Positions 1-56,825 of a stretch of 56,825 bases of DNA are shown piece after piece. The stretch covers positions 1 to 56,825 of IMG/VR virus record IMGVR_UViG_3300032323_001295; one strand, given 5' to 3'. The notes under the pieces were generated by a model. The model worked only from the letters and a program-made list of their open reading frames with translations. It was not told where the DNA came from and searched no databases. The stretch comes from a virus. Numbering within the stretch: position 1 is the first letter of the stretch; every line of letters begins with the position of its first letter. A program made the position numbers and the translations under genes.

Positions 1-23
1 CACAACTTACAAATTCATTTTGT

Positions 24-97
24 TGGGGGTTAGTTAAATGGTATAACCACGGATTTTGATTCCGTTATTAAAGGTTCGATTCCTTTACCCTCTGCCA
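24..97 (+). tRNA. tRNA-Gln (TTG)
   Basis: The cloverleaf folds cleanly: anticodon stem ACGGA/TCCGT around loop TTTTGAT gives anticodon TTG (codon CAA). The T arm is AAAGG/CCTTT, and CCA is encoded. The first acceptor pair is a U-U mismatch; a weak first pair is a usual tRNA-Gln identity feature. Confidence 0.93.
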
Positions 98-98
98 T

Positions 99-172
99 GC
101 TCTTGTAGTTAAATGGTATAACACATTCTTGGTAAGAATGAATTTCAAGTTCAATTCTTGGCTAGAGCACCA
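99..172 (+). tRNA. tRNA-Thr (GGT)
   Basis: Anticodon stem CATTC/GAATG with loop TTGGTAA gives anticodon GGT (codons ACC/ACU). The acceptor stem GCTCTTG/CTAGAGC has one T-T mismatch. CCA is encoded. It starts one base after the preceding tRNA-Gln, so the two are probably processed from one transcript. Confidence 0.92.
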
Positions 173-176
173 ATTT

Positions 177-251
177 CGGTCCGTAGCTCAGCGGAAGAGT
201 TCTGGTCTTCGAAACCAGCTGTCGGGAGTTCGAATCTCTCCGGACCGGCCA
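177..251 (+). tRNA. tRNA-Arg (TCG)
   Basis: The acceptor stem CGGTCCG/CGGACCG is perfect. Anticodon stem CTGGT/ACCAG encloses loop CTTCGAA, giving anticodon TCG (codon CGA and other CGN). CCA is encoded. It is one of three Arg tRNAs in the window. Confidence 0.93.
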
Positions 252-253
252 TG

Positions 254-282
254 TTGACACAGACACATAATGGATATATAAT
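254..282 (+). promoter_or_regulatory. sigma70-type promoter, leaderless
   Basis: TTGACA and TATAAT are both perfect consensus with a 17-bp spacer. Only six bases separate the -10 box from the ATG at 289, so the transcript should begin at or next to the start codon. Confidence 0.75.
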
Positions 283-288
283 AGCAGT

Positions 289-507
289 ATGTATAAAGTT
301 GAATATAAAGACACAGCGGGTAGAGGTTGTGTGGAAGAAGTAAAGAATCTATCAGAGGCTATAACATTAGCCACTGGATTGGGAATACCTGTTACTATTA
401 ACGGTGACGGCATCGTATTAGTAGGAACTTTTGGTTCTGCAGGAATCGAGAATGGAAGATTGCCAAACGGCGATCCTTATACATGGTACAAAAGAAGAAA
501 ACCTTAG
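289..507 (+). CDS. small hypothetical protein (72 aa)
   Basis: I do not recognise the family. The protein is short, soluble and mixed in charge, with a hydrophobic centre (residues about 25-50, rich in I, V, T and G) and a basic KRRKP tail. It is the first gene after a consensus promoter whose predicted start site falls on its ATG, so it would be translated from a leaderless message. The stop is one base before the IF-1 start, which suggests one transcript for both. No signal peptide or cysteine motif is visible. Confidence 0.6.
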   Translation: MYKVEYKDTAGRGCVEEVKNLSEAITLATGLGIPVTINGDGIVLVGTFGSAGIENGRLPNGDPYTWYKRRKP

Positions 508-508
508 T

Positions 509-727
509 ATGTCAAAAAACGATTTAATTGAACTTACCGGAACTGTTGACGAAGTTTTACCAGGTAGTATGTACAGAGTAAAACTAGACAACATGGCGAG
601 TACAATTACCTGCTATACCGGCGGTAAACTCAAACAGCATAAAATCAAAATTATCTTAGGTGATAAAGTCAAAGTCGAAGTCAGTGCCTACGATCTTACC
701 AAAGGTCGTGTCACATATCGTTTGTAA
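509..727 (+). CDS. infA: translation initiation factor IF-1
   Basis: The 72-residue protein matches bacterial IF-1 in length and along its whole OB fold: GTVDEVLPGSMYRVKL near the N terminus, GGKLKQHKIKIILGDKV in the middle, and YDLTKGRVTYRL at the end. IF-1 binds the 30S A site and helps select initiator tRNA and start codon. The ATG was chosen because it begins the conserved domain; the longer upstream frame reads through another gene. An initiator tRNA gene lies about 4.2 kb downstream, so the phage carries two parts of the initiation machinery. The residue match is seen; a role in favouring phage messages is inferred. Confidence 0.92.
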   Translation: MSKNDLIELTGTVDEVLPGSMYRVKLDNMASTITCYTGGKLKQHKIKIILGDKVKVEVSAYDLTKGRVTYRL

Positions 728-736
728 GGAATAATC

Positions 737-1300
737 ATGAATCCGTGGATCCAAAACGTATCGCTCAGCGATGTACGTAAAGGGCATCATATTGATGCCG
801 GAATCAACTCGATGTTGATCCAGATAGTAGATCCCGCCATGGAGTTTCCTACACCTAGTTACAAGTTCAAGGAAATTCATCAGTTTGAGTTTCTTGACCT
901 TGAAAAGAACGATCACAGCATTGACGAAGATTGGAAGATCAGTGATGCACAGGCACAGCAACTTGTTGCCTTGTTACAGCGAGCATTTGACAATCGTATG
1001 AATGTTGTTGTTCATTGTGTAGCAGGTGTCTGTCGTTCAGGTGCTGTCTGCGAAGTTGGTGTAATGATGGGCTTTCGTGATACTGAAGCTTTTCGCTCAC
1101 CTAATTTGCTAGTCAAGCATAAAATGATGAAGTGCCTAGGATGGACCTACGATGAAAATGAGCCTCACACTATCAACGGTGTGACTCTACCCTCGGGCAT
1201 CGTAGTTCCACCTAAGTCTGTAGACTGGAATAACGACAACGAAAAAGTTTTTACACTTGCGGCAGAGCGTCGCGAACGTAGGCAGCAAACAGGAGAATAA
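737..1300 (+). CDS. protein tyrosine/dual-specificity phosphatase-like protein
   Basis: The protein has 187 residues. HCVAGVCRSG at residues 93-102 is the cysteine-phosphatase P-loop (HCX5RS): Cys94 would form the phosphocysteine intermediate and Arg100 would bind phosphate. The upstream region has the mixed alpha/beta look of small DSP-like phosphatases, and the tail is charged and probably disordered. It follows infA by nine bases and precedes a small gene with a one-base gap, so it sits in the same operon. Substrate is unknown: phosphoprotein, RNA 5' end or nucleotide are all possible. The motif is firm; specificity is not. Confidence 0.75.
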   Translation: MNPWIQNVSLSDVRKGHHIDAGINSMLIQIVDPAMEFPTPSYKFKEIHQFEFLDLEKNDHSIDEDWKISDAQAQQLVALLQRAFDNRMNVVVHCVAGVCRSGAVCEVGVMMGFRDTEAFRSPNLLVKHKMMKCLGWTYDENEPHTINGVTLPSGIVVPPKSVDWNNDNEKVFTLAAERRERRQQTGE

Positions 1301-1301
1301 T

Positions 1302-1505
1302 ATGAAACCAATGACTTTTAAAAATCGTATGAATGGAGAGCGTTTTATCTGTGACGACGTCCGTACGGTCGAAGTCATTGATGGAGTAGAATATCTCATA
1401 GTTCATCGTCCTAATGAACATCGCGTGTTTAAGATGCGTAAAGATGTACTAGAAAAAGATACCGCGATAGTGAAAGGGAAATCACGAGACTTTGCGAAAG
1501 TCTAA
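1302..1505 (+). CDS. small hypothetical protein whose 3' end overlaps a tRNA gene
   Basis: This 67-residue protein starts at an ATG preceded by AGGAGA. The first 53 residues look like a small folded domain (FICDDVRTVEVIDGVEYLIV). From residue 54 the reading frame runs into the 5' two thirds of a tRNA-Arg gene, so the last 14 residues are encoded by tRNA sequence and the stop lies just past its anticodon stem. Processing of the tRNA would destroy the coding end of the message. Family not recognised. Confidence 0.6.
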   Translation: MKPMTFKNRMNGERFICDDVRTVEVIDGVEYLIVHRPNEHRVFKMRKDVLEKDTAIVKGKSRDFAKV

Positions 1506-1535
1506 GTTCACGTTCGACTCGTGATCGCGGTGCCA
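1461..1535 (+). tRNA. tRNA-Arg (GCG)
   Basis: The acceptor stem ACCGCGA/TCGCGGT is perfect, as is the T stem TCACG/CGTGA. Anticodon stem AGACT/AGTCT encloses loop TTGCGAA, giving anticodon GCG (codons CGC/CGU). CCA is encoded. Most bacteria read these codons with an ACG (inosine) tRNA, so this anticodon is unusual. The 5' part overlaps the end of the preceding coding region. Confidence 0.88.
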
Positions 1536-1540
1536 ACTAT

Positions 1541-1616
1541 GGTGTTCTTAGTGTAGTGGCCTGCACACTAGTCTGTGAAACTGGAAGTACGAGATCGATA
1601 CTCGTAGAACACCCCA
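1541..1616 (+). tRNA. tRNA-His (GTG)
   Basis: Anticodon loop CTGTGAA gives GTG. The gene encodes the extra 5' G(-1) facing C73, the defining tRNA-His feature, and CCA. It lies five bases after tRNA-Arg(GCG). Confidence 0.92.
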
Positions 1617-1619
1617 AAT

Positions 1620-1695
1620 GCCGCTTTAGCTGATGTGGTCATAGCACCGGTTTGAAGCACCGAGGAATGAGGTTCGATCCCTCAAGGCGGCACCA
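1620..1695 (+). tRNA. tRNA-Phe (GAA)
   Basis: Acceptor stem GCCGCTT/AGGCGGC and D stem GCT/AGC are clear, and CCA is encoded. The anticodon arm gives loop TTGAAGC, hence GAA. The arm is slightly irregular: the outermost stem pair is C-A, and position 37 is G rather than the A usual in tRNA-Phe. Confidence 0.82.
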
Positions 1696-1700
1696 AATAT

Positions 1701-1785
1701 GCCCGGGTGGTGGAATGGTAGACACAGGAGACTTAAAATCTCCCGCCGAATAGGCGTGCCGGTTCGAGTCCGGCCCCGGGTACCA
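1701..1785 (+). tRNA. tRNA-Leu (TAA)
   Basis: Class II tRNA with a long variable arm. Anticodon stem GGAGA/TCTCC and loop CTTAAAA give TAA (codon UUA). CCA is encoded. Confidence 0.93.
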
Positions 1786-1788
1786 TTT

Positions 1789-1864
1789 CCGGCCGTAGTC
1801 TAAAGGATAGGCAACACTCTTCTAAAGTGTTATAATGTAGGTTCGAGTCCTACCGGCCGGGCCA
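1789..1864 (+). tRNA. tRNA-Arg (TCT)
   Basis: Acceptor stem CCGGCCG/CGGCCGG is perfect. Anticodon stem ACACT/AGTGT with loop CTTCTAA gives TCT (codon AGA). CCA is encoded. Confidence 0.92.
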
Positions 1865-1866
1865 AT

Positions 1867-1943
1867 GCCTATGTGGCGCAATTGGTAGACGCACTATCTT
1901 GAGGGGATAGAAAGTGTGAGTTCAAATCTCACCATAGGTACCA
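1867..1943 (+). tRNA. tRNA-Leu (GAG)
   Basis: Acceptor stem GCCTATG/CATAGGT; anticodon stem CTATC/GATAG with loop TTGAGGG gives GAG (codons CUC/CUU). The variable region is short for a tRNA-Leu. CCA is encoded. It ends a run of six tRNAs. Confidence 0.85.
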
Positions 1944-1964
1944 AATTAAAAAGTAAATATCTTC

Positions 1965-2633
1965 ATGCTAAATGTAACCTACGGATCACAGTTAAAAAGT
2001 CGAGAACAGATATTGTCATTTGTTCTAAACCAAAAAAGTGTCAACCCGAATTATCGAGTAATCGACATCGGCGGAAGTGCATTTTCCTGGACTGGTGAAA
2101 TCGCAGATGTTATCGTCGATATAAATTCTTCCAGACCTCAGGATTTTAAGTTTAATATCTCCAACGATTGGGAATGGAAAGATTTGCTAGAATATGTTGA
2201 ACAGAATGGCAAATTTGATTATGCTATCTGTACACACACTTTAGAAGATATAATCCATCCTACAACAGCATTAAGAAATTTATCAAAAGTTTCTAAGGCA
2301 GGCATAATCACTATGCCAACCGTTAATGCTGAATTATCTAGGATAGAAAACAAACAATGGTTAGGTTACATACATCATAGACACTTATTCGATTATGATA
2401 ACGATACAATAGTTTACGCATCAAAATTATCATTTATGGAATCTATGCTGCCAGAAGGTTTTCAAGAGCAAGATATGTACAGAGAAATTAGATTTCAATG
2501 GCAAGATGATATAAAATTTAAATCATTCATGGATGATTATCTAGGTCCTGATGCCACAACTTTGATGAATAATTATCGTGATTTTGTTTTCGAATCTATC
2601 CGTAAATCACAAAATACTGTTGACACAGTATAA
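1965..2633 (+). CDS. class I SAM-dependent methyltransferase-like protein
   Basis: The protein has 222 residues. RVIDIGGSAFSW at 31-42 is the glycine-rich SAM-binding strand and loop (motif I). An acidic end of strand 2 follows (VDIN, about 51-54), then FDYAICTHTLEDIIHP at about 84-99, which resembles motif IV of small-molecule methyltransferases. The fold assignment is reasonable; the substrate is unknown. It sits alone between two tRNA groups, and the promoter for the next tRNA group overlaps its last codons. tRNA modification is a possible job suggested only by position. Confidence 0.65.
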   Translation: MLNVTYGSQLKSREQILSFVLNQKSVNPNYRVIDIGGSAFSWTGEIADVIVDINSSRPQDFKFNISNDWEWKDLLEYVEQNGKFDYAICTHTLEDIIHPTTALRNLSKVSKAGIITMPTVNAELSRIENKQWLGYIHHRHLFDYDNDTIVYASKLSFMESMLPEGFQEQDMYREIRFQWQDDIKFKSFMDDYLGPDATTLMNNYRDFVFESIRKSQNTVDTV

Positions 2634-2648
2634 AAAACTAAGTAAAAT
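2620..2648 (+). promoter_or_regulatory. sigma70-type promoter for tRNA-Leu/tRNA-Ser
   Basis: TTGACA and TAAAAT are separated by 17 bp and end eight bases before tRNA-Leu(TAG). It overlaps the stop region of the methyltransferase gene. Confidence 0.65.
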
Positions 2649-2656
2649 AGAATTAT

Positions 2657-2740
2657 GCCCCGATGGTGGAATGGTAGACACGCTGGTCTTAGAAGCCAGT
2701 GCCGAAAGGCGTGAGAGTTCGAGTCTCTCTTGGGGCACCA
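2657..2740 (+). tRNA. tRNA-Leu (TAG)
   Basis: Class II tRNA. Anticodon stem CTGGT/GCCAG with loop CTTAGAA gives TAG (codon CUA and other CUN). Acceptor stem GCCCCGA/TTGGGGC; CCA is encoded. Confidence 0.92.
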
Positions 2741-2747
2741 AAAATTT

Positions 2748-2842
2748 GGTGAGCTGGCCGAGTTGGTCGAAGGCACTTTCCTGCTAAGAAAGCATACGGG
2801 CCAAAACCTGTATCAAGAGTTCGAATCTCTTGCTCACCGCCA
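2748..2842 (+). tRNA. tRNA-Ser (GCT)
   Basis: Class II tRNA with a long variable arm. Anticodon stem CTTTC/GAAAG with loop CTGCTAA gives GCT (codons AGC/AGU). Acceptor stem GGTGAGC/GCTCACC is perfect; CCA is encoded. Confidence 0.93.
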
Positions 2843-2866
2843 ATGACAACTTAGGAGATTACTAGC

Positions 2867-3055
2867 ATGGCAAAAGGTGCCGGTGGTAAAGTAGTTAAAA
2901 CAGCAAATCCGATGCTGACAAAAAACGGTAAGGCAAGATTAGGTCCTTTGAACCTAGCACAGTTAACAGACATGTTAGAAAAAACCAGTCGTGCTAAAGA
3001 CAAGGGCAAAATTAGAAATCGTATTAAAGAATTAGAATCTAGAGTAAAAGGATAA
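2867..3055 (+). CDS. small basic hypothetical protein (62 aa)
   Basis: The ATG has a good ribosome site (AGGAG). The protein is lysine- and arginine-rich with a flexible GAGGK start and a likely helix over the second half (LAQLTDMLEKTSRAKDKGKI). Nucleic-acid binding is plausible from charge alone. Its stop is three bases before the next start, and it follows tRNA-Ser, so it may share that transcript. Family not recognised. Confidence 0.6.
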   Translation: MAKGAGGKVVKTANPMLTKNGKARLGPLNLAQLTDMLEKTSRAKDKGKIRNRIKELESRVKG

Positions 3056-3058
3056 TAA

Positions 3059-3241
3059 ATGTTAAAACCCACAGCAAACTACAGAATGAGCAAAACAACC
3101 AAAGCCAGTCTTGCTCTTGGAAAGTTTCGTGATGTACACGATCGTGCCGCATGGAAGCGCAGTATGATACAAGCAGAATTATCTGCCGCTATTCAACCTA
3201 AGCGCGAAAAGGTTCGTAGGGAACCAACGGAAAATAATTAA
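3059..3241 (+). CDS. small basic hypothetical protein (60 aa)
   Basis: A short, strongly basic, helix-prone protein with no recognised domain (SLALGKFRDVHDRAAWKRSM). The ATG is coupled to the end of the preceding gene, and an AAGGAAAA ribosome site for the next gene follows its stop. It forms a small operon with its two neighbours. Confidence 0.55.
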   Translation: MLKPTANYRMSKTTKASLALGKFRDVHDRAAWKRSMIQAELSAAIQPKREKVRREPTENN

Positions 3242-3252
3242 AGGAAAATAAC

Positions 3253-3522
3253 ATGCAGGTCAGAGCAAGTCATATTTTAGTACAGAGTTTACAAGAAGCA
3301 CAGATCCTACAAAATCAACTTTCCGCAGGTGTGGGATTTGATGAATTGGCGATCCAACACAGCAAATGCCCTAGCGGTAAGAATGGTGGGGATTTAGGTT
3401 TCTTCGGTCGCGGACAGATGGTTAAGCCATTTGAAGATGCTGCTTTTGGTTTAGAAGTTGGCTCATTGAGCGAACCTGTTCAAACACAGTTTGGTTATCA
3501 TCTTGTAAAAAGAACAGCCTAA
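3253..3522 (+). CDS. parvulin-type peptidyl-prolyl cis-trans isomerase
   Basis: This is a minimal single-domain parvulin of 89 residues, close in length to E. coli PpiC. Landmarks in order: ASHILV at 5-10, CPSGKNGGDLGFFGRGQMV at 39-57, and TQFGYHLVK at 78-86. These hold the conserved histidines and the substrate pocket. No signal peptide is present, so it acts in the cytoplasm, probably on folding of phage or host proteins. A promoter for a structured RNA starts five bases after its stop codon. Family assignment is strong; partner unknown. Confidence 0.88.
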   Translation: MQVRASHILVQSLQEAQILQNQLSAGVGFDELAIQHSKCPSGKNGGDLGFFGRGQMVKPFEDAAFGLEVGSLSEPVQTQFGYHLVKRTA

Positions 3523-3526
3523 GTAG

Positions 3527-3554
3527 TTGACAAAAGAATTAAAGAGTATATAAT
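3527..3554 (+). promoter_or_regulatory. sigma70-type promoter for structured RNA
   Basis: Perfect TTGACA and perfect TATAAT with a 16-bp spacer. The predicted start, about 3561, is the first base of a 9-bp hairpin and not near any start codon. Confidence 0.75.
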
Positions 3555-3560
3555 TGTTTT

Positions 3561-3800
3561 GTTGCGGTAGAAATACTGCAACCGGCGATGTAAGGGGTAG
3601 ATGAGGATAGACGCCGTTATCGCTTCATGCGATGACAAACTTAATCTGGCAAGACGCTTGAAACGTCTCCGTGCTTGAGTGAACCGATTCCTATATACCT
3701 GTCAATTGCTGATCGGAAATATTCAGGCCTCTGTAGCCTGTCTATTGCACGTTGTCAAAGGGTGGATTTATGAAACCCTGCCTGTCAATTGTCCGGTCTA
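3561..3800 (+). ncRNA. structured non-coding RNA upstream of rpoZ
   Basis: This stretch has no convincing gene but folds well by eye. At its 5' end is a 9-bp hairpin closed by a GAAA tetraloop (3561-3582). Further hairpins follow: CGGCG/CGCCG (3583-3616), ATCGC/GCGAT (3619-3633), AGACG/CGTCT (3652-3668) and CAGGC/GCCTG (3724-3740). An 11-base direct repeat, CCTGTCAATTG, occurs at 3698 and 3781. A consensus promoter starts it. It could be a free small RNA or the leader of rpoZ. It does not carry the landmarks of tmRNA, RNase P RNA or SRP RNA that I know. The 3' end is a guess. Confidence 0.6.
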
Positions 3801-3804
3801 TTAC

Positions 3805-3833
3805 TTGACCCTTTACGGACCCGTTATTATAAA
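3805..3833 (+). promoter_or_regulatory. possible second promoter for rpoZ
   Basis: TTGACC and TATAAA lie 17 bp apart. Transcription would begin within a few bases of the rpoZ ATG, giving a nearly leaderless message. It is weaker than the other promoter matches in the window. Confidence 0.35.
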
Positions 3834-3842
3834 GGATGCGAG

Positions 3843-4055
3843 ATGGCTAGAATTACTTCACAAAAAGCAGCAAACATGGTAGGCAATCAATTCGACCTAG
3901 TTCTAGTCGCTAGTCAAAGGGCAAGAGAAATTAAAAGAGGATCACTGTCGAAGGTTGGTAACGAAAACGGACCAATCGTATCGGCACTAAAAGAAATTGA
4001 AGAAGGTCTTTATACCAAGGAAGACTATCTTAAAACAGTAAAAGGCAAAAGATGA
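3843..4055 (+). CDS. rpoZ: RNA polymerase omega subunit homologue
   Basis: The 70-residue protein begins MARITSQKAANMVGNQFDLV and carries LVASQRAREIKRG at 21-33 and ALKEIEEG at 48-55, the conserved blocks of bacterial omega (E. coli RpoZ starts [20 protein letters not shown]). Omega clasps the beta-prime tail and helps polymerase assembly. The ATG was chosen because it opens the conserved domain; upstream in-frame codons lie in the RNA leader. It lacks the longer C-terminal tail of E. coli omega. Its stop overlaps the next start (ATGA). A role in exchanging or supplementing host omega is inferred. Confidence 0.88.
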   Translation: MARITSQKAANMVGNQFDLVLVASQRAREIKRGSLSKVGNENGPIVSALKEIEEGLYTKEDYLKTVKGKR

Positions 4056-4624
4056 ACATCACATTAAGAAAAGCAAACGCAGTACAAAATAGCATCAATG
4101 ATGCGATCCGTGGTATTAAGATTAATACATCGGTAGAACTTAACGAATTCCAAGATCCTGCTGTGGAATTGAAGAAAGCTAACGATGCTCTCTTTGCAGC
4201 AGATAGCCGTAGACAGAGACTGTTGTTGGCCTTGTATAATATCCGAGGTCTTGTAGGTACTGCCAACGCTAGCTCTGGCATTGATTTGAATCTAGCAAAG
4301 GCAGCGTTCTTAGATAAAAGAATCTCTCAATTAGAAGAGATCGCTTCTCTCAAAGAACACACTGAGCTACAGGTTATCTCTGGAAAACTAGAGAAGATTA
4401 AAAACCTCAAAGATGAAGCTCGCAGCCGCATCTATGGTTATGGTGATACTGTAAGCACCACAGTGGTTAGCAAAGAGCAAATTGAGCAGGCTAAATCAGA
4501 GATTTTGAATCTGCGTAAACAGAAACAAAAAATCAACGACGAAGTTCTCGAGTTGAACATCAAAACTGAGATTCCACTCAGTGACGACACAGTAGCACTT
4601 CTTCAATCAGAAGGACTGCTGTAA
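4052..4624 (+). CDS. coiled-coil hypothetical protein (190 aa)
   Basis: The family is not recognised. The sequence is almost all helix, with heptad-like hydrophobic spacing over residues 70-125 (ISQLEEIASLKEHTELQVIS) and again at 143-170. There are no cysteine motifs, membrane segments or signal peptide. The start overlaps the rpoZ stop by four bases, so the two proteins are translationally coupled and may act together. That coupling is the main clue: it may bind RNA polymerase, or simply be a structural phage protein. Confidence 0.65.
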   Translation: MNITLRKANAVQNSINDAIRGIKINTSVELNEFQDPAVELKKANDALFAADSRRQRLLLALYNIRGLVGTANASSGIDLNLAKAAFLDKRISQLEEIASLKEHTELQVISGKLEKIKNLKDEARSRIYGYGDTVSTTVVSKEQIEQAKSEILNLRKQKQKINDEVLELNIKTEIPLSDDTVALLQSEGLL

Positions 4625-4626
4625 CA

Positions 4627-4940
4627 GACCCCGGGGTCCCTTCCTCGTTATTAAAGGGGGTAATTGGCTTCACCAGAATGCCAGGGTACAAACGGTAACG
4701 ACCCCAAGGCCCTCTTTAGGGGCGACTTGAGACACCGTGGCGGCAGAAGTAGAACTGACGACAAAGATGCAAATACTAACGGACAGGGTAACCACTCAGT
4801 CTAGGGCGGAACAGGGAACCGTAGCTAGACACTTTTAAAGAGTAGATTGACAAGATTTTAACACTCCGGCAAGAGTAACATTATCAAGTCGATTTGCCGA
4901 TCGAGGGGCCCTATAATTTCCCTTCAGTCTACTCCTTAAA
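4627..4940 (+). ncRNA. structured non-coding region upstream of tRNA-fMet
   Basis: About 320 bases with no gene. It opens with a perfect 12-base palindrome, GACCCCGGGGTC. A 6-bp stem GTCTAG/CTAGAC spans 4799-4830. An 11-bp helix (4840-4850 with 4924-4934, one G-U pair) closes an 85-base domain holding smaller hairpins ACTC/GAGT and TCGAT/ATCGA. The composition is G-rich relative to nearby genes. It may be an independent RNA or a long tRNA precursor leader. I could not match it to RNase P RNA, tmRNA or a group I intron. Strand is assumed from the flanking genes. Confidence 0.5.
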
Positions 4941-4947
4941 ATTTTGA

Positions 4948-5024
4948 CGCGGTGTATGGAAGTGGTCTATCCGCTTGGTCTCATAAGCCAAGAATCGTTG
5001 GTTCGAATCCAACCTCCGCAACCA
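4948..5024 (+). tRNA. initiator tRNA-fMet (CAT)
   Basis: Anticodon loop CTCATAA gives CAT. The first acceptor position is C facing A72, the unpaired 1-72 feature that bacterial initiator tRNA uses for formylation and to avoid elongation. The remaining acceptor stem pairs apart from one T-T, and CCA is encoded. The anticodon stem (TTGGT/GCCAA) lacks the full three consecutive G-C pairs of host initiators, so its initiation efficiency is uncertain. Confidence 0.82.
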
Positions 5025-5031
5025 AAACAAT

Positions 5032-5104
5032 GCGGGTATTCTCCTGGGAGAGGACTTAGCCTTCCAAGCTAATGAAGCCGGTTCGAATCCGACTACCCGC
5101 TCCA
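5032..5104 (+). tRNA. tRNA-Gly (TCC)
   Basis: Acceptor stem GCGGGTA/TACCCGC is perfect. Anticodon stem TTAGC/GCTAA with loop CTTCCAA gives TCC (codons GGA/GGG). CCA is encoded. Confidence 0.93.
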
Positions 5105-5112
5105 AATTTCGC

Positions 5113-5141
5113 TTGACATTTTGAGCGTCCTGTAGTACAAT
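5113..5141 (+). promoter_or_regulatory. sigma70-type promoter
   Basis: TTGACA and TACAAT are 17 bp apart. The predicted start, about 5148, leaves a short leader with an AAAGGAGA ribosome site before the phosphoesterase ATG. Confidence 0.7.
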
Positions 5142-5163
5142 ATAACAAATAAAGGAGAGCACT

Positions 5164-5766
5164 ATGCCTAGCGTATTTTTAGTCAGTGATACGCACTTCG
5201 GCCACGCAGGCGTGTGCCGATTTTTGCGTGAAGATGGTACCAAATTAAGACCCTGGACTGATCCAGCAGAAATGGATGAAGCTATGGTCAAAGCCTGGAA
5301 CGAGCGTGTTAAGCCCACGGACAAGGTCTATCATTTAGGCGATGTTGTAATCAACAGACGAGCGTTGGCAACATTAGGTCGCTTAAACGGTGACAAAGTA
5401 TTGATCCGTGGAAACCATGACATTTTTCCAGATACTGAGTATCGCCAATACTTCCGTGAGTTACGTGCATACCACGTTATGAACGGAATGATATTAAGCC
5501 ATATTCCGTTACATGAAGCTTCGTTGGGCCGTTTTGGAACAAACATTCACGGACATTTACATGCTAGTCGTGTAAAAAAAGCCCGTGGAGTTGATGCTAA
5601 GACTGGTGCTATATTATACAGCGATGAAATCGATACTAGATATCATTGCGTATGCGTAGAACAAACTCCAGACTTTGCGCCTATCTTATTTGAAGATGTT
5701 ATCAAAAACATTGAAGCAGAAGGTGGTGAAGTAGGGTTTAGGAACGGCAACGGACCTACAATGTGA
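5164..5766 (+). CDS. calcineurin-like metallophosphoesterase
   Basis: All metal-binding motifs are present in order: DTH (Asp9, His11), GD (Asp60), GNHD (Asn84, His85), His113, and GHLH (His131, His133). This two-metal centre hydrolyses phosphodiesters or phosphomonoesters. At 200 residues it is a single catalytic domain. The gene has its own promoter and a strong terminator, so it is a separate unit between tRNAs and the first tail gene. Substrate could be a cyclic nucleotide, RNA or DNA end; nothing here decides. Confidence 0.85.
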   Translation: MPSVFLVSDTHFGHAGVCRFLREDGTKLRPWTDPAEMDEAMVKAWNERVKPTDKVYHLGDVVINRRALATLGRLNGDKVLIRGNHDIFPDTEYRQYFRELRAYHVMNGMILSHIPLHEASLGRFGTNIHGHLHASRVKKARGVDAKTGAILYSDEIDTRYHCVCVEQTPDFAPILFEDVIKNIEAEGGEVGFRNGNGPTM

Positions 5767-5783
5767 CATTATCTACGTAGTTT

Positions 5784-5811
5784 ATAGGGCTCTTCGGAGC
5801 CCTATTTTTTT
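5784..5811 (+). terminator. intrinsic terminator
   Basis: The 9-bp stem ATAGGGCTC/GAGCCCTAT is closed by a UUCG tetraloop and followed by a run of T residues. It is a textbook Rho-independent terminator for the phosphoesterase unit. Confidence 0.93.
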
Positions 5812-5835
5812 GATTCTACGTTCTGGAACTACTGG

Positions 5836-5843
5836 CATAAATA
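5836..5843 (+). promoter_or_regulatory. T4-late-like promoter box
   Basis: CATAAATA lies 36 bases before the tail-fibre ATG and just after a terminator. It resembles the T4 late box TATAAATA and recurs before other virion and accessory genes here. Confidence 0.55.
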
Positions 5844-5879
5844 CATTGAAATAGGATTTTTTGTCCAGGAGTTTAAAAC

Positions 5880-7505
5880 ATGCCTTTACAGATTCGCAGA
5901 GGTAATAACGCCGAAAGGCAACAGATAACACCGGCGGCCGGCGAGCTAATCTACGTCACTGATACCAAGGTCGTATTTATTGGTGATGGTACCACACAGG
6001 GTGGTGTTCCAGTAATTAACTACAGCTCAGGAACTATCAAAGACTTAGCTGCTGAAGTTTTTACACAAGGTGTTCATAACGGGATTTCATTTACATATGA
6101 TTCAGTAACCAACAGAATCAATGCTAATGTCGAACCAGACCTCACAAACTACGAAGGAACTATTGGTGCTTCTGCATTTAAAGGTTCTTTCTTTGCTGAT
6201 GATTCCACAAGATTATTAAACGGTATTGACGGTAGTATCAATTTAAATGGTACCGTAAAAACTAATGTAATACCAGGAACAGACGGAGATTACGACCTAG
6301 GTAATCCAACATTTAGATTCAATGAATTGTATCTAGCTGGCCCAGCTTTATATTTGGGTGCTGCACAAATAGTAGCTTCAGGTAGTGCAATAAATCTACC
6401 TGCTGGTTCAACTGTGGCGGGAGTGCCAATTGGTACTGGTACAGGCAGCGGAGACGGTGTTGTTGAAGGAAGTAATTATAGAATTAATATCTACGGTCCA
6501 GACAGTACATTGATCGTAGATGCCGATAACGGATTCTTACAAGGTGACCTGCGTGGTTCAATCCAGGGTAATGTATTTGGTCCTGGAGACAGTGCTTTAA
6601 TTTTAGATGCCGATACAGCTACACTGTATGGATCTTTAGAAAACTCTAGTTTAAGTATTACGCAGACAGGTGCGATAATTGGTAAACGAACCTTTAGTGG
6701 TATTGACAGTCCTGTAGATATCGGTACTAGTACTACACCTAGCACATTACAGATTTTTTCTACTCAAAGATTAATCCAAGGTTTTGCAACCACAGACGGA
6801 ACACGTACAGGTGATATTGAGGTTAGTGTATCTAGAGGAACTATGTCTTCGCCTGTTATTGTACAAGCTGGAGATACATTGGGTGGTCTAAGATACGAAG
6901 CTCATGACGGTGGGGATTATCAATTTGCTAGTCAAATTAACTTCCTAGTTGATCCAAGATCAACACCGAGTGCAGGCAATATCGAATCTATGGTAATGAT
7001 CGATTTTACCCAGAATACAGTTGCTGGTGATAGATCTTTTGTGTTTGATGGCAATGGAGATTTTCATGCTCCGTTTTCAGTTAAGACATCAGTTAATTCT
7101 TTAGGTGTTTATGATCTTGCAGATCCAACAACAAAAATATTCACAGTTTATCAGGATCGTACTGCTACTTCTGGCGACTACACACAAGTAGCCACCAATG
7201 CCACTGAAACTGAAATAGTTTTTTCTTATCCTAAAGCAGATTATATCGGCGGAAAGATTATGCTCATAGTAAAGAATGGAACCACTGGTGGAACCAGCAT
7301 TACTGAACATAAGATAGTTAATACCACTTCAGCAGTATCGGATTTGATCATCGGAGCGATGCTTACAACTGGAACTGCACCTATCGCTGGTATTGTAACT
7401 CAAGTTGGTGCAACTAATGTAGACATTGGATTTGACACTTCTGCTACTAACACCGCTGGCGATGTGTTATCGTATAAAGCTGTAATTGAATTATTTACTG
7501 CTTAA
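5880..7505 (+). CDS. tail fibre / virion adhesin-type structural protein
   Basis: The start MPLQIRRGNNAERQQITPAA followed by GELIYVTDTKVVFIGDGT is the N-terminal module common on phage tail fibres and major-tropism-determinant-like proteins. The middle has repeated FGPGDS / LNGIDGS / DLRGSIQGN blocks typical of beta-structured fibres. The last 100 residues (ETEIVFSYPKADYIGGKIML) look like a separate C-terminal domain. The protein has 541 residues. A late-type box precedes it. Its 3' end overlaps the convergent radical SAM gene by 15 bases. Receptor unknown. Confidence 0.75.
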   Translation: MPLQIRRGNNAERQQITPAAGELIYVTDTKVVFIGDGTTQGGVPVINYSSGTIKDLAAEVFTQGVHNGISFTYDSVTNRINANVEPDLTNYEGTIGASAFKGSFFADDSTRLLNGIDGSINLNGTVKTNVIPGTDGDYDLGNPTFRFNELYLAGPALYLGAAQIVASGSAINLPAGSTVAGVPIGTGTGSGDGVVEGSNYRINIYGPDSTLIVDADNGFLQGDLRGSIQGNVFGPGDSALILDADTATLYGSLENSSLSITQTGAIIGKRTFSGIDSPVDIGTSTTPSTLQIFSTQRLIQGFATTDGTRTGDIEVSVSRGTMSSPVIVQAGDTLGGLRYEAHDGGDYQFASQINFLVDPRSTPSAGNIESMVMIDFTQNTVAGDRSFVFDGNGDFHAPFSVKTSVNSLGVYDLADPTTKIFTVYQDRTATSGDYTQVATNATETEIVFSYPKADYIGGKIMLIVKNGTTGGTSITEHKIVNTTSAVSDLIIGAMLTTGTAPIAGIVTQVGATNVDIGFDTSATNTAGDVLSYKAVIELFTA

Positions 7506-9053
7506 TTTTTTAAGTAACGGTTGGAAATAGTCAGCAAAGACTGTATCACGAAATAACTGGGGGAAATCGATAGATTCCCTCAGTTTTTTTATCTCTGCTG
7601 CGGATAGGTCTAATAATAGTTCTCTATCTCGCAATCTATCATCATTGAAAGAACTAAGATAGAAGTCACCTCGACATTCTCTAGGCACTAATGTTGGATT
7701 GATATCGTCGACGATATTCTGCGCTTGATCAAAACTATTGATATCTGTGTCGTCATCTTTGCGCCACTTGAAATAATTTTCCTCTGGATTAGGAAAATAA
7801 TAACCGTACTTGCTGTAATTTCTATCAATCTCACTCATGTACATGTACTTGACTAAATCGTGATTACCAATTATGCTGAGTGGAAACATATTGGCTAGGT
7901 CAACTGGACAGTCTGCTCTTCTAAAGAATTCTGCAGCCTTATAGATCGTATCGGTGCTTTCATAGGGCAGTCCTACTATAATGCCGGCAGCGATATAACT
8001 TCGATCGCCCCAGATGTCTTTACATTGATAGATAGTATCTACTAATCTTTCGCTGGCCATACCCTTGCCAATAAACTTAGCAGTCTTAGGATTGAATGTT
8101 TCTAATCCAAAGTAAGTTTCAGCGATGCCTGCATCTTTTAGTAATTTGATCTGTTCAGGATGTGCCGCTAATAGATCAGCACGTAGGTAACACCAGAACT
8201 TTAATTCAAACGGAAGGCTCTGGCTAATATCAGCAAACATCTGCATCTTCTCTGTGCTGTCATTGAATGTATCATCTACAATAAAGTATTTGGTAGTACC
8301 CCACTGCTCGTAGTTTTCTATAAGTTCTCTACGGATAACATCGGGATGTTTGAGATAGTCTGCGGTCTTTTGTCCTATTAAAGGATAAGAACAATAGGCA
8401 CATTTAAATTTACAACCTCTGCTGATTTCTAAATTAAGAGTTTCTTGCGGTTGTATAAAATCCCAATCAGTATATGCTGTGGTGCTAGATCTAAAATCCC
8501 ATACCGGATTGTGTGCTTTACGATCGTGATCTACAATACGACCTAATATGCGTCTATTCTTTCCTGAGAGGTTGTCTAAGAGATCTATAGTTTCAGTTTC
8601 GCCTATACCTACTATAATATGATCTACTGGAGCATTGAGATAGAAATCTATTTTTGCTCCACCTATGAATGTTCGTGTTTTTGGATTACGCTGTTTGACA
8701 TAGGATAACCAAGGATCATATTGATCTTTAGCAAAGGCTCCTATGAGATTGCTTTCAGTCAATCTAATTTCATCAAGGCCTTCTCCACCTTCGCCTGGAT
8801 TACGTGTGCGAACTCCTACATCGGGAAACTTATAAGGCATCCATGTAGTAGAATAACCCACAGCTAGAGTATCTTTACCTATGGCTAGATCTAATATATT
8901 GGTATACAACGACCAATCTAAAAGAGAACTGAAGTCTATTACTAGACAAGAATAACCATTGGCGCGGATATGGCTAGCTAATCTATGTACTCCGTAGCCT
9001 CTAGTTTTAACATCAAATTGTACACTATCTGCGAATAGTACAACGTTAAACAT
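7491..9053 (-). CDS. B12-binding-like radical SAM protein (copy A)
   Basis: The protein has 520 residues. An N-terminal Rossmann-like half resembles the cobalamin-binding domain of BchE-type enzymes (GYGVHRLASHIRANGYSCLV), but the usual DxHxxG ligand motif is not visible. The radical SAM core carries CKFKCAYC (Cys214, Cys218, Cys221) for the 4Fe-4S cluster, then a TIM-barrel half with FGLETFNPKT and a C-terminal domain ending in DYFQPLLKKL. It is a clear paralogue of the upstream gene, whose end it overlaps by eight bases. Chemistry could be methylation or rearrangement; substrate unknown. Confidence 0.8.
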   Translation of the reverse strand: MFNVVLFADSVQFDVKTRGYGVHRLASHIRANGYSCLVIDFSSLLDWSLYTNILDLAIGKDTLAVGYSTTWMPYKFPDVGVRTRNPGEGGEGLDEIRLTESNLIGAFAKDQYDPWLSYVKQRNPKTRTFIGGAKIDFYLNAPVDHIIVGIGETETIDLLDNLSGKNRRILGRIVDHDRKAHNPVWDFRSSTTAYTDWDFIQPQETLNLEISRGCKFKCAYCSYPLIGQKTADYLKHPDVIRRELIENYEQWGTTKYFIVDDTFNDSTEKMQMFADISQSLPFELKFWCYLRADLLAAHPEQIKLLKDAGIAETYFGLETFNPKTAKFIGKGMASERLVDTIYQCKDIWGDRSYIAAGIIVGLPYESTDTIYKAAEFFRRADCPVDLANMFPLSIIGNHDLVKYMYMSEIDRNYSKYGYYFPNPEENYFKWRKDDDTDINSFDQAQNIVDDINPTLVPRECRGDFYLSSFNDDRLRDRELLLDLSAAEIKKLRESIDFPQLFRDTVFADYFQPLLKKLSSK

Positions 9054-10665
9054 TTTTATTTTTTCTTAGTTTTTCTAACAAAGGCTCGAAGTAGTCTTTA
9101 TTAACTGATTCTATGTATAGTTGTTCGAAATCTATAGACGCAACTAATTGTTCGTACTCTTGTTTGGTCATGTCTATAGTACGCTCTCGATCTTTTAATA
9201 TAGGATGATCAAAAGAGCTGGCATAGAAATCTCCTCGTCGAGTGTTTTGATAGGCCTGTAATTCTCGATAGCTTTCGTCAGCTATTTGTTGCGCTACGTC
9301 GAAGTTAGGAATATCAGTATCGTCATTCTTTTCCCAATACAACCAACCTTCTATACCATCTCTGGGAAAGTGATATCCGTATTGTTCGTAATTGTTGTCA
9401 AACCAACTGGTAGGAAACCATTGATTGCGTTCGCTTTTCTTAACAATGTTTAGTGGATATACTGTAGATATATCTAGAGGACAATCATCACGTTTAATCC
9501 AATCCACAGTTTCTTGCCAGCTGGCGCGAGTTTCGTGTGGCAGGCCTATCATAAATCCACCCTCAGTCCATACACGATCGCCCCAGACTTCTTTAGCTTT
9601 GTACAGTGTATCTTTACGACGGCTGCTGCTCATACCTTTACCAATGGTCTTAGAACTTTTATCATTGAAAGTTTCTAAGCCAAAAAATGTTTCTGCTACA
9701 CCTAGCTCTTTCATTAGTTCTATCTGTTCAGGATTCGTAGCTAATAGATCTACACGAGTATAGCACCAGAACTTGATCTTAAAAGGCAAGTCTCTTACTA
9801 CCTTTAACATCATTTCTAATTTTTCTGTGCTATCGTTAAACGTATCATCCACGATAAAGTATTTGGTAGTACCCCATCGTTCCCAATTCTCATAGAGTTC
9901 ATCTCGAATGATATTAGGAAACTTAAGATAGTCGTTTACATTCTTTTGACCGATGAGAGGGAAGTTACAGAACGCACATTTAAATCTACAGCCACGCCCT
10001 ACTTCAAGATTAAGTGTTTCTTGAGATTGTATAAAATCATATTCTGTATACTTTGTAGAGCTTTCTCGAAAGTCCCATGTAGATGCATGTGCCTTACGAT
10101 CGTGATCAATGTATTTTCCAAACAAGCGTTTCATACCGCGACCACTAAGGCTGTGCAATAAATCTATAGTCATAGTTTCAGCAATGCCAAATATAACATG
10201 ATCTACATTTTGCAGGTCCATGTAGAAGTCTGCCTTAGCACCACCTAACACTATTTTAAGTTTAGGGTTGATCTTTTTAGGATATAACAGCCATTCTTCT
10301 ATTTCATCTTTGGCGAACTTAACCACCATATTATCTTTACGCCAATCGTATTTTTCTTCTTTGCTATTACTGAGTTCGTGTTCAACTCCGATATGATGTC
10401 CCGGAATTTGATTGGTAAACTCCCCGGGTAATTCTGGCCAACGATAGGGAAACCAAGTAGTGGAAAAACCTATCATATAAGTTTCTGGACCTACAGCTAG
10501 ATCCATGATTTCTTTGTATCGGTCAAAAGTAAGACCAGAACTAAAATCAATAACTAGGCAGGTGTATCCGTTGGCACGAATATGGCTGGCAATCCGTTGT
10601 ACACCATAACCTCGTAATTTATGATGTGGATATGGTGCGTCGGTAAATAGTATCACGTTGAACAT
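9046..10665 (-). CDS. B12-binding-like radical SAM protein (copy B)
   Basis: A 539-residue paralogue of the next gene, sharing the start RGYGV.RIASHIRANGY.CLV, the linker DHDRKAH..WDFR, the cluster motif CRFKCAFC (Cys226, Cys230, Cys233), and the end DYFEPLLEKL. The two are translated in tandem with overlapping ends, so they may form a complex or act in sequence on one substrate. The N-terminal domain also lacks an obvious DxHxxG cobalamin motif. The divergent gene on the other strand begins 27 bases away, leaving little room for promoters. Confidence 0.8.
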   Translation of the reverse strand: MFNVILFTDAPYPHHKLRGYGVQRIASHIRANGYTCLVIDFSSGLTFDRYKEIMDLAVGPETYMIGFSTTWFPYRWPELPGEFTNQIPGHHIGVEHELSNSKEEKYDWRKDNMVVKFAKDEIEEWLLYPKKINPKLKIVLGGAKADFYMDLQNVDHVIFGIAETMTIDLLHSLSGRGMKRLFGKYIDHDRKAHASTWDFRESSTKYTEYDFIQSQETLNLEVGRGCRFKCAFCNFPLIGQKNVNDYLKFPNIIRDELYENWERWGTTKYFIVDDTFNDSTEKLEMMLKVVRDLPFKIKFWCYTRVDLLATNPEQIELMKELGVAETFFGLETFNDKSSKTIGKGMSSSRRKDTLYKAKEVWGDRVWTEGGFMIGLPHETRASWQETVDWIKRDDCPLDISTVYPLNIVKKSERNQWFPTSWFDNNYEQYGYHFPRDGIEGWLYWEKNDDTDIPNFDVAQQIADESYRELQAYQNTRRGDFYASSFDHPILKDRERTIDMTKQEYEQLVASIDFEQLYIESVNKDYFEPLLEKLRKNKNV

Positions 10666-10691
10666 GCTATATTTAATGTATTGTTATCACC

Positions 10692-11381
10692 ATGAAAAAA
10701 TTTAATTCAGTACTGGCATTCGGAGACAGCCATGTGGCAGGCTGTGAATTATCGAATAAGTATTCTTTTGAAGATTATTCTTCCGGACGTATTACTATTG
10801 AGGAAGCAGACAGCCCTGGCAAAGATCTAGCGTTTCCTAAATTAGTTGCAGATCGGTTAGGTATTCCCTGCCACAACTATGGTATGACCGGTGGCAGTAA
10901 CGATCGTAGTCTGCGAATGTTGATTAAAGCTGTTCAAGAATATCCCAACAGTCTTGTGCTGTTTGGTTATACCTGCACAGATAGAACTGAGTTTTATTAT
11001 CCAGATAAAGGAAAATTCCTCGGTAGAGACCACGAAGATTTTATACAGGTTGGATTACAATGGGAAGGAAAGATCAAAGGACGAATGCAACATCCTATCA
11101 ATGATCTATATGTAGAAAAAATTCTTAGACCCTATAACAATCTCAAAGATCTAATGTTTGTAGTTGATAATATCTGTACAGGCTGGGCAGTCGACTTCCG
11201 ACACTTGCCGCTGTTTCCTGAAGAACTACCAGAAATTGACAATGTTTTTAATTTCGAAGAACATAAGAATTATCTAGATTGGTGTGCTGCTCGAGGTTTC
11301 AAACAATTACCGTTCTTGCACTACGATCAACAGGCACATCAAACTCTATCAGATCTGATTCTTAAGGATCTAGGCGCATAG
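10692..11381 (+). CDS. SGNH/GDSL-like hydrolase
   Basis: The protein has 229 residues. GDSH at 11-14 supplies the catalytic serine (Ser13). GGSND at 66-70 supplies the oxyanion Gly/Asn block. The DQQAH near the C terminus (Asp212, His216) supplies the D..H pair of the catalytic triad. No signal peptide is present. The family includes esterases, acetyl-hydrolases and acyltransferases. In this island it could remove or transfer an acyl group on the product or on a cell-surface sugar. The 3' end overlaps the convergent radical SAM gene by 20 bases. Confidence 0.75.
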   Translation: MKKFNSVLAFGDSHVAGCELSNKYSFEDYSSGRITIEEADSPGKDLAFPKLVADRLGIPCHNYGMTGGSNDRSLRMLIKAVQEYPNSLVLFGYTCTDRTEFYYPDKGKFLGRDHEDFIQVGLQWEGKIKGRMQHPINDLYVEKILRPYNNLKDLMFVVDNICTGWAVDFRHLPLFPEELPEIDNVFNFEEHKNYLDWCAARGFKQLPFLHYDQQAHQTLSDLILKDLGA

Positions 11382-12444
11382 CCTCTCTGCTACGGAATCG
11401 ATAACGTTCCGGCACAGTATCCCATAACATCATTCCTTTGTTTATAGCTGCATCCCTTAGCATGATCTGATGCAATAAATTTGTAATAGGTTTATTAGGC
11501 ACATAGTCACACCATGGGCCGCAGCGAAGTTCTTCTAGGTCGATGGTCTTAGGATCACTCCATTGTATCAATCGGTGATTGATTCCATTAATTTTAACCA
11601 TATAATGATATAGGTTATCATCGCCAGGGATTTTTTCCCATGTCCATCCTTTGCTGTCGGCATAGGCTTTTACTGCTTTAACATGGTCGCTAAGGTACCA
11701 GCGAGGTTCGTCGGGATTGCGACCAATATCGCTACCAGCTCTGATACGATACTGCCAAGATTGATTTCCAATTCTTTGTATTTCTTCTAACACATCAGGA
11801 ATGTGACCAACGTCTTCTAATGTATATCCTGTATAGTAAACAAATATTCCTACTTCGTTACAATTTTTAATACCTTCTAATTGTTTACGATGTACAGTAT
11901 CACCTTGATAGGTATGATGATTGAGTCCTATCATCACAGCACGACATCCAGCATCTTTGACTGCCTGCGCCCAAGCCTTGTCGGCGAATCTAACACCGTT
12001 GGTTAAAATAGTAACATCCTGATGCATACGATCTAGTCGAACTTGTAGTTCAATTATTTTACTGATTAATTCTGGAAGATCTCTTCTCAGTGTTGGTTCT
12101 GCGCCAGCGAGAATAACCGAACCAGCCTCTGCTGGCCAAGATTCGATTTGAGCTAAAATTAAATCTATGGGTTTGTCTGTTGCCGCATTTTCCGGTTCAT
12201 GATAACAATGTGGACATGCGAGATTGCATCTATCAGTTACTTCGATCATAATACCGCTAGGTACATCGTATCCGTAGGGATCGAACTCTAAGGTATTGTA
12301 AAATTCAGCATCTCGCTCGATCATATATTCTGTATCGCCATGTACTGGACATGTTTTTTTCATCCATACACTGCCGTCACGTTCAAACTTTTCAGCAGGT
12401 ATGTGTCTGTAACATTCTTCGCATAATGATGTTGTCATTGCCAT
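11362..12444 (-). CDS. radical SAM protein, MJ0619/Tes-like with N-terminal zinc ribbon
   Basis: The first 35 residues have CxxC...CPxH (Cys8, Cys11, Cys32, His35) in the form CEECYRHIPAEKF...KKTCPVHGD. This is the N-terminal signature of the MJ0619 methylase and archaeal tetraether-synthase relatives. The radical SAM motif is CNLACPHC (Cys73, Cys77, Cys80), followed by AGAEPTLRRDLPEL, in place of the usual GGEP. The protein has 360 residues, shorter than MJ0619-type enzymes. Relatives form C-C bonds or methylate pterins and lipids; the substrate here is unknown. It overlaps the acetyltransferase-like gene upstream by 10 bases. Confidence 0.8.
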   Translation of the reverse strand: MAMTTSLCEECYRHIPAEKFERDGSVWMKKTCPVHGDTEYMIERDAEFYNTLEFDPYGYDVPSGIMIEVTDRCNLACPHCYHEPENAATDKPIDLILAQIESWPAEAGSVILAGAEPTLRRDLPELISKIIELQVRLDRMHQDVTILTNGVRFADKAWAQAVKDAGCRAVMIGLNHHTYQGDTVHRKQLEGIKNCNEVGIFVYYTGYTLEDVGHIPDVLEEIQRIGNQSWQYRIRAGSDIGRNPDEPRWYLSDHVKAVKAYADSKGWTWEKIPGDDNLYHYMVKINGINHRLIQWSDPKTIDLEELRCGPWCDYVPNKPITNLLHQIMLRDAAINKGMMLWDTVPERYRFRSREAMRLDP

Positions 12445-12989
12445 CTTGGGTATTTTCCTAGTTCTTCATAAAATCGATCCGGCAATAGTTGCCAAACCGT
12501 TTGAGTTGTGCCTCTATAAAATAGGTCTTTCACTCTTTTCATCTGTCCAGTCTTTTCCATGGCAGGACCAAAAATCCTATGTACTAATCTTTGTGTGCCT
12601 GCATCGTTTTCATTACTGGTAATATACAAATCGCTGCCCTTAGGTGCCCACTCTATACAAGTCGGAATTAAAAATTGACTGGTAACGTGTTGGTGAGTAA
12701 CTATTTGATTAGCGGTACGCAGTGTATTTAACGGTAACAGATCAGTGAACACACATGTACGAGCCGCTATACGATAACTGTTCGGACCCATTTCGTCAAA
12801 CGAGTGTGCAGCCACTGATCCTACTGGAATTTTATTATAGTACAATATCCATACCTGTTTTTCACGTTCGTTGTTGAAACAATCAACTAGCATTTTTTGA
12901 CTGGCGTTATTAACAAATCCTCTACTTGCTGCTGTGGCGTAGAAATCTACTAAATCTAGATCAGGGGACCAAGGAATCACTTTATACAT
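12435..12989 (-). CDS. GNAT-like acyltransferase (tentative)
   Basis: The protein has 184 residues. The segment VWILYYNKIPVGSVAAHSFD (about 46-65) followed by a strand rich in R, A and V resembles beta2-beta3 and beta4 of GNAT acetyltransferases. A clear Q/RxxGxG/A acetyl-CoA loop is not visible, so the call is weak. It overlaps both neighbours on the same strand (13 and 10 bases) and is therefore co-translated with the kinase-like and radical SAM genes. If GNAT, it would acylate an amine on the pathway product. Confidence 0.45.
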   Translation of the reverse strand: MYKVIPWSPDLDLVDFYATAASRGFVNNASQKMLVDCFNNEREKQVWILYYNKIPVGSVAAHSFDEMGPNSYRIAARTCVFTDLLPLNTLRTANQIVTHQHVTSQFLIPTCIEWAPKGSDLYITSNENDAGTQRLVHRIFGPAMEKTGQMKRVKDLFYRGTTQTVWQLLPDRFYEELGKYPRWQ

Positions 12990-13663
12990 TTTGCTTTTTC
13001 TATAAAATCTGCTGGATAATTCTTTCTAAAACTTTCCCAACATAATGTCTGTAGTAGATCAAATGGTTGAGGATCAGTCCAACTGATTCCCATACTGTCT
13101 GTTACTCGTTTCATTTCAGCCTGTCTTGTGCTGTAAATGTGACTGGTATGTTCTTCTATACTGATGTTAGGTTCATCTCGATGGTAGGTGAAAAAATAGT
13201 TTATACTTTTGAGATTTCCATCTACTATAAAGTAGCTACTAGGATGCATTGAGTATTTGTATAATCCTAGATTCCTATGTGCTTGAACAATGCTTAACAT
13301 TTGCTCTTGCCAATCAGGAAGTACGCTATCAAAATTTTCCTGTGTACATCCAGCACATTCCCAAAAGTCCGGACCTTGAACCTTTAGATATATTTTGCGT
13401 TCGGCGAAATTGATATCTAAGATTTCAGGAACTAAATTTGGATTGGTTTCAGACATCAATTTAAGATACTTTACTTCTCGATCAAACTTTTGTTCCATGA
13501 GAGCAGGATCAACGACTTCGTTTTGTCCTTTATGATATTCACCGTCATTGAAATACCATTGAACAAAAACTTTTTTATCGTCACTGATAAGGCTGGTGTA
13601 AATAAGATTGTTACGACACAGCCCATTTCCGGGTACATTATTATAGTAGTAATTATAATTCAT
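12977..13663 (-). CDS. kinase-like fold protein, degenerate copy
   Basis: A 228-residue paralogue of the protein encoded at 24458. Shared blocks are REVKYL (62-67), EILDINFAERKIYLKVQG (80-97) and YKYSMHPSSYFIVDGNLKSI (135-154). This layout matches the aC glutamate, hinge, and catalytic-loop/DFG region of small atypical kinases. Where the paralogue has MDF, this copy has INY, so metal binding looks lost and it may be a pseudokinase. The ATG at 13663 was preferred because the frame upstream starts with TTG and runs into the divergent gene. Confidence 0.5.
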   Translation of the reverse strand: MNYNYYYNNVPGNGLCRNNLIYTSLISDDKKVFVQWYFNDGEYHKGQNEVVDPALMEQKFDREVKYLKLMSETNPNLVPEILDINFAERKIYLKVQGPDFWECAGCTQENFDSVLPDWQEQMLSIVQAHRNLGLYKYSMHPSSYFIVDGNLKSINYFFTYHRDEPNISIEEHTSHIYSTRQAEMKRVTDSMGISWTDPQPFDLLQTLCWESFRKNYPADFIEKAKCIK

Positions 13664-13702
13664 ATTGTAATTAGCTGAAAATTTAATTGAGAGAATCAAA
13701 TC

Positions 13703-14506
13703 GTGATTATAGGTATCAATAAACAACCGTATTTTGACATGGAATCATATCTGGATATGAATCAATTTGATCTTTTGCAACCAGAGATCATCCGTGGGTT
13801 TGCAGAAGCTAGAGAGTTCGCCAAAGAAGGAACATGGATGGCTCCGGGTTTTACGTTTAAAGATATGAGTTATCTAGTACATTGGAAACCTATATATCAG
13901 GCAATGCAAGAATTTCATAATTTACCCGACAGCGACCCGATTAAACAAGCAGGTATCGATCTGTATAGAGATTTTAAGAATTATAAAATTCGTAATAAAT
14001 TTACACGATATTTAAAAATGGCAATGGGTGCTTATGATCCTTACATTTATTATTTTCTGTGGGAGGAAGGTTCTTGGGATGATCGAACTGCTCCTCGCAA
14101 GCTCACCGAAGAAGCAGCACACTTTCCAGAAACTGTAAAGTGGGTTGAAAACTTAATCACGGAAGGTATCTTTGAACATATTGGTCGAGTGATATTCTTC
14201 CATTGCGAAGCAGACGGTATTCCTTTTGAGCATCGCGACTTAGATGCTAAGAACGGAATGGACCAAACTTTCCCGCATCGCAATGAGTTTATACACATAC
14301 GTCCTAACACCAAGAAAGCTATGTATCTATGGGATCCAGAAAACAAGAACAAAGTATACCTTAACACTCGAGCTGCTTGGTGGAATGATCAAGACTGGCA
14401 CGGTGGTGAGCGTATTATGGAGCCAAGCTATAGCCTACGTGTTGACGGAAAGTTTACCGAAGAGTTTCGAAAGAAACTAGGTATCGATCACATTGAAAAT
14501 TACTGA
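13703..14506 (+). CDS. 2OG-Fe(II)-oxygenase-like DSBH protein
   Basis: The protein has 267 residues. HRD at about 176-178, HGG at about 232 and the following SYSLRVDG fit the HxD...H...R facial triad and 2OG-binding arginine of double-stranded beta-helix oxygenases. The N-terminal half is helical and specific to the protein. Start is GTG. It is transcribed away from the kinase-like gene with only 39 bases between the two starts. Its 3' end overlaps the halogenase end by seven bases. Hydroxylation of a pathway intermediate is inferred. Confidence 0.6.
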   Translation: MIIGINKQPYFDMESYLDMNQFDLLQPEIIRGFAEAREFAKEGTWMAPGFTFKDMSYLVHWKPIYQAMQEFHNLPDSDPIKQAGIDLYRDFKNYKIRNKFTRYLKMAMGAYDPYIYYFLWEEGSWDDRTAPRKLTEEAAHFPETVKWVENLITEGIFEHIGRVIFFHCEADGIPFEHRDLDAKNGMDQTFPHRNEFIHIRPNTKKAMYLWDPENKNKVYLNTRAAWWNDQDWHGGERIMEPSYSLRVDGKFTEEFRKKLGIDHIENY

Positions 14507-16092
14507 TTTTTTAAAACAGAATTTTCCCACTGCGCCGGCGTTAGATTATTAAACACATTTTCCTTTAGCCATTGATGATTATTTTTAGTTGATCGACTAA
14601 TAATGCTGTGACGTTTTTCTGTATCTAAGAAATGTAGCTTTGCTAATTCGTAGGTATCGTCTTTGTTAAGATTGTACCATTTACTAGTGTCTACGCCCAT
14701 GTGTATTGCCCACTGAGCCCACATATACTGTGGAAACATAGTATATCCTTGCAGAGCAGACTGCATGGTATTGTTCACATGCTTGTATTTTTCATAAACT
14801 AAGTCAATGTGATTTTCTTTCTTGCCTAGTTCTCGCATTTCGTTCCACATGTCGCTGTCATTTCTTGAACTTAATGTGTAGTGTACTGAAATAAAATCTG
14901 CAATATCGTCAATAGAATATATCATTATTTCATTGAATTTTTTAAAATCAAAATTTTGTGTTTCTTGATATCCAACGATTACATCATACAATCTTCTAAT
15001 GCTATTAATAATAACAAACAGAGCATTTGCTTCTAGTGGTTCAACGAACCCGCCACTCAATCCTATTGCTACTAGATTGCTGTCGCCAATTTTTTCTAAT
15101 CTGCATGGGTTCCATTTAATCAATCTCGGTTCGCGTCTACGATTTTTAGTATATTCATAGTATTGATCTAATGCTTTGCTGTCATCAAGAAACTTAGAAC
15201 CATAAACTAGCCCGCATCCCATTCTATGGTATACACCAATTTTAAACATCCAGCCCGATTCTTTGGCAGTGCTCTGAGTATAGTTAACCATTTCGGTTTC
15301 CGGATCATCATAATCTAACTGACAAACCCAGGCACGATCGGCAACTGCATTTTTATAAGGCACTTCTTTCCAACCTAGTGCCGATGATAGTAGTCGTTTG
15401 AATCCTGTAGCATCTAAAAATAAATCAGCGATAAATTCCTCGCCGTTATCTGCTACTACAGATTTGATTTTGTCACCGTCTACTTTTACTTCGGTAACCA
15501 CAGCATCAACATGTCGTACACCGTTTGGTACAGCCACACGATCTCTTAGAAAATCTGCTGTTTTATCTGCGTTGATATGCTGTGTCCAACCAAATGGAGC
15601 ATTGAGAATGCACTCCTTGTCTATAAAGGGTGCTACATTTTTTTCCATGTAATAGTATTGACTATTAAAATACTTGTCAAACTTATCAACTTCTTTATTA
15701 TTGTATAAACTAAGAAAATAATCAGTGGTCAGCGAATTACTGCTGTGTGGTAGATCTAGAGGACTTAACGGTTTGTTGATATCCTTGTAAAGAAACTTTG
15801 CATCTGTCGGATAGTTAAAACTGAAATATTCGTATTCGTTTTTATTCTCTTTCCATCCACCGAACTTATTAGCTAATTTGTAGACTGCGCCAGTAGCATT
15901 CATCCATTCGTGGGTATCAAATCCTAGATCTTTAAAAAATTGTGCAACGTGCGGCGTTACTGATTCGCCCACACCGATGCGAGGTATTTTACTAGATTCA
16001 ATTACCGTAATTTTGCAATCTTTTACAAATTTAGAATAGTAAGATGCTGCCATCCAGCCCGCAGTACCGCCCCCAACTATGAGTATCTTCAT
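14500..16092 (-). CDS. flavin-dependent tryptophan-halogenase-family enzyme
   Basis: The protein has 530 residues, the full family length. Landmarks: FAD-binding GGGTAGW at 7-13; catalytic-lysine region YKLANKFGGW with Lys76, aligned with PrnA Lys79; WMFKIG at 281-286 in place of the usual WxWxIP; and GGFVEPLEANAL for FAD and chloride binding. These enzymes make hypohalous acid from FADH2, oxygen and halide and pass it to the lysine. The WxWxIP variant suggests altered substrate. No flavin reductase is nearby, so host FADH2 would be needed. A cyanophage halogenase, VirX1, is a described viral precedent. Confidence 0.88.
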   Translation of the reverse strand: MKILIVGGGTAGWMAASYYSKFVKDCKITVIESSKIPRIGVGESVTPHVAQFFKDLGFDTHEWMNATGAVYKLANKFGGWKENKNEYEYFSFNYPTDAKFLYKDINKPLSPLDLPHSSNSLTTDYFLSLYNNKEVDKFDKYFNSQYYYMEKNVAPFIDKECILNAPFGWTQHINADKTADFLRDRVAVPNGVRHVDAVVTEVKVDGDKIKSVVADNGEEFIADLFLDATGFKRLLSSALGWKEVPYKNAVADRAWVCQLDYDDPETEMVNYTQSTAKESGWMFKIGVYHRMGCGLVYGSKFLDDSKALDQYYEYTKNRRREPRLIKWNPCRLEKIGDSNLVAIGLSGGFVEPLEANALFVIINSIRRLYDVIVGYQETQNFDFKKFNEIMIYSIDDIADFISVHYTLSSRNDSDMWNEMRELGKKENHIDLVYEKYKHVNNTMQSALQGYTMFPQYMWAQWAIHMGVDTSKWYNLNKDDTYELAKLHFLDTEKRHSIISRSTKNNHQWLKENVFNNLTPAQWENSVLKNQ

Positions 16093-16146
16093 TTAAATTT
16101 CCTATAATTACCACATATTTACACAGGACAGTAACGGCGTAAAAAA

Positions 16147-16154
16147 TATAAATA
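16147..16154 (+). promoter_or_regulatory. T4-late-like promoter box
   Basis: TATAAATA, identical to the T4 late consensus, lies 32 bases before the ATG of the next oxygenase gene. Confidence 0.6.
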
Positions 16155-16186
16155 TACAGCAAGAGTAAAAATCTTAAGGAATAAAC

Positions 16187-16783
16187 ATGGACTTTTCATA
16201 CGTATCGCACCCAACTTTACCACCAGAGCTAAAAGCTCTGATTTTAGAAACTGTAGAAAAAGAATGGGATAATCTACAATCCACTAATATCCAAATGAAA
16301 GCCTCGGCTTCTGTTGTTAATGCAATTACTGAAGATGTAGATTTAACTAACAACTTGGGTTGGCATTACAGCGAAAGTAAATCGCACTTTCCTTTCATCT
16401 GCGATTATTACGTGTTTGATGTTCCTGCAGAGGTAGCTCTTTGGTTAAGAGATAATGTATCAACCCAACCTGCTAATATACAAGTAATGGCTGGCGGTAG
16501 CCATGTTCCACCGCACATCGATGAAATTAGAAAAGGTGCCCTTAATTACATTATAGATTTGGGAGGTGATGTTAGAACTGTATTCTATAATGTTAAAGCT
16601 GAAAGTTCTGGACAAAATGCCACACCATTCACTGTAATTCCTTATGAAAAATTAGATGTCTCTAACGACATTGAAATCCAAGCAGAAAGATGGCACACAC
16701 TAGATACTACAAGAATACACAGTGTCGAGGGAATTAATTCAGCTAAGAAAAGAATTGCGATTTCTATCAGTATTATTGAATAG
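16187..16783 (+). CDS. 2OG-Fe(II)-oxygenase-like DSBH protein
   Basis: The protein has 198 residues. HID (His110, Asp112) sits in GGSHVPPHIDEIRKGALNYI, the distal histidine is His178 in TRIHSVEG, and the 2OG-binding arginine is Arg189 in KKRIAIS. Triad spacing is that of aspartyl/asparaginyl-hydroxylase-like phage oxygenases. A perfect late-type box and an AAGGAA ribosome site precede it. The aminotransferase gene follows on the same strand behind its own late-type box. Substrate unknown. Confidence 0.75.
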   Translation: MDFSYVSHPTLPPELKALILETVEKEWDNLQSTNIQMKASASVVNAITEDVDLTNNLGWHYSESKSHFPFICDYYVFDVPAEVALWLRDNVSTQPANIQVMAGGSHVPPHIDEIRKGALNYIIDLGGDVRTVFYNVKAESSGQNATPFTVIPYEKLDVSNDIEIQAERWHTLDTTRIHSVEGINSAKKRIAISISIIE

Positions 16784-16796
16784 ATAAAAACTAGTT

Positions 16797-16804
16797 CATA
16801 AATA
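16797..16804 (+). promoter_or_regulatory. T4-late-like promoter box
   Basis: CATAAATA lies in the gap before the aminotransferase gene. A start about seven bases downstream would exclude the TTG at 16807 and favour the ATG at 16834. Confidence 0.5.
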
Positions 16805-16833
16805 GTTTGAAAGATTTTCTTTCAAAATTATCT

Positions 16834-18036
16834 ATGACATCAAAATTAATTTTTCCTTACGCAGTTAACTCTGTACAACAAATAAGAAAGATAGAACGTT
16901 ATACAAAGTTTGGATTCTATTCCCAAGACAAAGAGCTGATAGATTTAAGCCTAGGCAACTGCGGTTGTTTCCCTTTAGGTTTTCAGAGGCACGATATTGT
17001 CGAAACAGTCAATCGACAAATGAAAGATATGCCTTTCTGTAGTGGAGAATTTTTTACCACTAACGATTCCGTTCTAGAACTCAGCGAAAGATTATTTGAA
17101 ATGAGCGGCGGGTTCCGAAGTGTGTTTGCACTCAGCGGCAGTGATGCTGTAGAAGGAGCAATAAGACTTGCTCAACTTTATCATCTACAGAAAGGTAATA
17201 ATAGAAATAAATTTTTAGGCTTTACCAAAAGCTATCACGGCAGTACCTATCTAAGTTCTAGTATCAGCGATGCAACTTATATGACCTCTTTCTTCGGCAA
17301 AGATGAAAGATGCATATTATCGGATTACAATCTCGATGACATTACCACTGATTTAACCGCAGTGGTTATAGAAACCAGCAGTTGGCAAAATGGTTTAAAA
17401 GATCCAGGAGAAGAATTCTGGAGACAATTAAGAATACGGTGTTCCGAATTAGATGTAGTGTTGATTGTAGATGATATTGCTATGTGCGGAGGTAAGACCG
17501 GAAGTTTCTTTGGATTCAAAGAAATAGTTCGACCTGATATATTCACCATGGGCAAAGCATTAACTTCGGGGTATTTTCCTTTGAGTGCTACAATGGTCGA
17601 ACATAAAATATTCGATGTCATCAAAGATCAAGTTTTTTGTCACGGATTCACTTATAGTTTTAGTCTCAGCGGAATATATTCAACCCTTGCATATCTTAAT
17701 GTAATTGAAAGAGAAGGTATCTTTGAAAATTATAAGACTATAGAAAAACAAACTAATGATTTATTTTCAAGATTAGAAACTGCTGAATTGATTAAAAGTT
17801 ACAATCATCACGGACTTGTTTATAACTTAAATTTACTAACAGAAAAACCCGTGGATACAACTTTTGAACAATTACTTTTTAGTTCCGGATTAAATGCAGG
17901 AATGTGGAACGAAGGCGGTAGTGGTTTACTAATAACTATACCTCTTAATGCCGACGCACAATATCTAGAACAACTAGAATCTAGATTAATTGAAGCCTTA
18001 ACTAATTATAGAACGCTTTTCGCCGGCTCTAACTAA
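16834..18036 (+). CDS. class III PLP-dependent aminotransferase
   Basis: The protein has 400 residues from the ATG. GSDAVEGAIRLAQ is the family's phosphate-binding block. YHGST fits the GYHG cofactor site. VDDIAMCGGKTG carries the PLP-ring aspartate. Lys241 in FTMGKALTSGYFPLSA is the Schiff-base lysine. Class III enzymes transfer amino groups to or from terminal aldehydes, keto acids or sugars, and include glutamate-1-semialdehyde mutases. Neighbours suggest it feeds an amine to the amidinotransferase. A TTG at 16807 is an alternative start but lies at the predicted promoter start. It overlaps the convergent gene by 39 bases. Confidence 0.85.
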   Translation: MTSKLIFPYAVNSVQQIRKIERYTKFGFYSQDKELIDLSLGNCGCFPLGFQRHDIVETVNRQMKDMPFCSGEFFTTNDSVLELSERLFEMSGGFRSVFALSGSDAVEGAIRLAQLYHLQKGNNRNKFLGFTKSYHGSTYLSSSISDATYMTSFFGKDERCILSDYNLDDITTDLTAVVIETSSWQNGLKDPGEEFWRQLRIRCSELDVVLIVDDIAMCGGKTGSFFGFKEIVRPDIFTMGKALTSGYFPLSATMVEHKIFDVIKDQVFCHGFTYSFSLSGIYSTLAYLNVIEREGIFENYKTIEKQTNDLFSRLETAELIKSYNHHGLVYNLNLLTEKPVDTTFEQLLFSSGLNAGMWNEGGSGLLITIPLNADAQYLEQLESRLIEALTNYRTLFAGSN

Positions 18037-19068
18037 ATCAAGAGTTAGACAATGTATGCCCGATTCCCAGAATAGTCCATGTCTTTGATTGACCACATGA
18101 CAATTAATTCCTAGAGATTCCATTAGTTTAAAGATTCTAGGTTGAACATTTGAAAACAGTACGTTGTTCGAATCAAGAACTAGAACATTGCTATCAAAGA
18201 ATACTTCCTGAGCATAGCCTTTCCATTCCGTTAACCATTTATTCAGCCAACCATTTGAGTATTTGCCGCCTGTACTCTGATAATCTGTAATAAACTTTAC
18301 ATCATCAAATTTTTCAAACAGGCTTTCTAAAGCAAATATTCTTTTATTACGTAACGGTTCTGGTACCCAATCAAGATTTACACAGAATACTGTTTCGTCG
18401 TCAGTCATAAACCAACCGTGATCTATATGTCCCCACCCTTGTTGATGTGTATTACCTACATCAACGATAGTATTTCTTTCTACATTGCGTTGCATCCACA
18501 TAAGACCGGAAGCAGTTCCGGGACCTTGACAGTTGGTTATGAGTTTATCGCCGCACTTAAACATAGTAGCGGTATGCCATAGAAGCCTATCTTTCAATTG
18601 TCTGTGATAGACATCTTGACCATTAGCCCACCATTTTTCTACTAACGTTTCTAACACAGGTGGAGGTTGACTGATCCAGTTGTATCCTCTATCAAACAAT
18701 TCTTGGAATATATGATTATAATTAACACTGTCTAGATATCTATCAGGCATACTAGTATAAGTCTGATATATGGTATGCCCGTAGGCCAGGTATTGATCTC
18801 GTGGAACTAACGGTGCTGTTGGATTTGTAACTATGAAATTTTTCAAATCAACATCGTGGCCGTAATTTGTTACCTTAGGTCTATGAACTCTAATTCCTAA
18901 TTTACTAATATAGTCTGAAAGATTCTGTAAATCTTCTTTAGTTTCTTCTAGAATAATATTAAATTTATTCTGTGCTTCGGGATCTAAAGCCCAATCTAAG
19001 TCTCCAGGAGAATAACAATCTCCAACTATCACTTCTTTTAGGGGATCCCAGTTAGTCCAAATACTCAT
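17998..19068 (-). CDS. amidinotransferase / guanidino-group-modifying enzyme
   Basis: The protein has 356 residues, starting SIWTNWDPLKEVIVGD, the N-terminal mark of the glycine-amidinotransferase / dimethylarginine-hydrolase superfamily. GHIDH at 213-217 holds the catalytic histidine. Cys340 in SGIHCLTLDLVR is the nucleophile that forms the amidino-thiol intermediate. The enzyme would move an amidino group from arginine to an amine, or hydrolyse a guanidine. Being beside the aminotransferase favours the first. It is coupled (overlap of four bases) to the small gene upstream. Acceptor unknown. Confidence 0.82.
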   Translation of the reverse strand: MSIWTNWDPLKEVIVGDCYSPGDLDWALDPEAQNKFNIILEETKEDLQNLSDYISKLGIRVHRPKVTNYGHDVDLKNFIVTNPTAPLVPRDQYLAYGHTIYQTYTSMPDRYLDSVNYNHIFQELFDRGYNWISQPPPVLETLVEKWWANGQDVYHRQLKDRLLWHTATMFKCGDKLITNCQGPGTASGLMWMQRNVERNTIVDVGNTHQQGWGHIDHGWFMTDDETVFCVNLDWVPEPLRNKRIFALESLFEKFDDVKFITDYQSTGGKYSNGWLNKWLTEWKGYAQEVFFDSNVLVLDSNNVLFSNVQPRIFKLMESLGINCHVVNQRHGLFWESGIHCLTLDLVRAGEKRSIIS

Positions 19069-19496
19069 GTGTTTAAAATCTCTTTCAAATAATCTTCGTC
19101 CCAGTAAGAGTAGTAATCCGTCTTGGCTAACTTTTCTCTAGCTGAATTGAGTTCATCTCTCCACTGACATAATAATAAATTATATTTGCCATTATTAGTC
19201 TGCACATCCTTGATCTCGGTGTTTCTATCTTTATGGTCTGGTAAAAAGACTAGATCCGGGTGTATCTTGTTATAGACATCTGCTAATTCATATAATTCTT
19301 CTTGGCTCCATGCATCTGGTAACACATAAATTATTAGATCAAATGCCCAAGGCGGTGGATCGATATCGCTGCCGTCAGTTTCGATTATTTCGTATTCTGC
19401 GTTTTTAGCGAAAGGGCAAATTGAAAATCCGCCAAGGACAATGTGTTTAGCAGATAAATCTTCTACCCAGCTTTTGATGTGTTGCTTAATATCCAT
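19065..19496 (-). CDS. small hypothetical protein with CPFAK motif
   Basis: The protein has 143 residues. GGFSICPFAKNAEY at about 22-35 has the CPFA(K) block that I associate with DUF1415-type proteins, but I cannot confirm the family. The rest is a mixed alpha/beta protein with no other cysteine motif except Cys129-like LLLCQW. It overlaps the SDR gene (11 bases) and the amidinotransferase gene (four bases), so the three are one translational unit. It may be an accessory subunit of the neighbouring enzymes. Confidence 0.45.
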   Translation of the reverse strand: MDIKQHIKSWVEDLSAKHIVLGGFSICPFAKNAEYEIIETDGSDIDPPPWAFDLIIYVLPDAWSQEELYELADVYNKIHPDLVFLPDHKDRNTEIKDVQTNNGKYNLLLCQWRDELNSAREKLAKTDYYSYWDEDYLKEILNT

Positions 19497-20097
19497 TTAA
19501 TACTGTGATACTTGAAATAAAATTCCTACCATTAATCGATTGCAATATCAGGTCTACGGTTTTTGTTAAATCTTCTACGGTGATAATACTATTTGTTTCT
19601 ACAATTTTTTTATATAAATCTATGCCGTTTTGCTCTTCTGTATCGTAGGGATTATAAAAGTTTGTTTGACAAACGCCTGGCATAATAACAATGCTTTTAC
19701 ATTTACTGCCGCTGTGATTTATTTCCCAACTGAGTTTGTTGATAGCATATTTTTCATCGCCGTAAGGAGTGAGCCATGGAAACTCTTCAGGAATGTTTGC
19801 CAAAGGTTCTGCTGCTATAGAACTGGTATTAACAATAAAGTGTTGATCACTCCAATGCTGTTGCTGCCACAATCTTGCTATTTCAACTTGTTGATAGTGA
19901 TGATAGGCATTATTAAAAAACAGATCGCAATCTCTAGTAAGCTCTATGATACGATCTATATTTTCTTTTTTTGAAATGTCGAAACCATTGTCTAAACTAA
20001 AACCTTTTACTCGACAACCTAATTTTGTAAAATGATCAAACAACCCTTTGCCTATGCCTCTGGTGTGACCAGTAATAGCTACGTTTTTAAATTCCAT
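19486..20097 (-). CDS. short-chain dehydrogenase/reductase
   Basis: The protein has 203 residues. TGHTRGIGKG at 9-18 is the Rossmann cofactor loop, NNAY follows at 62-65, serine at 92-93 (NTSSIAA), and Tyr117/Lys121 form the YxxxK active site. Length is at the short end of classical SDRs because the C-terminal substrate loop is reduced. It would oxidise or reduce a carbonyl/alcohol with NAD(P). It lies between an unknown gene and the CPFAK gene in a tight operon, so it probably acts on the island's intermediate. Confidence 0.85.
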   Translation of the reverse strand: MEFKNVAITGHTRGIGKGLFDHFTKLGCRVKGFSLDNGFDISKKENIDRIIELTRDCDLFFNNAYHHYQQVEIARLWQQQHWSDQHFIVNTSSIAAEPLANIPEEFPWLTPYGDEKYAINKLSWEINHSGSKCKSIVIMPGVCQTNFYNPYDTEEQNGIDLYKKIVETNSIITVEDLTKTVDLILQSINGRNFISSITVLNGY

Positions 20098-21409
20098 TCC
20101 AGTCCCCGTTCATTCTCCATGTAGGAGTTAATAGTTCAAGATTGTCTATCATTATTAGTTTAGCGTCTGGAACATATTTCTTAATCTTGTCTAATAATAA
20201 ATTTCTCGAATAGATTCTATGCTTCAACGGCACAAAAGGAGCAGCAGGATCATAGTTGAATATGTGGCTAAGATGTATTATGGTTTTATCTGTTTTATCT
20301 AACCATCGTTCTACTGGCAGCATCTTGTTTAGTACCAGATCTTCGTGTCTAAATTCAAACTTAACAGTTTCTTGTATCAAGGTCCACTCGGGTATATCAG
20401 GATCGTATAGCTTGCCTTGTGCGGCTAACCATTCGGTTCCGTCCTTGCCTAAGAATTCAGCTCTTGATTTAATATAGTTCTTAACAAATGTAGCATAGTT
20501 AGAGCCATCCCATTTGTCTATTATTTCTTTCATACACTCTAGAGCAAATAAGTTGTAGTCAACAAACCTAACAACTGTGTCTTTAGTGTATCCGTATGTG
20601 ATTAGATAATCAATCCAATTCAAACCACTGGCCTGTGTTACAAATTGACGTATAGGACCTTGAAATTCTACATCAACTTTTACCTCTGTGTTATGAGGAT
20701 AGAATATAGTCTGAGCCGCTACCTGATTCTTTCCGTAGAGATAGTCACTGGCTGGTAAAAAACTAGGTTCGTAATTAGGATAATAAAACTTTTTATTTTT
20801 TCTAAATCTTTCTGGAAATGGTTTTACAAATTTTCGGTTAGCAAATGCAACACTTAATATATTCCAACCATGCCATTTATGTTTATACTGCTTTTCAGTA
20901 TCCCCAGATACTACCCAGATAGGAGTATAGTCATCGTGAATGTTTTCATCACTGCGTCTAGGTGCTATTTGTGTATGCGGAGAATAGAAAGCAAAGTTTC
21001 CAACCATTGGACAATCTAATTCTTTATACGTCTTTAGATTGATTATGTAGCATTGTTCATGTAATTCGTAATAACCGTCGTCTCTATCAGGTATATGACC
21101 TAATAAGAAAAAGTCTTTACCTGTATAAACTTCTTTTTCAACTTCATTAAAAAATTCATCACCGTTAATAAACTCTGTACCTGTGCTTAATACAACAGCG
21201 TGTGTATAGTCTTTAGCTGCTTCTTTCAATAATTGATCTTCATCTATTCCTTGCAGTACATCAAAACCACTAGACAATATTTTAGTAAGCACAAAGTCGC
21301 TGAGATTCTTCATCAGCTCGGCTGTCCATGCAGTTTGGCAAGTGGGTATTCTATCTAGAAAGATAAAAACTATATCTGGAGAAGGAGCAGGGCTATTAAA
21401 TTTGACCAT
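20087..21409 (-). CDS. large hypothetical protein, possibly two-domain
   Basis: A 440-residue protein that I do not recognise with confidence. The first third (CQTAWTAELMKNL, THAVVLSTGTEFINGDEFF, LLGHIPDRDDGYYELHEQ) has the flow of a GT-A-like nucleotide-sugar domain. The second part has FVDYNLFALECMKEIIDKWD, which resembles a SAM-binding or Rossmann segment, and ends with a helical region. No catalytic motif is complete. It overlaps the SDR gene by 11 bases and the first of five oxygenase genes by 14, so it belongs to the same operon. Glycosyltransferase is only a guess. Confidence 0.4.
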   Translation of the reverse strand: MVKFNSPAPSPDIVFIFLDRIPTCQTAWTAELMKNLSDFVLTKILSSGFDVLQGIDEDQLLKEAAKDYTHAVVLSTGTEFINGDEFFNEVEKEVYTGKDFFLLGHIPDRDDGYYELHEQCYIINLKTYKELDCPMVGNFAFYSPHTQIAPRRSDENIHDDYTPIWVVSGDTEKQYKHKWHGWNILSVAFANRKFVKPFPERFRKNKKFYYPNYEPSFLPASDYLYGKNQVAAQTIFYPHNTEVKVDVEFQGPIRQFVTQASGLNWIDYLITYGYTKDTVVRFVDYNLFALECMKEIIDKWDGSNYATFVKNYIKSRAEFLGKDGTEWLAAQGKLYDPDIPEWTLIQETVKFEFRHEDLVLNKMLPVERWLDKTDKTIIHLSHIFNYDPAAPFVPLKHRIYSRNLLLDKIKKYVPDAKLIMIDNLELLTPTWRMNGDWNGI

Positions 21410-22049
21410 ATTGTTTATTATACGATCTTACTAGCAAATCGCAAAATTCTTCTGTTCTATTGCCTAAGATTAAATTAGCAATCATGTGTACTCTATCTTT
21501 ACTGCTGCGATTAAACACTGCGTGATTTTTGCTGATATTAACCAACATGACTTTACCTTCTTGCCAAGGAACTGCTCCGTGACCTTCTATTTCCATCGTA
21601 CAATTCGCAGGATGTGCAACAGCAACATTGATAGGAAGTATACATTGTAGAGGATCGATCTCTTTTGGTATTTCGCCATCATTGTGCCAATCTATATAAC
21701 CGCCGGCACTGACTTTCATAAATCTAATTCTTGTATATCTTTCTGAAGGGAATCTATTCCTCCAAAAATCTGTAATAATTGGAGTTCTATAGGCTAGGTC
21801 GGTGTATTGATACGGAGCTTTATATTCATCAAGGCCATAGTTATCGGCGGTGTAAGTTTTGTCTACGCCTAGTCCATGCAGACAACAACTATTCCACCCG
21901 GCACTGGAGGATTCTCTATATTCATTATAGTATGACTCTGCTTCTAGTGCCTGCTGTTTCCAAACATCTACATTAAAGTCAATGTCTAATTCTAACCAAG
22001 GAATGTCTTTTTTCCTTAGTATTTGTCTAGCTTGTTCTACAATATCCAT
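21396..22049 (-). CDS. 2OG-Fe(II)-oxygenase-like DSBH protein (array member 1)
   Basis: The protein has 217 residues. WHNDGE (His122, Asp124), His176 in ISKNHAVFNRS and Arg186 in KDRVHMI give the Fe(II) facial triad and 2OG arginine. The N-terminal 100 residues hold several aromatic and Tyr/Trp-rich stretches likely to shape the pocket. This arrangement resembles aspartyl/asparaginyl beta-hydroxylase-like proteins. It is one of five neighbouring oxygenase genes that overlap by a few bases each. Sequence outside the triad differs, so the five are unlikely to be recent copies. Confidence 0.75.
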   Translation of the reverse strand: MDIVEQARQILRKKDIPWLELDIDFNVDVWKQQALEAESYYNEYRESSSAGWNSCCLHGLGVDKTYTADNYGLDEYKAPYQYTDLAYRTPIITDFWRNRFPSERYTRIRFMKVSAGGYIDWHNDGEIPKEIDPLQCILPINVAVAHPANCTMEIEGHGAVPWQEGKVMLVNISKNHAVFNRSSKDRVHMIANLILGNRTEEFCDLLVRSYNKQYGQI

Positions 22050-22603
22050 TTTTTAAATATTTCCGACGCTTCTGCCATTGTTAATCCTGCTTCAGGATTT
22101 TCCTTTTTGCTTATATCGCAACTAATACACCATCTATGCTCGTTGCCGTAATTGGTAACTTTGTGAGGAACTCCAGTTTGTACTATGCTAGGCCACTTAA
22201 CTGCCTGAGTATGTGCATGAACAACCTGTTCTTCAGTGTACCTTGTATAAGGTGTCCCGGCCTGTGTAGTTGTCATCTCGGTTATTTCAGCATCAGGTGC
22301 TAGATTATACCAGTGCATTAAACTTCCCTCTCCCCCAACTATCCAATTTATAACTGCTCTATCAGTGATAGCATTACCATCGATGTGAAATCCACATTCT
22401 CTATGAGGAGGAGTATAGAATATCAAAGGCGGGTAGGTCATAACTAGACCTTGACTATCTAACCACTGAGTAAATTTTTCACTAACATCGCTATGATCGA
22501 CGAAAAAAATATCCGGTTTATAATCTGACTGATTTAAAATTGTTGGATTTTCTAGTGGATGTTCGACTGGCAATTTAATATCAATGCAATAATTATTGAT
22601 CAT
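22037..22603 (-). CDS. 2OG-Fe(II)-oxygenase-like DSBH protein (array member 2)
   Basis: The protein has 188 residues. HID (His73, Asp75) in ECGFHIDGNAITD, His147 in GVPHKVTNYG and Arg157 in EHRWCIS complete the triad and 2OG site. The insertion between HxD and distal histidine (about 72 residues) is long, including a variable MTTTQAGTPYTRYTEEQ loop that may contact substrate. Overlaps neighbours by 13 and 11 bases. Confidence 0.72.
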   Translation of the reverse strand: MINNYCIDIKLPVEHPLENPTILNQSDYKPDIFFVDHSDVSEKFTQWLDSQGLVMTYPPLIFYTPPHRECGFHIDGNAITDRAVINWIVGGEGSLMHWYNLAPDAEITEMTTTQAGTPYTRYTEEQVVHAHTQAVKWPSIVQTGVPHKVTNYGNEHRWCISCDISKKENPEAGLTMAEASEIFKKWIL

Positions 22604-23132
22604 TTTTTATCCCTATGAAGTTAAACATGAATTTATCTCGGAATCCCGCATTCATTCCTGCATGCCAATCAAGATAATCGTCCCATTGCAGTACCGTTCC
22701 GGCCGGCTGTAAATGATAAACATCATCTTTCAATATAAACACTGCTCCAGGTGATGGCTCGCTGATAAAAATACTGAATCTAATCAACTGACCTTTTGAT
22801 AGATATTTTTCAATGTTGTCATCAATGTCTCGATGCATGGGTGCCATTTTTCCAGGTCTTATTCTACTGATCCAAGCACGAGCACACTGACTGTTTGACC
22901 AATTTTCAAAATGATTGATTACTTTTAAAGAGAAATGTGTTTCTGGATAGTAATTGATCCATTCAACACTGTCTCCTTTATCGTAACCAGCAGACATCCA
23001 CTTGTCGATGATTTCATTAAATCTACCATCTACATTAGCATAAAACTGTTTATGCGGAGTCTTTGGATCACCACGATCAAGATCTAATTCAGCAATAACA
23101 GACTTCCAATCAAAATCGTATAACATAGCCAT
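22593..23132 (-). CDS. 2OG-Fe(II)-oxygenase-like DSBH protein (array member 3)
   Basis: The protein has 179 residues from the chosen ATG, which has a GAAGAAG ribosome site just upstream; a GTG at 23153 is less likely. HRD (His100, Asp102) in GKMAPMHRDIDDN, His157 in LDWHAGMNAG and Arg165 form the expected triad and 2OG arginine. The core strand RFSIFISEPSPGAVFILKDD is typical of DSBH enzymes. Its start lies inside the end of the upstream oxygenase gene, so it is translationally coupled. Confidence 0.7.
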   Translation of the reverse strand: MAMLYDFDWKSVIAELDLDRGDPKTPHKQFYANVDGRFNEIIDKWMSAGYDKGDSVEWINYYPETHFSLKVINHFENWSNSQCARAWISRIRPGKMAPMHRDIDDNIEKYLSKGQLIRFSIFISEPSPGAVFILKDDVYHLQPAGTVLQWDDYLDWHAGMNAGFRDKFMFNFIGIKNDQ

Positions 23133-23751
23133 CTTCTTCAAATTTTTTAACACTCTTATTGATCAAAAACTCATGCTGCTCATTGTCAATGATTCCTGCA
23201 CACACTAGGATAATTCTTTGATCTAAAATTATATCAGCACCGTGCCAGATATCTTTATTATTAAAGGCATACACAGGAGCATTTTCTGGAATCAGCGGAT
23301 ATACCTTTTCTCCATTTTTCTCTTTTGAAATAAAGAAAGACCTTTTATTATAGTGAGGAGTTAACAGTACGTTATATCTCTCAGGACTCATCGGGCCAGT
23401 GATATCAACTTCGTCTCTATGATGCGGCAACACATCGGTGTGGAGGTTGAGTGCGGCTCCTATTAATTGTTTGTAAGGTAATAATTTTAAAACGTCGACT
23501 AGTTCAGGGAACTGTTCTTTAAAACCGGGTGCATAATAAACTTGATGATCTTCTCTTAAATCATAATTTTTATCTGCTTCGGGAAAAACTTCTCGAGCAT
23601 CAGTCCAATCATTTATAGGATTTCTTGATGCTACCATACACAGTGTTGAAGTATAATCTAGATTAGTAATAGCATTGTCTAATACGTAATCTGTTAACTT
23701 TCGTCTATCGGGTATTTTACAAGGAAGGTCTATAGGTGTAAATGCTATCAT
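23110..23751 (-). CDS. 2OG-Fe(II)-oxygenase-like DSBH protein (array member 4)
   Basis: The protein has 213 residues. HRD (His111, Asp113) in LPHHRDEVDITGP, His170 in DIWHGADII and Arg179 are placed as in Fe(II)/2OG oxygenases. The N-terminal 100 residues are unrelated to the other members by eye. The start overlaps the stop of array member 5 by four bases. As with the others, the triad is seen, the fold is known for such spacing, and a hydroxylating role is inferred. Confidence 0.7.
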   Translation of the reverse strand: MIAFTPIDLPCKIPDRRKLTDYVLDNAITNLDYTSTLCMVASRNPINDWTDAREVFPEADKNYDLREDHQVYYAPGFKEQFPELVDVLKLLPYKQLIGAALNLHTDVLPHHRDEVDITGPMSPERYNVLLTPHYNKRSFFISKEKNGEKVYPLIPENAPVYAFNNKDIWHGADIILDQRIILVCAGIIDNEQHEFLINKSVKKFEEDGYVIRF

Positions 23752-24422
23752 ACTTGTATTATCTCTATCGTGAATCCTTTAGATTCTAATTTTTTTACAA
23801 AAGGATTTAAAATTTCTAAGTCGGAACAATTTAATAAAACTTCTCGATCGTTTACTTTTTCAAATCCTGTTATGTTGCCCGACTTAATCGCTCTATTAAA
23901 GAATGTCATTATTTCGATATATGATTCTTGTTTCCAATCATAGTCACCGCCTGACAGTTTTAAAGAATAGCCAGGAGATGTAAAGCCCGGCAATGGTATA
24001 CGTATGTTAAGATGTATTCGATCCCTAGGACCAAAATTTGCAGCGATGTGAACCACACCGGCATCCATATACCATAAGGACCCGTCAGCAGGTAAATGAT
24101 AAAACTTTTCATTAGTAAAATCTAACAAATAGGCAAATGGATTCGTGATAATCGCTACATGGAATCTATCGTCCGGATCGGCGTGAGCACTGTAGGTTTC
24201 TGACGGAGTCAGTCTTAATAATCTAGCCTCACCGGGATTATCTATAGATGCTAGAACATCTCCCAACGGAGTATTTTGAAACTCTGGTTTAGTTTCATAG
24301 GGCCCGGATAATAATTTACCCTTACAATCATTTAGTAAAAGGCTCTTTCCAAAGTCTCCTAAACTGTTGACCTGTTCAATCAGAGGTTCGATAGGAAATT
24401 TTTTATTAAAATTAGTCAGCAT
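23748..24422 (-). CDS. 2OG-Fe(II)-oxygenase-like DSBH protein (array member 5)
   Basis: The protein has 224 residues and is the promoter-proximal oxygenase. HAD (His80, Asp82) in TYSAHADPDDRFHVA, His125 in AGVVHIAANFG and Arg135 in RDRIHLNI make the triad and 2OG site. A C-terminal extension of about 80 residues (MTFFNRAIKSGNITGFEKV) is extra to the core. It is preceded by a 35-base gap to the kinase-like gene. It starts the run that continues through 17998. Confidence 0.7.
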   Translation of the reverse strand: MLTNFNKKFPIEPLIEQVNSLGDFGKSLLLNDCKGKLLSGPYETKPEFQNTPLGDVLASIDNPGEARLLRLTPSETYSAHADPDDRFHVAIITNPFAYLLDFTNEKFYHLPADGSLWYMDAGVVHIAANFGPRDRIHLNIRIPLPGFTSPGYSLKLSGGDYDWKQESYIEIMTFFNRAIKSGNITGFEKVNDREVLLNCSDLEILNPFVKKLESKGFTIEIIQV

Positions 24423-24457
24423 CTAATACTTATCTGCAAAGATTTTGCTGAAAAAAA

Positions 24458-25156
24458 TTACTGGTCAAATAGTTCTGTATAGATTTTTGGCAATATATTA
24501 TCGGGCCAATATACGTAGGTAGTTAAAGATCTCTTGAACATAATTTCGATATTAAGTCGTTTACGTTCATCTAGTGCTTCTTCAAACCTATGAGCAGAAA
24601 CATTGATCAACCCTTTGACTTTTTCGAAATCAATGTACGGGTCTTGCTGTTCGATGCAGCCATAGAAATCCATAGTTTTTAAAATTCCGCCTTCGATAAA
24701 ATAGCAATGCGGGTAAAGAGTGATTTTATAATAACCGTCGTTATAGATATCTTTTATGATATCGGACATTTGATCTTTCCAATTTGGGCATTCCGAATCT
24801 AAGTCTCCGCCACCGAAACAACTTTGATTACAATTTTTACCAGGCCATTGTAGAAATATTTTTTGGTCAGCGAAATCAACATCTAAAATCGTCGGAGCCC
24901 AAATCTTATTTTTAAAAATTTCTAAGTATTTTACTTCCCTTTCGAAGAAAAATTTAACCATTTCTTCTGTATAGTAGGGACGACTTGGTAAATGTTCCTT
25001 GACTCCTTCGTTTTGATAAGGATGTGTGTGATCAAAATCCATACACAAAATGGTATTCTCCGGATTGATTAACGGAGTGTAAATTAAGTTTGATTCTATC
25101 AATCTACCGTTTTCGTGATTGATTTTGAAGTATGGATTCCAGTTATCAGTTTTCAT
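24458..25156 (-). CDS. kinase-like fold protein, motif-intact copy
   Basis: The protein has 232 residues. FEREVKYLEIF at 71-81 fits a kinase aC helix glutamate, PTILDVDFADQKIFLQW fits the strand-hinge unit, and HCYFIEGGILKTMDFYG at 150-166 fits a catalytic loop followed by a DFG-like MDFYG (Asp163). An aspartate in the usual HxD position is not obvious, so activity is uncertain. A paralogue at 12977 has lost the MDF. Two extra cysteines (NCNQSCFGG) are shared in position with CAGC of the paralogue. A minus-strand late-type box lies eight bases upstream. Confidence 0.5.
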   Translation of the reverse strand: MKTDNWNPYFKINHENGRLIESNLIYTPLINPENTILCMDFDHTHPYQNEGVKEHLPSRPYYTEEMVKFFFEREVKYLEIFKNKIWAPTILDVDFADQKIFLQWPGKNCNQSCFGGGDLDSECPNWKDQMSDIIKDIYNDGYYKITLYPHCYFIEGGILKTMDFYGCIEQQDPYIDFEKVKGLINVSAHRFEEALDERKRLNIEIMFKRSLTTYVYWPDNILPKIYTELFDQ

Positions 25157-25163
25157 TGAAAAA

Positions 25164-25171
25164 TATTTATC
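25164..25171 (-). promoter_or_regulatory. T4-late-like promoter box
   Basis: GATAAATA on the minus strand lies eight bases before the kinase-like ATG and could start the long minus-strand operon through the oxygenase array. Confidence 0.45.
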
Positions 25172-25198
25172 GGGTGTTGTTGATAGCGTAAATAGAAC

Positions 25199-25963
25199 GT
25201 GGAACAGCCAAATAAATTAATAATGGATTCATTTAATGTAGAAGGGATCGAAATCCCTTTTGATAATAATTGGAATAGCATAGCCATCAGCCTCAGCGGA
25301 GGTGCTGATAGTGCTTTGTTAGCCTATCTACTCTGCGAACACATTAGAAAAAATCATCTAGAACATATAACAGTCCATGTTATCAGTCATATCAGATGTT
25401 GGAAATCTAAACCTTGGCAGAAATACGACAGTCTTAAGATCTATAATTGGGTCATACAAGAATTTAAAAAAATAAACTTTGAGCGTCATACAAATTTTAT
25501 CGCTCCTGATCTCGAGTATGCTGTTACTGGTCCTAGCCTAACAGACGAATACGGCAAAAAGGTCAGCGGAGACAATATACAGATCAGAGGATTTTCAGAA
25601 TACATCTGTCAGATAAACAATATTGATGCTTATTACAATGCAGTTACTAGAAATCCTAGAGGTGTTGATTTTCAGGGAATGAAAGAAAGAGATATAGAGT
25701 CCAACGAAAGCAATCAACATCTGGTATTAATGAAACATATGGATCGTTGGGCTATTCATCCTTTTAGATTTATTGAAAAGTCTTGGATCGTAGAACAATA
25801 CTACAAATTAGAATTAGAAGAATTGCTGAACAGCACCAGAAGCTGCGAGGGAGTAGTTCCCGGTGTTGACTATAAAACATATAAACCATATCAGTACGTT
25901 CCTGTCTGCGGAGAATGTTTCTGGTGTAAAGAAAGAGAGTGGGCCATTGAACACGCAAAGTAA
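25199..25963 (+). CDS. PP-loop ATPase, QueC/ExsB-like
   Basis: The protein has 254 residues. SGGADSALLAYL begins at 33 and is the PP-loop that binds ATP pyrophosphate and adenylates a carbonyl. The C terminus has Cys216 and CGECFWC (Cys237, Cys240, Cys243), the zinc site arrangement of QueC, which makes preQ0 in queuosine and archaeosine synthesis. The middle differs enough that another amide- or nitrile-forming reaction is possible. Start may be the GTG used here or an ATG 24 bases on. QueD is encoded 16 kb downstream. The next radical SAM gene starts inside its 3' end. Confidence 0.68.
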   Translation: MEQPNKLIMDSFNVEGIEIPFDNNWNSIAISLSGGADSALLAYLLCEHIRKNHLEHITVHVISHIRCWKSKPWQKYDSLKIYNWVIQEFKKINFERHTNFIAPDLEYAVTGPSLTDEYGKKVSGDNIQIRGFSEYICQINNIDAYYNAVTRNPRGVDFQGMKERDIESNESNQHLVLMKHMDRWAIHPFRFIEKSWIVEQYYKLELEELLNSTRSCEGVVPGVDYKTYKPYQYVPVCGECFWCKEREWAIEHAK

Positions 25964-27215
25964 AACATTTTGTATGCACCCGTTTACAGGGTTAGCAACT
26001 AGAGAAGACGGTGCAGTTAAAGTCTGCTGCCGATCAGCTCCCATCGGGTTTATACAGGACAGTTCATTAGAAGAAATCTGGAACGGCTATGCTATGCGTG
26101 AAGTACGTAAACAGATCCTTTGCGGAGAACGTCCGGAAGTATGTAAGCCCTGTTTTGATCTAGAAGATCAAGGAGTTGAAAGTCTACGTCAGCGTCATAT
26201 CAACGGAGTTATTCCTGAAGCACGTATTAACTTATATCCTAACGCATTGGATACATTGAGAGAAGATTACACAATGCCTTTTGAATTTCCCACTATGGAG
26301 ATCAAACTTAACAATCTCTGTAATCTAAAATGTCGTATGTGCCATCCGATGGATTCGACATCGTGGAATGATTGGAATCAGGTCAAAGACTTTTATGTAA
26401 AAGAAAATAATTACTTGGTTCCAGTGATCAGCAATCTAGGTTTAGAAACTAGCAGATATCTATGTCCATTCGAAGACACAGATAATTGGTGGGCCAGCTT
26501 TGAAAAACTATTACCACACTTTAGACGAGTAGAGTTTGCTGGCGGTGAGCCATTAATGGATCCGCAGCATTACAAAATTTTAGATATGTTGAAGCCTTAT
26601 GGAAAAAATATTGAACTCAAATACGCAACTAACGGAACAACAACAGGCATCAAAGGCGGTAGAACTATACACGACTATTGGCCACATTTCCGTAGCATTG
26701 CGGTTAATGTTAGCATCGACGGTATTCACTCTGTGTATGACTATATTCGCTCTAATTCTTCGTTTGCTACCGTAGAGGAAAATGTCAAAGTATTCCAATC
26801 ATTTCCTAATGTCAGCAGAGTCGTGGGAGCATTTACAGCACAGGCGGGAAACATCCTTCAGGCAGCAGAGTGCATTGATTATTTTATTAACGAAATGAAC
26901 ATAGTTTTTTATAGCCACAGAGTCAGCTATCCTAACTGCCTATCAGCGCAGGTGTTACCCCAAGAGTTAAAAGAATTAGCCATCAGTAGATTAGAAGCAG
27001 TGTCTAAAAGAGTTCCGTTGTTTGCTAATGTAGGAAAATATCCAATATTAGAAAAAATCACACAACAGCAGATCAAAGACAACATAAACTATCTACGAGC
27101 CAAAGATCAAAATCATCTTTGGAACGACTTTGTAGAGTTCAATCGAAAGTTAGATGCTACTAGAAGTCAGGGACCTTTAGAAAATATCGTGACAGAATTT
27201 AAACCTTATGTATAA
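25947..27215 (+). CDS. radical SAM protein with N-terminal SPASM-like domain (copy 1)
   Basis: The protein has 422 residues from a TTG start with an AGAGAG site; the ATG 27 bases on would cut off a conserved cysteine. The N-terminal 75 residues read FCMHPF...DGAVKVCC...SLEEIWN...CKPC (Cys9, Cys27, Cys28, Cys66, Cys69), a SPASM-type auxiliary-cluster pattern that normally sits at the C terminus. The radical SAM motif CNLKCRMC starts at 125 and FAGGEPLMDP follows. SPASM enzymes usually modify peptides. It overlaps both neighbours. A paralogue is encoded at 29065. Confidence 0.78.
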   Translation: MNTQSKTFCMHPFTGLATREDGAVKVCCRSAPIGFIQDSSLEEIWNGYAMREVRKQILCGERPEVCKPCFDLEDQGVESLRQRHINGVIPEARINLYPNALDTLREDYTMPFEFPTMEIKLNNLCNLKCRMCHPMDSTSWNDWNQVKDFYVKENNYLVPVISNLGLETSRYLCPFEDTDNWWASFEKLLPHFRRVEFAGGEPLMDPQHYKILDMLKPYGKNIELKYATNGTTTGIKGGRTIHDYWPHFRSIAVNVSIDGIHSVYDYIRSNSSFATVEENVKVFQSFPNVSRVVGAFTAQAGNILQAAECIDYFINEMNIVFYSHRVSYPNCLSAQVLPQELKELAISRLEAVSKRVPLFANVGKYPILEKITQQQIKDNINYLRAKDQNHLWNDFVEFNRKLDATRSQGPLENIVTEFKPYV

Positions 27216-28104
27216 AATAACCAGTGCTTGGCCCCATCAGGATCAAATTAAAGTAGAGTGGAATCTTGGCAAACGCTGCAACTATGATTGCAGTTATTGT
27301 CCTTCAGAGATTCATGATAATTTTAGTCCGCACACCGATATCAATCTTTTAGAAAAAACTGTAGATCAATTATGTGAGATCGGTAAACCATTGAGGTTAA
27401 GTTTTACAGGTGGAGAGCCCTCGGTACATCCAGACTTTGAAGATCTATTAGAGTACTGCAAAAGAAAAAGTATATTTTGGATTAACTTAACTACGAATGG
27501 TACTAGACCGTCTAGTTGGTATATTAATAATGAAATGTTTTTTAATCACATTGTATTCAGTTTACATTTTGAATATGATTGGCAGCGAGTAGTTCGTACC
27601 ATTAACGAATTCTACGATAGAACTGAAATAGATTTTTTCGTTAATGTCATGGCCCACCATGATCATATGGATAGTGTACGTAAAGTGGTCAAACAGTTTA
27701 AAGAAGTTGGTATAAAATTTGCTGTTCGTCGTATACGCTGGACTGAAGGAGATCATAATATATTCGATGATCTAAGATATCAAGGAAACGATCTTCAATG
27801 GATACTCGAACAAGATGCCACAGCCAAACCTAATGTTCGAATAGATGATAACGAAATACTACACGCCAACGATGTTATTAAACTACATAAAAATCAATTC
27901 AAAGACTGGAGTTGCAATGCTGGTTTAGAAAGCCTAATGATCAATTGGGACGGTGATGTACATCGTGCTACCTGTCGTGTAGGCGGCAGTCTAGGCAATA
28001 TCTATCAAGGAACCTTCCGTGTTCCCACAGAACCTATAACTTGTACTAGAGACTGGTGTACCTGTGCAGCGGATATTCCATTGTCAAAATGGCGTCCTGC
28101 TTAA
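27208..28104 (+). CDS. radical SAM protein, short twitch-type (copy 1)
   Basis: The protein has 298 residues. CNYDCSYC (Cys24, Cys28, Cys31) and FTGGEPSVHPDF identify the radical SAM core. The C terminus WSCNAGLESLMINWDGDVHR...CTRDWCTC supplies a second cysteine group like the twitch/SPASM auxiliary cluster. It belongs with the proteins encoded at 28046 and 32141, which share the CNYxCxYC motif and the W(S/H)CxxG block. It overlaps the radical SAM gene before it by eight bases and the convergent one by 59. Confidence 0.78.
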   Translation: MYKITSAWPHQDQIKVEWNLGKRCNYDCSYCPSEIHDNFSPHTDINLLEKTVDQLCEIGKPLRLSFTGGEPSVHPDFEDLLEYCKRKSIFWINLTTNGTRPSSWYINNEMFFNHIVFSLHFEYDWQRVVRTINEFYDRTEIDFFVNVMAHHDHMDSVRKVVKQFKEVGIKFAVRRIRWTEGDHNIFDDLRYQGNDLQWILEQDATAKPNVRIDDNEILHANDVIKLHKNQFKDWSCNAGLESLMINWDGDVHRATCRVGGSLGNIYQGTFRVPTEPITCTRDWCTCAADIPLSKWRPA

Positions 28105-29068
28105 CAAACTTTGTAGCATTTATTTCTGGTTGACAGAAACAACCTTCCTGTCTACAGGTCGTTTCTTTAATCTCCGGAGCGAATGTTTCCTTGAACTTTT
28201 CATCAAATACATTATATTTGAAATCAAGATCATAAAGCGTTTCTCCGCAGGCTCCTTGTAGGTTGCCGTCTTTGTTGACATAAAGTGTTTCAATACCCAG
28301 ACTACAGCTCCATCCTTTGAAACGGTTTAGACCGTTCAATGATATCCAGTTCTTATCAACTTTCTTAGTAGTAAAATTTTCAAATGTCAGCTTAGGGTTT
28401 CTGCTGATCATCTTGTTATTTTTCAACCACCAAAACATATTAGGCATTCTTTTTACAGAATCGCTGATAAATTTTTTCTGATCTTCTGTATAGGAAATAG
28501 TAGAATGAGAAACTTCTAATGCTATAAGCGGCCACTTGTGTTTGCTATTCTTCAATCGTTCTATGATAGATAAACACTGATCCCATTGAGTAGGATCCAT
28601 TAATACCATTGCTGTTAGATCTACATTTTGTTTGTAAAGGCAATCAGCTACTTCGATAGTATGATCGGTATTGATAAATTGATGATGACAACTGATCATT
28701 ACATGATCAAAGTTCTTACCGTATTCTTGCCACCAACGCAGAGTACGTGATCCATTAGTGGATATACTAATAATACATCGATAATTGTCTTTGAAAAATC
28801 TAGTGAATCGTTCTATCTCGGGCCAGACGGTTGGTTCCCCGCCGATGATATGTATATGGAATCTTTTCTTACCTAGTTTTTCTTTATAATAATCAAATAA
28901 GAAACAGAGATTAGATGTTAATGGTTCTAGGTTAGGCCAGCGGTGTGTGCCTTCGTTGCTGCCTGGAAAACAATACCAACACTTGTAATTGCAGACATTG
29001 CTAAGAAATAATTCTATTCTCAGCAGATCCTGTGGTGCATTAGAATCTATCCGTACAATGTCTTTCAT
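28046..29068 (-). CDS. radical SAM protein, twitch-type (copy 2)
   Basis: The protein has 340 residues. CNYKCWYC (Cys26, Cys30, Cys33), then IIGGEPTVWPEIERF. The C terminus has WSCSLGIETLYVNKDGNLQG...CRQEGCFCQ as a second cysteine group. It is a paralogue of the protein encoded convergently, and the two genes overlap tail to tail by 59 bases. It is coupled to the upstream radical SAM gene by a four-base overlap. Substrate unknown. Confidence 0.78.
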   Translation of the reverse strand: MKDIVRIDSNAPQDLLRIELFLSNVCNYKCWYCFPGSNEGTHRWPNLEPLTSNLCFLFDYYKEKLGKKRFHIHIIGGEPTVWPEIERFTRFFKDNYRCIISISTNGSRTLRWWQEYGKNFDHVMISCHHQFINTDHTIEVADCLYKQNVDLTAMVLMDPTQWDQCLSIIERLKNSKHKWPLIALEVSHSTISYTEDQKKFISDSVKRMPNMFWWLKNNKMISRNPKLTFENFTTKKVDKNWISLNGLNRFKGWSCSLGIETLYVNKDGNLQGACGETLYDLDFKYNVFDEKFKETFAPEIKETTCRQEGCFCQPEINATKFVKQDAILTMEYPLHRYTSL

Positions 29069-30477
29069 AGCAGATGTGCTAGTTCTGGAAATGTCTTTTT
29101 AAAGTCTGTTTTTCTCAGAGTATCTAATTTTTCTATATACTCTCGGAATGCAGGCAATAGATGTGTGTGATCTTCTGAATCCATAAAGTCTAACATAGCC
29201 TGCCAACGGCGCCAACCGTAGGGATTATATTTCCAAAAGTTATCATCTTGACGATAATTGTCCCACAACCATTGTTTGAACTCTGCAAACTTTTCTCTGA
29301 CTTCTTGTTTGTCCTGCTCGGGCAGCACACGTAGGCTAAGGAATGTTGGAATATACAGCAGATGCATATTAATAATACCACCGCCAGCATCTGCGCCTTC
29401 CATAACTTCAGCTAGATTTATTTTACGATAGTTTTTCTGTATCTTCCATTTGGCAAAGTCTGGAAGATGTTTGATGTTTAATATCTGTATGGCAGTGGCG
29501 ATGCTGACTTCTACATTGTCAGGAGTCTGATCTAGTATATCTAGATTCTTTTCTACTATGCTCCAATCCGTAGGGAATCTAATATAGTGATTACGATCAC
29601 CGTAGGCATCTTGGCTACAGGCAAATTTAACTTTCTTAAAGTTTTTCCATAGATCTATGATGTCTTGATCCAAAAGCAGTCCATTAGAATTGTATCTGAT
29701 CAGAATCTTGTCTGCATAACCTTGCCTTACGATTTCTTCTAAGAACAGTTTATGTTCTTTGATCATCAAGGGTTCACCGCCGGCGAAGTATACTTGCCTT
29801 AGGTTAGGAATCTGAGCATACATCTCTTTCCAGAAGTCTGGATTCTCATGCCAGAAGTTATTAAAATCTTCACGACCCCAGGCCATCTGCTCTTTTAGTT
29901 CTTTGGCTTGAAATAGAGGATACACTTTTTTGTGATCGGCTACCCATTGACTGCTGTCGTGTGGGCTACACATGATACATTTTAGATTACAGGTATGTCC
30001 TAGTCTGAGATCTAGATAAACTAAGTTTTCTGGTACGGTACCATCTTCTTCTGTCTGTTTAATTAATTCGGGTACGTCGATACCATCTTGTACCCATAGA
30101 CCAGTTTCCCACATGCGTTTGCTAGAAACACCTTTGGCTTCTTCATCGAAACATTTAGAACAGCTTTTGGGAATGTTACCTTCTAACATAGTGGTGCGCA
30201 CTGACCTCATGTATTCGTTGTTCCAGGCACTCATAGGGGTTTCTCTGCCAAAATTAGCAGGTCGACCAGTTTCGTTTTTCACAAGACCGATTTGATGATC
30301 TTCGCCGGCGCCACTGGAGTTAGCACCACAACAGAGTCTCATATCACCATTGGGTCTAGTAGCAAAGTGTATCCACGGCAGCACACAGAAAGTATGACTC
30401 CCGGAAAGATCAGCGACCTTACGCTGCCACTTACCTAGCAGGTTATCTTCGGGCTGTAACCAATAAATTTTATCCAT
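29065..30477 (-). CDS. radical SAM protein with N-terminal SPASM-like domain (copy 2)
   Basis: The protein has 470 residues. N-terminal auxiliary-cluster pattern: FCVLPWIHFATRPNGDMRLC followed by C (Cys31, Cys49, Cys50) and CSKC (Cys106, Cys109). The radical SAM motif CNLKCIMC starts at 163 and FAGGEPLMIKEH follows. The layout is the same as the protein encoded at 25947, with extra loops. SPASM before the barrel is a rearranged order compared with anaerobic sulfatase maturase-type proteins. The gene overlaps both radical SAM neighbours by a few bases. Confidence 0.78.
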   Translation of the reverse strand: MDKIYWLQPEDNLLGKWQRKVADLSGSHTFCVLPWIHFATRPNGDMRLCCGANSSGAGEDHQIGLVKNETGRPANFGRETPMSAWNNEYMRSVRTTMLEGNIPKSCSKCFDEEAKGVSSKRMWETGLWVQDGIDVPELIKQTEEDGTVPENLVYLDLRLGHTCNLKCIMCSPHDSSQWVADHKKVYPLFQAKELKEQMAWGREDFNNFWHENPDFWKEMYAQIPNLRQVYFAGGEPLMIKEHKLFLEEIVRQGYADKILIRYNSNGLLLDQDIIDLWKNFKKVKFACSQDAYGDRNHYIRFPTDWSIVEKNLDILDQTPDNVEVSIATAIQILNIKHLPDFAKWKIQKNYRKINLAEVMEGADAGGGIINMHLLYIPTFLSLRVLPEQDKQEVREKFAEFKQWLWDNYRQDDNFWKYNPYGWRRWQAMLDFMDSEDHTHLLPAFREYIEKLDTLRKTDFKKTFPELAHLL

Positions 30478-31561
30478 TAAATGTTTCTACTTTTACAAAT
30501 TGATCATCGTACTGTGTTAATATCTTTTCAGGAAATACTCCGCAGGTCTTAGCACAGGTAGCTAATTTTTTATCTTCCCAATATTTAGACCAAATATTTC
30601 TCCACTGCGAATCCGATAGTATTTCTTTTACGGATCTAGATTTTAGATCGATAGCGGTATAACCTCCTAGCGATTCTACCAGTTCGTTGATAACAGCAGT
30701 CTGTTCAGTCTGATATGTGTGAATAAGATCTGTAGACTTGCTGTAGATATAAGGCAGCGCACCTATCCAACAACAGGGCCATAGATTTTTAAAAGCATCT
30801 ATGTACAGAGATTTGTCCTGCATGACCTTGCAGCGTATTTCCGCTGTTTCAACTACTTTTTTATAACCTAAGATGATCTTAGGATCGATAAAAGTTATCT
30901 TATGTTCCTGTGGAGGCTCTATCTTATAAGCTAGGTTGCCATCTTGATCTAATACATCCAACCAGGGCTTTTCTAAAAATCTGCTAGTAGCTTTGTGATT
31001 AAACTTTTCAAAGCCCAGTGTTCTCGCTAATTCTTTTGCTTCATCGATCTGATGTTCGTTATGCTTGAAGCTGAGATAAACCCATTCTGCTTTGCCTCCA
31101 TTGCTGATAAACGTTTTAGCATTTTCAATAATCTTATTGAAGTCTGTGCCTATCCTATACAAATGATGCGTATCTGCTAATCCATCTAAGGCAAAATGCA
31201 CACAATGTTCTTCAGGCAATGCCTGTGCCAACTGCTGCCACCAATCTTTAGTTCTGGCACTGCCGTTAGTGTGGATACCTATGTTGATAGACGGCTTCAT
31301 GGTCTTGCAATATTCCACTATATCGATAAGGTCATTAGACATTATAGGATCGCCATAGTTTCCACAGAAATAGATATATCCAATCTGACCAAACACTTCA
31401 GCATCGACTATTTTTTTAAAATCTTCTAGAGATATTTCGTCTAAAGGAAGATTGGTATTTTTCTGACCGCCGTGATAGTTTCTTGCACACATAGGACAAC
31501 TGGCCTGACATCTCGAGGTCAATTCAATGTGCAGTGTTTTAAGTTCTGAAAAATCAAACAT
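30470..31561 (-). CDS. radical SAM/SPASM protein
   Basis: The protein has 363 residues. CQASCPMC (Cys18, Cys22, Cys25) starts the core; FCGNYGDPI replaces the GGEP block. The C terminus RCKVMQDKSLYIDAFKNLWP, then CC and later CAKTC, is a SPASM-type region in the usual C-terminal place, with EILSDSQWRNIWSKY between as in other SPASM proteins. It is coupled to the methyltransferase gene upstream (eight-base overlap) and to the next radical SAM gene. Probably modifies a peptide or small substrate; unknown. Confidence 0.8.
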   Translation of the reverse strand: MFDFSELKTLHIELTSRCQASCPMCARNYHGGQKNTNLPLDEISLEDFKKIVDAEVFGQIGYIYFCGNYGDPIMSNDLIDIVEYCKTMKPSINIGIHTNGSARTKDWWQQLAQALPEEHCVHFALDGLADTHHLYRIGTDFNKIIENAKTFISNGGKAEWVYLSFKHNEHQIDEAKELARTLGFEKFNHKATSRFLEKPWLDVLDQDGNLAYKIEPPQEHKITFIDPKIILGYKKVVETAEIRCKVMQDKSLYIDAFKNLWPCCWIGALPYIYSKSTDLIHTYQTEQTAVINELVESLGGYTAIDLKSRSVKEILSDSQWRNIWSKYWEDKKLATCAKTCGVFPEKILTQYDDQFVKVETFNG

Positions 31562-32150
31562 TCTTGTGTCCTATGAGCATGAATCTTTTATATAAAGGTA
31601 ATTCTAATTCCCCTGCCCACAATACTTTGATATTACATTGATCTTTAAATTCTTCTAAGCTGTCAGCTATCCTAACATGTTCTGGTATATTATAATTGTT
31701 GCTTTGAAGAACTAACAAACTGTTGTGAGAAACTTTGTCTAGCCAATTATTAAATTGTTCTTGTGTGATATGCTCACAGCTAGTGTTAATGATAACATCT
31801 GCACTGCTATCTACTGAACACATGTCGGCAGTGATAGCAGAAAACTTACCAACCATTTCTTCTATCTTATTCATGTTGATAGCGATTGGTTCACACAATG
31901 GATCAATATCTATACTGCGGATTTTTAATATAGGAACATCACTTTGAAATAACATACTGGCTAATACGCCTACCCAACCTCCGTGGATATCTACCGTGAC
32001 AAACTTGTGAATGTGTTTGCGTAGATTTGTAATCAGCCACTCTTTGCTTTTAAGTTGTCCCTGCCAGAAGGCATCCATAGTCCGCATAGGTTCTGGACTT
32101 TGTCTTATGGCCTGCATCCAATGATGTAGATGTTCTGTGTCTATTTGCAT
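31554..32150 (-). CDS. class I SAM-dependent methyltransferase-like protein
   Basis: The protein has 198 residues. VDIHGGWVGVLASML is a glycine-rich motif I, IRSIDIDPLCEPIA gives the acidic end of strand 2 that binds ribose, and DVIINTSCEHI fits the catalytic strand 4 region. The fold call is moderate. It lies between two radical SAM genes and overlaps both, so it acts in the same process. The phosphate-like substrate or peptide substrate cannot be told. Confidence 0.6.
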   Translation of the reverse strand: MQIDTEHLHHWMQAIRQSPEPMRTMDAFWQGQLKSKEWLITNLRKHIHKFVTVDIHGGWVGVLASMLFQSDVPILKIRSIDIDPLCEPIAINMNKIEEMVGKFSAITADMCSVDSSADVIINTSCEHITQEQFNNWLDKVSHNSLLVLQSNNYNIPEHVRIADSLEEFKDQCNIKVLWAGELELPLYKRFMLIGHKNV

Positions 32151-33121
32151 TTTGGTATCTTCGAGTCTGCTGAACTAAAACAGCTAGGTGTTGTACATAT
32201 CGTAGGAGATTTAAAAAGTTGAAAACCTTTAGTTAGGGTTCCTAATCTCATGTCGTGGCAACTATAACTTCTTTTAACTTCATCGCTCCGTATAATCACA
32301 CTCTGGAATCCAGAATTACAATGCCAATCTTCAAATTTGTTAAAACCAAAAGCGTTGAATCTTTCTGCTTGATCAAATAGATATTCTTTGCCTTCAGCAT
32401 CATATAGGGCTATTTGATACAGTTCTTCTCCGTTGGCGTGTTGAGGAAATCCTGTCTGCATTTTTTCTATCATATCATCTGTGTAACCTTCTACGATAAA
32501 ACTAGCAGTAGGATCGCTCTGTGGTTTTAGTGTTACATTAATTCCCCGGTCATGCAATCTTTTCATACGTTCATAAAGGTCATAGAACTTTTCCGGAACC
32601 ATAACCTGATTAATAGTTACATAGACTTGCTCATACATCAGTTGTAGGCATTTGTCTCCAAACTCTTGTTCTTTGGCAAACTCATCATGGAAACTGGCTG
32701 TTATGCTCCTACGCTGTAATAGTGAAGTTGCTTCGCACCAACTTTTCCACCACTTGCTACCAGGACTTAAATTCGTTGTCATGTGGACACTTTGGTAGCC
32801 GCTTTCTTTTTCGTCTAGGTGTTTAATCAATTCGATCAAGTCTTTATAGGCCGTAGGCTCACCGCCACTGAAACTCCAATGGAATTCTGTGAATCCATTT
32901 TCGCGAGCCTGTCTTTTGATTTCGTCTACGGTTCTTTTATAAACTTCTAAAGTGTCATAATCTACTTTGTCCGATCTAGCATAAGGCCAGCAGTAGGAAC
33001 ATTTATAATTACAGAAGCGACCAAGTATCCAACTTACAGAAAACAAAGGTCTGTCTAGCATAGTACGTTGTCCAAAGCGTACTATATTTTGAAATGGTAT
33101 TGATTTGAAATCGGTTGTCAT
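32141..33121 (-). CDS. radical SAM protein, twitch-type (copy 3)
   Basis: The protein has 326 residues. CNYKCSYC (Cys37, Cys41, Cys44) and FSGGEPTAYKDL mark the core. The C terminus has WHCNSGFQSVIIRSDEVKRS and CTTPSCF, the second cysteine group seen in its paralogues at 27208 and 28046. It is the first gene of the minus-strand radical SAM operon running to 28046. A weak late-type box (ATTAAATA, minus strand) lies just upstream. Confidence 0.78.
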   Translation of the reverse strand: MTTDFKSIPFQNIVRFGQRTMLDRPLFSVSWILGRFCNYKCSYCWPYARSDKVDYDTLEVYKRTVDEIKRQARENGFTEFHWSFSGGEPTAYKDLIELIKHLDEKESGYQSVHMTTNLSPGSKWWKSWCEATSLLQRRSITASFHDEFAKEQEFGDKCLQLMYEQVYVTINQVMVPEKFYDLYERMKRLHDRGINVTLKPQSDPTASFIVEGYTDDMIEKMQTGFPQHANGEELYQIALYDAEGKEYLFDQAERFNAFGFNKFEDWHCNSGFQSVIIRSDEVKRSYSCHDMRLGTLTKGFQLFKSPTICTTPSCFSSADSKIPKCK

Positions 33122-33149
33122 AATGTGCTAATATTTAATCATAAAAATG

Positions 33150-33178
33150 TTGACGTCGGTTAAACTAGGTTATATAAT
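33150..33178 (+). promoter_or_regulatory. sigma70-type promoter for tRNA-like RNA
   Basis: TTGACG and TATAAT with a 17-bp spacer end seven bases before the first acceptor-stem base of the tRNA-like element, so the RNA could start with a mature 5' end. Confidence 0.7.
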
Positions 33179-33184
33179 AACAAT

Positions 33185-33296
33185 GTGGTCGTGAGTGGAA
33201 TATGGGAGACCTCCGGTCCGTTGAGAAACGCACTTGGGTTATGGGGCGCCGACTTAGTCACAGCCTTTGTAGGTTCGAATCCTACCGACCACACCA
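33185..33296 (+). tRNA. atypical tRNA-like RNA (112 nt), anticodon unclear
   Basis: The acceptor stem GTGGTCG/CGACCAC is perfect, the T arm GTAGG-TTCGAAT-CCTAC is perfect, and CCA is encoded. The 70 bases between do not fold as a normal tRNA. I could find no 5-bp anticodon stem with a seven-base loop. Instead there is a GAGA-tetraloop hairpin (CGTT/AACG) inside an AGTG/CACT helix that may be an enlarged D arm. It could be a tRNA with an insertion, a decayed tRNA, or a tRNA mimic. A consensus promoter is placed at its 5' end. Confidence 0.55.
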
Positions 33297-33340
33297 TTTA
33301 CCTTTATAAGTAAATGACGCATAACTAAAAGGAAAAAATT

Positions 33341-33535
33341 ATGTCAAACACAGTAGAACAATTAAAAGCCGCAATGGATTCATTTCTTGCAGAAGATTCT
33401 AAATTTACCGCAGGCAATGGAGCAGCAGGAACTCGTGCTCGTAAAGCCCTTCAAGAAATGGCCAAGCTAGTCAAAGCCCGTCGTACTGAAATCACAGAGG
33501 AAAAGAACGCTCGTAAAGAAGCTAAGGCTGCTTAA
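33341..33535 (+). CDS. histone H1/Hc1-like small basic protein
   Basis: The protein has 64 residues. The pattern GNGAAGTRARKALQEMAKLV is that of the chlamydial Hc1-like proteins found in many bacteria and T4-like phages. It is helical, with a lysine- and alanine-rich C terminus, and probably binds DNA or nucleoprotein. An AAAGGAAAA ribosome site precedes the ATG. It starts the rightward block that follows the accessory island, with the next gene two bases after its stop. Confidence 0.78.
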   Translation: MSNTVEQLKAAMDSFLAEDSKFTAGNGAAGTRARKALQEMAKLVKARRTEITEEKNARKEAKAA

Positions 33536-33537
33536 AA

Positions 33538-34002
33538 ATGGACAGCAAAGATCTACCGTCATTTACGTTAGATGACATAACAATAGATCTAGGGGATTCT
33601 GGTGCTGCCGGGACTTATAATATAACAGGTGCCGGCGGCAACGATACCATTACTTTAGATCCTATTTGGTCAACTATGGGCAGTACAATAACTATACCAT
33701 CAACAACATTATCGACTGGTTCAGGTGGTTCAGGAATTAACTATACAACTTCTTATAATTGGGCACCCTCGCCGGCCACTGTCAACATTACCAGCGATGG
33801 TATTGACATGGCTGCTGGTACTGATATCAAAGTAGATGGTAAGAGTCTCAAAGAGTTCATGTCAAAGATGGAACAGAGATTGTCTATACTAGTTCCAGAT
33901 CCTGCTAAACTAGAAAAATTCGAAGCTCTTAAAAAGGCCTACGAACATTATAAAACTATGGAAAGCCTTTGTTTTGACGAACCCAAGGAAGAAGATAAGT
34001 GA
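33538..34002 (+). CDS. phage hypothetical protein, glycine/threonine-rich
   Basis: The protein has 154 residues. The N-terminal 95 residues are low-complexity (G, S, T, N, I) and probably beta-structured, as in small virion or decoration proteins. The C-terminal 55 residues are helical (LVPDPAKLEKFEALKKAYEH) and end with acidic EEDK. No enzyme motif is visible. Its stop overlaps the GTG start of the FkbM gene by four bases. Confidence 0.6.
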   Translation: MDSKDLPSFTLDDITIDLGDSGAAGTYNITGAGGNDTITLDPIWSTMGSTITIPSTTLSTGSGGSGINYTTSYNWAPSPATVNITSDGIDMAAGTDIKVDGKSLKEFMSKMEQRLSILVPDPAKLEKFEALKKAYEHYKTMESLCFDEPKEEDK

Positions 34003-34661
34003 CCACACGATTATACAATATCCTTAACAGAATGATCGACAACGGATTGGTTATTGATACAGTCTATGACATCGGCGCCTGTATCGGTTCTTGGAGTTCT
34101 GACATAAAGAAAAATTGTCTAACCGACTCGACATTTTTTCTGTTCGAACCTAATGAAAAATATATTCCCATACTTTCTCAGTCTGGGTTTTATTTCTTTA
34201 CTTCTCTATTAAGCAGTCCAGGGAAAGGTGTGGTAAAGTTTTATAATGGTACTAATACTGGAGATAGCTATTATAAAGAAACTACTAAATGGTATGACGA
34301 CCAAGAATCTATAGATGTACAATCGCATACACTTGATCAAGTTATCGAAGCTCACAAATTGCCGATTCCTGATTTCATTAAAATAGATACGCAGGGTTCC
34401 GAATTAGATATTCTTTTAGGTGCAGAATCTACTATTGATAAAGTCAGTGTTATACATATCGAATGTCCTATTATCGAATATAACACAGGAGCTCCTAACA
34501 TACAGAATTATTTAGATTATTTCAAATCTAAAAATTTCATTCCTGTAGAAGTGACCGAAATACACATCGGAGAAGATACACTTTTACAAATTGATATTTT
34601 ATTTGTTAGAAGAGATATCAAAGAAAAATACCTACAACCAAATGATTTTATAAGAGTATAA
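33999..34661 (+). CDS. FkbM-family SAM-dependent methyltransferase
   Basis: The protein has 220 residues. YDIGACIGSWS is SAM motif I; DFIKIDTQGSELDILLGAES is the signature FkbM block. FkbM enzymes O-methylate sugars, lipids and polyketides. Starts with GTG overlapping the previous stop (GTGA). In this phage, with KdsA and two glycosyltransferase-like genes nearby, methylation of a surface or virion glycan is a reasonable inference. The family call is firm. Confidence 0.85.
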   Translation: MTTRLYNILNRMIDNGLVIDTVYDIGACIGSWSSDIKKNCLTDSTFFLFEPNEKYIPILSQSGFYFFTSLLSSPGKGVVKFYNGTNTGDSYYKETTKWYDDQESIDVQSHTLDQVIEAHKLPIPDFIKIDTQGSELDILLGAESTIDKVSVIHIECPIIEYNTGAPNIQNYLDYFKSKNFIPVEVTEIHIGEDTLLQIDILFVRRDIKEKYLQPNDFIRV

Positions 34662-34664
34662 TTA

Positions 34665-35336
34665 ATGAATGTTAAACTGGTATCCTATTCACAACCAACA
34701 GCAGAATTTGCAGACATGGGCATCGCAGATGCGCAGGAACTCATTGCGTATTGCGCCCGTGTCAGCAATCCATCGAACCAATTCAATACAGAGACATCAG
34801 AGAAGCTTATACGATATCTTGTTAAACACGCACACTGGAGTCCCTTGGAAATGGTTTCAGCCTGTGTTGAAATCTCAACCACTAGAGATATCGCAAGACA
34901 GATACTCAGACATAGAAGTTTTAGTTTCCAAGAGTTCAGTCAACGATATGCTGACCCTACTAAAGACCTCTCGTTCATACTGCGAGAAGCACGACTTCAA
35001 GACCCAAAGAACAGACAGAACAGTGTCGAAACAGATGACGAACGCCTACAGAGAGATTGGGAACATCATCAACAGCAGGTCATCGACTATGCCCGAAGTG
35101 CCTACGAATGGGCTATCGCTAAAGGCATAGCCAAAGAACAGGCTCGTGCAGTTCTTCCAGAAGGCCTGATCGAAAGTAAACTTTATATGAACGGCACACT
35201 GCGTTCATGGGTACACTTTATCGAACTGCGTTCAGCCAATGGTACACAGAAAGAACATCAACTCGTAGCACTAGCCTGCGCCAAAGCGATCGCAGCGATC
35301 TTTCCAATGACCGAAAGTCTTGTAAACAATGGATGA
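34665..35336 (+). CDS. thyX: FAD-dependent thymidylate synthase
   Basis: The protein has 223 residues. RHR at 82-84 with Ser92 and Arg94 makes the ThyX motif RHRx7SxR in RHRSFSFQEFSQRY. The enzyme makes dTMP from dUMP with methylene-tetrahydrofolate and FADH2. It supplies thymidine nucleotides for phage DNA synthesis. The start codon was chosen by the conserved N terminus. The next gene starts inside its end (eight bases). The family is well known in phages. Confidence 0.95.
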   Translation: MNVKLVSYSQPTAEFADMGIADAQELIAYCARVSNPSNQFNTETSEKLIRYLVKHAHWSPLEMVSACVEISTTRDIARQILRHRSFSFQEFSQRYADPTKDLSFILREARLQDPKNRQNSVETDDERLQRDWEHHQQQVIDYARSAYEWAIAKGIAKEQARAVLPEGLIESKLYMNGTLRSWVHFIELRSANGTQKEHQLVALACAKAIAAIFPMTESLVNNG

Positions 35337-35712
35337 AGAAGTTAAACAATTTTGTGAAAACTACGAGGTTCGTGTCTTGAACGATACTAAGCGCAGGGCA
35401 CGGTACCATCCTCCTAAGTTCTTTACAGATCCTGAACGTGCTGATATCATCCGTAATGATATCGTAGAGTTCGAACACGAGAAAGTGATCACTATGGAAA
35501 TTCCAGAAGGTCGGCTTCGTGCATTAATAGAAATGGAACGCAGATTCTATAAATGGCAACGACACAGTAAATCAGAAGTTGATATGTTTGAAACTCTGAT
35601 GAACAAAGAACGTGAAGAAGCATTCTATCGAAACTCTAATCCTGCTGTGAAAAAAGCATACGAACAATATTCAATTATGCTAAACTTAGCAGGTTACCAG
35701 AGGAAATTTTAA
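35329..35712 (+). CDS. hypothetical protein, charged helical (127 aa)
   Basis: A highly charged, helix-rich protein with no cysteine-metal motif. A possible core lies at MEIPEGRLRALIEMERRFYK (about 61-80). Translational coupling to thyX suggests co-expression rather than shared function. Not recognised as an enzyme; similar small genes are common in T4-like phage early regions. Confidence 0.6.
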   Translation: MDEEVKQFCENYEVRVLNDTKRRARYHPPKFFTDPERADIIRNDIVEFEHEKVITMEIPEGRLRALIEMERRFYKWQRHSKSEVDMFETLMNKEREEAFYRNSNPAVKKAYEQYSIMLNLAGYQRKF

Positions 35713-35714
35713 AA

Positions 35715-36068
35715 ATGAATGAAATACAAATACTATCGGCATGTCTAGCATTTTTAGTCTTGTGTGGTATAACTTATCATCACACTGGCTGGAAGAATAT
35801 TAAAAATTGCTATGCTATGTGGTTTACAAAGGAATACTGGACTAACTATAACATAGTAGAATTTGCCAGTTGGGCGGCAAAAGCCATTATCATTATTCCC
35901 GGGCTGATTTTTGGCATACAAATTTGGTGGTTGTTTTTTTTAACACTTTTTACTAGTCTTACATTAATATGGGCTAGCAATAAAAAACTTCTACCAACTT
36001 TAGTAGGATTTAATACCATTTGGGTTTGGATCAGTTGTATGGTGCTAGCACAACATCTTGTAAAATAG
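35715..36068 (+). CDS. membrane protein with three or four transmembrane segments
   Basis: The protein has 117 residues. Hydrophobic segments lie at about 5-22, 54-71, 72-88 and 93-112, interrupted by an amphipathic YAMWFTKEYW stretch. No signal cleavage site or known motif is visible. It follows the charged gene by two bases. A consensus promoter lies shortly after its stop. Inner-membrane location is predicted; function is unknown. Confidence 0.6.
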   Translation: MNEIQILSACLAFLVLCGITYHHTGWKNIKNCYAMWFTKEYWTNYNIVEFASWAAKAIIIIPGLIFGIQIWWLFFLTLFTSLTLIWASNKKLLPTLVGFNTIWVWISCMVLAQHLVK

Positions 36069-36090
36069 AATAGATCAAAAAAGAATCTTA

Positions 36091-36119
36091 TTGACGAGTT
36101 TTTTAAAAGATCATATAAT
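36091..36119 (+). promoter_or_regulatory. sigma70-type promoter
   Basis: TTGACG and TATAAT with a 17-bp spacer. The leader from about 36126 to the ATG at 36147 is short and contains an AGAAAGAA-like ribosome site. Confidence 0.72.
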
Positions 36120-36146
36120 TAAGTTGTTCGACAGAAAGAAACACAT

Positions 36147-36977
36147 ATGAGAAATTATTGGACTTGCTCAAAATTCGCAGATTGGATTCGTGGCACTACT
36201 AAGATAAAGTGTGGCACCGGCAAAGAATGGTCGGAGTGGGAAAAGGCCGCTAAAGCTAAGTATCCAATCCGTTGGTGGATCGCTGAGGAAGGCTTGGACA
36301 AAATTCAAGATGTTTGGTGTTATATTCCAGAAAGGATAAACGATGCAAGGTATTATATCAATAATCGATTCGTTACTCGAACCCACTCACTCACTGCTCA
36401 CCCTCGTGATATTGCCCCTGGTGATTGGTGCGATGTTGGCAATCGTTTTCTCCCATGTCTTTTTAACGAACTTGTGGATTTTGTTGAAATAGAACAGGCA
36501 TGGCATCACGTTCTTTGGGACGAAGAAGCACGTAAGCGTTACGAAACTCCATGGTGGCGCAGTGGCTGGCTACGTTGGAGAACCTGGCGTTGCCCAGATG
36601 CCGGTATTGAACATTTAATTTGGGCCAGCGGACTTAAAGTAGACGAGGGCATGGGTGTAACTAAAGATTCAGAAAGTTACGGAAAACTCACTGGCCAAGC
36701 AGAAGCTGCCAAAGAAATTCTCGAACTTTATCGTTGGTGGAAAGAAATTTATCCAAAACGTCCAGATCCACACGATGCCAGCGGTTGGACTGCTTACTGC
36801 GAAATGCGTAGAGCCAAAGGTTATCATCTTTTGGATATGGAAGATAAGACTCCGGAAGAAGCAGAAATGTGCCGGACCGCTCTTGATAAGAGCCATGATT
36901 TAGAAGCACAGTACGAAAAAGAAGATGAAGAGATGATGATTCGTCTCATCAAGATTCGCCAATCACTTTGGACATAA
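36147..36977 (+). CDS. tryptophan-rich phage hypothetical protein (276 aa)
   Basis: The family is not recognised functionally. The protein is very rich in Trp and Arg (WWRSGWLRWRTWRC), with helical C-terminal part (AEAAKEILELYRWWKEIYPK). No nucleotide-binding or metal motif is complete. It begins a run of six rightward small genes driven by the promoter just upstream. The set has the character of T4-like early genes. Single-domain soluble protein is likely. Confidence 0.6.
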   Translation: MRNYWTCSKFADWIRGTTKIKCGTGKEWSEWEKAAKAKYPIRWWIAEEGLDKIQDVWCYIPERINDARYYINNRFVTRTHSLTAHPRDIAPGDWCDVGNRFLPCLFNELVDFVEIEQAWHHVLWDEEARKRYETPWWRSGWLRWRTWRCPDAGIEHLIWASGLKVDEGMGVTKDSESYGKLTGQAEAAKEILELYRWWKEIYPKRPDPHDASGWTAYCEMRRAKGYHLLDMEDKTPEEAEMCRTALDKSHDLEAQYEKEDEEMMIRLIKIRQSLWT

Positions 36978-36978
36978 C

Positions 36979-37182
36979 ATGACATTTAATGAAACAGATG
37001 ATCTATATAAAAAATATATGGCTTTCAACGGCATCATGCTCGAAGACCATAAGCCCTTAGAAATAGCAGCCGTTATGGTTATACAGGGTCTAACTTTTTA
37101 TAGATCATTTTTAGATGAAGAAGACTATCAAAAAATGGTCAAAAGCATTTACCAAAACAAAGACGACGTTAAAACTTTTTAA
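36979..37182 (+). CDS. small hypothetical protein (67 aa)
   Basis: A small acidic helical protein. The ATG begins one base after the preceding stop region, so it is coupled. The central AAVMVIQGLTFYRSF is hydrophobic and may pack as a helix but is too short and polar at its ends for a clear membrane segment. Not recognised. Confidence 0.55.
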   Translation: MTFNETDDLYKKYMAFNGIMLEDHKPLEIAAVMVIQGLTFYRSFLDEEDYQKMVKSIYQNKDDVKTF

Positions 37183-37184
37183 TC

Positions 37185-37598
37185 ATGAAGAAACAAGAAC
37201 CAGCAGAAGGTATCATGAAGACCAGCGACTTTGGTGATTCAAAGTTTTATAAGGTTGTCTGTGGCTGCGGCCAAGACGACCACAGCATTGACTTTGAAGT
37301 TGAAGCTGCTGAAACTGGTGTTAATGTCAATACCTTTGTCACTGTTAAAACTGACTATTGGTCAGAATCTATCAAGAAGCGTTATGATATCGATAATCCC
37401 TATCTACAAGAATTAGATTGGGCCTTAAAAGATATCTGGAATGGTTTGATTATACGATTAAAACTTACTTGGACAGTATGGACCAAGGGTTACGTCAAAA
37501 CCGAATCCATTATAGCCATGACTGAACAGCAGGCTCTCAACTACGCAGAAACTCTCAAATCCGCAATCCAAGATGTCAAAGATTTCAAAAAGCCCTGA
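37185..37598 (+). CDS. phage hypothetical protein with N-terminal CGCG motif
   Basis: The protein has 137 residues. VVCGCGQDDHSIDFEVEA near the N terminus has a Cys-Gly-Cys pair followed by His, which may bind metal. The middle holds LTWTVWTKGYVKTES, suggesting beta structure, and the C-terminal 25 residues are helical. A shorter start at residue 11 (MKTSDF) is possible. It overlaps the next gene by 26 bases. Not recognised as an enzyme. Confidence 0.55.
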   Translation: MKKQEPAEGIMKTSDFGDSKFYKVVCGCGQDDHSIDFEVEAAETGVNVNTFVTVKTDYWSESIKKRYDIDNPYLQELDWALKDIWNGLIIRLKLTWTVWTKGYVKTESIIAMTEQQALNYAETLKSAIQDVKDFKKP

Positions 37599-38187
37599 CC
37601 GACACTCTTTCCAAAAGGAAGGTTATGTCAAGCGCCAGGCCGAAAAAGGCGAACCCGTCAACGATGATTATCTCGACTGGTTTGAAAAGATCATCGAAGA
37701 TCACAAAACTAAGTTTAATGATCCTGCGAGTCGTGTAAACAATATGGAATACGATCTCTTAACCACTGATTGGATTTTGGAGAAAGTTCGAGCCAGAGAT
37801 GACTATGCCCAAAATCTGTATGCGGCAATCTGCAACAACGAGTTTATCCCTCTTGATGTTGTTCCTATCCTTAGACAGGATCCAGAAAAAGACTATTGGG
37901 GTGCCTCTTGGCGCAGTGCTGGAGGCATAATCGCAGATATGCAACAAAAGGGTGATTACATCGATTGGTACTGTTCGGGTATTCGTGATATTGGTATCTA
38001 TGCACCTGCAGAAGAAAACGAAGAACTTACTGAAGAACAAGCAGCTCGGAAGGCAATAGTAGACAAATACGTGCCGGAAGGTATGATAACCGACGAGATC
38101 CGGAATGATCTCCAACGTCTTGGCTGGGCAATAGCGCCTGGCGGAGATTGGGAAAATTTTAACACCAAAGGAGAAAAGGTAAAATAA
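37573..38187 (+). CDS. phage hypothetical protein (204 aa)
   Basis: The protein is mostly helical at its N terminus (DWFEKIIEDHKTKFND), then has WGASWRSAGGIIADM at about 110-124 and a charged C-terminal half (EENEELTEEQAARKAIVDKY). The GGD-E end looks like a short beta hairpin. No catalytic motif is visible. The start lies inside the previous gene, giving translational coupling in the same small-gene operon. Confidence 0.55.
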   Translation: MSKISKSPDRHSFQKEGYVKRQAEKGEPVNDDYLDWFEKIIEDHKTKFNDPASRVNNMEYDLLTTDWILEKVRARDDYAQNLYAAICNNEFIPLDVVPILRQDPEKDYWGASWRSAGGIIADMQQKGDYIDWYCSGIRDIGIYAPAEENEELTEEQAARKAIVDKYVPEGMITDEIRNDLQRLGWAIAPGGDWENFNTKGEKVK

Positions 38188-38188
38188 A

Positions 38189-38380
38189 ATGACCTGGGAA
38201 CTGTACGAGGTCTGGACCGAGGACGATATCGGCCATCAAGAGTTAGTAGATACTACTAAAAGTTTAAAAGAAGCTAGGGTACTTGCCCAAAAAAGTCTGG
38301 AAGATTATCCAGTCGCTGTCATATACAAAGAAACAGAAGACGGCGATACCGAAGAAGTTGAGCGGTTGACATTTGGTTGA
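38189..38380 (+). CDS. small acidic hypothetical protein (63 aa)
   Basis: A short protein with two strands and a helix: LYEVWTEDDIGHQEL, then KEARVLAQKSLEDY, then VAVIYKETEDGDTEEVERL. The compact beta-alpha-beta layout is typical of small phage regulators, but no family is recognised. The promoter of the next gene overlaps its last codons. Confidence 0.55.
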   Translation: MTWELYEVWTEDDIGHQELVDTTKSLKEARVLAQKSLEDYPVAVIYKETEDGDTEEVERLTFG

Positions 38381-38394
38381 AACCGTGCTATAAT
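38366..38394 (+). promoter_or_regulatory. sigma70-type promoter
   Basis: Perfect TTGACA and TATAAT with a 17-bp spacer, overlapping the end of the preceding gene. The predicted start, about 38401, leaves a leader with TAGGAG before the ATG at 38427. Confidence 0.8.
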
Positions 38395-38426
38395 AGTTGT
38401 ATTGTTAAATGATAGGAGCATTGAAA

Positions 38427-39614
38427 ATGGCAAAGGTTGCTACCAAAACTCGCGTTACTAAAAAGCAAGTTATCGAGCATCGTACTAAGGTACAAAAAGA
38501 TCTAAGCCCAAAATGGGATGGTCACGAAACTATGTCCGCTGACGAGTTTAGCCGACACTTCCGCCGTTCTATGGACTACTATCGTTTAGAATTCAGCGGC
38601 AAAGATCTTAAGCCCAAAGTTATCAATTGGATGAGTGCTAACGGCTATACTAAAGATCAGATCAAAGCATTTAAAGATACCAAAGATAATCGCAGCAATT
38701 TGACCATGGGTGCTATCGCTGCCAACCTGCTTCGTGGTATGCCTCCTATTCGAGCAGACTTCAACGAAGGTCGTAATACTGCTCAATGGCTTGGCTCTGC
38801 CATTACTAAAGTTATCGAAGAAGGCAAAAACGACGAGCGAGAAGAAGAAGGTGTCGAAGTTAAGCCAGCAGTTCCTCAAATCAGCATCCAAGAACGTGTG
38901 CGTGAAGCTACGTTTACAATGACTGAAGAGATTGAAGATGCTCTAGAATTGTTTGCCGCTGACCCAGAAGGATTTGATCCTAAGGCATTTAAACTGCTGA
39001 ATCTTTTGCGAGGCAAACAGGTCAAGGCAGCACATGCTCGAATCATTAAAGATTTTTATCAGCGTCAGCATGATGAATATATTGAGCTTCAAGAAGGCAA
39101 ATGCGAACAGCTCAAAGAAGCCTACAGTCATTTGAGCAAAGCACAGGTTAAGAAAATCGTTGTATTCTATCACGAAATTCTCAGTGCCTGCGATATGCTG
39201 ATGCAAGAAGCTAAGGTTAATCGCAAGCCACGTGCTAAAAAGTCTAAGCCCGCAGAAAAGATTGTAGAAAAACTCAAATATTTGAAGCAAGACGAAAAAC
39301 TCAAACTTGTTTCTATCAACCCTACGGACATTATCAAGGCTAAAGAGCTTTGGGTATTCAACGTTAAAACTCGTAAGTTGGGCAAATACGTGACCACAGA
39401 GTTCGGCGAATTGAATGTTAAGGGCACTACAATCACAGGCTTTGACGAGTTTAAGAGCGTTGCTAAGACTCTGCGTAAGCCCGAAGAGCAGCTCAAAGAA
39501 TTTAAGGCTGCGGGCAAAGTAGCTCTGCGCAAGTTCCTCGAGGACATTAAAGCAGTAGATATTAAGCTCAACGGACGTATCAACGAAGATACTATTTTGT
39601 TGAAAGTATCATGA
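38427..39614 (+). CDS. phage hypothetical protein (395 aa), helical, basic
   Basis: The ATG was chosen because the TAGGAG ribosome site lies between it and an earlier ATG at 38409, which is almost at the predicted transcription start. The protein is rich in Lys and Glu and mostly helical: a region with LKPKVINWMSANGYTKDQIK (about 45-64) could bind nucleic acid, and the C-terminal third has LKLVSINPTDIIKAKELWVF, a more folded beta-rich domain. No enzyme motif. A strong promoter suggests high early expression. Confidence 0.6.
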   Translation: MAKVATKTRVTKKQVIEHRTKVQKDLSPKWDGHETMSADEFSRHFRRSMDYYRLEFSGKDLKPKVINWMSANGYTKDQIKAFKDTKDNRSNLTMGAIAANLLRGMPPIRADFNEGRNTAQWLGSAITKVIEEGKNDEREEEGVEVKPAVPQISIQERVREATFTMTEEIEDALELFAADPEGFDPKAFKLLNLLRGKQVKAAHARIIKDFYQRQHDEYIELQEGKCEQLKEAYSHLSKAQVKKIVVFYHEILSACDMLMQEAKVNRKPRAKKSKPAEKIVEKLKYLKQDEKLKLVSINPTDIIKAKELWVFNVKTRKLGKYVTTEFGELNVKGTTITGFDEFKSVAKTLRKPEEQLKEFKAAGKVALRKFLEDIKAVDIKLNGRINEDTILLKVS

Positions 39615-39633
39615 TGTAGTTTGGTAGCAGTTT

Positions 39634-39641
39634 GATAAATA
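39634..39641 (+). promoter_or_regulatory. T4-late-like promoter box
   Basis: GATAAATA lies only six bases before the ATG of a virion-type gene; the message would be nearly leaderless if this box is used. Confidence 0.45.
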
Positions 39642-39646
39642 TCGTT

Positions 39647-40522
39647 ATGAACGATCAAACTGCTACCCAAATCGATGTTATTGCACAGGCTCTCAAAGAG
39701 CTAACTGAGAAACAATCATCTCAAGATATCGTTATTAACGATCTGAGATTTCTCGAATTTCGTGCTAAAAAAGCCGAGGACAACTACGGCAAAGGTCTTA
39801 TCTTTACAGGTAAGGGCTATACCAAACAGCTGGTTTTCAACGGAAACCCCGACAGATTTTTCAGCTCTGAAAATATTGATCTAGCAAGAAATAGACATAT
39901 TTCTATTGACAATGTTAAAGTATTATCAGAGAACGAACTAGGAGAATCAGTTACTAAAAGTAACCTGCAGGAGCTTGGTCGTTTAAGAGGATTGATCATT
40001 GACGGTTCGATGGTGATCAACGGTTACTTGCATTATAATGCTGCTTCTGATAGATTGGGTATCGGAACAGAAAGTCCAAATGCTGCTTTCAGCGTTATGG
40101 AAGATAGCATCGAAGTTATGCTAGGAACAACAGAATCAGGAAATGGTTTAATTGGAACATATTCTAGCATCGGATTAGACATTGTCACTGACAATACCGC
40201 AAGGATCAGTGTCAGCGGAAACGGTAATATCGATCTAGGAAATCCCAACAAACCTTCAATACAAACTCGTGTTCACGGCAAACTCAGTGTAGGAGTAGCT
40301 ACTCCGGATCCAGCAGTGGATCTACACGTTGCTGGTCCAGTTCGATTAAACAACCACATCCAGATGTACGCATCAGAACCGCCCATGTCAGGCACTTACA
40401 CCGTAGGCGATATTATTTGGAATTCTAATCCTACAGTAGGTCGCTACGTTGGTTGGGTATGTTTAAGAGCAGGTAGTCCCGGATCTTGGTATCCATTCGG
40501 AGAAATCAAAGAAAGAGGTTGA
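39647..40522 (+). CDS. virion fibre / neck-appendage-type structural protein
   Basis: The protein has 291 residues. The N-terminal 50 residues are helical (IAQALKELTEKQSSQDIVIN). The rest is beta-rich with SDRLGIGTESPNAAFSVMED and NGNIDLGNPNKPSIQTRVHG, repeat units typical of trimeric phage fibres. The end GRYVGWVCLRAGSPGSWYPF is a common fibre tip form. A late-type box sits immediately upstream. The next gene starts two bases after its stop region. Confidence 0.65.
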   Translation: MNDQTATQIDVIAQALKELTEKQSSQDIVINDLRFLEFRAKKAEDNYGKGLIFTGKGYTKQLVFNGNPDRFFSSENIDLARNRHISIDNVKVLSENELGESVTKSNLQELGRLRGLIIDGSMVINGYLHYNAASDRLGIGTESPNAAFSVMEDSIEVMLGTTESGNGLIGTYSSIGLDIVTDNTARISVSGNGNIDLGNPNKPSIQTRVHGKLSVGVATPDPAVDLHVAGPVRLNNHIQMYASEPPMSGTYTVGDIIWNSNPTVGRYVGWVCLRAGSPGSWYPFGEIKERG

Positions 40523-40523
40523 T

Positions 40524-41156
40524 GTGCCAGTATTGGTTATCGGCAACGGTGAAAGCCGTAAAGATTTAGATTTATCTCCGTATCTTAACAGTTTCATTAC
40601 AGTAGGTTGTAATGCTATCCATCGAGACTATACCACTGACCATTTGATCTGCTGCGATCAAAAAATGGTACACGAATCGATCAAAAATCCAAACACAGTC
40701 GGCAGTAAAGTATACACAAGACAGCGTTGGTTGAATACCAACTTAAGATATCTTGGAAACTTAAATCCCTTACCTGATCTTCCCGTCAATGGTGATTCTA
40801 AACCAGATGACGACTTCAATTGGGGTTCGGGGCCTTACGCAGTATTGTTAGGCTGTCATCTTTCGTCCGAAGTCATCCTGCTAGGTTTCGATCTATACAG
40901 CGAAAACGATTCAGTTAACAATGTTTACAAAGATACAGACAACTATCTAAAATCAAATCAATCATCTGTCGATCCAGCCTTTTGGATTTATCAAATTGAA
41001 AAACTGTTTGATCATTTTAAAGATCACAGTTTCATATGCCTAAATAAAGAATCATGGAATCCGCCTCCGTCTTGGAAAAAAGAAAACGTAAAGTTCCGAA
41101 ACCACAATTTCTTAGACAGGATGGTTGACATAGTAAATAACAGTATAGTACAATAG
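40524..41156 (+). CDS. Rossmann-like protein resembling DUF115/sialyltransferase-type proteins
   Basis: The protein has 210 residues, starting at GTG. VLVIGNGESRKDLDLSPYLN at 3-22 resembles the first strand and phosphate loop of MptE/DUF115 and CST-like proteins (GNGPSL-type). GSGPYAVLLGCHLSSEVILL and GFDLYSEND also fit that layout. Function may be sugar transfer or phosphate-group transfer. With KdsA, GT8-like and FkbM genes nearby, glycan assembly is a plausible role. Moderate-to-low certainty. A promoter for queD overlaps its end. Confidence 0.5.
   Translation: MPVLVIGNGESRKDLDLSPYLNSFITVGCNAIHRDYTTDHLICCDQKMVHESIKNPNTVGSKVYTRQRWLNTNLRYLGNLNPLPDLPVNGDSKPDDDFNWGSGPYAVLLGCHLSSEVILLGFDLYSENDSVNNVYKDTDNYLKSNQSSVDPAFWIYQIEKLFDHFKDHSFICLNKESWNPPPSWKKENVKFRNHNFLDRMVDIVNNSIVQ
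41125..41154 (+). promoter_or_regulatory. sigma70-type promoter for queD leader
   Basis: TTGACA and TACAAT with an 18-bp spacer. The predicted start is about 41161, two bases before a pseudoknot-like element. Confidence 0.6.
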
Positions 41157-41162
41157 TTCTAT

Positions 41163-41210
41163 AGAGGACTTCAATGACGCTCACCCCTCTCTAAATACTC
41201 TGCGTGTCAT
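41163..41210 (+). promoter_or_regulatory. pseudoknot leader before queD; possible preQ1-type riboswitch
   Basis: Stem 1 AGAGG/CCTCT (41163-41167 with 41186-41190) encloses ATGACGC (41174-41180), which pairs in seven base pairs, one G-U, with GCGTCAT-type sequence at 41204-41210. That is an H-type pseudoknot with the same strand order as preQ1-I riboswitches. The CACC just before the second strand of stem 1 also resembles that class. The tail between stems is less A-rich than the known consensus. It sits in the 5' leader of a PTPS/QueD-family gene. Confidence 0.45.
41190..41197 (+). promoter_or_regulatory. T4-late-like promoter box
   Basis: TCTAAATA overlaps the pseudoknot's linker. It is weaker than the TATAAATA form, but similar boxes occur before other late genes. 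Confidence 0.35.
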
Positions 41211-41246
41211 CAAACTTACTCGCTTAATTTTTACAGGAGGCAAGAG

Positions 41247-41771
41247 ATGGCGAAATATCTTTCAACAAAAACATACGGCAATGACAGGGGTCTTAGTTGC
41301 TGCTTCAGACAATGGCGTTCGACACACAGTCATTGTTCACTGCTACATGGTTATTCCATTGGCATCAAATTAATCTTCGAATCAGAAACCTTAGATGATC
41401 GTAATTGGGTCATGGACTTTGGCGGACTCAAAGCATTTAAAGAATGGTCAGAATATATGTTTGATCACACTCTGGTAATTGCTGAAGACGATCCTCATAG
41501 AGCTATGTTTGAGAATATGGCTAAACTAGGATTACAAGACAAAGGCGGTGTCTGTGATATCAGAATCGTAGAAGGTGTAGGCTGTGAAAAGTTTGCAGAA
41601 CTTGTCTACAAAGAAATGGCCACGATACTTCATGTTTTTAAAACAGGCAATACCTACTATTGCCCCAACGGCGAAATCTTTAATGCCAGATATCCTGTAG
41701 GATCGGGTGTAAGATTAAAGTCGGCAGAAGTATTTGAACATCTAGGTAATTCCGCAGTATACGAAGGATGA
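41247..41771 (+). CDS. queD: 6-pyruvoyltetrahydropterin synthase / QueD-family protein
   Basis: The protein has 174 residues. Cys18-Cys19 precede THSHCSLLHGY (His27, His29, His34), which supplies the zinc histidines; VMDFGGLK at 55-62 is the family's DFxxLK block. The canonical HGH is HGY here, so the zinc site is somewhat divergent. QueD makes 6-carboxytetrahydropterin on the way to preQ0; PTPS relatives make pterins. An ACAGGAGG ribosome site gives a firm start. Its leader has a pseudoknot. Family certain, exact reaction less so. Confidence 0.8.
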   Translation: MAKYLSTKTYGNDRGLSCCFRQWRSTHSHCSLLHGYSIGIKLIFESETLDDRNWVMDFGGLKAFKEWSEYMFDHTLVIAEDDPHRAMFENMAKLGLQDKGGVCDIRIVEGVGCEKFAELVYKEMATILHVFKTGNTYYCPNGEIFNARYPVGSGVRLKSAEVFEHLGNSAVYEG

Positions 41772-41959
41772 ACTCGTTTGAAAAAATATGGGCCCGGGCA
41801 ACTGGGCACTTGATGGGACACACGGATGATGATCGTCCGGATGTTCCCATTCTCACAGTTCGTGAAGCAAGGATAGCATTATTCCTTAAAACGTTCTGGG
41901 TAGTTATACACGTGGTCACCTGTTGCTTTATTATTGCCAATGTCATTAGACACTGGTAA
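41768..41959 (+). CDS. small membrane protein (63 aa)
   Basis: The N-terminal 35 residues are soluble, with [13 protein letters not shown]; one transmembrane segment covers about 39-59 ([20 protein letters not shown]), ending in RHW. The start overlaps the queD stop by four bases (ATGA), so it is translationally coupled. Probably an inner-membrane protein with its N terminus in the cytoplasm by the basic flanks. Function unknown. Confidence 0.6.
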
Positions 41960-41967
41960 ATAATAAT

Positions 41968-42798
41968 ATGCGTACATTTAATATTAACACTCTTACGGCC
42001 AGCAATAAAAATAAAATTTTTTTAATTGCTGGCCCTTGTCAAATTGAAAGTCAAGATCATGCCGAACATATGGCCGGATCTATCAAAGAAATCTGTGATC
42101 AATTAAACATTGATCTCATCTATAAAAGCAGCTTTGACAAAGCTAATAGGTCTAGTGTCAATACCAAAAGAGGTATAGGTATCGACGAAGGTCTTAGCAT
42201 ATTAAACGCTGTTAAACACGAATTTGGTATTCCTATACTAACAGACATACACGAAAGTTATCAAGCTGAACTAGTAGCAGATGCAGGTGTAGATGTTATA
42301 CAAATACCTGCGTTCCTTTGTAGACAGACAGATTTGTTACTGGCAGCTGGCAGAACAGGTCGTGCGATTAATGTCAAGAAAGGACAGTTCCTTGCTCCCC
42401 AAGATATGAAAAATGTAGCAGATAAAATCGCATCAACAGGGAATGAGAGAATTATGTTATGTGAAAGAGGATATACTCATGGGTACAATAATCTTGTTGT
42501 GGATATGCGTAGCTTACCTATTATGGCACGTACTGGTTATCCCGTGGTCTTTGACGCTACACATTCTGTCCAGCAACCTGGAGGAATGGGAACGAGCTCA
42601 GGCGGAGACCGCGAAATGGCGCCCATCTTGGCCAGGGCTGCTGTAGCCACAGGCTCTGTTGCCGGAGTATTCATGGAAGTGCATGAAGATCCAGATAATG
42701 CTCCTAGCGATGGGCCAAATATGATCAAGATAGAAAATTTAAAATCAGTACTAGAAGACCTGGTGGCTATAGATGGAATTGTCAAAAGAAGAACGTAA
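41968..42798 (+). CDS. kdsA: 3-deoxy-8-phosphooctulonate synthase (KDO-8-P synthase)
   Basis: The protein has 276 residues, the normal length. IAGPCQIES at 20-28 (Cys24) indicates the metal-dependent class; [36 protein letters not shown] and the [10 protein letters not shown]-to-SSGGDRE region are all family blocks. It joins phosphoenolpyruvate and arabinose-5-phosphate to make the precursor of KDO in LPS. A glycosyltransferase gene overlaps its end. On a phage it could alter the host surface or supply KDO-like sugar to a phage glycan. Confidence 0.93.
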
Positions 42799-43561
42799 GC
42801 GAATCAAAGCTGAAGAAAAAGCTAGGAAAATGACACACCAGACCGTTGATACTTCTAACATCTCCGTTAGTTGCACTGTACTCTGTGTAAAGTTTGGCAA
42901 CAAATACAGCAGAGATTACGTAGAAAGATTAAGAAATATGGTCAGTAGACACTTGACTGTTCCTTATGAATTCGTTTGTCTAACTGATGATAAACATCCT
43001 ATAGACGGAGTACGCAGTATCGTTATACCAAACGCTGGGTATCAAAAAGGTTGGTGGCATAAAGTTCATATGTTTGATCCTGCATTGCCATTAAAAGGTC
43101 GTGTGCTATATATGGATCTTGATGTTATTGTCTGTAAAAACATCGACAAACTTTTCACTTACAATGATAAAAGTTTTTTAGGAATAAGAGATTTCAATAG
43201 GAAATTTCACGTAACTTTTAATTCTCTTAATAGTTCAGTGATGTGTTGGAACGCTGGTGAAAAGTCTTATATATTTGAACAATTTATCAGCAACATAAAC
43301 GGCGCCCAACGTATGCACGGTGATCAAGATTGGATCTGGCATGTAGCCAAACACGAAATTAAATTTTGGCCAGATGATTGGATACAGAGTTATAAATGGG
43401 AAATCCGTGATAAAAACGAAGTCGCATACAATCAAGGTGTTCGAACATTTAAAACTGTAAAGAACCCACACATCCCAGAAACCTGCAACATCGTGGTATT
43501 TCACGGTGATCCCAAACCCGAAAATATACAAGATCCTTTTGTTATTGACAACTGGCGTTGA
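42773..43561 (+). CDS. glycosyltransferase, GT8-like
   Basis: The protein has 262 residues. MDLDVIV with Asp115 and Asp117 is the metal-binding Dx[16 protein letters not shown] lies before it and FHGDPKP near the end supplies the third ligand region (HGxPKP), both as in GT8. The first 25 residues are charged and may be extra, since the start lies inside the kdsA end; a shorter start at MTHQTV is possible. It would transfer a sugar from a nucleotide donor, perhaps in the same pathway as kdsA. The UV endonuclease promoter overlaps its end. Confidence 0.8.
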
Positions 43562-43573
43562 TGATGTTATACT
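43545..43573 (+). promoter_or_regulatory. sigma70-type promoter, leaderless
   Basis: TTGACA and TATACT with a 17-bp spacer. Six bases then separate the -10 box from the ATG at 43580, the same geometry as the promoter at 254. Confidence 0.72.
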
Positions 43574-43579
43574 AACTGT

Positions 43580-44608
43580 ATGACTACAAAACGCATAGGC
43601 TTTGCCTGCAAATGGATTGACCATCCCGCACAGGTAGATGGTATCAAACCCAAAGACGACTGTAAAAAATACAACACAGGTTCTACTACAGTGGCCTGGT
43701 TAAATAGACAGACCAAGGATGTGGCCACCGAAAAGCTCTGGACGCTAATGGAGCAGAACATTGAATCGTGCCGCTTACTTGTTGAACGAGTAGGAGAATT
43801 AGATGAAGATCTTAGAATGGTACGACTCAGCAGCGATATCCTTCCTGTGTACACTGAGCCAACTTGGGGTTGGTTTTGGCGGACTCCCGATGTCCGAGCC
43901 TATTGCGAAAGAGCATTTCGAACCGTGGGCGATCTGGCTCGCGAGAGGAATGTTAGGCTTAGTTTTCATCCTGGTCAGTTTACTGTGCTGGCTAGCGATA
44001 ACCCAGACATTGTAAATCGCTCAATTGAGGAGTTTGAATATCATGTGGACATGGCTCGCTGGATGGGATATGGTCAAACGTTTCAAGACTTTAAGATCAA
44101 CGTTCACATCGCAGGCAGACAAGGCCCAATGGGAATTGTTGCTGCGTTGGCTCGGATGACTCCCGAAGCTCGTAATACATTGACCATAGAGAACGACGAA
44201 ATCAGTTGGGGTATTGATTCTAGCCTTGAGCTAGTTGATCATTGTGCCCTGGTTCTCGACATACATCACCACTGGATTAATACTGGAGAATATATTGAAG
44301 CGAATGATGACCGTGTTAAAAGGATTATCGATAGTTGGCGCGGTGCTCGTCGTCCTGTTATACATTATTCCGTATCACGGGAAGAGCATCTTATTGGCCA
44401 TCCCGGATACCAGCGCCCCGATCTTTTCACGCTATTAGAATCCGGACATAAAAAAGCAAAACTCAGAGCACATTCAAATTTCTACTGGAATACAGCAGCA
44501 AATGAATGGGCACTGAGTTTTAGGGATAACTTCGATATTATGTGCGAAAGCAAAGCAAAAAATCTTGCTTCGTTTGCACTCTACGAAGAAGCTAAGAAGA
44601 TTACTTAG
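43580..44608 (+). CDS. uvsE: UV damage endonuclease (UVDE/UvsE)
   Basis: The protein has 342 residues in a TIM-barrel. RIGFACKWI at the start, VRLSSDILP, RLSFHPGQFTVLAS, KINVHIAGRQG, TIENDEISWG, VLDIHHHWIN and VIHYSVSREEHL carry the histidines and acids of the tri-metal site. The enzyme nicks DNA 5' of cyclobutane dimers and 6-4 photoproducts, an alternative to excision repair. The start is predicted to be leaderless. Common on phages of sunlit water. Its end overlaps the convergent dockerin-like gene by eight bases. Confidence 0.92.
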   Translation: MTTKRIGFACKWIDHPAQVDGIKPKDDCKKYNTGSTTVAWLNRQTKDVATEKLWTLMEQNIESCRLLVERVGELDEDLRMVRLSSDILPVYTEPTWGWFWRTPDVRAYCERAFRTVGDLARERNVRLSFHPGQFTVLASDNPDIVNRSIEEFEYHVDMARWMGYGQTFQDFKINVHIAGRQGPMGIVAALARMTPEARNTLTIENDEISWGIDSSLELVDHCALVLDIHHHWINTGEYIEANDDRVKRIIDSWRGARRPVIHYSVSREEHLIGHPGYQRPDLFTLLESGHKKAKLRAHSNFYWNTAANEWALSFRDNFDIMCESKAKNLASFALYEEAKKIT

Positions 44609-44903
44609 CTTTTGGCTTACGTGTAGTTGTTTTCTTAACAGTTTCTTTAGCCTTGGTAGCAGCTTTTTTAACTCCAGCTTTGGCTTTTTCCTGAACAACT
44701 TTTACATCAGCCGCATCAACTTTGCCGTCCTTGTTAACATCTGCAGTGGCTTTAACGCCTTCAACTGTGTTTTGGACTGCAACTTTGATATCCGTAGCAT
44801 CGACCTTGCCATCCTGATTTACGTCGAAGCTTTTAGAACTTCTATTGTAATACCAGATGCCGCCAAGGGCTACTGCTACTATTGCGATAATGATAATTTC
44901 CAT
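44601..44903 (-). CDS. membrane-anchored dockerin-like protein
   Basis: The protein has 100 residues. A hydrophobic segment lies at 2-18 (IIIIAIVAVALGGIWYY). Two dockerin-type calcium loops, DVNQDGKVDATD (about 27-38) and DVNKDGKVDAADV (about 54-66), have the DxNxDGxxxxxD form. The tail is a Lys/Ala-rich helix ending KTTTRKPKAK. Dockerins normally dock enzymes to cohesins; no cohesin is visible. The start has an AAGGAG site and a minus-strand late-type box. Confidence 0.72.
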   Translation of the reverse strand: MEIIIIAIVAVALGGIWYYNRSSKSFDVNQDGKVDATDIKVAVQNTVEGVKATADVNKDGKVDAADVKVVQEKAKAGVKKAATKAKETVKKTTTRKPKAK

Positions 44904-44922
44904 AGTGGATCTCCTTGTAGGG

Positions 44923-44930
44923 TATTTAGT
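44923..44930 (-). promoter_or_regulatory. T4-late-like promoter box
   Basis: ACTAAATA on the minus strand, 20 bases before the dockerin-like ATG, back to back with a plus-strand box at 44931. Confidence 0.45.
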
Positions 44931-44938
44931 AATAAATA
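44931..44938 (+). promoter_or_regulatory. T4-late-like promoter box
   Basis: AATAAATA precedes the small membrane gene and the iscU-iscA pair. It abuts the minus-strand box, giving a divergent late-type control point. Confidence 0.45.
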
Positions 44939-44966
44939 TTAGGTAGGTACAAAAAAGGAGCGCAAC

Positions 44967-45086
44967 ATGTTAGATACATTATTTTGGGTAGCAATAGGAG
45001 CATTTGTTGGTTGGAATTTTCCACAGCCGTTTTGGGCTAAGATGATTCAGGAAAAAATCCAATCTATGCTTGCTAAAAAATCCTAA
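44967..45086 (+). CDS. small membrane protein (39 aa)
   Basis: A short gene with a strong AAAAAAGGAGCG ribosome site: LDTLFWVAIGAFVGWNF forms a single membrane segment at about 2-18, followed by PQPFWAKMIQEKI and a basic end AKKS. The next ribosome site (TAAGGAAC) begins in its stop codon, placing it in one unit with iscU. Short membrane proteins of this style occur near structural genes of T4-like phages. Function unknown. Confidence 0.65.
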   Translation: MLDTLFWVAIGAFVGWNFPQPFWAKMIQEKIQSMLAKKS

Positions 45087-45095
45087 GGAACAAAA

Positions 45096-45497
45096 ATGGC
45101 ATATTCAGACAAAGTTATTGATCACTACGAGAACCCTCGAAATGTAGGTAGCTTTGACAAGAATGATCTCGACATTGGCACGGGTATGGTAGGAGCACCT
45201 GCCTGTGGCGATGTTATGAAATTGCAGATCAAAGTCAACGAAGAGGGAGTAATCACAGATGCAAGGTTTAAAACTTATGGCTGCGGTTCGGCGATCGCGT
45301 CGAGTTCACTGGCAACAGAATGGCTCAAAGGCAGAAGCTTACAGCAAGCTCAGGAAATCAAAAACTCAGATATCGCTACTGAGTTGGCTCTTCCTCCAGT
45401 TAAAATCCACTGTTCAATCCTTGCAGAAGACGCTATCAAAGCGGCCATAGAAGATTATAAAAATAAAAATGATTTCACTAACACCGCTAGCAGCTGA
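45096..45497 (+). CDS. iscU: iron-sulfur cluster scaffold IscU
   Basis: The protein has 133 residues and is nearly E. coli-like throughout. Cys37 and Asp39 in GAPACGDVMKLQ, Cys63 in YGCGSAIASSSL and His105-Cys106 in LPPVKIHCSILAEDAI are all at the E. coli positions. IscU assembles 2Fe-2S and 4Fe-4S clusters from cysteine sulfur and iron. It probably uses host IscS and chaperones, none of which is encoded here. It overlaps iscA by 29 bases. Likely role: cluster supply during infection, including to the nine radical SAM enzymes. Confidence 0.96.
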   Translation: MAYSDKVIDHYENPRNVGSFDKNDLDIGTGMVGAPACGDVMKLQIKVNEEGVITDARFKTYGCGSAIASSSLATEWLKGRSLQQAQEIKNSDIATELALPPVKIHCSILAEDAIKAAIEDYKNKNDFTNTASS

Positions 45498-45795
45498 AAA
45501 AGTACAGCAACAACTAGCTCGTAGGGGCAAAGGCGTAGGCATCAGAATCGGTATAAAAACCACAGGATGCTCTGGCATGGCTTATGTATTAGAATATGTA
45601 GATGTTGCTCCCGTAACCAGAGATCAATTCGTCTACGAAACCAATGGTGTAAAGGTATGGATAGATGGACGTAGTAGCCCGTATGTTAACGGCTTAACCA
45701 TGGACTGGCAGCGTAAAGGGCTCAACGAAGGATTTGAGTTTATCAATCCAAACGAAAAAGATCGTTGTGGCTGCGGAGAAAGTTTTAGGGTTTAA
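45469..45795 (+). CDS. iscA: iron-sulfur cluster assembly/carrier protein IscA
   Basis: The protein has 108 residues. ITGCSG-like TTGCSGMAYVLEY holds Cys34 and CGCGESF holds Cys100 and Cys102, the three cluster ligands of A-type carriers. Length and fold match IscA/HesB. It delivers 4Fe-4S clusters to target enzymes. The start lies within iscU, so the two are translated together. Its stop is four bases inside a convergent gene. The pair mirrors the order iscU-iscA of proteobacterial isc operons, pointing to host capture. Confidence 0.95.
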   Translation: MISLTPLAAEKVQQQLARRGKGVGIRIGIKTTGCSGMAYVLEYVDVAPVTRDQFVYETNGVKVWIDGRSSPYVNGLTMDWQRKGLNEGFEFINPNEKDRCGCGESFRV

Positions 45796-46079
45796 TATTT
45801 GCCCACGGGCAATGTAGTACTGGCTGGCATATCCCATATCTTTTTGCGTTCAACACCCTTTTTCTGACCAAATTTTTTGCCATCGCACTCACTACAACAA
45901 TGAAAATAATTGTTGCTCATTCGTCTGTAATTGGTCTTTTTTAAATCTCGTTTAAAGATACAATCACAGTTATCACATCTAAAGACCAATATGGTCTTTT
46001 TTCTTTTGTAGCTATGTACCTTACCTGTCTTGCTTCGACGCTCATACTCTAAGGTTTCTGTTATCTTTTCTAAAAACAT
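45792..46079 (-). CDS. zinc-finger-like small phage protein
   Basis: The protein has 95 residues. CDNC (Cys35, Cys38) and CSEC (Cys62, Cys65) would bind one zinc ion across a basic loop (FKRDLKKTNYRRMSNN). The N terminus is strongly basic (YKRKKT). The pattern resembles phage proteins related to zinc domains of homing endonucleases and transcription regulators, but no nuclease motif follows. DNA or RNA binding is inferred from charge. It overlaps the iscA stop by four bases. Confidence 0.6.
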   Translation of the reverse strand: MFLEKITETLEYERRSKTGKVHSYKRKKTILVFRCDNCDCIFKRDLKKTNYRRMSNNYFHCCSECDGKKFGQKKGVERKKIWDMPASTTLPVGKY

Positions 46080-46111
46080 CTTGTATTTACATCCTGCTTA
46101 TAAAATTTTGG

Positions 46112-46119
46112 GCTAAATA
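46112..46119 (+). promoter_or_regulatory. T4-late-like promoter box
   Basis: GCTAAATA lies about 30 bases before the ATG of the 2455-residue fibre gene and is followed by an AGAGGAAC ribosome site. Confidence 0.5.
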
Positions 46120-46148
46120 TCATATAAACCTAGTTTAGAGGAACCGCA

Positions 46149-49100
46149 ATGGCAAGAAAAATTATAGACATTGGTGCGATTGGCAACGATGGTACTGGCG
46201 ATAGTATTCGCGACTCTTTCCGAAAAGTTAACGACAATTTCAGAGAATTATACAGCTCACTAGGGCTTGGAGAGAAATTAACTTTTAGAAATCTAGAAGA
46301 TACTCCAAATTCATATGCAGGTCAGGAAAATGCTATTGTAGCGGTCAATCCTACAGAAACTGGACTGATGTTCAAACAGCTAGTCCCAGGTACAGGTATC
46401 CAATTTGACTTTACTTCAAATTCTAACGAAATTGGTATTTCGACGATTTTCTCGGAAATTTCCGGTGACGCTACACCGCAATTAGGTGGAGACCTTAGTG
46501 CTCGTTCGGGCGGTAGTCAGTGGAGGGTTTTAGATCTTACTACACCTATTTTCCAAGACGAAGCAGCAACCAAGGGCTACGCTGATACAAAAATCGGTCG
46601 TGGCGGTACTAATTCCATAGACCCGAGAACCAATGCTGTAAACCCAGACTTCGGTGTTATGACTGGCCCGTTGATCCTTTCTAGAGATCCGGAACCAGAC
46701 GATGACGAAACATACAACGGATTGATCGCTGCTACAAAACGATATGTTGACAGTTCAGCGTTCGGTAGTGCTGTTAACTTATATGTTGCCACATCGGGTA
46801 AAGATGAAAGACCTGGCGTAAGTGGTGCAGTACAGGGCCGTGCATTAGCCTATGCATATCGAACATTTGAAGCAGCATTAAAACGTGCTGAAGAATTAGT
46901 CAACGAATCAAGAGTTGAGATCGGACCTTATAAGAAAGTTTTAACCTACGGTAACGGAGCTGGTGAATGTTATCTTGCTAACATTGTAGAAGCACCCGGT
47001 GGCGGTGCTGGTTTCGCTGGTACTATTTTTATGAGTGTCAGCGGAGTACAAATTGACAGCGTCGGTAATAACTATAGACCTGGAGATATTTTAACCATTT
47101 CAGGCGGAACATTCACAGAAGCATGTAGAATTGAAATCCTAACTACTACTTCGCTACCAGGCGGTGTTTTAACTTTTAGAGTTATCTCAACTGGTGTGTA
47201 CAGTGTATTGCCAGGAAGTTCAGCTGTTGCTACAACTACAAATAGTGCATTCGGTAATGGCGCAAAATTTGATCTAACATATTCTGTTAACAATATCGTT
47301 ATTGACAGTCCTGGTTCAGGTTATGGATTGGTATCTGTGAGAATTACAGGTGGTGGCGGATCAGGAGCATTTGGATCAGCCGATGTGGTCAACGGATCTA
47401 TCGCAAGTATCACGATTACTGACAAAGGCACTGGATTCACAGCGTTGCCTAGTCTAGTAGTGAACCTTCCAAGATTTAAAATCTTTACCGACGGTGCTAG
47501 AACTGACTTCACTGGCGATGTTACAGATAACAGCGCACAGGCTATTAGAAGTAGAGATATCAGAGAAGGTCTGTATCTAAGAGGCGAAAGAAGTGGCGCA
47601 CTGGCGCAGATCCTTTCTCACTCTGGTCAACTAGATGGCGACGATGAGATTTTTGATGTTGACGTCCAATTCGGCGCATTTGAACTAACTGAACCTATCA
47701 GCTACGGTGATATTACCAAAAATATCCAGATCACGATTTTAGTCGAATCTGGAACCTACGAAGAAAACTTCCCTCTACGTGTTCCGCAGAACGTAGCTAT
47801 CGTCGGTGACGAGTTTAGACGCTGTATCGTTAAACCTAAGAAAGGAATAAGTTCTAGTCCCTGGGCTCTTTTATATTTTAGACGTGACGACGAGGTTGAC
47901 GGAAACGTCCGTGGACCTAATAATTTAAACTTATTAGCGCCGACTGATCGTCCGTTTGGATATCATTATCTACATGATCCTAGTCAACCATGTTATCCGT
48001 TGATTAATAATCCTGGTAATTACAGAGCAGCAGCAGACATATTAACTCTTAATAAGACATTTATTGCTGCCGAAGTTATTGGATTTATCAATGATAGAAA
48101 AATAAAAGGCATCGCACCATTTTCGCAGACTTTTGATTACGATCAAAATATCTGTCAGCGAGATGTAGGCCTATTGATAGATTCTATGGCCTTTGACCTA
48201 CGCTATGGCGGTCAGGATAGGACCATATCAGCTGCGCTAAAATACTACGGTAATGCCAGCGGATTGATCGCGATCACTACACAATTATCACAGACTCTAG
48301 CAGCCATTGATAGAATCAATGTTCTAGCACAAGATATTTTAGCAAATGAACCAATTGATGAAAGTCTACAAGGAACTTACTCGCAGATCATCGATCGTGC
48401 GTTTGTAACAGAAGTAGGTGCTGCTACAGTTTTCGAAGAATTAGTAGACGCAGTCAAAGATGTTATCGACGGCTCTGGTGCTGTAAACTATCCTGAAGAA
48501 AACGATAAGATGGACGCATTCTTGATGAATGATGCTGTTATCGTTAGAGCTGTTACTATACAAGGACACGGAGGATTCTCCATGGTACTTGATCCAACCG
48601 GTCAAGTTCTTGCTAAATCTCCGTATATCCAAGAAGCTGCATCTTTCAGTAGAAGTATCGGTAAGAAGAAATTTACCGGAGGTATGTTTGTTGACGGATT
48701 TGCAGGTAACCTAGAATTTAGAATTTATCAGAAACTTTCAAATACTAGATTGCTAGTAAACAGTCTAAAGAGAGAACCTAAACTTCCTGCATCATTCATT
48801 GTTGATGATCAAGTTTATAGAATCAACTATGTTAGAGATTACATATTCGATCCTGCAGGTTCGACAGCACAGTTCGTTCTAGACGAAACTACACCGTGGC
48901 CGTTTGACGTATTCACTTATAATTCATCAATATGTCGCAGAGACGTTGGATTAATCATTGACGGTCTAGGTTATGATATATTATTCGATACCAACTATCA
49001 TGCTAGAAAAGCTGGACTCTTATACAGAGAAGCCAATGCTGAAGTTGTTATCACTACTCAAAAAATCTTAACAGTTCAATCAATTGCCTATGCTCATGAA

Positions 49101-52100
49101 CTTGCAGGTGGATTAGTTTCATCGTCATCTGCTGCTCTTACAGTAGTCAATAGAAGTAGTAATGCCATTGTTAAAACTATCAATAATGGTATTTCATTTG
49201 CACCATCGGTAGCATTTACCAATCCTCCAGGTGTTGACGCAGATATAGCATCGGCCAAATTACAGATTTTAAATAACCTCTTATACATCAAAGAAGATTG
49301 TATGGGATGGATACTTGCTCAGATCGCAGATGGTAGTGTAACTTTATATCCGCCGAGTTATGTTTACAATTCAAATGCCTACAATAGAAAATTTGAAGCT
49401 ATCTTATTAGCTATTGTTCATGACGAATTGTATGGTGGTAACAAAGAAACTAGAGACATTGGCCTACAGTTTTACAACGGTGTTGGCGATTTAGTACAAT
49501 TCCAATTTAACGACTCTGAAAAAGACGAATTAGCAGCGGCTGTTGGCAGATTAAAAAGTGTAACTCTTTCAGTCTTACAAAATCTCGCTCCTGCAATATC
49601 GTATACCACTATCAGTAGAATTTCAGGTACAGTGGTAGGACTTACAACAAGAACTTCAATCTCTAGCAGATTTGATACGATCATATCTATCATTAACGAT
49701 GTTTCAACAGCTCCGGCGGAGGTATTGCCTAGCCCATCGACTTATGTTTACGATCCTGCAAGAGTAACAGCTAGAACAACATTATTGTCTGGCAAAACTT
49801 CGATACAAGACGATACTATAGATTTTATCACAGAAAATGCCAACAAGTTTGAAGTATTGATGCCCGGCAATAGATCTATGTTAAGCAACGACTTTACACA
49901 GGTCGCTGACATGGGTTATGGATTAGTTACCACCAACGGCGGTTTGACAGAAGCTGTGTCAATGTTTACCTACTACTGTCAGATTTCATACTACTCTATC
50001 AACGGTGGACAGATCCGTTCTATCGGCGGATCCAGTGCTCATGGTGTTTTTGGTTTAGTCGCAGAAGGTGCCGATCCGTTAGAAGTTCCTGTACCAGTTA
50101 CCTTATATCACGATTTCAGCCAAGGAGCCAGCGTATATTCTCCAACTATCGCATTTCCTGCATCTCAAGGAAATCTTTATATCTTCGTAGAATACGACGA
50201 TTATGTTCCTTTGAATAAGGGCGAATTAGAAGTCGACCATAGAGAATTTGCAACATTTACAGGAACCATAACAGGCACTTCGTTAGATGTTACCACAATG
50301 TCAACCGGCTTATTGCAAGTGGGCGATACAGTCTATGGTTCTGGAATTGAACCAGTTAAGATTACTGGCTTTGGTACAGGTTCTGGCGGAGCTGGTACCT
50401 ATACTTTAGCAGCATCTAGAACATTCCCGTCGGGGTCACTATGGGGTAGTGGACTAACTGGTTCTATCGTAAAATACCCAATAACATCAGTGACCACTGT
50501 TGATCTACCAGACGGGGTAGCAAAAATCAATCTCGGAACAGCATCTGCAGCATCCGGAGCGGCTGGAGTTGTAGAAGGTTTGTTTGCTTCATTACCGGAC
50601 AACTATAAAGTTACTATAAGAGCGTTAAGCCAGATAGTTCTAACAGGTGACGTTGTTACAGTAACCACAAGACCAAGTACTGGTCTTGTTTTAGACGAAG
50701 CTCCTCAGGTTTATCGTATTCTAGAATTTGAAAACTACGATGATATCAGGACCTGTACTATCAGCGTTGCCACAGAAACTGTGATCACTACCACTTTGAT
50801 ACACGAACAACAGCCTGGAAATCCTATTCGTTTCCGTGTGTCTGAGGGCGGCACGTTGCCGACAGGAATCATCGCTAACACAGTCTACTATATTTTAACA
50901 TCTGGATTTACTCCAAATTCGTTTAAGATATCTGCTGAGCGAGATGGAACACCAATTAATGTAACTGGCGCTGGCAGTGGAACTTTTAGTTTTAATACCT
51001 ACGGGTTGGCTAGAACTACCTTAAGAGAAAACTACGATTATGTAGATTTTACCACACTAGGTTATCAACCGTTTAGAGGAAGTCAAACAACATTTACCGT
51101 TGGTTTTCCTGCAAACCCAACATTTGTTACTTCAGTTGGTCATGGTCTAACCATAGGAACTGTTATTAGACTCATCACAACAGGCAATCTGCCTGGCGGT
51201 GTATCAGTGTTAAAACACTATTTCGTTCACAATATTCTTGACGCTGACCGATTTGAAATCAGTGCTACTATAGGTATCGGTAGTAATCCGGTAACGTTCA
51301 CTGGTGTGGGCACAGGAGTACATAGTTATGGTAGAGTGCTTGGCGAAGTAGGGGACACATCTTTTGCTGTCCAATCTCTATCTACACTAGATCGTAACAG
51401 AGTTCTTGACAGCATATTTACATGGAAGGGAACTGTACACCAGATCCTAAACTACACTCCTCCTACGAGTTTAACACCATACGGACTTATTGAAATAGAT
51501 CCTCCACTGGCTGATAACGTTACCAAATATACTGCTCAGATTTCCCATAAAGGATCAGTTAGAAAGAATGCAGGCGGTAACTTAACTATCCGTATCGCAT
51601 TAACTCGTGTTACATCTCATGATTTATTAGAAATTGGCACTGGATCTTATGCTGATACAAACTATCCAAATGAAATCTATGGACCTTCTGTAAATCCTGC
51701 CACTGACGCTAACGAAACACAGGAAAGGGGAGTAGGTCGTACATTCTATGTTACCACTGACCAATTCGGTAACTTCCGAGTAGGTCCATACTTCCGTGTT
51801 GACCAAGGTACTGGTAATGTTACATTCTCGGCAGCGATTACGCTGAGTAACTTGGACGGTTTTGGTTTCAAGAGAGGTGTTCCAGTTTCGGAATTCTCTA
51901 CTGACGATTCTATGTCAGACAATGCCACTGATACTGTACCAACTGAACAGGCAGTAAGAACTTACATAGAAAGACGTCTAGGCTTAACACATGCAGGTAA
52001 CATCGTTAGCCCTGGCGCTCTAATTCCTGAAGATGTTGGTGGATTTATGGCTCTTAACGGATTGCTCAGTATGAGAGGCGATTTGTTGATGGGTAACGGT

Positions 52101-53516
52101 ATCCAAAATTATAAGATACAGAATCTAGACAATCCTATAAATCCTACAGATGCTGTTAACCTAAGAAGCTTAACATTTAATAACTTCCAAGAAGTTAGTT
52201 TAAACAATATCAATGCAGGTGATGTATTAACATTTACTGGTGCTGGTAGACAGGCTATCAATGCTGCTATTGTAGGAGACATTGATTATAGTTTCGATTC
52301 TACAGCTAACACCATCACAGCTAATATAAATCCAGGTGTGATCAACAACGTTGAAATTGGCGTTGCGGCTAATATAGCACAGAGCAAATTAAATCTAAAC
52401 TCTGCAACTACCAGAGTCAGTGCTGCTGGAATCACACAAGCTGATCGAGGATTGTCTAGTTTTGACGATGCACAGTTTACCGTAACCAACGGTTGGGTAA
52501 CTATTAAAAATAACGGTATCACTCTTAACAAAGTTCAACAAATTGCATCAAGAACAGTAGTAGGTAATTCAAACATCGCCACAGCTGATGTATCTGCTGT
52601 TAGTTTTGCCACAGTTGTAGATCTAGGCGGTGCGATCAAGAAGAGCCAATATTCATCAACTGGTATATTGAGAAGAAGAGGCTTTGTACCAACTGGAGAT
52701 TCGGACTATGAAGTTTTAGAATCTACAGCACAGAGTGATCCTAGCACACTAGTGTTTAGAGATACACAGAGTAACTTCAGTGCTAACATCATTACTATTA
52801 ACAGTATTAAATCTGGTGCCAACATCGTATTAGATGTTGAAACATCAGCTACTGGTGGTTTCGTCCAGGTACACGGATTTAATGGAACTACTGGTTTGCT
52901 AATCGGTGACGGTACAACACCAGCTGATAGAACCACATACTATGACAACGACAGACATATTTTTAGAAGTCAGAATCGTCTGTCTCTAGCACCGATAACA
53001 GCTTCTCAGATCACTGTTCAAAGTATTACAACTGGCGGTGATACTACCATTGGTACCATCACAGGACAATGGGTATTAGCCAGCTCCCCTGGTGTTACTA
53101 ACAACCGAGGTAATTCAAGAATGCAGGCCACATACTCCGCTGACCTTGCAGAATTCTACGAAGGTGACAAAGAATATGATACTGGCACAGTATTGATATT
53201 TGGTGGAGACAAAGAAGTAACTATTTCAACACAGGCATTTGATCACAGAGTCGCTGGTGTTGTTTCCGACGATGCTGCTTTCTCCATGTATGGCGCATGT
53301 CCAGGATTTAAAAATCAAATAGCACTGCAAGGTCGTGTGCCTTGTAAAGTTGTAGGAAAGGTACAGAAGGGTGATTTGATAGTGACATCAAATGTTCCAG
53401 GGGTAGCGATGTCTGCAAAGAACAATGCTCCGTCAGGAACGATCATTGGTAAATCACTCGAAGACTACGATTCAGATCATATTGGAACTATCGAAGTAGC
53501 GGTAGGGAGAACATAA
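46149..53516 (+). CDS. giant tail fibre / virion structural protein (2455 aa)
   Basis: The N-terminal MARKIIDIGAIGNDGTGDS and FRKVNDNFRELYSSLG form a module shared with the next two genes, likely the attachment to the virion. The body is beta-rich with glycine/serine/threonine blocks. Cysteine-bearing repeats CQRDVGLLIDSM (about 668) and CRRDVGLIIDGL (about 927) occur in the first half. The last 150 residues (SADLAEFYEGDKEYDTGT to IGTIEVAVGRT) make a distinct C-terminal domain found on fibres of T4-like cyanophages. Expected on the tail or baseplate. Stop overlaps the next start (TAATG). Confidence 0.8.
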   Translation: MARKIIDIGAIGNDGTGDSIRDSFRKVNDNFRELYSSLGLGEKLTFRNLEDTPNSYAGQENAIVAVNPTETGLMFKQLVPGTGIQFDFTSNSNEIGISTIFSEISGDATPQLGGDLSARSGGSQWRVLDLTTPIFQDEAATKGYADTKIGRGGTNSIDPRTNAVNPDFGVMTGPLILSRDPEPDDDETYNGLIAATKRYVDSSAFGSAVNLYVATSGKDERPGVSGAVQGRALAYAYRTFEAALKRAEELVNESRVEIGPYKKVLTYGNGAGECYLANIVEAPGGGAGFAGTIFMSVSGVQIDSVGNNYRPGDILTISGGTFTEACRIEILTTTSLPGGVLTFRVISTGVYSVLPGSSAVATTTNSAFGNGAKFDLTYSVNNIVIDSPGSGYGLVSVRITGGGGSGAFGSADVVNGSIASITITDKGTGFTALPSLVVNLPRFKIFTDGARTDFTGDVTDNSAQAIRSRDIREGLYLRGERSGALAQILSHSGQLDGDDEIFDVDVQFGAFELTEPISYGDITKNIQITILVESGTYEENFPLRVPQNVAIVGDEFRRCIVKPKKGISSSPWALLYFRRDDEVDGNVRGPNNLNLLAPTDRPFGYHYLHDPSQPCYPLINNPGNYRAAADILTLNKTFIAAEVIGFINDRKIKGIAPFSQTFDYDQNICQRDVGLLIDSMAFDLRYGGQDRTISAALKYYGNASGLIAITTQLSQTLAAIDRINVLAQDILANEPIDESLQGTYSQIIDRAFVTEVGAATVFEELVDAVKDVIDGSGAVNYPEENDKMDAFLMNDAVIVRAVTIQGHGGFSMVLDPTGQVLAKSPYIQEAASFSRSIGKKKFTGGMFVDGFAGNLEFRIYQKLSNTRLLVNSLKREPKLPASFIVDDQVYRINYVRDYIFDPAGSTAQFVLDETTPWPFDVFTYNSSICRRDVGLIIDGLGYDILFDTNYHARKAGLLYREANAEVVITTQKILTVQSIAYAHELAGGLVSSSSAALTVVNRSSNAIVKTINNGISFAPSVAFTNPPGVDADIASAKLQILNNLLYIKEDCMGWILAQIADGSVTLYPPSYVYNSNAYNRKFEAILLAIVHDELYGGNKETRDIGLQFYNGVGDLVQFQFNDSEKDELAAAVGRLKSVTLSVLQNLAPAISYTTISRISGTVVGLTTRTSISSRFDTIISIINDVSTAPAEVLPSPSTYVYDPARVTARTTLLSGKTSIQDDTIDFITENANKFEVLMPGNRSMLSNDFTQVADMGYGLVTTNGGLTEAVSMFTYYCQISYYSINGGQIRSIGGSSAHGVFGLVAEGADPLEVPVPVTLYHDFSQGASVYSPTIAFPASQGNLYIFVEYDDYVPLNKGELEVDHREFATFTGTITGTSLDVTTMSTGLLQVGDTVYGSGIEPVKITGFGTGSGGAGTYTLAASRTFPSGSLWGSGLTGSIVKYPITSVTTVDLPDGVAKINLGTASAASGAAGVVEGLFASLPDNYKVTIRALSQIVLTGDVVTVTTRPSTGLVLDEAPQVYRILEFENYDDIRTCTISVATETVITTTLIHEQQPGNPIRFRVSEGGTLPTGIIANTVYYILTSGFTPNSFKISAERDGTPINVTGAGSGTFSFNTYGLARTTLRENYDYVDFTTLGYQPFRGSQTTFTVGFPANPTFVTSVGHGLTIGTVIRLITTGNLPGGVSVLKHYFVHNILDADRFEISATIGIGSNPVTFTGVGTGVHSYGRVLGEVGDTSFAVQSLSTLDRNRVLDSIFTWKGTVHQILNYTPPTSLTPYGLIEIDPPLADNVTKYTAQISHKGSVRKNAGGNLTIRIALTRVTSHDLLEIGTGSYADTNYPNEIYGPSVNPATDANETQERGVGRTFYVTTDQFGNFRVGPYFRVDQGTGNVTFSAAITLSNLDGFGFKRGVPVSEFSTDDSMSDNATDTVPTEQAVRTYIERRLGLTHAGNIVSPGALIPEDVGGFMALNGLLSMRGDLLMGNGIQNYKIQNLDNPINPTDAVNLRSLTFNNFQEVSLNNINAGDVLTFTGAGRQAINAAIVGDIDYSFDSTANTITANINPGVINNVEIGVAANIAQSKLNLNSATTRVSAAGITQADRGLSSFDDAQFTVTNGWVTIKNNGITLNKVQQIASRTVVGNSNIATADVSAVSFATVVDLGGAIKKSQYSSTGILRRRGFVPTGDSDYEVLESTAQSDPSTLVFRDTQSNFSANIITINSIKSGANIVLDVETSATGGFVQVHGFNGTTGLLIGDGTTPADRTTYYDNDRHIFRSQNRLSLAPITASQITVQSITTGGDTTIGTITGQWVLASSPGVTNNRGNSRMQATYSADLAEFYEGDKEYDTGTVLIFGGDKEVTISTQAFDHRVAGVVSDDAAFSMYGACPGFKNQIALQGRVPCKVVGKVQKGDLIVTSNVPGVAMSAKNNAPSGTIIGKSLEDYDSDHIGTIEVAVGRT

Positions 53517-55855
53517 TGGCAAGAAAAATAATACAATCAGGAAGACCTCCCGTTTTATGGAGCAGCGTTGACGATGCTTTCAGAGATGTTAATGCAAACT
53601 TCCTAGAACTTTATGCAACGATATTAGGTTCCAGCGGAGAAGTCGTTGACTTTACTTCTATGGTCTCTGATGTAACACCTAGGACCACAGATACATATGA
53701 TCTTGGATCTCCATCAAGAAGATGGAGAGATCTTTATCTCAGTGGAAATTCATTATACCTAGGTGACGCCTTAGTAACTGCATCAGGGTCGTCTGTGAAT
53801 CTTCCTGCAGGTTCAACTGTAGGCGGAGCATTGATCAAAGATCCTGTTGAAGGAAGTTTTAAAAATATCTCTGTAACTGGTCAAACCAGTATCAGTGCTG
53901 ACAACGGAAGCGATACTCTAAACCTACAGGGAACCAGTATTGACTTTGCACTGAATCCTGCCACTGATACAATAACATTTATTAATACAGGTGTTGTAGG
54001 AATCAATGCAGGAAATGGTATTATTGTTAACCAAGGCACCGGAAATGTAAACATAACCAACGACGGTGTTAGAAACGTACAGGTTGGTGCTGGTCTTAGT
54101 GTTAGTTCACCGAAAGGAGAAATAACTCTTACTAACACAGGTACTACACGAGTAGTAGCAGGTGACGGTATTGCTGTTGATCCTGCAGGCGGTACTGGTG
54201 TGATTACCATTACCAATACTGCACGTTTTATTCCTCAAGAAATTTTTAAATCTATCGTAGTTCCGGGCCAGTTACCGCTGGTACCAGATAGTGCTATTGA
54301 TATTTTAACTCTGTTAGCTGGCAGTGGTATTTCTATCGTAACCAGCGAGGTTTCAGACTCTATACAATTTAACAACACAGGTGTTACTAATCTTTCTGGT
54401 TCCACTGGTATATCAGTAAGTTCAGCGACTGGAACAGTGACATTAACTAATACCGGTGTTACCTCTTTAACAGCTGGCAGCGGCATTTCTGTATCATCAG
54501 GTACTGGCGGTATAACAGTTTCAAACACTCGTCCAGGATTTACCAACATTGCTGTAGCAGGACAAAGTCCGCTGATTGCTGACAACGAAACTGATACTGC
54601 AACATTAGTAGCAGGAACAAATATAACATTAACCACTGATGCTAGTACAGACTCTATTACTATTTCGTTGAACAGACGAGTAGATATCATAGGTTCTGTA
54701 TTTGGTGACGATTCATCGATGTTAGTCGATGGCACTGGCGGTAGCATAGTAGGACCTGTGTCAACATCCAGTTTGAGAACCAGTGAAGAAAAGATAGCAC
54801 TAGGTAATAGTGCCGGAGCAACAAATCAAGGCGATGTGGCCGTAGCAATAGGAAAATATAGTGGTGAAATAAGTCAAGGACAACGTGCAGTAGCCGTTGG
54901 TTTTAATGCTGGAAATACTAATCAAGGACTGTATGGTGTTGCTATTGGCGAAGCTGGATTTAGCAATCAGGGTGCTAGAGCAATAGCTATTGGTTCGTTA
55001 GCAGGAGCAACAAATCAAGGTGCTAACGCTATTGCAATCGGATATAATGCCGGCAATATTAACCAAGCTGCAAATAGTATCGTATTAAATGCCAGCGGTG
55101 TTGTACTCAACGGTGCAGCAGCTGGTTTACATGTTGATCCCATAAGATCAGCTACTACAACAGGTAACATTTTACAATACAATACAACAACCAAAGAAAT
55201 AACTTACAGCAACACTATTAACGCAAACACCGTAGGTTATCATACCGGCGATGTCAAAGGCAGTGTTGTAGGTGATGATTCAACTATATTAATTGACGGT
55301 ACTAATTCTAGAGTCGTAGGAAGAATCCTATCTCCACAGATCACAGCTATCCAAACATTTACTCCGACGCCAACAACTAAGACATTTAATCTAGACGATA
55401 CTCCAGATCAAATGTTCCGATTGGTATCAAATATGTCTACCTATGATAGCACAATTACACCTAGGATAGAATTGTCTAGCTATAGAGCAGCACCAGCCAG
55501 CGGTGATGCAGGCCCGGGAATTTTATTTAGAGCCAGCACACAGAGCGTGATCAATGATGTTGTAGGCAGCATTGATACTTCGGTAACTGACTATGCTTCG
55601 GGATCAGTTGATTCGGTGATAAGATTCAATGTAAAACAAAATAATACTACTACTAATTCTGTTAACGTCACTGGTAGCGGTCTACAGGTAAACGGTTCAG
55701 TTATCGCCAGCACATTCTTCCAGTTACCAGTATTCACTAATGATTCAGCTAGAAATACTGCTATACCGTTTCCAGCTGCTGGACAGATTGTATTCAACCA
55801 AACCGGTGCTGTGTTCCAAGGATATAATGGAACAGCATGGGTTAACTTAAATTAA
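53516..55855 (+). CDS. tail fibre with YadA-like head repeats (779 aa)
   Basis: The N terminus MARKIIQSGRPPVLWSSVDD and VNANFLELYATIL matches the shared module. Residues about 150-350 contain repeated TNTGVTSLTAGSGISVSS-type units. Residues about 428-520 contain NQGxxAVAIGxxAG repeats (AIAIGSLAGATNQGANAIAI), the left-handed parallel beta-roll of YadA-type trimeric adhesins. The end VFNQTGAVFQGYNGTAWVNL is a common fibre tip. Starts one base into the previous stop, so it is coupled. Probably a trimeric receptor-binding fibre. Confidence 0.8.
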   Translation: MARKIIQSGRPPVLWSSVDDAFRDVNANFLELYATILGSSGEVVDFTSMVSDVTPRTTDTYDLGSPSRRWRDLYLSGNSLYLGDALVTASGSSVNLPAGSTVGGALIKDPVEGSFKNISVTGQTSISADNGSDTLNLQGTSIDFALNPATDTITFINTGVVGINAGNGIIVNQGTGNVNITNDGVRNVQVGAGLSVSSPKGEITLTNTGTTRVVAGDGIAVDPAGGTGVITITNTARFIPQEIFKSIVVPGQLPLVPDSAIDILTLLAGSGISIVTSEVSDSIQFNNTGVTNLSGSTGISVSSATGTVTLTNTGVTSLTAGSGISVSSGTGGITVSNTRPGFTNIAVAGQSPLIADNETDTATLVAGTNITLTTDASTDSITISLNRRVDIIGSVFGDDSSMLVDGTGGSIVGPVSTSSLRTSEEKIALGNSAGATNQGDVAVAIGKYSGEISQGQRAVAVGFNAGNTNQGLYGVAIGEAGFSNQGARAIAIGSLAGATNQGANAIAIGYNAGNINQAANSIVLNASGVVLNGAAAGLHVDPIRSATTTGNILQYNTTTKEITYSNTINANTVGYHTGDVKGSVVGDDSTILIDGTNSRVVGRILSPQITAIQTFTPTPTTKTFNLDDTPDQMFRLVSNMSTYDSTITPRIELSSYRAAPASGDAGPGILFRASTQSVINDVVGSIDTSVTDYASGSVDSVIRFNVKQNNTTTNSVNVTGSGLQVNGSVIASTFFQLPVFTNDSARNTAIPFPAAGQIVFNQTGAVFQGYNGTAWVNLN

Positions 55856-55868
55856 TTGGAGCGAGTAA

Positions 55869-56825
55869 ATGGCAAAACAAACGATCAACGTAGGCACGAC
55901 AGCTAACGATAAAAAAGGCGATAGCCTACGTTCCGCGTTCCAAAAAGTCAATGCTAACTTTACAGAACTTTATAATTCGCTAGGCGGAAATATTGGCAAC
56001 ATTGATCTAAGTGCTGTAGATCAACATATTATTCCTGCCACAGACAGTACCTACGATCTAGGAACTCCAGAAAAACAATGGCGTAGTCTGTATGTAAGCA
56101 CTGACACTATCTATATTGATAACACACCGATTACCATCAGCAATAACACACTAGTAGTTGGTGATGTTAATAATCGAGTTACTCTAGCAACAATAGAAGA
56201 TGTTCAAACTATTCCCAAAGGCGACACTGGTGCTACAGGACCCGCTGGTCCTACGGGAGCCACAGGACCACAGGGACCAACAGGTGCTACAGGACCACAG
56301 GGAGCCACAGGCGCACAAGGCGCTACAGGATTACAAGGACCAAAAGGCGATACTGGCGATCAAGGCCCTGCTGGAGCAACGGGCCCACAAGGTGATATTG
56401 GACCGGCTGGCCCTACAGGACCTACAGGACCTAGTGGTGCTGACGGAAGCCCAGGAGCAACAGGACCACGAGGTGATACAGGCGCACAGGGAGCAACTGG
56501 ACCAACCGGCGCACAAGGCGCACCTGGAGCAAAAGGTGACAAAGGTGATACTGGAGCACAAGGTGTTTCAGTAACCTTACAAGGTACTAAGGCACTGATA
56601 GCAGACTTACCAACTCCTGGTGTCGGAGACGACTTTGCCGGACATGGTTGGATCGTTACAGAAGGCGGCGGCGACCTATGGTTCTGGAACTTGACAGATG
56701 CTGAATGGAATAATGTAGGGCCTATCGTTGGTCCACAAGGCGATCAAGGCCCACAGGGCGAAACAGGAAGTACTGGCGCACAAGGCCCACAGGGAGATCC
56801 TGGACCAGCAGGTGCTGATGGAGCA
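55869..56825 (+). CDS. collagen-like tail fibre, truncated by window end
   Basis: The ATG has a GGAG site and follows the previous stop by 13 bases. [20 protein letters not shown] and [16 protein letters not shown] repeat the shared N-terminal module. Residues about 117-236 are Gly-X-Y collagen repeats ([19 protein letters not shown]), then a small domain with [22 protein letters not shown], then a second collagen segment continuing at the edge. No stop is reached; at least 319 residues are coded. Collagen repeats usually form trimeric stalks. The 3' end lies outside. Confidence 0.82.

Follow-up and report, generated by a model that had tools for sequence, protein, structure and literature searches.

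A 28-gene island of radical SAM proteins, oxygenases and other tailoring enzymes beside the tail-fibre genes of a large phage

The window, that is, the whole 56,825-nucleotide stretch of viral DNA analysed here (IMG/VR record IMGVR_UViG_3300032323_001295), carries 28 neighbouring genes, mostly for chemical-tailoring enzymes, beside tail-fibre genes of a large phage. The island spans 7491-33121. Nine of its genes encode radical SAM (rSAM) proteins and seven encode 2OG-Fe(II)-type oxygenases; others specify a flavin halogenase, an amidinotransferase, a class III aminotransferase and an SDR. The coordinates and gene content given in the original prediction, which had been made from the bare sequence, were borne out, and catalytic residues are invariant across orthologues. 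The island genes and the 5' boundary gene are as follows.

5880..7505, plus strand: tail fibre protein whose N-terminal domain is Mtd_N (major tropism determinant; PF18454, 2.9e-11), 5' boundary of the island
7491..9053, minus: rS1, B12-binding-type rSAM (PF04055, 2e-17; CxxxCxxC 18/18)
9046..10665, minus: rS2, B12-type rSAM (PF04055, 5.5e-18; PF02310 weak)
10692..11381, plus: SGNH-hydrolase-like protein (GDS motif in 14/14 orthologues)
11362..12444, minus: rS3, rSAM carrying a Zn-ribbon of the HMPTM type and resembling pterin methyltransferase/TrsS/Tes (above cut-off for PF04055 and PF23545)
12435..12989, minus: putative GNAT-like protein (no Pfam or PHROG match; kept in 58 loci)
12977..13663, minus: KinA, pseudokinase-like
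13703..14506, plus: O2a, 2OG-Fe(II) oxygenase of the island core (AF2 pLDDT 81)
14500..16092, minus: flavin-dependent halogenase (PF04820, 4e-88, 297 bits)
16187..16783, plus: DSBHb, oxygenase-like (HxD 6/6; no profile match)
16807..18036, plus: AT3, class III PLP aminotransferase (PF00202, 1.7e-44; PLP Lys250 15/15)
17998..19068, minus: AGAT, amidinotransferase (profile against HsvA 3e-49, StrB1 8e-43, human AGAT 2e-36)
19065..19496, minus: unk143, AGAT partner (phrog_10325, 6e-24)
19486..20097, minus: SDR oxidoreductase (PF00106, 3.5e-5, just under cut-off)
20087..21409, minus: unk440, weakly GT-A-like N-terminal and methyltransferase-like C-terminal fold (AF2 pLDDT 86)
21396..22049, minus: DSBHc, Asp/Arg-hydroxylase-family oxygenase (PF05118, 1.5e-11, above cut-off)
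22037..22603, minus: DSBHd, oxygenase-like (HxD...H...R 9/9)
22593..23153, minus: DSBHe, oxygenase-like (HxD...H 21/21)
23110..23751, minus: DSBHf, oxygenase-like (HxD...H...R 3/3)
23748..24422, minus: DSBHg, Asp/Arg-hydroxylase-like oxygenase (PF05118, 0.0026, under cut-off; motif 40/40)
24458..25156, minus: KinB, pseudokinase-like, aligned with KinA
25199..25963, plus: PP-loop ATPase with C-terminal CxxCxxC, QueC-like but not QueC (SGGADS and CxxCxxC conserved)
25863..27215, plus: rS4, N-twitch rSAM (NF033640, 313 bits against a cut-off of 170)
27208..28104, plus: rS5, rSAM (PF04055, 6.5e-15)
28046..29068, minus: rS6, rSAM (PF04055, 2e-10)
29065..30477, minus: rS7, N-twitch rSAM (NF033640, 404 bits against 170)
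30470..31561, minus: rS8, rSAM (PF04055, 4e-12)
31554..32150, minus: putative methyltransferase-like protein (MT)
32141..33121, minus: rS9, rSAM (PF04055, 1e-14)

The island had been placed between two tail-gene regions, which holds for the 5' flank, formed directly by the Mtd_N fibre gene (in record G012 an Mtd_N fibre also adjoins rS1, at 81% identity), whereas on the other side long tail genes resume only about 13 kb away, at 46149. The short overlaps of 4-15 bases between genes are real, but the co-expression read from them applies within same-strand runs only; the strand changes eight times, leaving nine such runs, and the island is therefore not one operon.

All nine rSAM proteins exceed the Pfam Radical_SAM cut-off, and none of the orthologues compared (16-62 per gene) departs from CxxxCxxC. 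The N-twitch family NF033640 is reached by rS4, whose true start is probably near 25960, and rS7 only. rS1 and rS2 are paralogues (53% identity); the best NCBIfam relatives of rS1 are B12-rSAM proteins, every one below cut-off, and those of rS3 also score under cut-off. rS2 was found in 17 viral loci, rS7 in 103 and rS9 in 24 of 25 related records. Island carriers, jumbo phages of the T4 superfamily and relatives of PA5oct, have 6-16 rSAM genes, versus 0-4 in complete or cultured related jumbo phages, and the rSAM abundance of the island is beyond chance.

The HxD pair is kept by all seven oxygenases in every orthologue, and the six for which the distal His was counted keep that residue too; only DSBHc passes a Pfam cut-off. 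The O2a model matches Pro-4-hydroxylase, YxbC and PHD2 in Foldseek with probability 1.0, and its H177, D179, H233 and R246 are invariant among orthologues. The halogenase, an assignment as firm as that of AT3, retains G7, G9 and G12 of the FAD GxGxxG motif, K72 and E351 in all 13 orthologues. unk440 had gone unnamed in the original prediction. Its Foldseek matches, LH3 (3e-5, top), the PBCV-1 capsid glycosyltransferase (TMt 0.36) and NNMT, are weak (TM 0.2-0.4).

Such enzymes could also modify proteins or peptides, most likely the adjacent tail fibres, as a RiPP-like system with a virion protein as substrate, the changes meant being hydroxylation, methylation, epimerisation, Trp halogenation and side-chain amidination. 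This is judged somewhat unlikely. Many peptide maturases belong to the N-twitch class of rS4 and rS7, DSBHc is an AspH-family member, O2a resembles prolyl hydroxylases, LH3 is a lysyl hydroxylase with glycosyltransferase domains, and a fibre gene adjoins the island; rS1 and rS2 are similar to B12 C-methyltransferases that act on peptides, but also to ones that act on lipids. Every match of the island rSAM proteins to RiPP-maturase families, however, lies far below the NCBIfam cut-off, and the substrates of known amidinotransferases are small amines. Moreover, gaps between island genes measure at most about 100 bases, and the earlier remark that no precursor peptide is visible stands: none fits in the near-absent intergenic space, although one elsewhere in the genome is possible.

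One sub-pathway is legible, in which the SDR would oxidise a hydroxyl, AT3 would aminate the resulting carbonyl and the amidinotransferase would convert the amine to a guanidino group using host arginine. The SDR keeps GxxxGxG and K116 in 23/23 orthologues. AGAT has no Pfam match; in profile searches it matches the structures of HsvA, StrB1, AGAT and SxtG (3e-49 to 9e-34), and its catalytic H214, D216 and C340 are present in 19/19 orthologues. The streptidine (streptomycin) pathway follows the same order of chemistry (dehydrogenase, aminotransferase, amidinotransferase), and among the structural matches of AGAT StrB1 ranks second; the aminotransferase class and the kinase and phosphatase steps of that pathway have no island match, however, and the likeness is one of logic alone.

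Enzymes such as AT3, AGAT, the SDR and the halogenase are typical of natural-product pathways, and AGAT is closest in structure to HsvA, a polyamine amidinotransferase. This would agree with an infected cell producing a free small molecule (a guanidino or halogenated amino acid, polyamine or aminocyclitol), for example as inhibitor or osmolyte. In favour of such a molecule, too, is the similar set without phage genes in Bdellovibrionota (JAUICP010000002.1; L169, L196, L193, L174), where N-twitch rSAM arrays occur with AspH-like oxygenases, an amidinotransferase and rS5-like, rS8-like and unk440-like proteins, matching the island at 24-34% identity over most matches; that stretch differs in having no halogenase, AT3 or tail genes, and it appears chromosomal, judging by DnaG- and sigma-factor-like neighbours read by eye. 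Yet the island holds no scaffold synthase or exporter, a secreted product would be of little gain to a lytic phage, and the strict linkage to tail genes is left unexplained, which makes a free product quite unlikely.

Several labels required correction. The GNAT, SGNH and methyltransferase proteins have no significant profile match, the SGNH GDS motif nevertheless being kept. A joint profile of KinA and KinB matches kinases (TTK, 3e-6), but the two proteins described as kinase-like lack the catalytic HRD Asp in all aligned members, and KinA also the DFG Asp; they are pseudokinase-like, and the missing HRD-type loop Asp speaks against a protein or aminoglycoside kinase. The QueC-like ATPase is indeed a PP-loop/CxxCxxC protein, but scores under the QueC cut-off, and no other QueC was found in 17 records, which does not fit 7-deazaguanine DNA modification. 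Pathways of thymidine hypermodification include rSAM, PLP, GNAT and oxygenase enzymes, and genes resembling QueD and QueE are found in the window or in G001, a 270-kb relative; the enzymes might accordingly be taken to build a modified base in phage DNA. Against this, a thymidylate-synthase-family hydroxymethylase is absent from 11 of 13 records (some of them fragments), G001 included, and present in G002 and G006 only, the lineage uses ThyX, the PP-loop protein is not QueC, and gene swapping at a tail locus is ill-suited to genome-wide modification. DNA hypermodification is thus highly improbable, and that of thymidine is disfavoured.

The cassette recurs in at least nine other viral contigs with gene order and orientation almost unchanged, and is therefore a real, selected unit. 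Homologues scattered singly among viral genomes, the outcome that would have spoken against a cluster, were not seen; as the genes travel together in the nine further contigs, a joint biosynthetic or tailoring role is well supported. A single joint product, as originally inferred, does not follow from this: the island has a stable framework with exchangeable slots. Among 44 rS7-containing loci of at least 15 kb, rS5 is present in 44, rS4 in 43, rS8 in 42, and MT, the QueC-like gene and rS9 in 37 each. dN/dS of island genes against the nearest relative is 0.02-0.32, a sign of purifying selection, and identity differs sharply between neighbouring genes (rS9 90%, rS8 48%, rS6 44%, rS5 85%), indicating that genes were swapped within a kept framework. 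Synteny, dN/dS and mosaic identity are in keeping with a locus that exchanges its parts under selection, like O-antigen or host-recognition loci. Gene swapping, variable slots and the varied auxiliary genes of the neighbouring flank (ThyX, KdsA, endonuclease, IscU) might instead suggest unrelated auxiliary or selfish genes gathered in a plastic region without a joint product; the near-identical order and orientation in nine contigs despite wide divergence, and the fixed pairs AGAT-unk143 (unk143 upstream on the same strand in 14/15 testable loci) and unk440-DSBHc (adjacent in 22/30 phage loci), render this very unlikely.

The reading preferred here, at a probability of roughly 45%, sees the island as a polymorphic cassette of tailoring enzymes that sits in the host-recognition (tail-fibre) region and decorates a surface or virion glycan. 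We infer a glycan because a kdsA and a glycosyltransferase gene lie in the window, heptose genes in G001 and glycan genes beside related amidinotransferases. The flank genes concerned, together with those for Fe-S assembly, are listed below.

41968..42798, plus strand: KdsA, KDO-8-phosphate synthase (NF003543, 418 bits against 242)
42773..43561, plus: glycosyltransferase-like, overlapping kdsA (DxD 'MDLDVIV' by eye in the translation; no PDB or NCBIfam match)
45096..45795, plus: two overlapping genes for Fe-S assembly proteins of the IscU and IscA types (TIGR01999, 224 bits against 192; TIGR00049, 100 against 59)

kdsA links the region to LPS sugars, and G001 carries genes for a heptose kinase, a cytidylyltransferase, a heptose-epimerase-like protein, GT9, GT8 and a carbamoyltransferase. 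KdsA and the glycosyltransferase-like gene lie about 9 kb downstream of the island, within which only unk440 is, weakly, GT-A-like. Several points count against a glycan: of 22 records, many of them fragments, only 3 have KdsA, none of 13 has a Glycos_transf_2 gene, and the island itself contains neither an NDP-sugar enzyme nor a firm glycosyltransferase. Flavin halogenases, moreover, are known to act on aromatic substrates, and twitch/SPASM rSAM proteins and AspH-family oxygenases on peptides or proteins.

Pelagimyophages carry host recognition clusters (HRC), between VrlC and the neck gene gp14, in which tail fibres, GT8s and LPS-sugar genes are paired with rSAM cassettes (PMC7029224). In pelagimyophages and cyanomyophages the HRC is a large hypervariable island of the structural region with Mtd-type domains, rfaE-type LPS genes and rSAM cassettes differing between close relatives (PMC7029224). 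The Mtd_N fibre at the 5' end, gene swapping between relatives and the long tail genes from 46149 are HRC-like traits, whereas the 28-gene syntenic enzyme block with nine rSAMs, seven oxygenases, AGAT, AT3 and halogenase is not. Campylobacter phages CP220, CPt10 and F379 (Firehammervirus) have an exchangeable cluster of about five rSAMs and an amidinotransferase near tail fibre genes (PMC2853527). CP220 and F379 each encode 11 rSAMs; the amidinotransferase, homologous to AGAT (tblastn, 28% identity, 93 bits, 87% of AGAT), adjoins nucleotide-diphospho-sugar transferase-like genes and rSAMs. Similarities to the island are limited to rS5-like, rS8-like and AGAT proteins at 21-29%, and that module has no annotated oxygenases, halogenase or AT3 and does not share the gene order. 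The AGAT neighbour gp085 was rejected as unk143 (19% identity). Cyanophage S-SCSM2R has an amidinotransferase (24% identity) beside KdsA/KdsB, glycosyltransferases and several 2OG oxygenases, but 2 rSAMs in the whole genome and no conserved order. The neighbourhood and the published host-recognition clusters point more towards a glycan than towards a free natural product or a peptide.

Under the glycan reading, a surface glycan would be remodelled during infection, either host LPS or capsule, where the change could block competitor adsorption or progeny re-adsorption, or a glycan carried by the fibres of the phage itself. The rSAM, B12-rSAM, 2OG oxygenase, halogenase and methyltransferase-like enzymes may methylate, epimerise, dehydrate, hydroxylate or halogenate the scaffold, which unk440 would transfer; the phage IscU (found in 5 of 17 relatives) and IscA may help to load the many Fe-S enzymes. 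Tentatively, an approximately 25-enzyme phage pathway might thus decorate a host surface glycan or the phage's fibres in a new way, by guanidinylation, hydroxylation, methylation and, in some phages, halogenation, with variants arising by gene swapping. If true, this would be antigenic-variation-like chemistry run by a virus and partly common to predatory Bdellovibrionota. Some relatives have a diverged or opposite-strand paralogue in place of the halogenase, and others lack the gene. The best PDB match of the island halogenase is the cyanophage flavin-dependent halogenase VirX1 (6e-54), whose catalytic Lys and Glu positions it keeps; in contrast to VirX1, it is one slot within a large cassette.

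The enzyme families placed by the original prediction at 7491-33121 of this linear IMG/VR virus record of 56,825 bases are upheld more firmly than had been claimed, by the ORF map (28 genes), by Pfam and by invariant catalytic residues. Radical_SAM exceeds the Pfam cut-off in nine genes, PF04820 (halogenase), PF00202 (class III aminotransferase, AT3) and PF05118 (in one oxygenase) are also matched, and the SDR scores slightly below its cut-off. The amidinotransferase (AGAT) gave no match in the Pfam search; its orthologue profile matches the structures of HsvA, StrB1, human AGAT and SxtG (3e-49 to 9e-34). Among orthologues, CxxxCxxC is unchanged in all nine radical SAM (rSAM) proteins, rS1-rS9, as is HxD in all seven oxygenases and the distal His in the six counted, while halogenase K72 and E351, AGAT H214/D216/C340 and AT3 K250 are invariant. 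The protein encoded at 13703-14506 (O2a) groups with 2OG oxygenases by AlphaFold model and Foldseek, and the nearest solved structure to the halogenase is VirX1. The labels "kinase" and "QueC" do not survive: KinA (12977-13663) and KinB (24458-25156) are conserved proteins of kinase fold without the catalytic Asp, and the PP-loop protein scores under the QueC cut-off, so that a QueC/deazaguanine role for it was rejected. KinA sits in the island core and is conserved above most of the enzymes. The labels GNAT, SGNH and methyltransferase are tentative.

Viral contigs were queried with rS2, AGAT, the halogenase and rS7, giving 17, 17, 4 and 103 loci, respectively. When all island proteins were placed on wider pieces of each related viral record, a nearly complete set with order and orientation kept was found in nine records (G001, G005, G007 and G009-G014), at identities of mostly 45-92%, confirming the co-conservation by which the original prediction was to be checked. 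Of the 44 rS7 loci that span 15 kb or more, all contain rS5, 43 contain rS4 and 42 contain rS8; the putative methyltransferase, the QueC-like protein and rS9 are each found in 37. Gene pairs are likewise fixed: unk143, a protein of unknown fold, precedes AGAT on the same strand in 14 of 15 testable loci, and unk440 adjoins the oxygenase gene DSBHc in 22 of 30 phage loci. Three loci from bacterial genome assemblies carry unk440; the two genes adjoin in two of these, of which one (L161) is possibly a phage contig.

Relative to the nearest relative, G012, dN/dS is 0.02-0.32 wherever computable; O2a, unk143 and rS7 were left out because synonymous sites were saturated. Amino-acid identity to G012 jumps between neighbours (rS9 90%, rS8 48%, rS6 44%, rS5 85%), with the same pattern among the oxygenases (DSBHg 90%, DSBHe 52%). 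Low dN/dS, kept order and identity jumps together indicate a fixed framework in which single enzymes are exchanged. The halogenase occupies an accessory slot, being diverged or on the opposite strand in G011 and G013 and missing from G009 and G010. A co-acting set of enzymes is supported; one known joint product is not. Joint expression, proposed from gene overlaps, is not supported for the whole island: the genes form nine same-strand blocks, so the overlaps do not imply whole-island co-expression. The T4 late promoter motif TATAAATA has 1 match versus 5.75 expected, leaving late promoters of that type unsupported; sigma-70-like and terminator-like counts equal those of shuffles, and an Rfam search returned tRNAs only. 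Thirteen tRNA genes, grouped in several clusters, occupy the left end of the window (24-5104).

An Mtd_N tail fibre lies upstream of the island. Downstream are ThyX, a QueD-like gene, KdsA, a glycosyltransferase-like gene, an endonuclease (phrog_8420), IscU and an IscA-type protein, followed by long tail genes and a collagen-like fibre. The features in the window and in G001 are as follows.

Window 41968-43561: true KdsA (KDO-8-phosphate synthase; KdsA 418 bits versus 242) and an overlapping DxD glycosyltransferase-like gene
Window 45096-45795: IscU and IscA-type Fe-S assembly proteins
G001 (L135) 217253-220115: run of heptose kinase, cytidylyltransferase and ADP-heptose-epimerase-like genes, adjoining tail genes of very large size; GT9 and carbamoyltransferase genes lie close by

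The best-supported reading is that the island is a tailoring cassette of a host-recognition region, acting on a glycan. KDO or heptose supply and glycosyltransferases occur in the same genomes in this window and in G001, which also carries GT8; such supply is not universal. KdsA (84% identity in G022, 48% in G002) is present in only 3 of 22 records and was therefore rejected as an obligate island partner. The fold match of unk440 to GT-A enzymes is weak. IscU was found in 5 of 17 related records (G001, G002, G006, G010, G015), and the phage Fe-S assembly genes are presumably tied to its many Fe-S enzymes. In the glycan reading, SDR, AT3 and AGAT, whose genes are grouped in the island, would oxidise, aminate and amidinate to yield a guanidino sugar. 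This sub-pathway is plausible; no order can be assigned to the other rSAM, B12-rSAM, oxygenase and halogenase steps, and a free metabolite is a rival candidate for the island product. Alternatively, the enzymes may modify the neighbouring fibre proteins, as the twitch rSAMs, the AspH- and prolyl-hydroxylase-like oxygenases and an LH3-like fold would suggest. A RiPP cluster was rejected: no precursor peptide fits within the island, and no rSAM reached a maturase cut-off. DNA modification is disfavoured because a ThyA-family enzyme is missing from G001, and thymidine hypermodification was rejected as the main reading on the same ground. Were the glycan reading true, it would mean that viruses run an elaborate modular surface chemistry controlling how they adsorb and compete; were it false, the alternatives, modification of the viruses' own fibres or production of an uncharacterised metabolite, would be no less surprising. 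The sub-pathway is legible, and both it and the fixed gene pairs are open to assay.

Reports of rSAM clusters next to phage tail genes go back to 2010, with no function known for them; among loci of this kind the island stands out as a new form, unusually large and well conserved. A module exchanged by Campylobacter phages CP220 and CPt10 comprises five rSAMs and an amidinotransferase, also of unexplained function (PMC2853527). The window AGAT has 28% identity to the amidinotransferase of CP220 and F379, whose cluster contains nucleotide-diphospho-sugar transferase-like genes. Equating the AGAT-unk143 pair with CP220 gp085-gp086 was rejected, the alignment reaching only 19% identity. In cyanophage S-SCSM2R, an amidinotransferase directly adjoins KdsA/KdsB and 2OG oxygenases. 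In pelagimyophages, fibres, GT8s, rfaE and rSAM cassettes lie together in a host recognition cluster spanning some 45 kb, which its authors read as modifying host LPS (PMC7029224), and 20 of 153 cyanophages have flavin halogenases (PMC10452541).

An AGAT profile scan of genome contigs found no bacterial relatives. A profile of rS7 and rS4, both N-twitch rSAMs, recovered N-twitch rSAM arrays from genome contigs of Bdellovibrionota (L169, L196, L193, L174). These arrays also include AspH-like oxygenases and, at some of the loci, an amidinotransferase; they could be matched to no known function. One Bdellovibrionota contig of 917 kb carries an N-twitch array, two AspH-like oxygenases, an amidinotransferase and rS5-, rS8- and unk440-like proteins, indicating that part of the island chemistry is present in chromosomes too. 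As read by eye, this array lies near DnaG- and sigma-factor-like genes. The chromosomal counterpart suggests a wider uncharacterised enzyme system.

The terminase of G001 (270 kb) shares 53% identity with PA5oct-type Pseudomonas phages and 45-52% with Phosso, Atu_ph07 and GAP32, pointing to T4-superfamily jumbo phages. PA5oct has no rSAM genes, GAP32 has 1, Phosso and Atu_ph07 have 4 each, and Campylobacter CP220 and F379 have 11 each, against 6-16 in the window and its relatives. The island shows that tail-side rSAM clusters can be large, conserved and selected units with intact active sites, recurring in jumbo phages. Against cultured phages, megablast gave no match to the island, and tblastn found none for rS2, O2a and unk440. 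For the SAG virus AG-345-D19, a record without a named host, no paper was found. Homology of the Atu_ph07 and Phosso rSAM arrays to the island was not detectable by tblastn. These two cultured jumbo phages have matching short operons of rSAM genes and a cupin-like protein (Atu_ph07, L241 7998-15647; Phosso, L242 6866-15015), which adjoin a giant virion structural gene.

Follow-up and report, generated by a model that had tools for sequence, protein, structure and literature searches.

The nine radical SAM genes of this DNA belong to one gene-dense island of about 26 kb whose core recurs across a group of aquatic jumbo phages, and we consider it plausible, at a probability of roughly 0.4, that this island is a cytosolic tailoring pathway acting on tail-fibre or adhesin proteins or on a glycan that they carry. 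The DNA analysed (hereafter the window; 56,825 nucleotides, positions 1 to 56,825 of IMG/VR record IMGVR_UViG_3300032323_001295) comes from a large, tailed, aquatic bacteriophage, and the island occupies approximately positions 5,880-33,121, with 28 genes and a coding fraction of 1.0.

All nine CxxxCxxC motifs listed in the initial annotation were located in the genes that it had named, every one of the nine proteins scored above the cut-off of Pfam profile PF04055, and a profile search of the window's proteins returned no tenth match. Exactly nine such motifs occur among the 67 genes called in the window, whereas 500 rounds of residue shuffling gave 0.1 on average and never more than 2. Between relatives, codon position 2 varies far less than position 3, a sign of purifying selection, and neither of the two radical SAM families that were aligned shows any change in its catalytic and auxiliary cysteines; because of these two patterns the genes look, from their sequences, like working enzymes. 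Six of them do lie within 7.2 kb, as had been noticed, but they are not a separate cluster: they form one end of the island, to which the three genes described as earlier ones also belong. The number itself had been called exceptional for a phage, and it is high relative to most phages tested (one gene in T4; none in P-SSM2, S-SSM7, Syn10 or phiKZ; at the upper end five in KVP40, six in Vibrio K566 and 11 in CP220), but there is precedent: a 2010 report had already counted 11 radical SAM genes in Campylobacter phage CP220 and 12 in CPt10 (PMC2853527).

At the left of the island, two radical SAM proteins of B12-type architecture are encoded at 7491-9053 (minus strand; CKFKCAYC; PF04055 64 bits) and 9046-10665 (minus; CRFKCAFC; 66 bits). 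Only the second matches the B12-binding profile PF02310, at 18.5 bits and hence below the 32.1-bit cut-off that would mark a cobalamin-dependent methylase; the first has no DxHxxG cobalamin motif, and a PHROGs search gave no function for either. The protein at 11362-12444 (minus; CNLACPHC; 65 bits) carries an N-terminal zinc ribbon of the HMPTM type (PF23545, 62.7 bits; cut-off 27). Two proteins with an N-terminal twitch domain, at 25947-27215 (plus; CNLKCRMC) and 29065-30477 (minus; CNLKCIMC), belong to the N_Twi family (NF033640, 313 and 404 bits; cut-off 170), and twitch cysteines C31, C49, C106 and C109 are invariant in the alignment; the open reading frame of the former opens at 25863, and the in-frame start at 25947 fits better. 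Three short proteins of one superfamily lie at 27208-28104 (plus; CNYDCSYC; 56 bits), where the cysteines of a C-terminal auxiliary cluster are invariant in alignment A2, at 28046-29068 (minus; CNYKCWYC; 41.5 bits) and at 32141-33121 (minus; CNYKCSYC; 55 bits), the last being the best conserved of all nine. The remaining protein, at 30470-31561 (minus; CQASCPMC; 47 bits), resembles phrog_21308 (89 bits).

The left border of the island is a tail-fibre- or adhesin-like protein with an Mtd_N domain (5880-7505, plus; PF18454 43.5 bits), and an SGNH-hydrolase-like protein, so named from its GDSH start and a weak relative in phage Mosig, lies at 10692-11381 (plus). The core protein at 12435-12989 (minus), found in 16 of 16 records, looks acetyltransferase-like by eye only and has no PDB relative and no function from PHROGs or Pfam. 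A pseudokinase-like core protein (12977-13726, minus), whose family matches Bud32 and protein kinases with the catalytic HxD replaced within the aligned region, has a paralogue at 24458-25156 (minus) that is predicted to adopt a protein-kinase fold (AlphaFold pLDDT 94; Z 13). Seven proteins resemble 2OG-Fe(II) oxygenases: a core protein at 13703-14506 (plus), in which H177, D179, H233 and R246 of the HxD...H...R pattern are invariant but which has no PDB relative by sequence and no function from PHROGs or Pfam; an Asp/Asn-hydroxylase-type protein at 21396-22049 (minus; PF05118 44.8 bits) and an Asp/Asn-hydroxylase-like one at 23748-24422 (minus; PF05118 E 0.0026, under cut-off); and, by HxD...H...R spacing only, 16187-16783 (plus), 22037-22603 (minus), 22593-23153 (minus; a core family) and 23110-23751 (minus). 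A flavin-dependent halogenase of the tryptophan type is encoded at 14500-16092 (minus; PF04820 296.6 bits, cut-off 21); it is 32% identical to a cyanophage Syn10 halogenase of the same Pfam family, which we take to be a VirX1-type viral halogenase. Also present are a class III aminotransferase (16807-18036, plus; PF00202 152.6 bits), an amidinotransferase (17998-19068, minus; StrB1-type E 9e-19, HsvA 1e-18, AGAT 4e-11), an accessory protein found in 10 of 16 records (19065-19496, minus), a short-chain dehydrogenase-like protein (19486-20097, minus; PF00106 just under cut-off), a QueC-like PP-loop ATPase (25199-25963, plus; weak PF01171 match, phrog_1550) and a methyltransferase-like protein (31554-32150, minus; weak NF045844 match), which is conserved in phages, Bdellovibrionota and Mosig and is core to both the phage island and the bacterial locus. 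Finally, a glycosyltransferase-like protein at 20087-21409 (minus) has no PDB sequence match and no function from PHROGs or Pfam; its N-terminal domain is predicted to have a GT-A fold (AlphaFold pLDDT 87), and the best structural neighbours of the model include LH3, one of the LH3/COLGALT collagen glycosyltransferases (Z 10.1), as well as the capsid glycosyltransferase of PBCV-1 (Z 10.0), the LH3 score being tied with those of many GT-A proteins, nucleotidyltransferases included. GT-A is a common fold.

Far from being a single odd phage's possession, the radical SAM island is a hallmark of a phage group. Among 44 related viral records, 43 have between 6 and 19 radical SAM genes, with a recurrent core of some 12 families, and the loci read contain 647 distinct radical SAM proteins. 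A lack of shared phage homologues, which the initial annotation had named as part of what would refute its reading, was not what we observed, as the radical SAM genes are common to many other phages. The larger records encode a T4-type capsid protein close to those of the jumbo phages Phosso, PA5oct and GAP32; gp23 is present in relatives G037, G016 and G018 and absent from the window, which is a fragment. The locus has the make-up of a T4-superfamily host-recognition cluster, that is, a hypervariable island beside a tail fibre in a gp23-type phage, with gp23 assigned through the relatives. The cassettes are mosaic: the protein at 32141 is 90% identical to that of G001, while for those at 25947, 28046 and 29065 the nearer match is the distant G016. 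Hydroxylases are the commonest class besides radical SAM proteins in distant islands, which also hold matches to epimerases, GDP-mannose dehydratases and hexapeptide transferases.

Several known phages carry comparable clusters. CP220 and CPt10 are T4-related and have an interchangeable radical SAM cluster that includes an amidinotransferase (110 bits to the one at 17998) and lies, in CP220, downstream of the baseplate lysozyme, with proteins of nucleotide-sugar-transferase fold near baseplate genes; however, their radical SAM proteins are only distant relatives of those in the window (60 bits or less), and the stretch read has no N_Twi pair, pseudokinases, halogenase or orthologue of 32141. 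The host-recognition cluster of pelagimyophages, as in Pelagibacter phage Mosig (PMC7029224; MT647606), is a hypervariable island next to the tail fibres; it encodes radical SAM proteins along with Asp/Asn hydroxylases, an aminotransferase, a methyltransferase like that at 31554 and an SGNH-like protein, but only two or three radical SAM genes, compared with nine, and most of the core is missing. The cultured Sinorhizobium phage Phosso (PV764938) shares 72% identity with G037 in its T4-type capsid protein and has a radical SAM cluster adjoining virion and baseplate genes; its four Pfam radical SAM matches, in contrast, show very weak similarity to the families of the window. A literature search for radical SAM islands of jumbo phages and for Phosso found no paper beyond PMC2853527 and PMC7029224.

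We then considered the origin of the genes. The proteins at 27208, 28046 and 32141 are indeed homologous (BLASTP E 3e-12 and 4e-22; clade support 0.90 in a phage-only tree), but the proposal that they arose by duplication within the phage lineage is contradicted by a tree that includes bacterial sequences: there, 32141 clusters with 17 proteins from bacteria (support 1.0), 27208 with three (0.98) and 28046 with one (0.885) before any of them joins its homologues. As each groups with bacterial relatives of its own, the three split before entering phages. The only pair that looks like a phage-lineage duplication is one that the initial annotation did not name, 7491 and 9046, which are tandem, 52% identical and paired in 12 of 16 records compared. 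Unlinked acquisitions from bacteria were also rejected, since as many as 16 records conserve the genes together and since proteins of the 32141 type fall into separate clades, 57 of them from phages and 16 from bacteria. The closest bacterial relatives are on Bdellovibrionota chromosomes, near glycosyltransferases and sugar epimerases, with identities of about 50% for 29065 and 50-57% for orthologues of 32141. Those loci (for example L245, L246 and L254) share the orthologous trio 29065/30470/32141, often with a methyltransferase like that at 31554, and most trio loci read contain 3-9 radical SAM genes; they differ in having many glycosyltransferases (family 2 enzymes account for 15 of 99 neighbours of the trio) and membrane proteins, and no pseudokinases were found in them. 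The genome scan used alignment A1 and covers the short radical SAM proteins of bacteria in part. No 32141 orthologue was found in 398 control Pseudomonadota genomes, and a literature search found no paper linking radical SAM enzymes with Bdellovibrio glycans.

On the reading that we favour, the nine enzymes would be parts of one co-inherited, exchangeable pathway. Working in the cytosol of the infected host, this pathway would produce or attach a complex, non-canonical modification by C-H chemistry (radical SAM), hydroxylation, halogenation, amidination, amide formation and glycosyl transfer. The acceptor would most likely be the phage's receptor-binding or tail-fibre protein, or else a glycan or small group attached to that protein, and exchange of cassettes would change virion surface chemistry along with the adhesins. 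We infer the joint action of the genes, the virion acceptor and each individual reaction. A virion acceptor is supported by the fibre gene at the border, the predicted GT-A fold of 20087, the glycosyltransferase context in bacteria and the mosaic modules. An Mtd_N fibre-like gene lies at the island border not only in the window but also in G001, G016, G007, G035 and G026, and in 7 of 17 loci of the 9046 family a fibre gene directly overlaps a radical SAM gene; the border in G037 lacks the fibre gene, and the motif search found none in 9 of the 17 loci, some of which are truncated where the contig ends. Similar islands adjoin baseplate or fibre genes in the independent T4-related phages Mosig, Phosso and CP220. 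Membrane-like segments occur in 4 of 306 island proteins compared with 42 of 154 bacterial neighbours, a scarcity that fits a soluble acceptor. Collagen-like repeats are a natural acceptor for LH3-like chemistry, and the window's gene at 55869-56825 encodes a Gly-X-Y run of 117 residues; a collagen-specific modification is not general, as no other record examined has such a run.

In bacteria, the glycosyltransferase neighbours are as consistent with a surface glycan of host type as with a protein, which counts against a virion acceptor. It is rather unlikely, yet deserves weight, that the island instead changes the surface polysaccharide of the infected host and thereby excludes rival phages, a role already proposed for the glycosyltransferases of pelagimyophage host-recognition clusters (PMC7029224). 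The sugar epimerases beside the bacterial relatives and the epimerase, GDP-mannose-dehydratase and hexapeptide-transferase matches of distant islands would fit, but no flippase, polymerase or membrane transferase was seen among those nearly membrane-free island proteins, only one of the 28 genes in the window's island is glycosyltransferase-like, and most island enzymes belong to types that act in amino-acid or aliphatic C-H chemistry. We regard as unlikely a diffusible small molecule or ribosomal peptide natural product, directed for example against competitors or at the host: the enzyme mix resembles biosynthetic clusters, the amidinotransferase is closest to the natural-product enzymes StrB1 and HsvA, and the radical SAM profiles retrieve peptide maturases such as SkfB and YydG from the PDB, but a PqqD-type recognition domain was found in none of 17 records (divergent domains would escape the search), there is almost no room for a precursor gene within the island (one could lie at a distance), and no exporter is evident, as there are almost no membrane proteins.

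Modification of phage DNA, RNA or nucleotides, as in hypermodified bases, tRNA or viperin-like chemistry, appears improbable. The QueC-like ATPase, thirteen tRNA genes, a ThyX-type thymidylate synthase and weak viperin matches could suggest it, but the islands are mosaic and linked to fibres, and we know of no radical SAM array with a halogenase and an amidinotransferase that acts on bases. The scores of 27208, 28046 and 32141 against the prokaryotic viperin profile NF038283 (47.9, 45.6 and 38.7 bits) are far under its cut-off of 180, and viperin-like defence was rejected on that ground. That these are unlinked auxiliary enzymes of metabolism that aid the infected cell when oxygen is scarce, an idea put forward for CP220 (PMC2853527) and in keeping with the oxygen sensitivity of radical SAM chemistry, is very improbable given the O2-using families in the same island (halogenase, Asp/Asn hydroxylase), the fixed core across very different records and the finding of no central-metabolism family member in that core.

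Phage clusters of radical SAM genes have been on record since 2010 with no function attached; in this analysis they emerge as a recurrent island with a conserved core, belonging to a widespread aquatic jumbo-phage group and with bacterial orthologues now named. For enzymologists the island is a large unexplored reservoir of enzymes, and for phage biologists it provides something testable, namely how much the virion proteins of the cultured relatives Phosso and Mosig weigh. Modifications of this kind on virion proteins, if they occur, would give phage receptor recognition a chemical layer not now considered. It is conceivable, if on balance doubtful, that a virus-encoded radical SAM pathway shared with relatives in the Bdellovibrionota, lineages of predatory bacteria, builds a new class of densely modified adhesin protein or glycoprotein, its swappable cassettes changing the receptor-facing chemistry; such cassettes would be a chemical counterpart to tail-fibre switching.

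Translation of the window, an IMG/VR virus record of 56,825 bases, and Pfam searches bore out the nine radical SAM genes claimed by the initial annotation, each above the curated cut-off, and yielded no tenth. Among the window's called genes, CxxxCxxC motifs occur in exactly these nine, against 0.1 expected from shuffled proteins. Rather than forming a separate block of six with three strays, as had been proposed, all nine belong to one common island of 28 genes, overlapping for the most part (7491 to 33121, coding fraction 1.0). For the first of the six, the in-frame start at 25947 is a better fit than the ORF opening at 25863.

The nine enzymes, named here by gene start, fall into five groups: 7491/9046, a tandem pair with B12-type architecture (52% identical); 25863/29065, assigned to N_Twi (NF033640, above cut-off); 27208/28046/32141; 30470; and 11362. 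The kinship noticed earlier among 27208, 28046 and 32141 held in a phage-only tree (support 0.90), but their supposed duplication within the phage lineage did not: inclusion of bacterial sequences places each of them first with bacterial relatives of its own, and the split therefore predates their entry into phages. Among bacteria, the nearest relatives reside in Bdellovibrionota chromosomes (contigs up to 937 kb), where orthologues of 29065 (about 50% identity), 32141 (50-57%), 30470 and often the island gene 31554 are found together, and where family 2 glycosyltransferases are abundant among the neighbours. Orthologues of 32141 were detected in 17/290 Bdellovibrionota and 0/398 Pseudomonadota genomes, and its phage and bacterial proteins form separate clades, which fits an old transfer between phages and bacteria in either direction. 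One Bdellovibrionia chromosome, covered by two overlapping stretches of a 937-kb contig, has about 13 radical SAM genes in some 35 kb, alongside genes for membrane proteins, an SGNH-like hydrolase and a QueC-like ATPase. Four contigs from marine MAGs (Acidimicrobiaceae, Gammaproteobacteria, Chloroflexi and Rickettsiales by label) hold 10-13 radical SAM genes within 21 kb and are either bacterial islands or misbinned phage. A 3.5-kb contig assigned to a Thermoplasmata archaeal bin, with a 29065 relative at 67% identity and two further radical SAM genes, likely reflects a MAG contaminated by phage.

Far from lacking shared phage homologues, the outcome that the initial annotation had set against its own claim, the enzymes have many viral relatives: three protein queries matched 594, 348 and 17 stretches of viral contigs, at identities of up to 90%. 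By Pfam, 44 related records carry 2-19 radical SAM genes, with at least six in 43; these records, some near duplicates, were selected through one radical SAM match, so that one gene per record is given by construction but the total is not. The densest, with nineteen in 57 kb, has an island without the 7491/9046 pair or halogenase. Control phages have 0 (P-SSM2, S-SSM7, Syn10, phiKZ), 1 (T4, Erwinia SNUABM_32), 2 (Mosig), 5 (KVP40), 6 (Vibrio K566), 9 (a 735-kb phage) and 11 (CP220), and cultured capsid relatives 0-4 each. In KVP40 (128000-160000), a QueC-like gene has three radical SAM genes nearby that weakly resemble 25863/29065. The window's count, described initially as exceptional, thus exceeds that of most controls, but 11 and 12 such genes, called highly unusual, were already reported for CP220 and CPt10, along with an interchangeable cluster that includes an amidinotransferase (PMC2853527). 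As radical SAM cassettes were also reported to differ between pelagimyophage host-recognition clusters (PMC7029224), radical SAM-rich phage islands were already known as a kind.

Across 16 records, several of them partial, the core families 12435, 12977, 13703 and 24458 were always present, followed by the radical SAM families 30470 (15/16), 25863, 27208 and 29065 (14/16), and 28046 and 32141 (13/16), and by 31554 (11/16); the halogenase, amidinotransferase and aminotransferase are accessory, outside this recurring core. Island blocks are mosaic: 32141 is 90% identical to related record G001, whereas for 25863 and 29065 identity is 64-65% with G001 and higher, 73-76%, with the distant G016. 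Where two sequences share more than 75% identity, change at codon position 2 is three to eleven times lower than at position 3. In distant islands, Asp/Asn hydroxylase leads the matches other than radical SAM (14/132 proteins), ahead of methyltransferases and epimerases.

Relatives of 270, 217 and 124 kb encode gp23-type capsid proteins, and in record G037 this protein shares 72% identity with its counterpart in Sinorhizobium phage Phosso and about 70% with those of Vibrio 2.275.O and PA5oct. The window itself has T4-type fibre genes and 13 tRNA genes, the latter in several clusters adjoining the island (24-5104; including Gln, Thr, three Arg, three Leu, Met and Gly). An endonuclease (43580-44608; UV-damage type according to relatives' annotation) shares 47% identity with the enzyme of Erwinia jumbo phages. 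At 55869-56825, a collagen-like tail fibre gene interrupted by the window end encodes a 117-residue Gly-X-Y run, of a type found in no other record examined.

Clear family matches identify a flavin halogenase (PF04820, 297 bits), a class III aminotransferase (PF00202) and an Asp/Asn hydroxylase (PF05118) in the island, together with an amidinotransferase (match to StrB1-type, E 9e-19); a QueC-like PP-loop ATPase matches more weakly than these four. The HxD...H...R pattern of 2OG-Fe(II) oxygenases occurs in seven island proteins, six of them putative members because only one passes the Pfam cut-off; in 13703, all four residues are invariant across 21 relatives. The cytosol of respiring cells can house oxygen-sensitive and oxygen-using enzymes alike, so their proximity here is no contradiction. 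Profile comparison links the family of 12977 and 24458 to Bud32 and protein kinases (E 2.6e-5), and the predicted structure of 24458 (pLDDT 94) has a protein-kinase fold; since the catalytic HxD is replaced within the aligned region, both are probably pseudokinases. This conserved pair (12977-13726 and 24458-25156), present in all 16 phage records compared, was found in no Bdellovibrionota locus, and 24458 had no match among 50,697 phage records. The N-terminal part of 20087 is predicted to adopt a GT-A fold (pLDDT 87), with LH3 and the PBCV-1 capsid glycosyltransferase as top structural neighbours (Z 10), tied with other GT-A and nucleotidyltransferase proteins.

As far as the literature was searched, new findings are the conserved core, its distribution across a jumbo-phage group, the partnership of radical SAM genes with pseudokinase and 2OG-oxygenase-like genes, the orthologues in Bdellovibrionota and the relative ages assigned to the paralogues. 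An Mtd_N fibre gene adjoins the island in six records (in the window at its left border, 5880..7505, + strand), a fibre gene overlaps a radical SAM gene at 7/17 loci of the 9046 family, comparable islands lie beside fibre or baseplate genes in independent phages, and 4/306 island products look membrane-bound. The main rival reading is that the island modifies host polysaccharide (PMC7029224), and synthesis of a natural product ranks after it. From the fibre adjacency, the few membrane-like products and the comparable islands in independent phages, we infer that the island encodes a soluble tailoring pathway, of putative individual chemistries, which would act on receptor-binding proteins or on a group carried on them.
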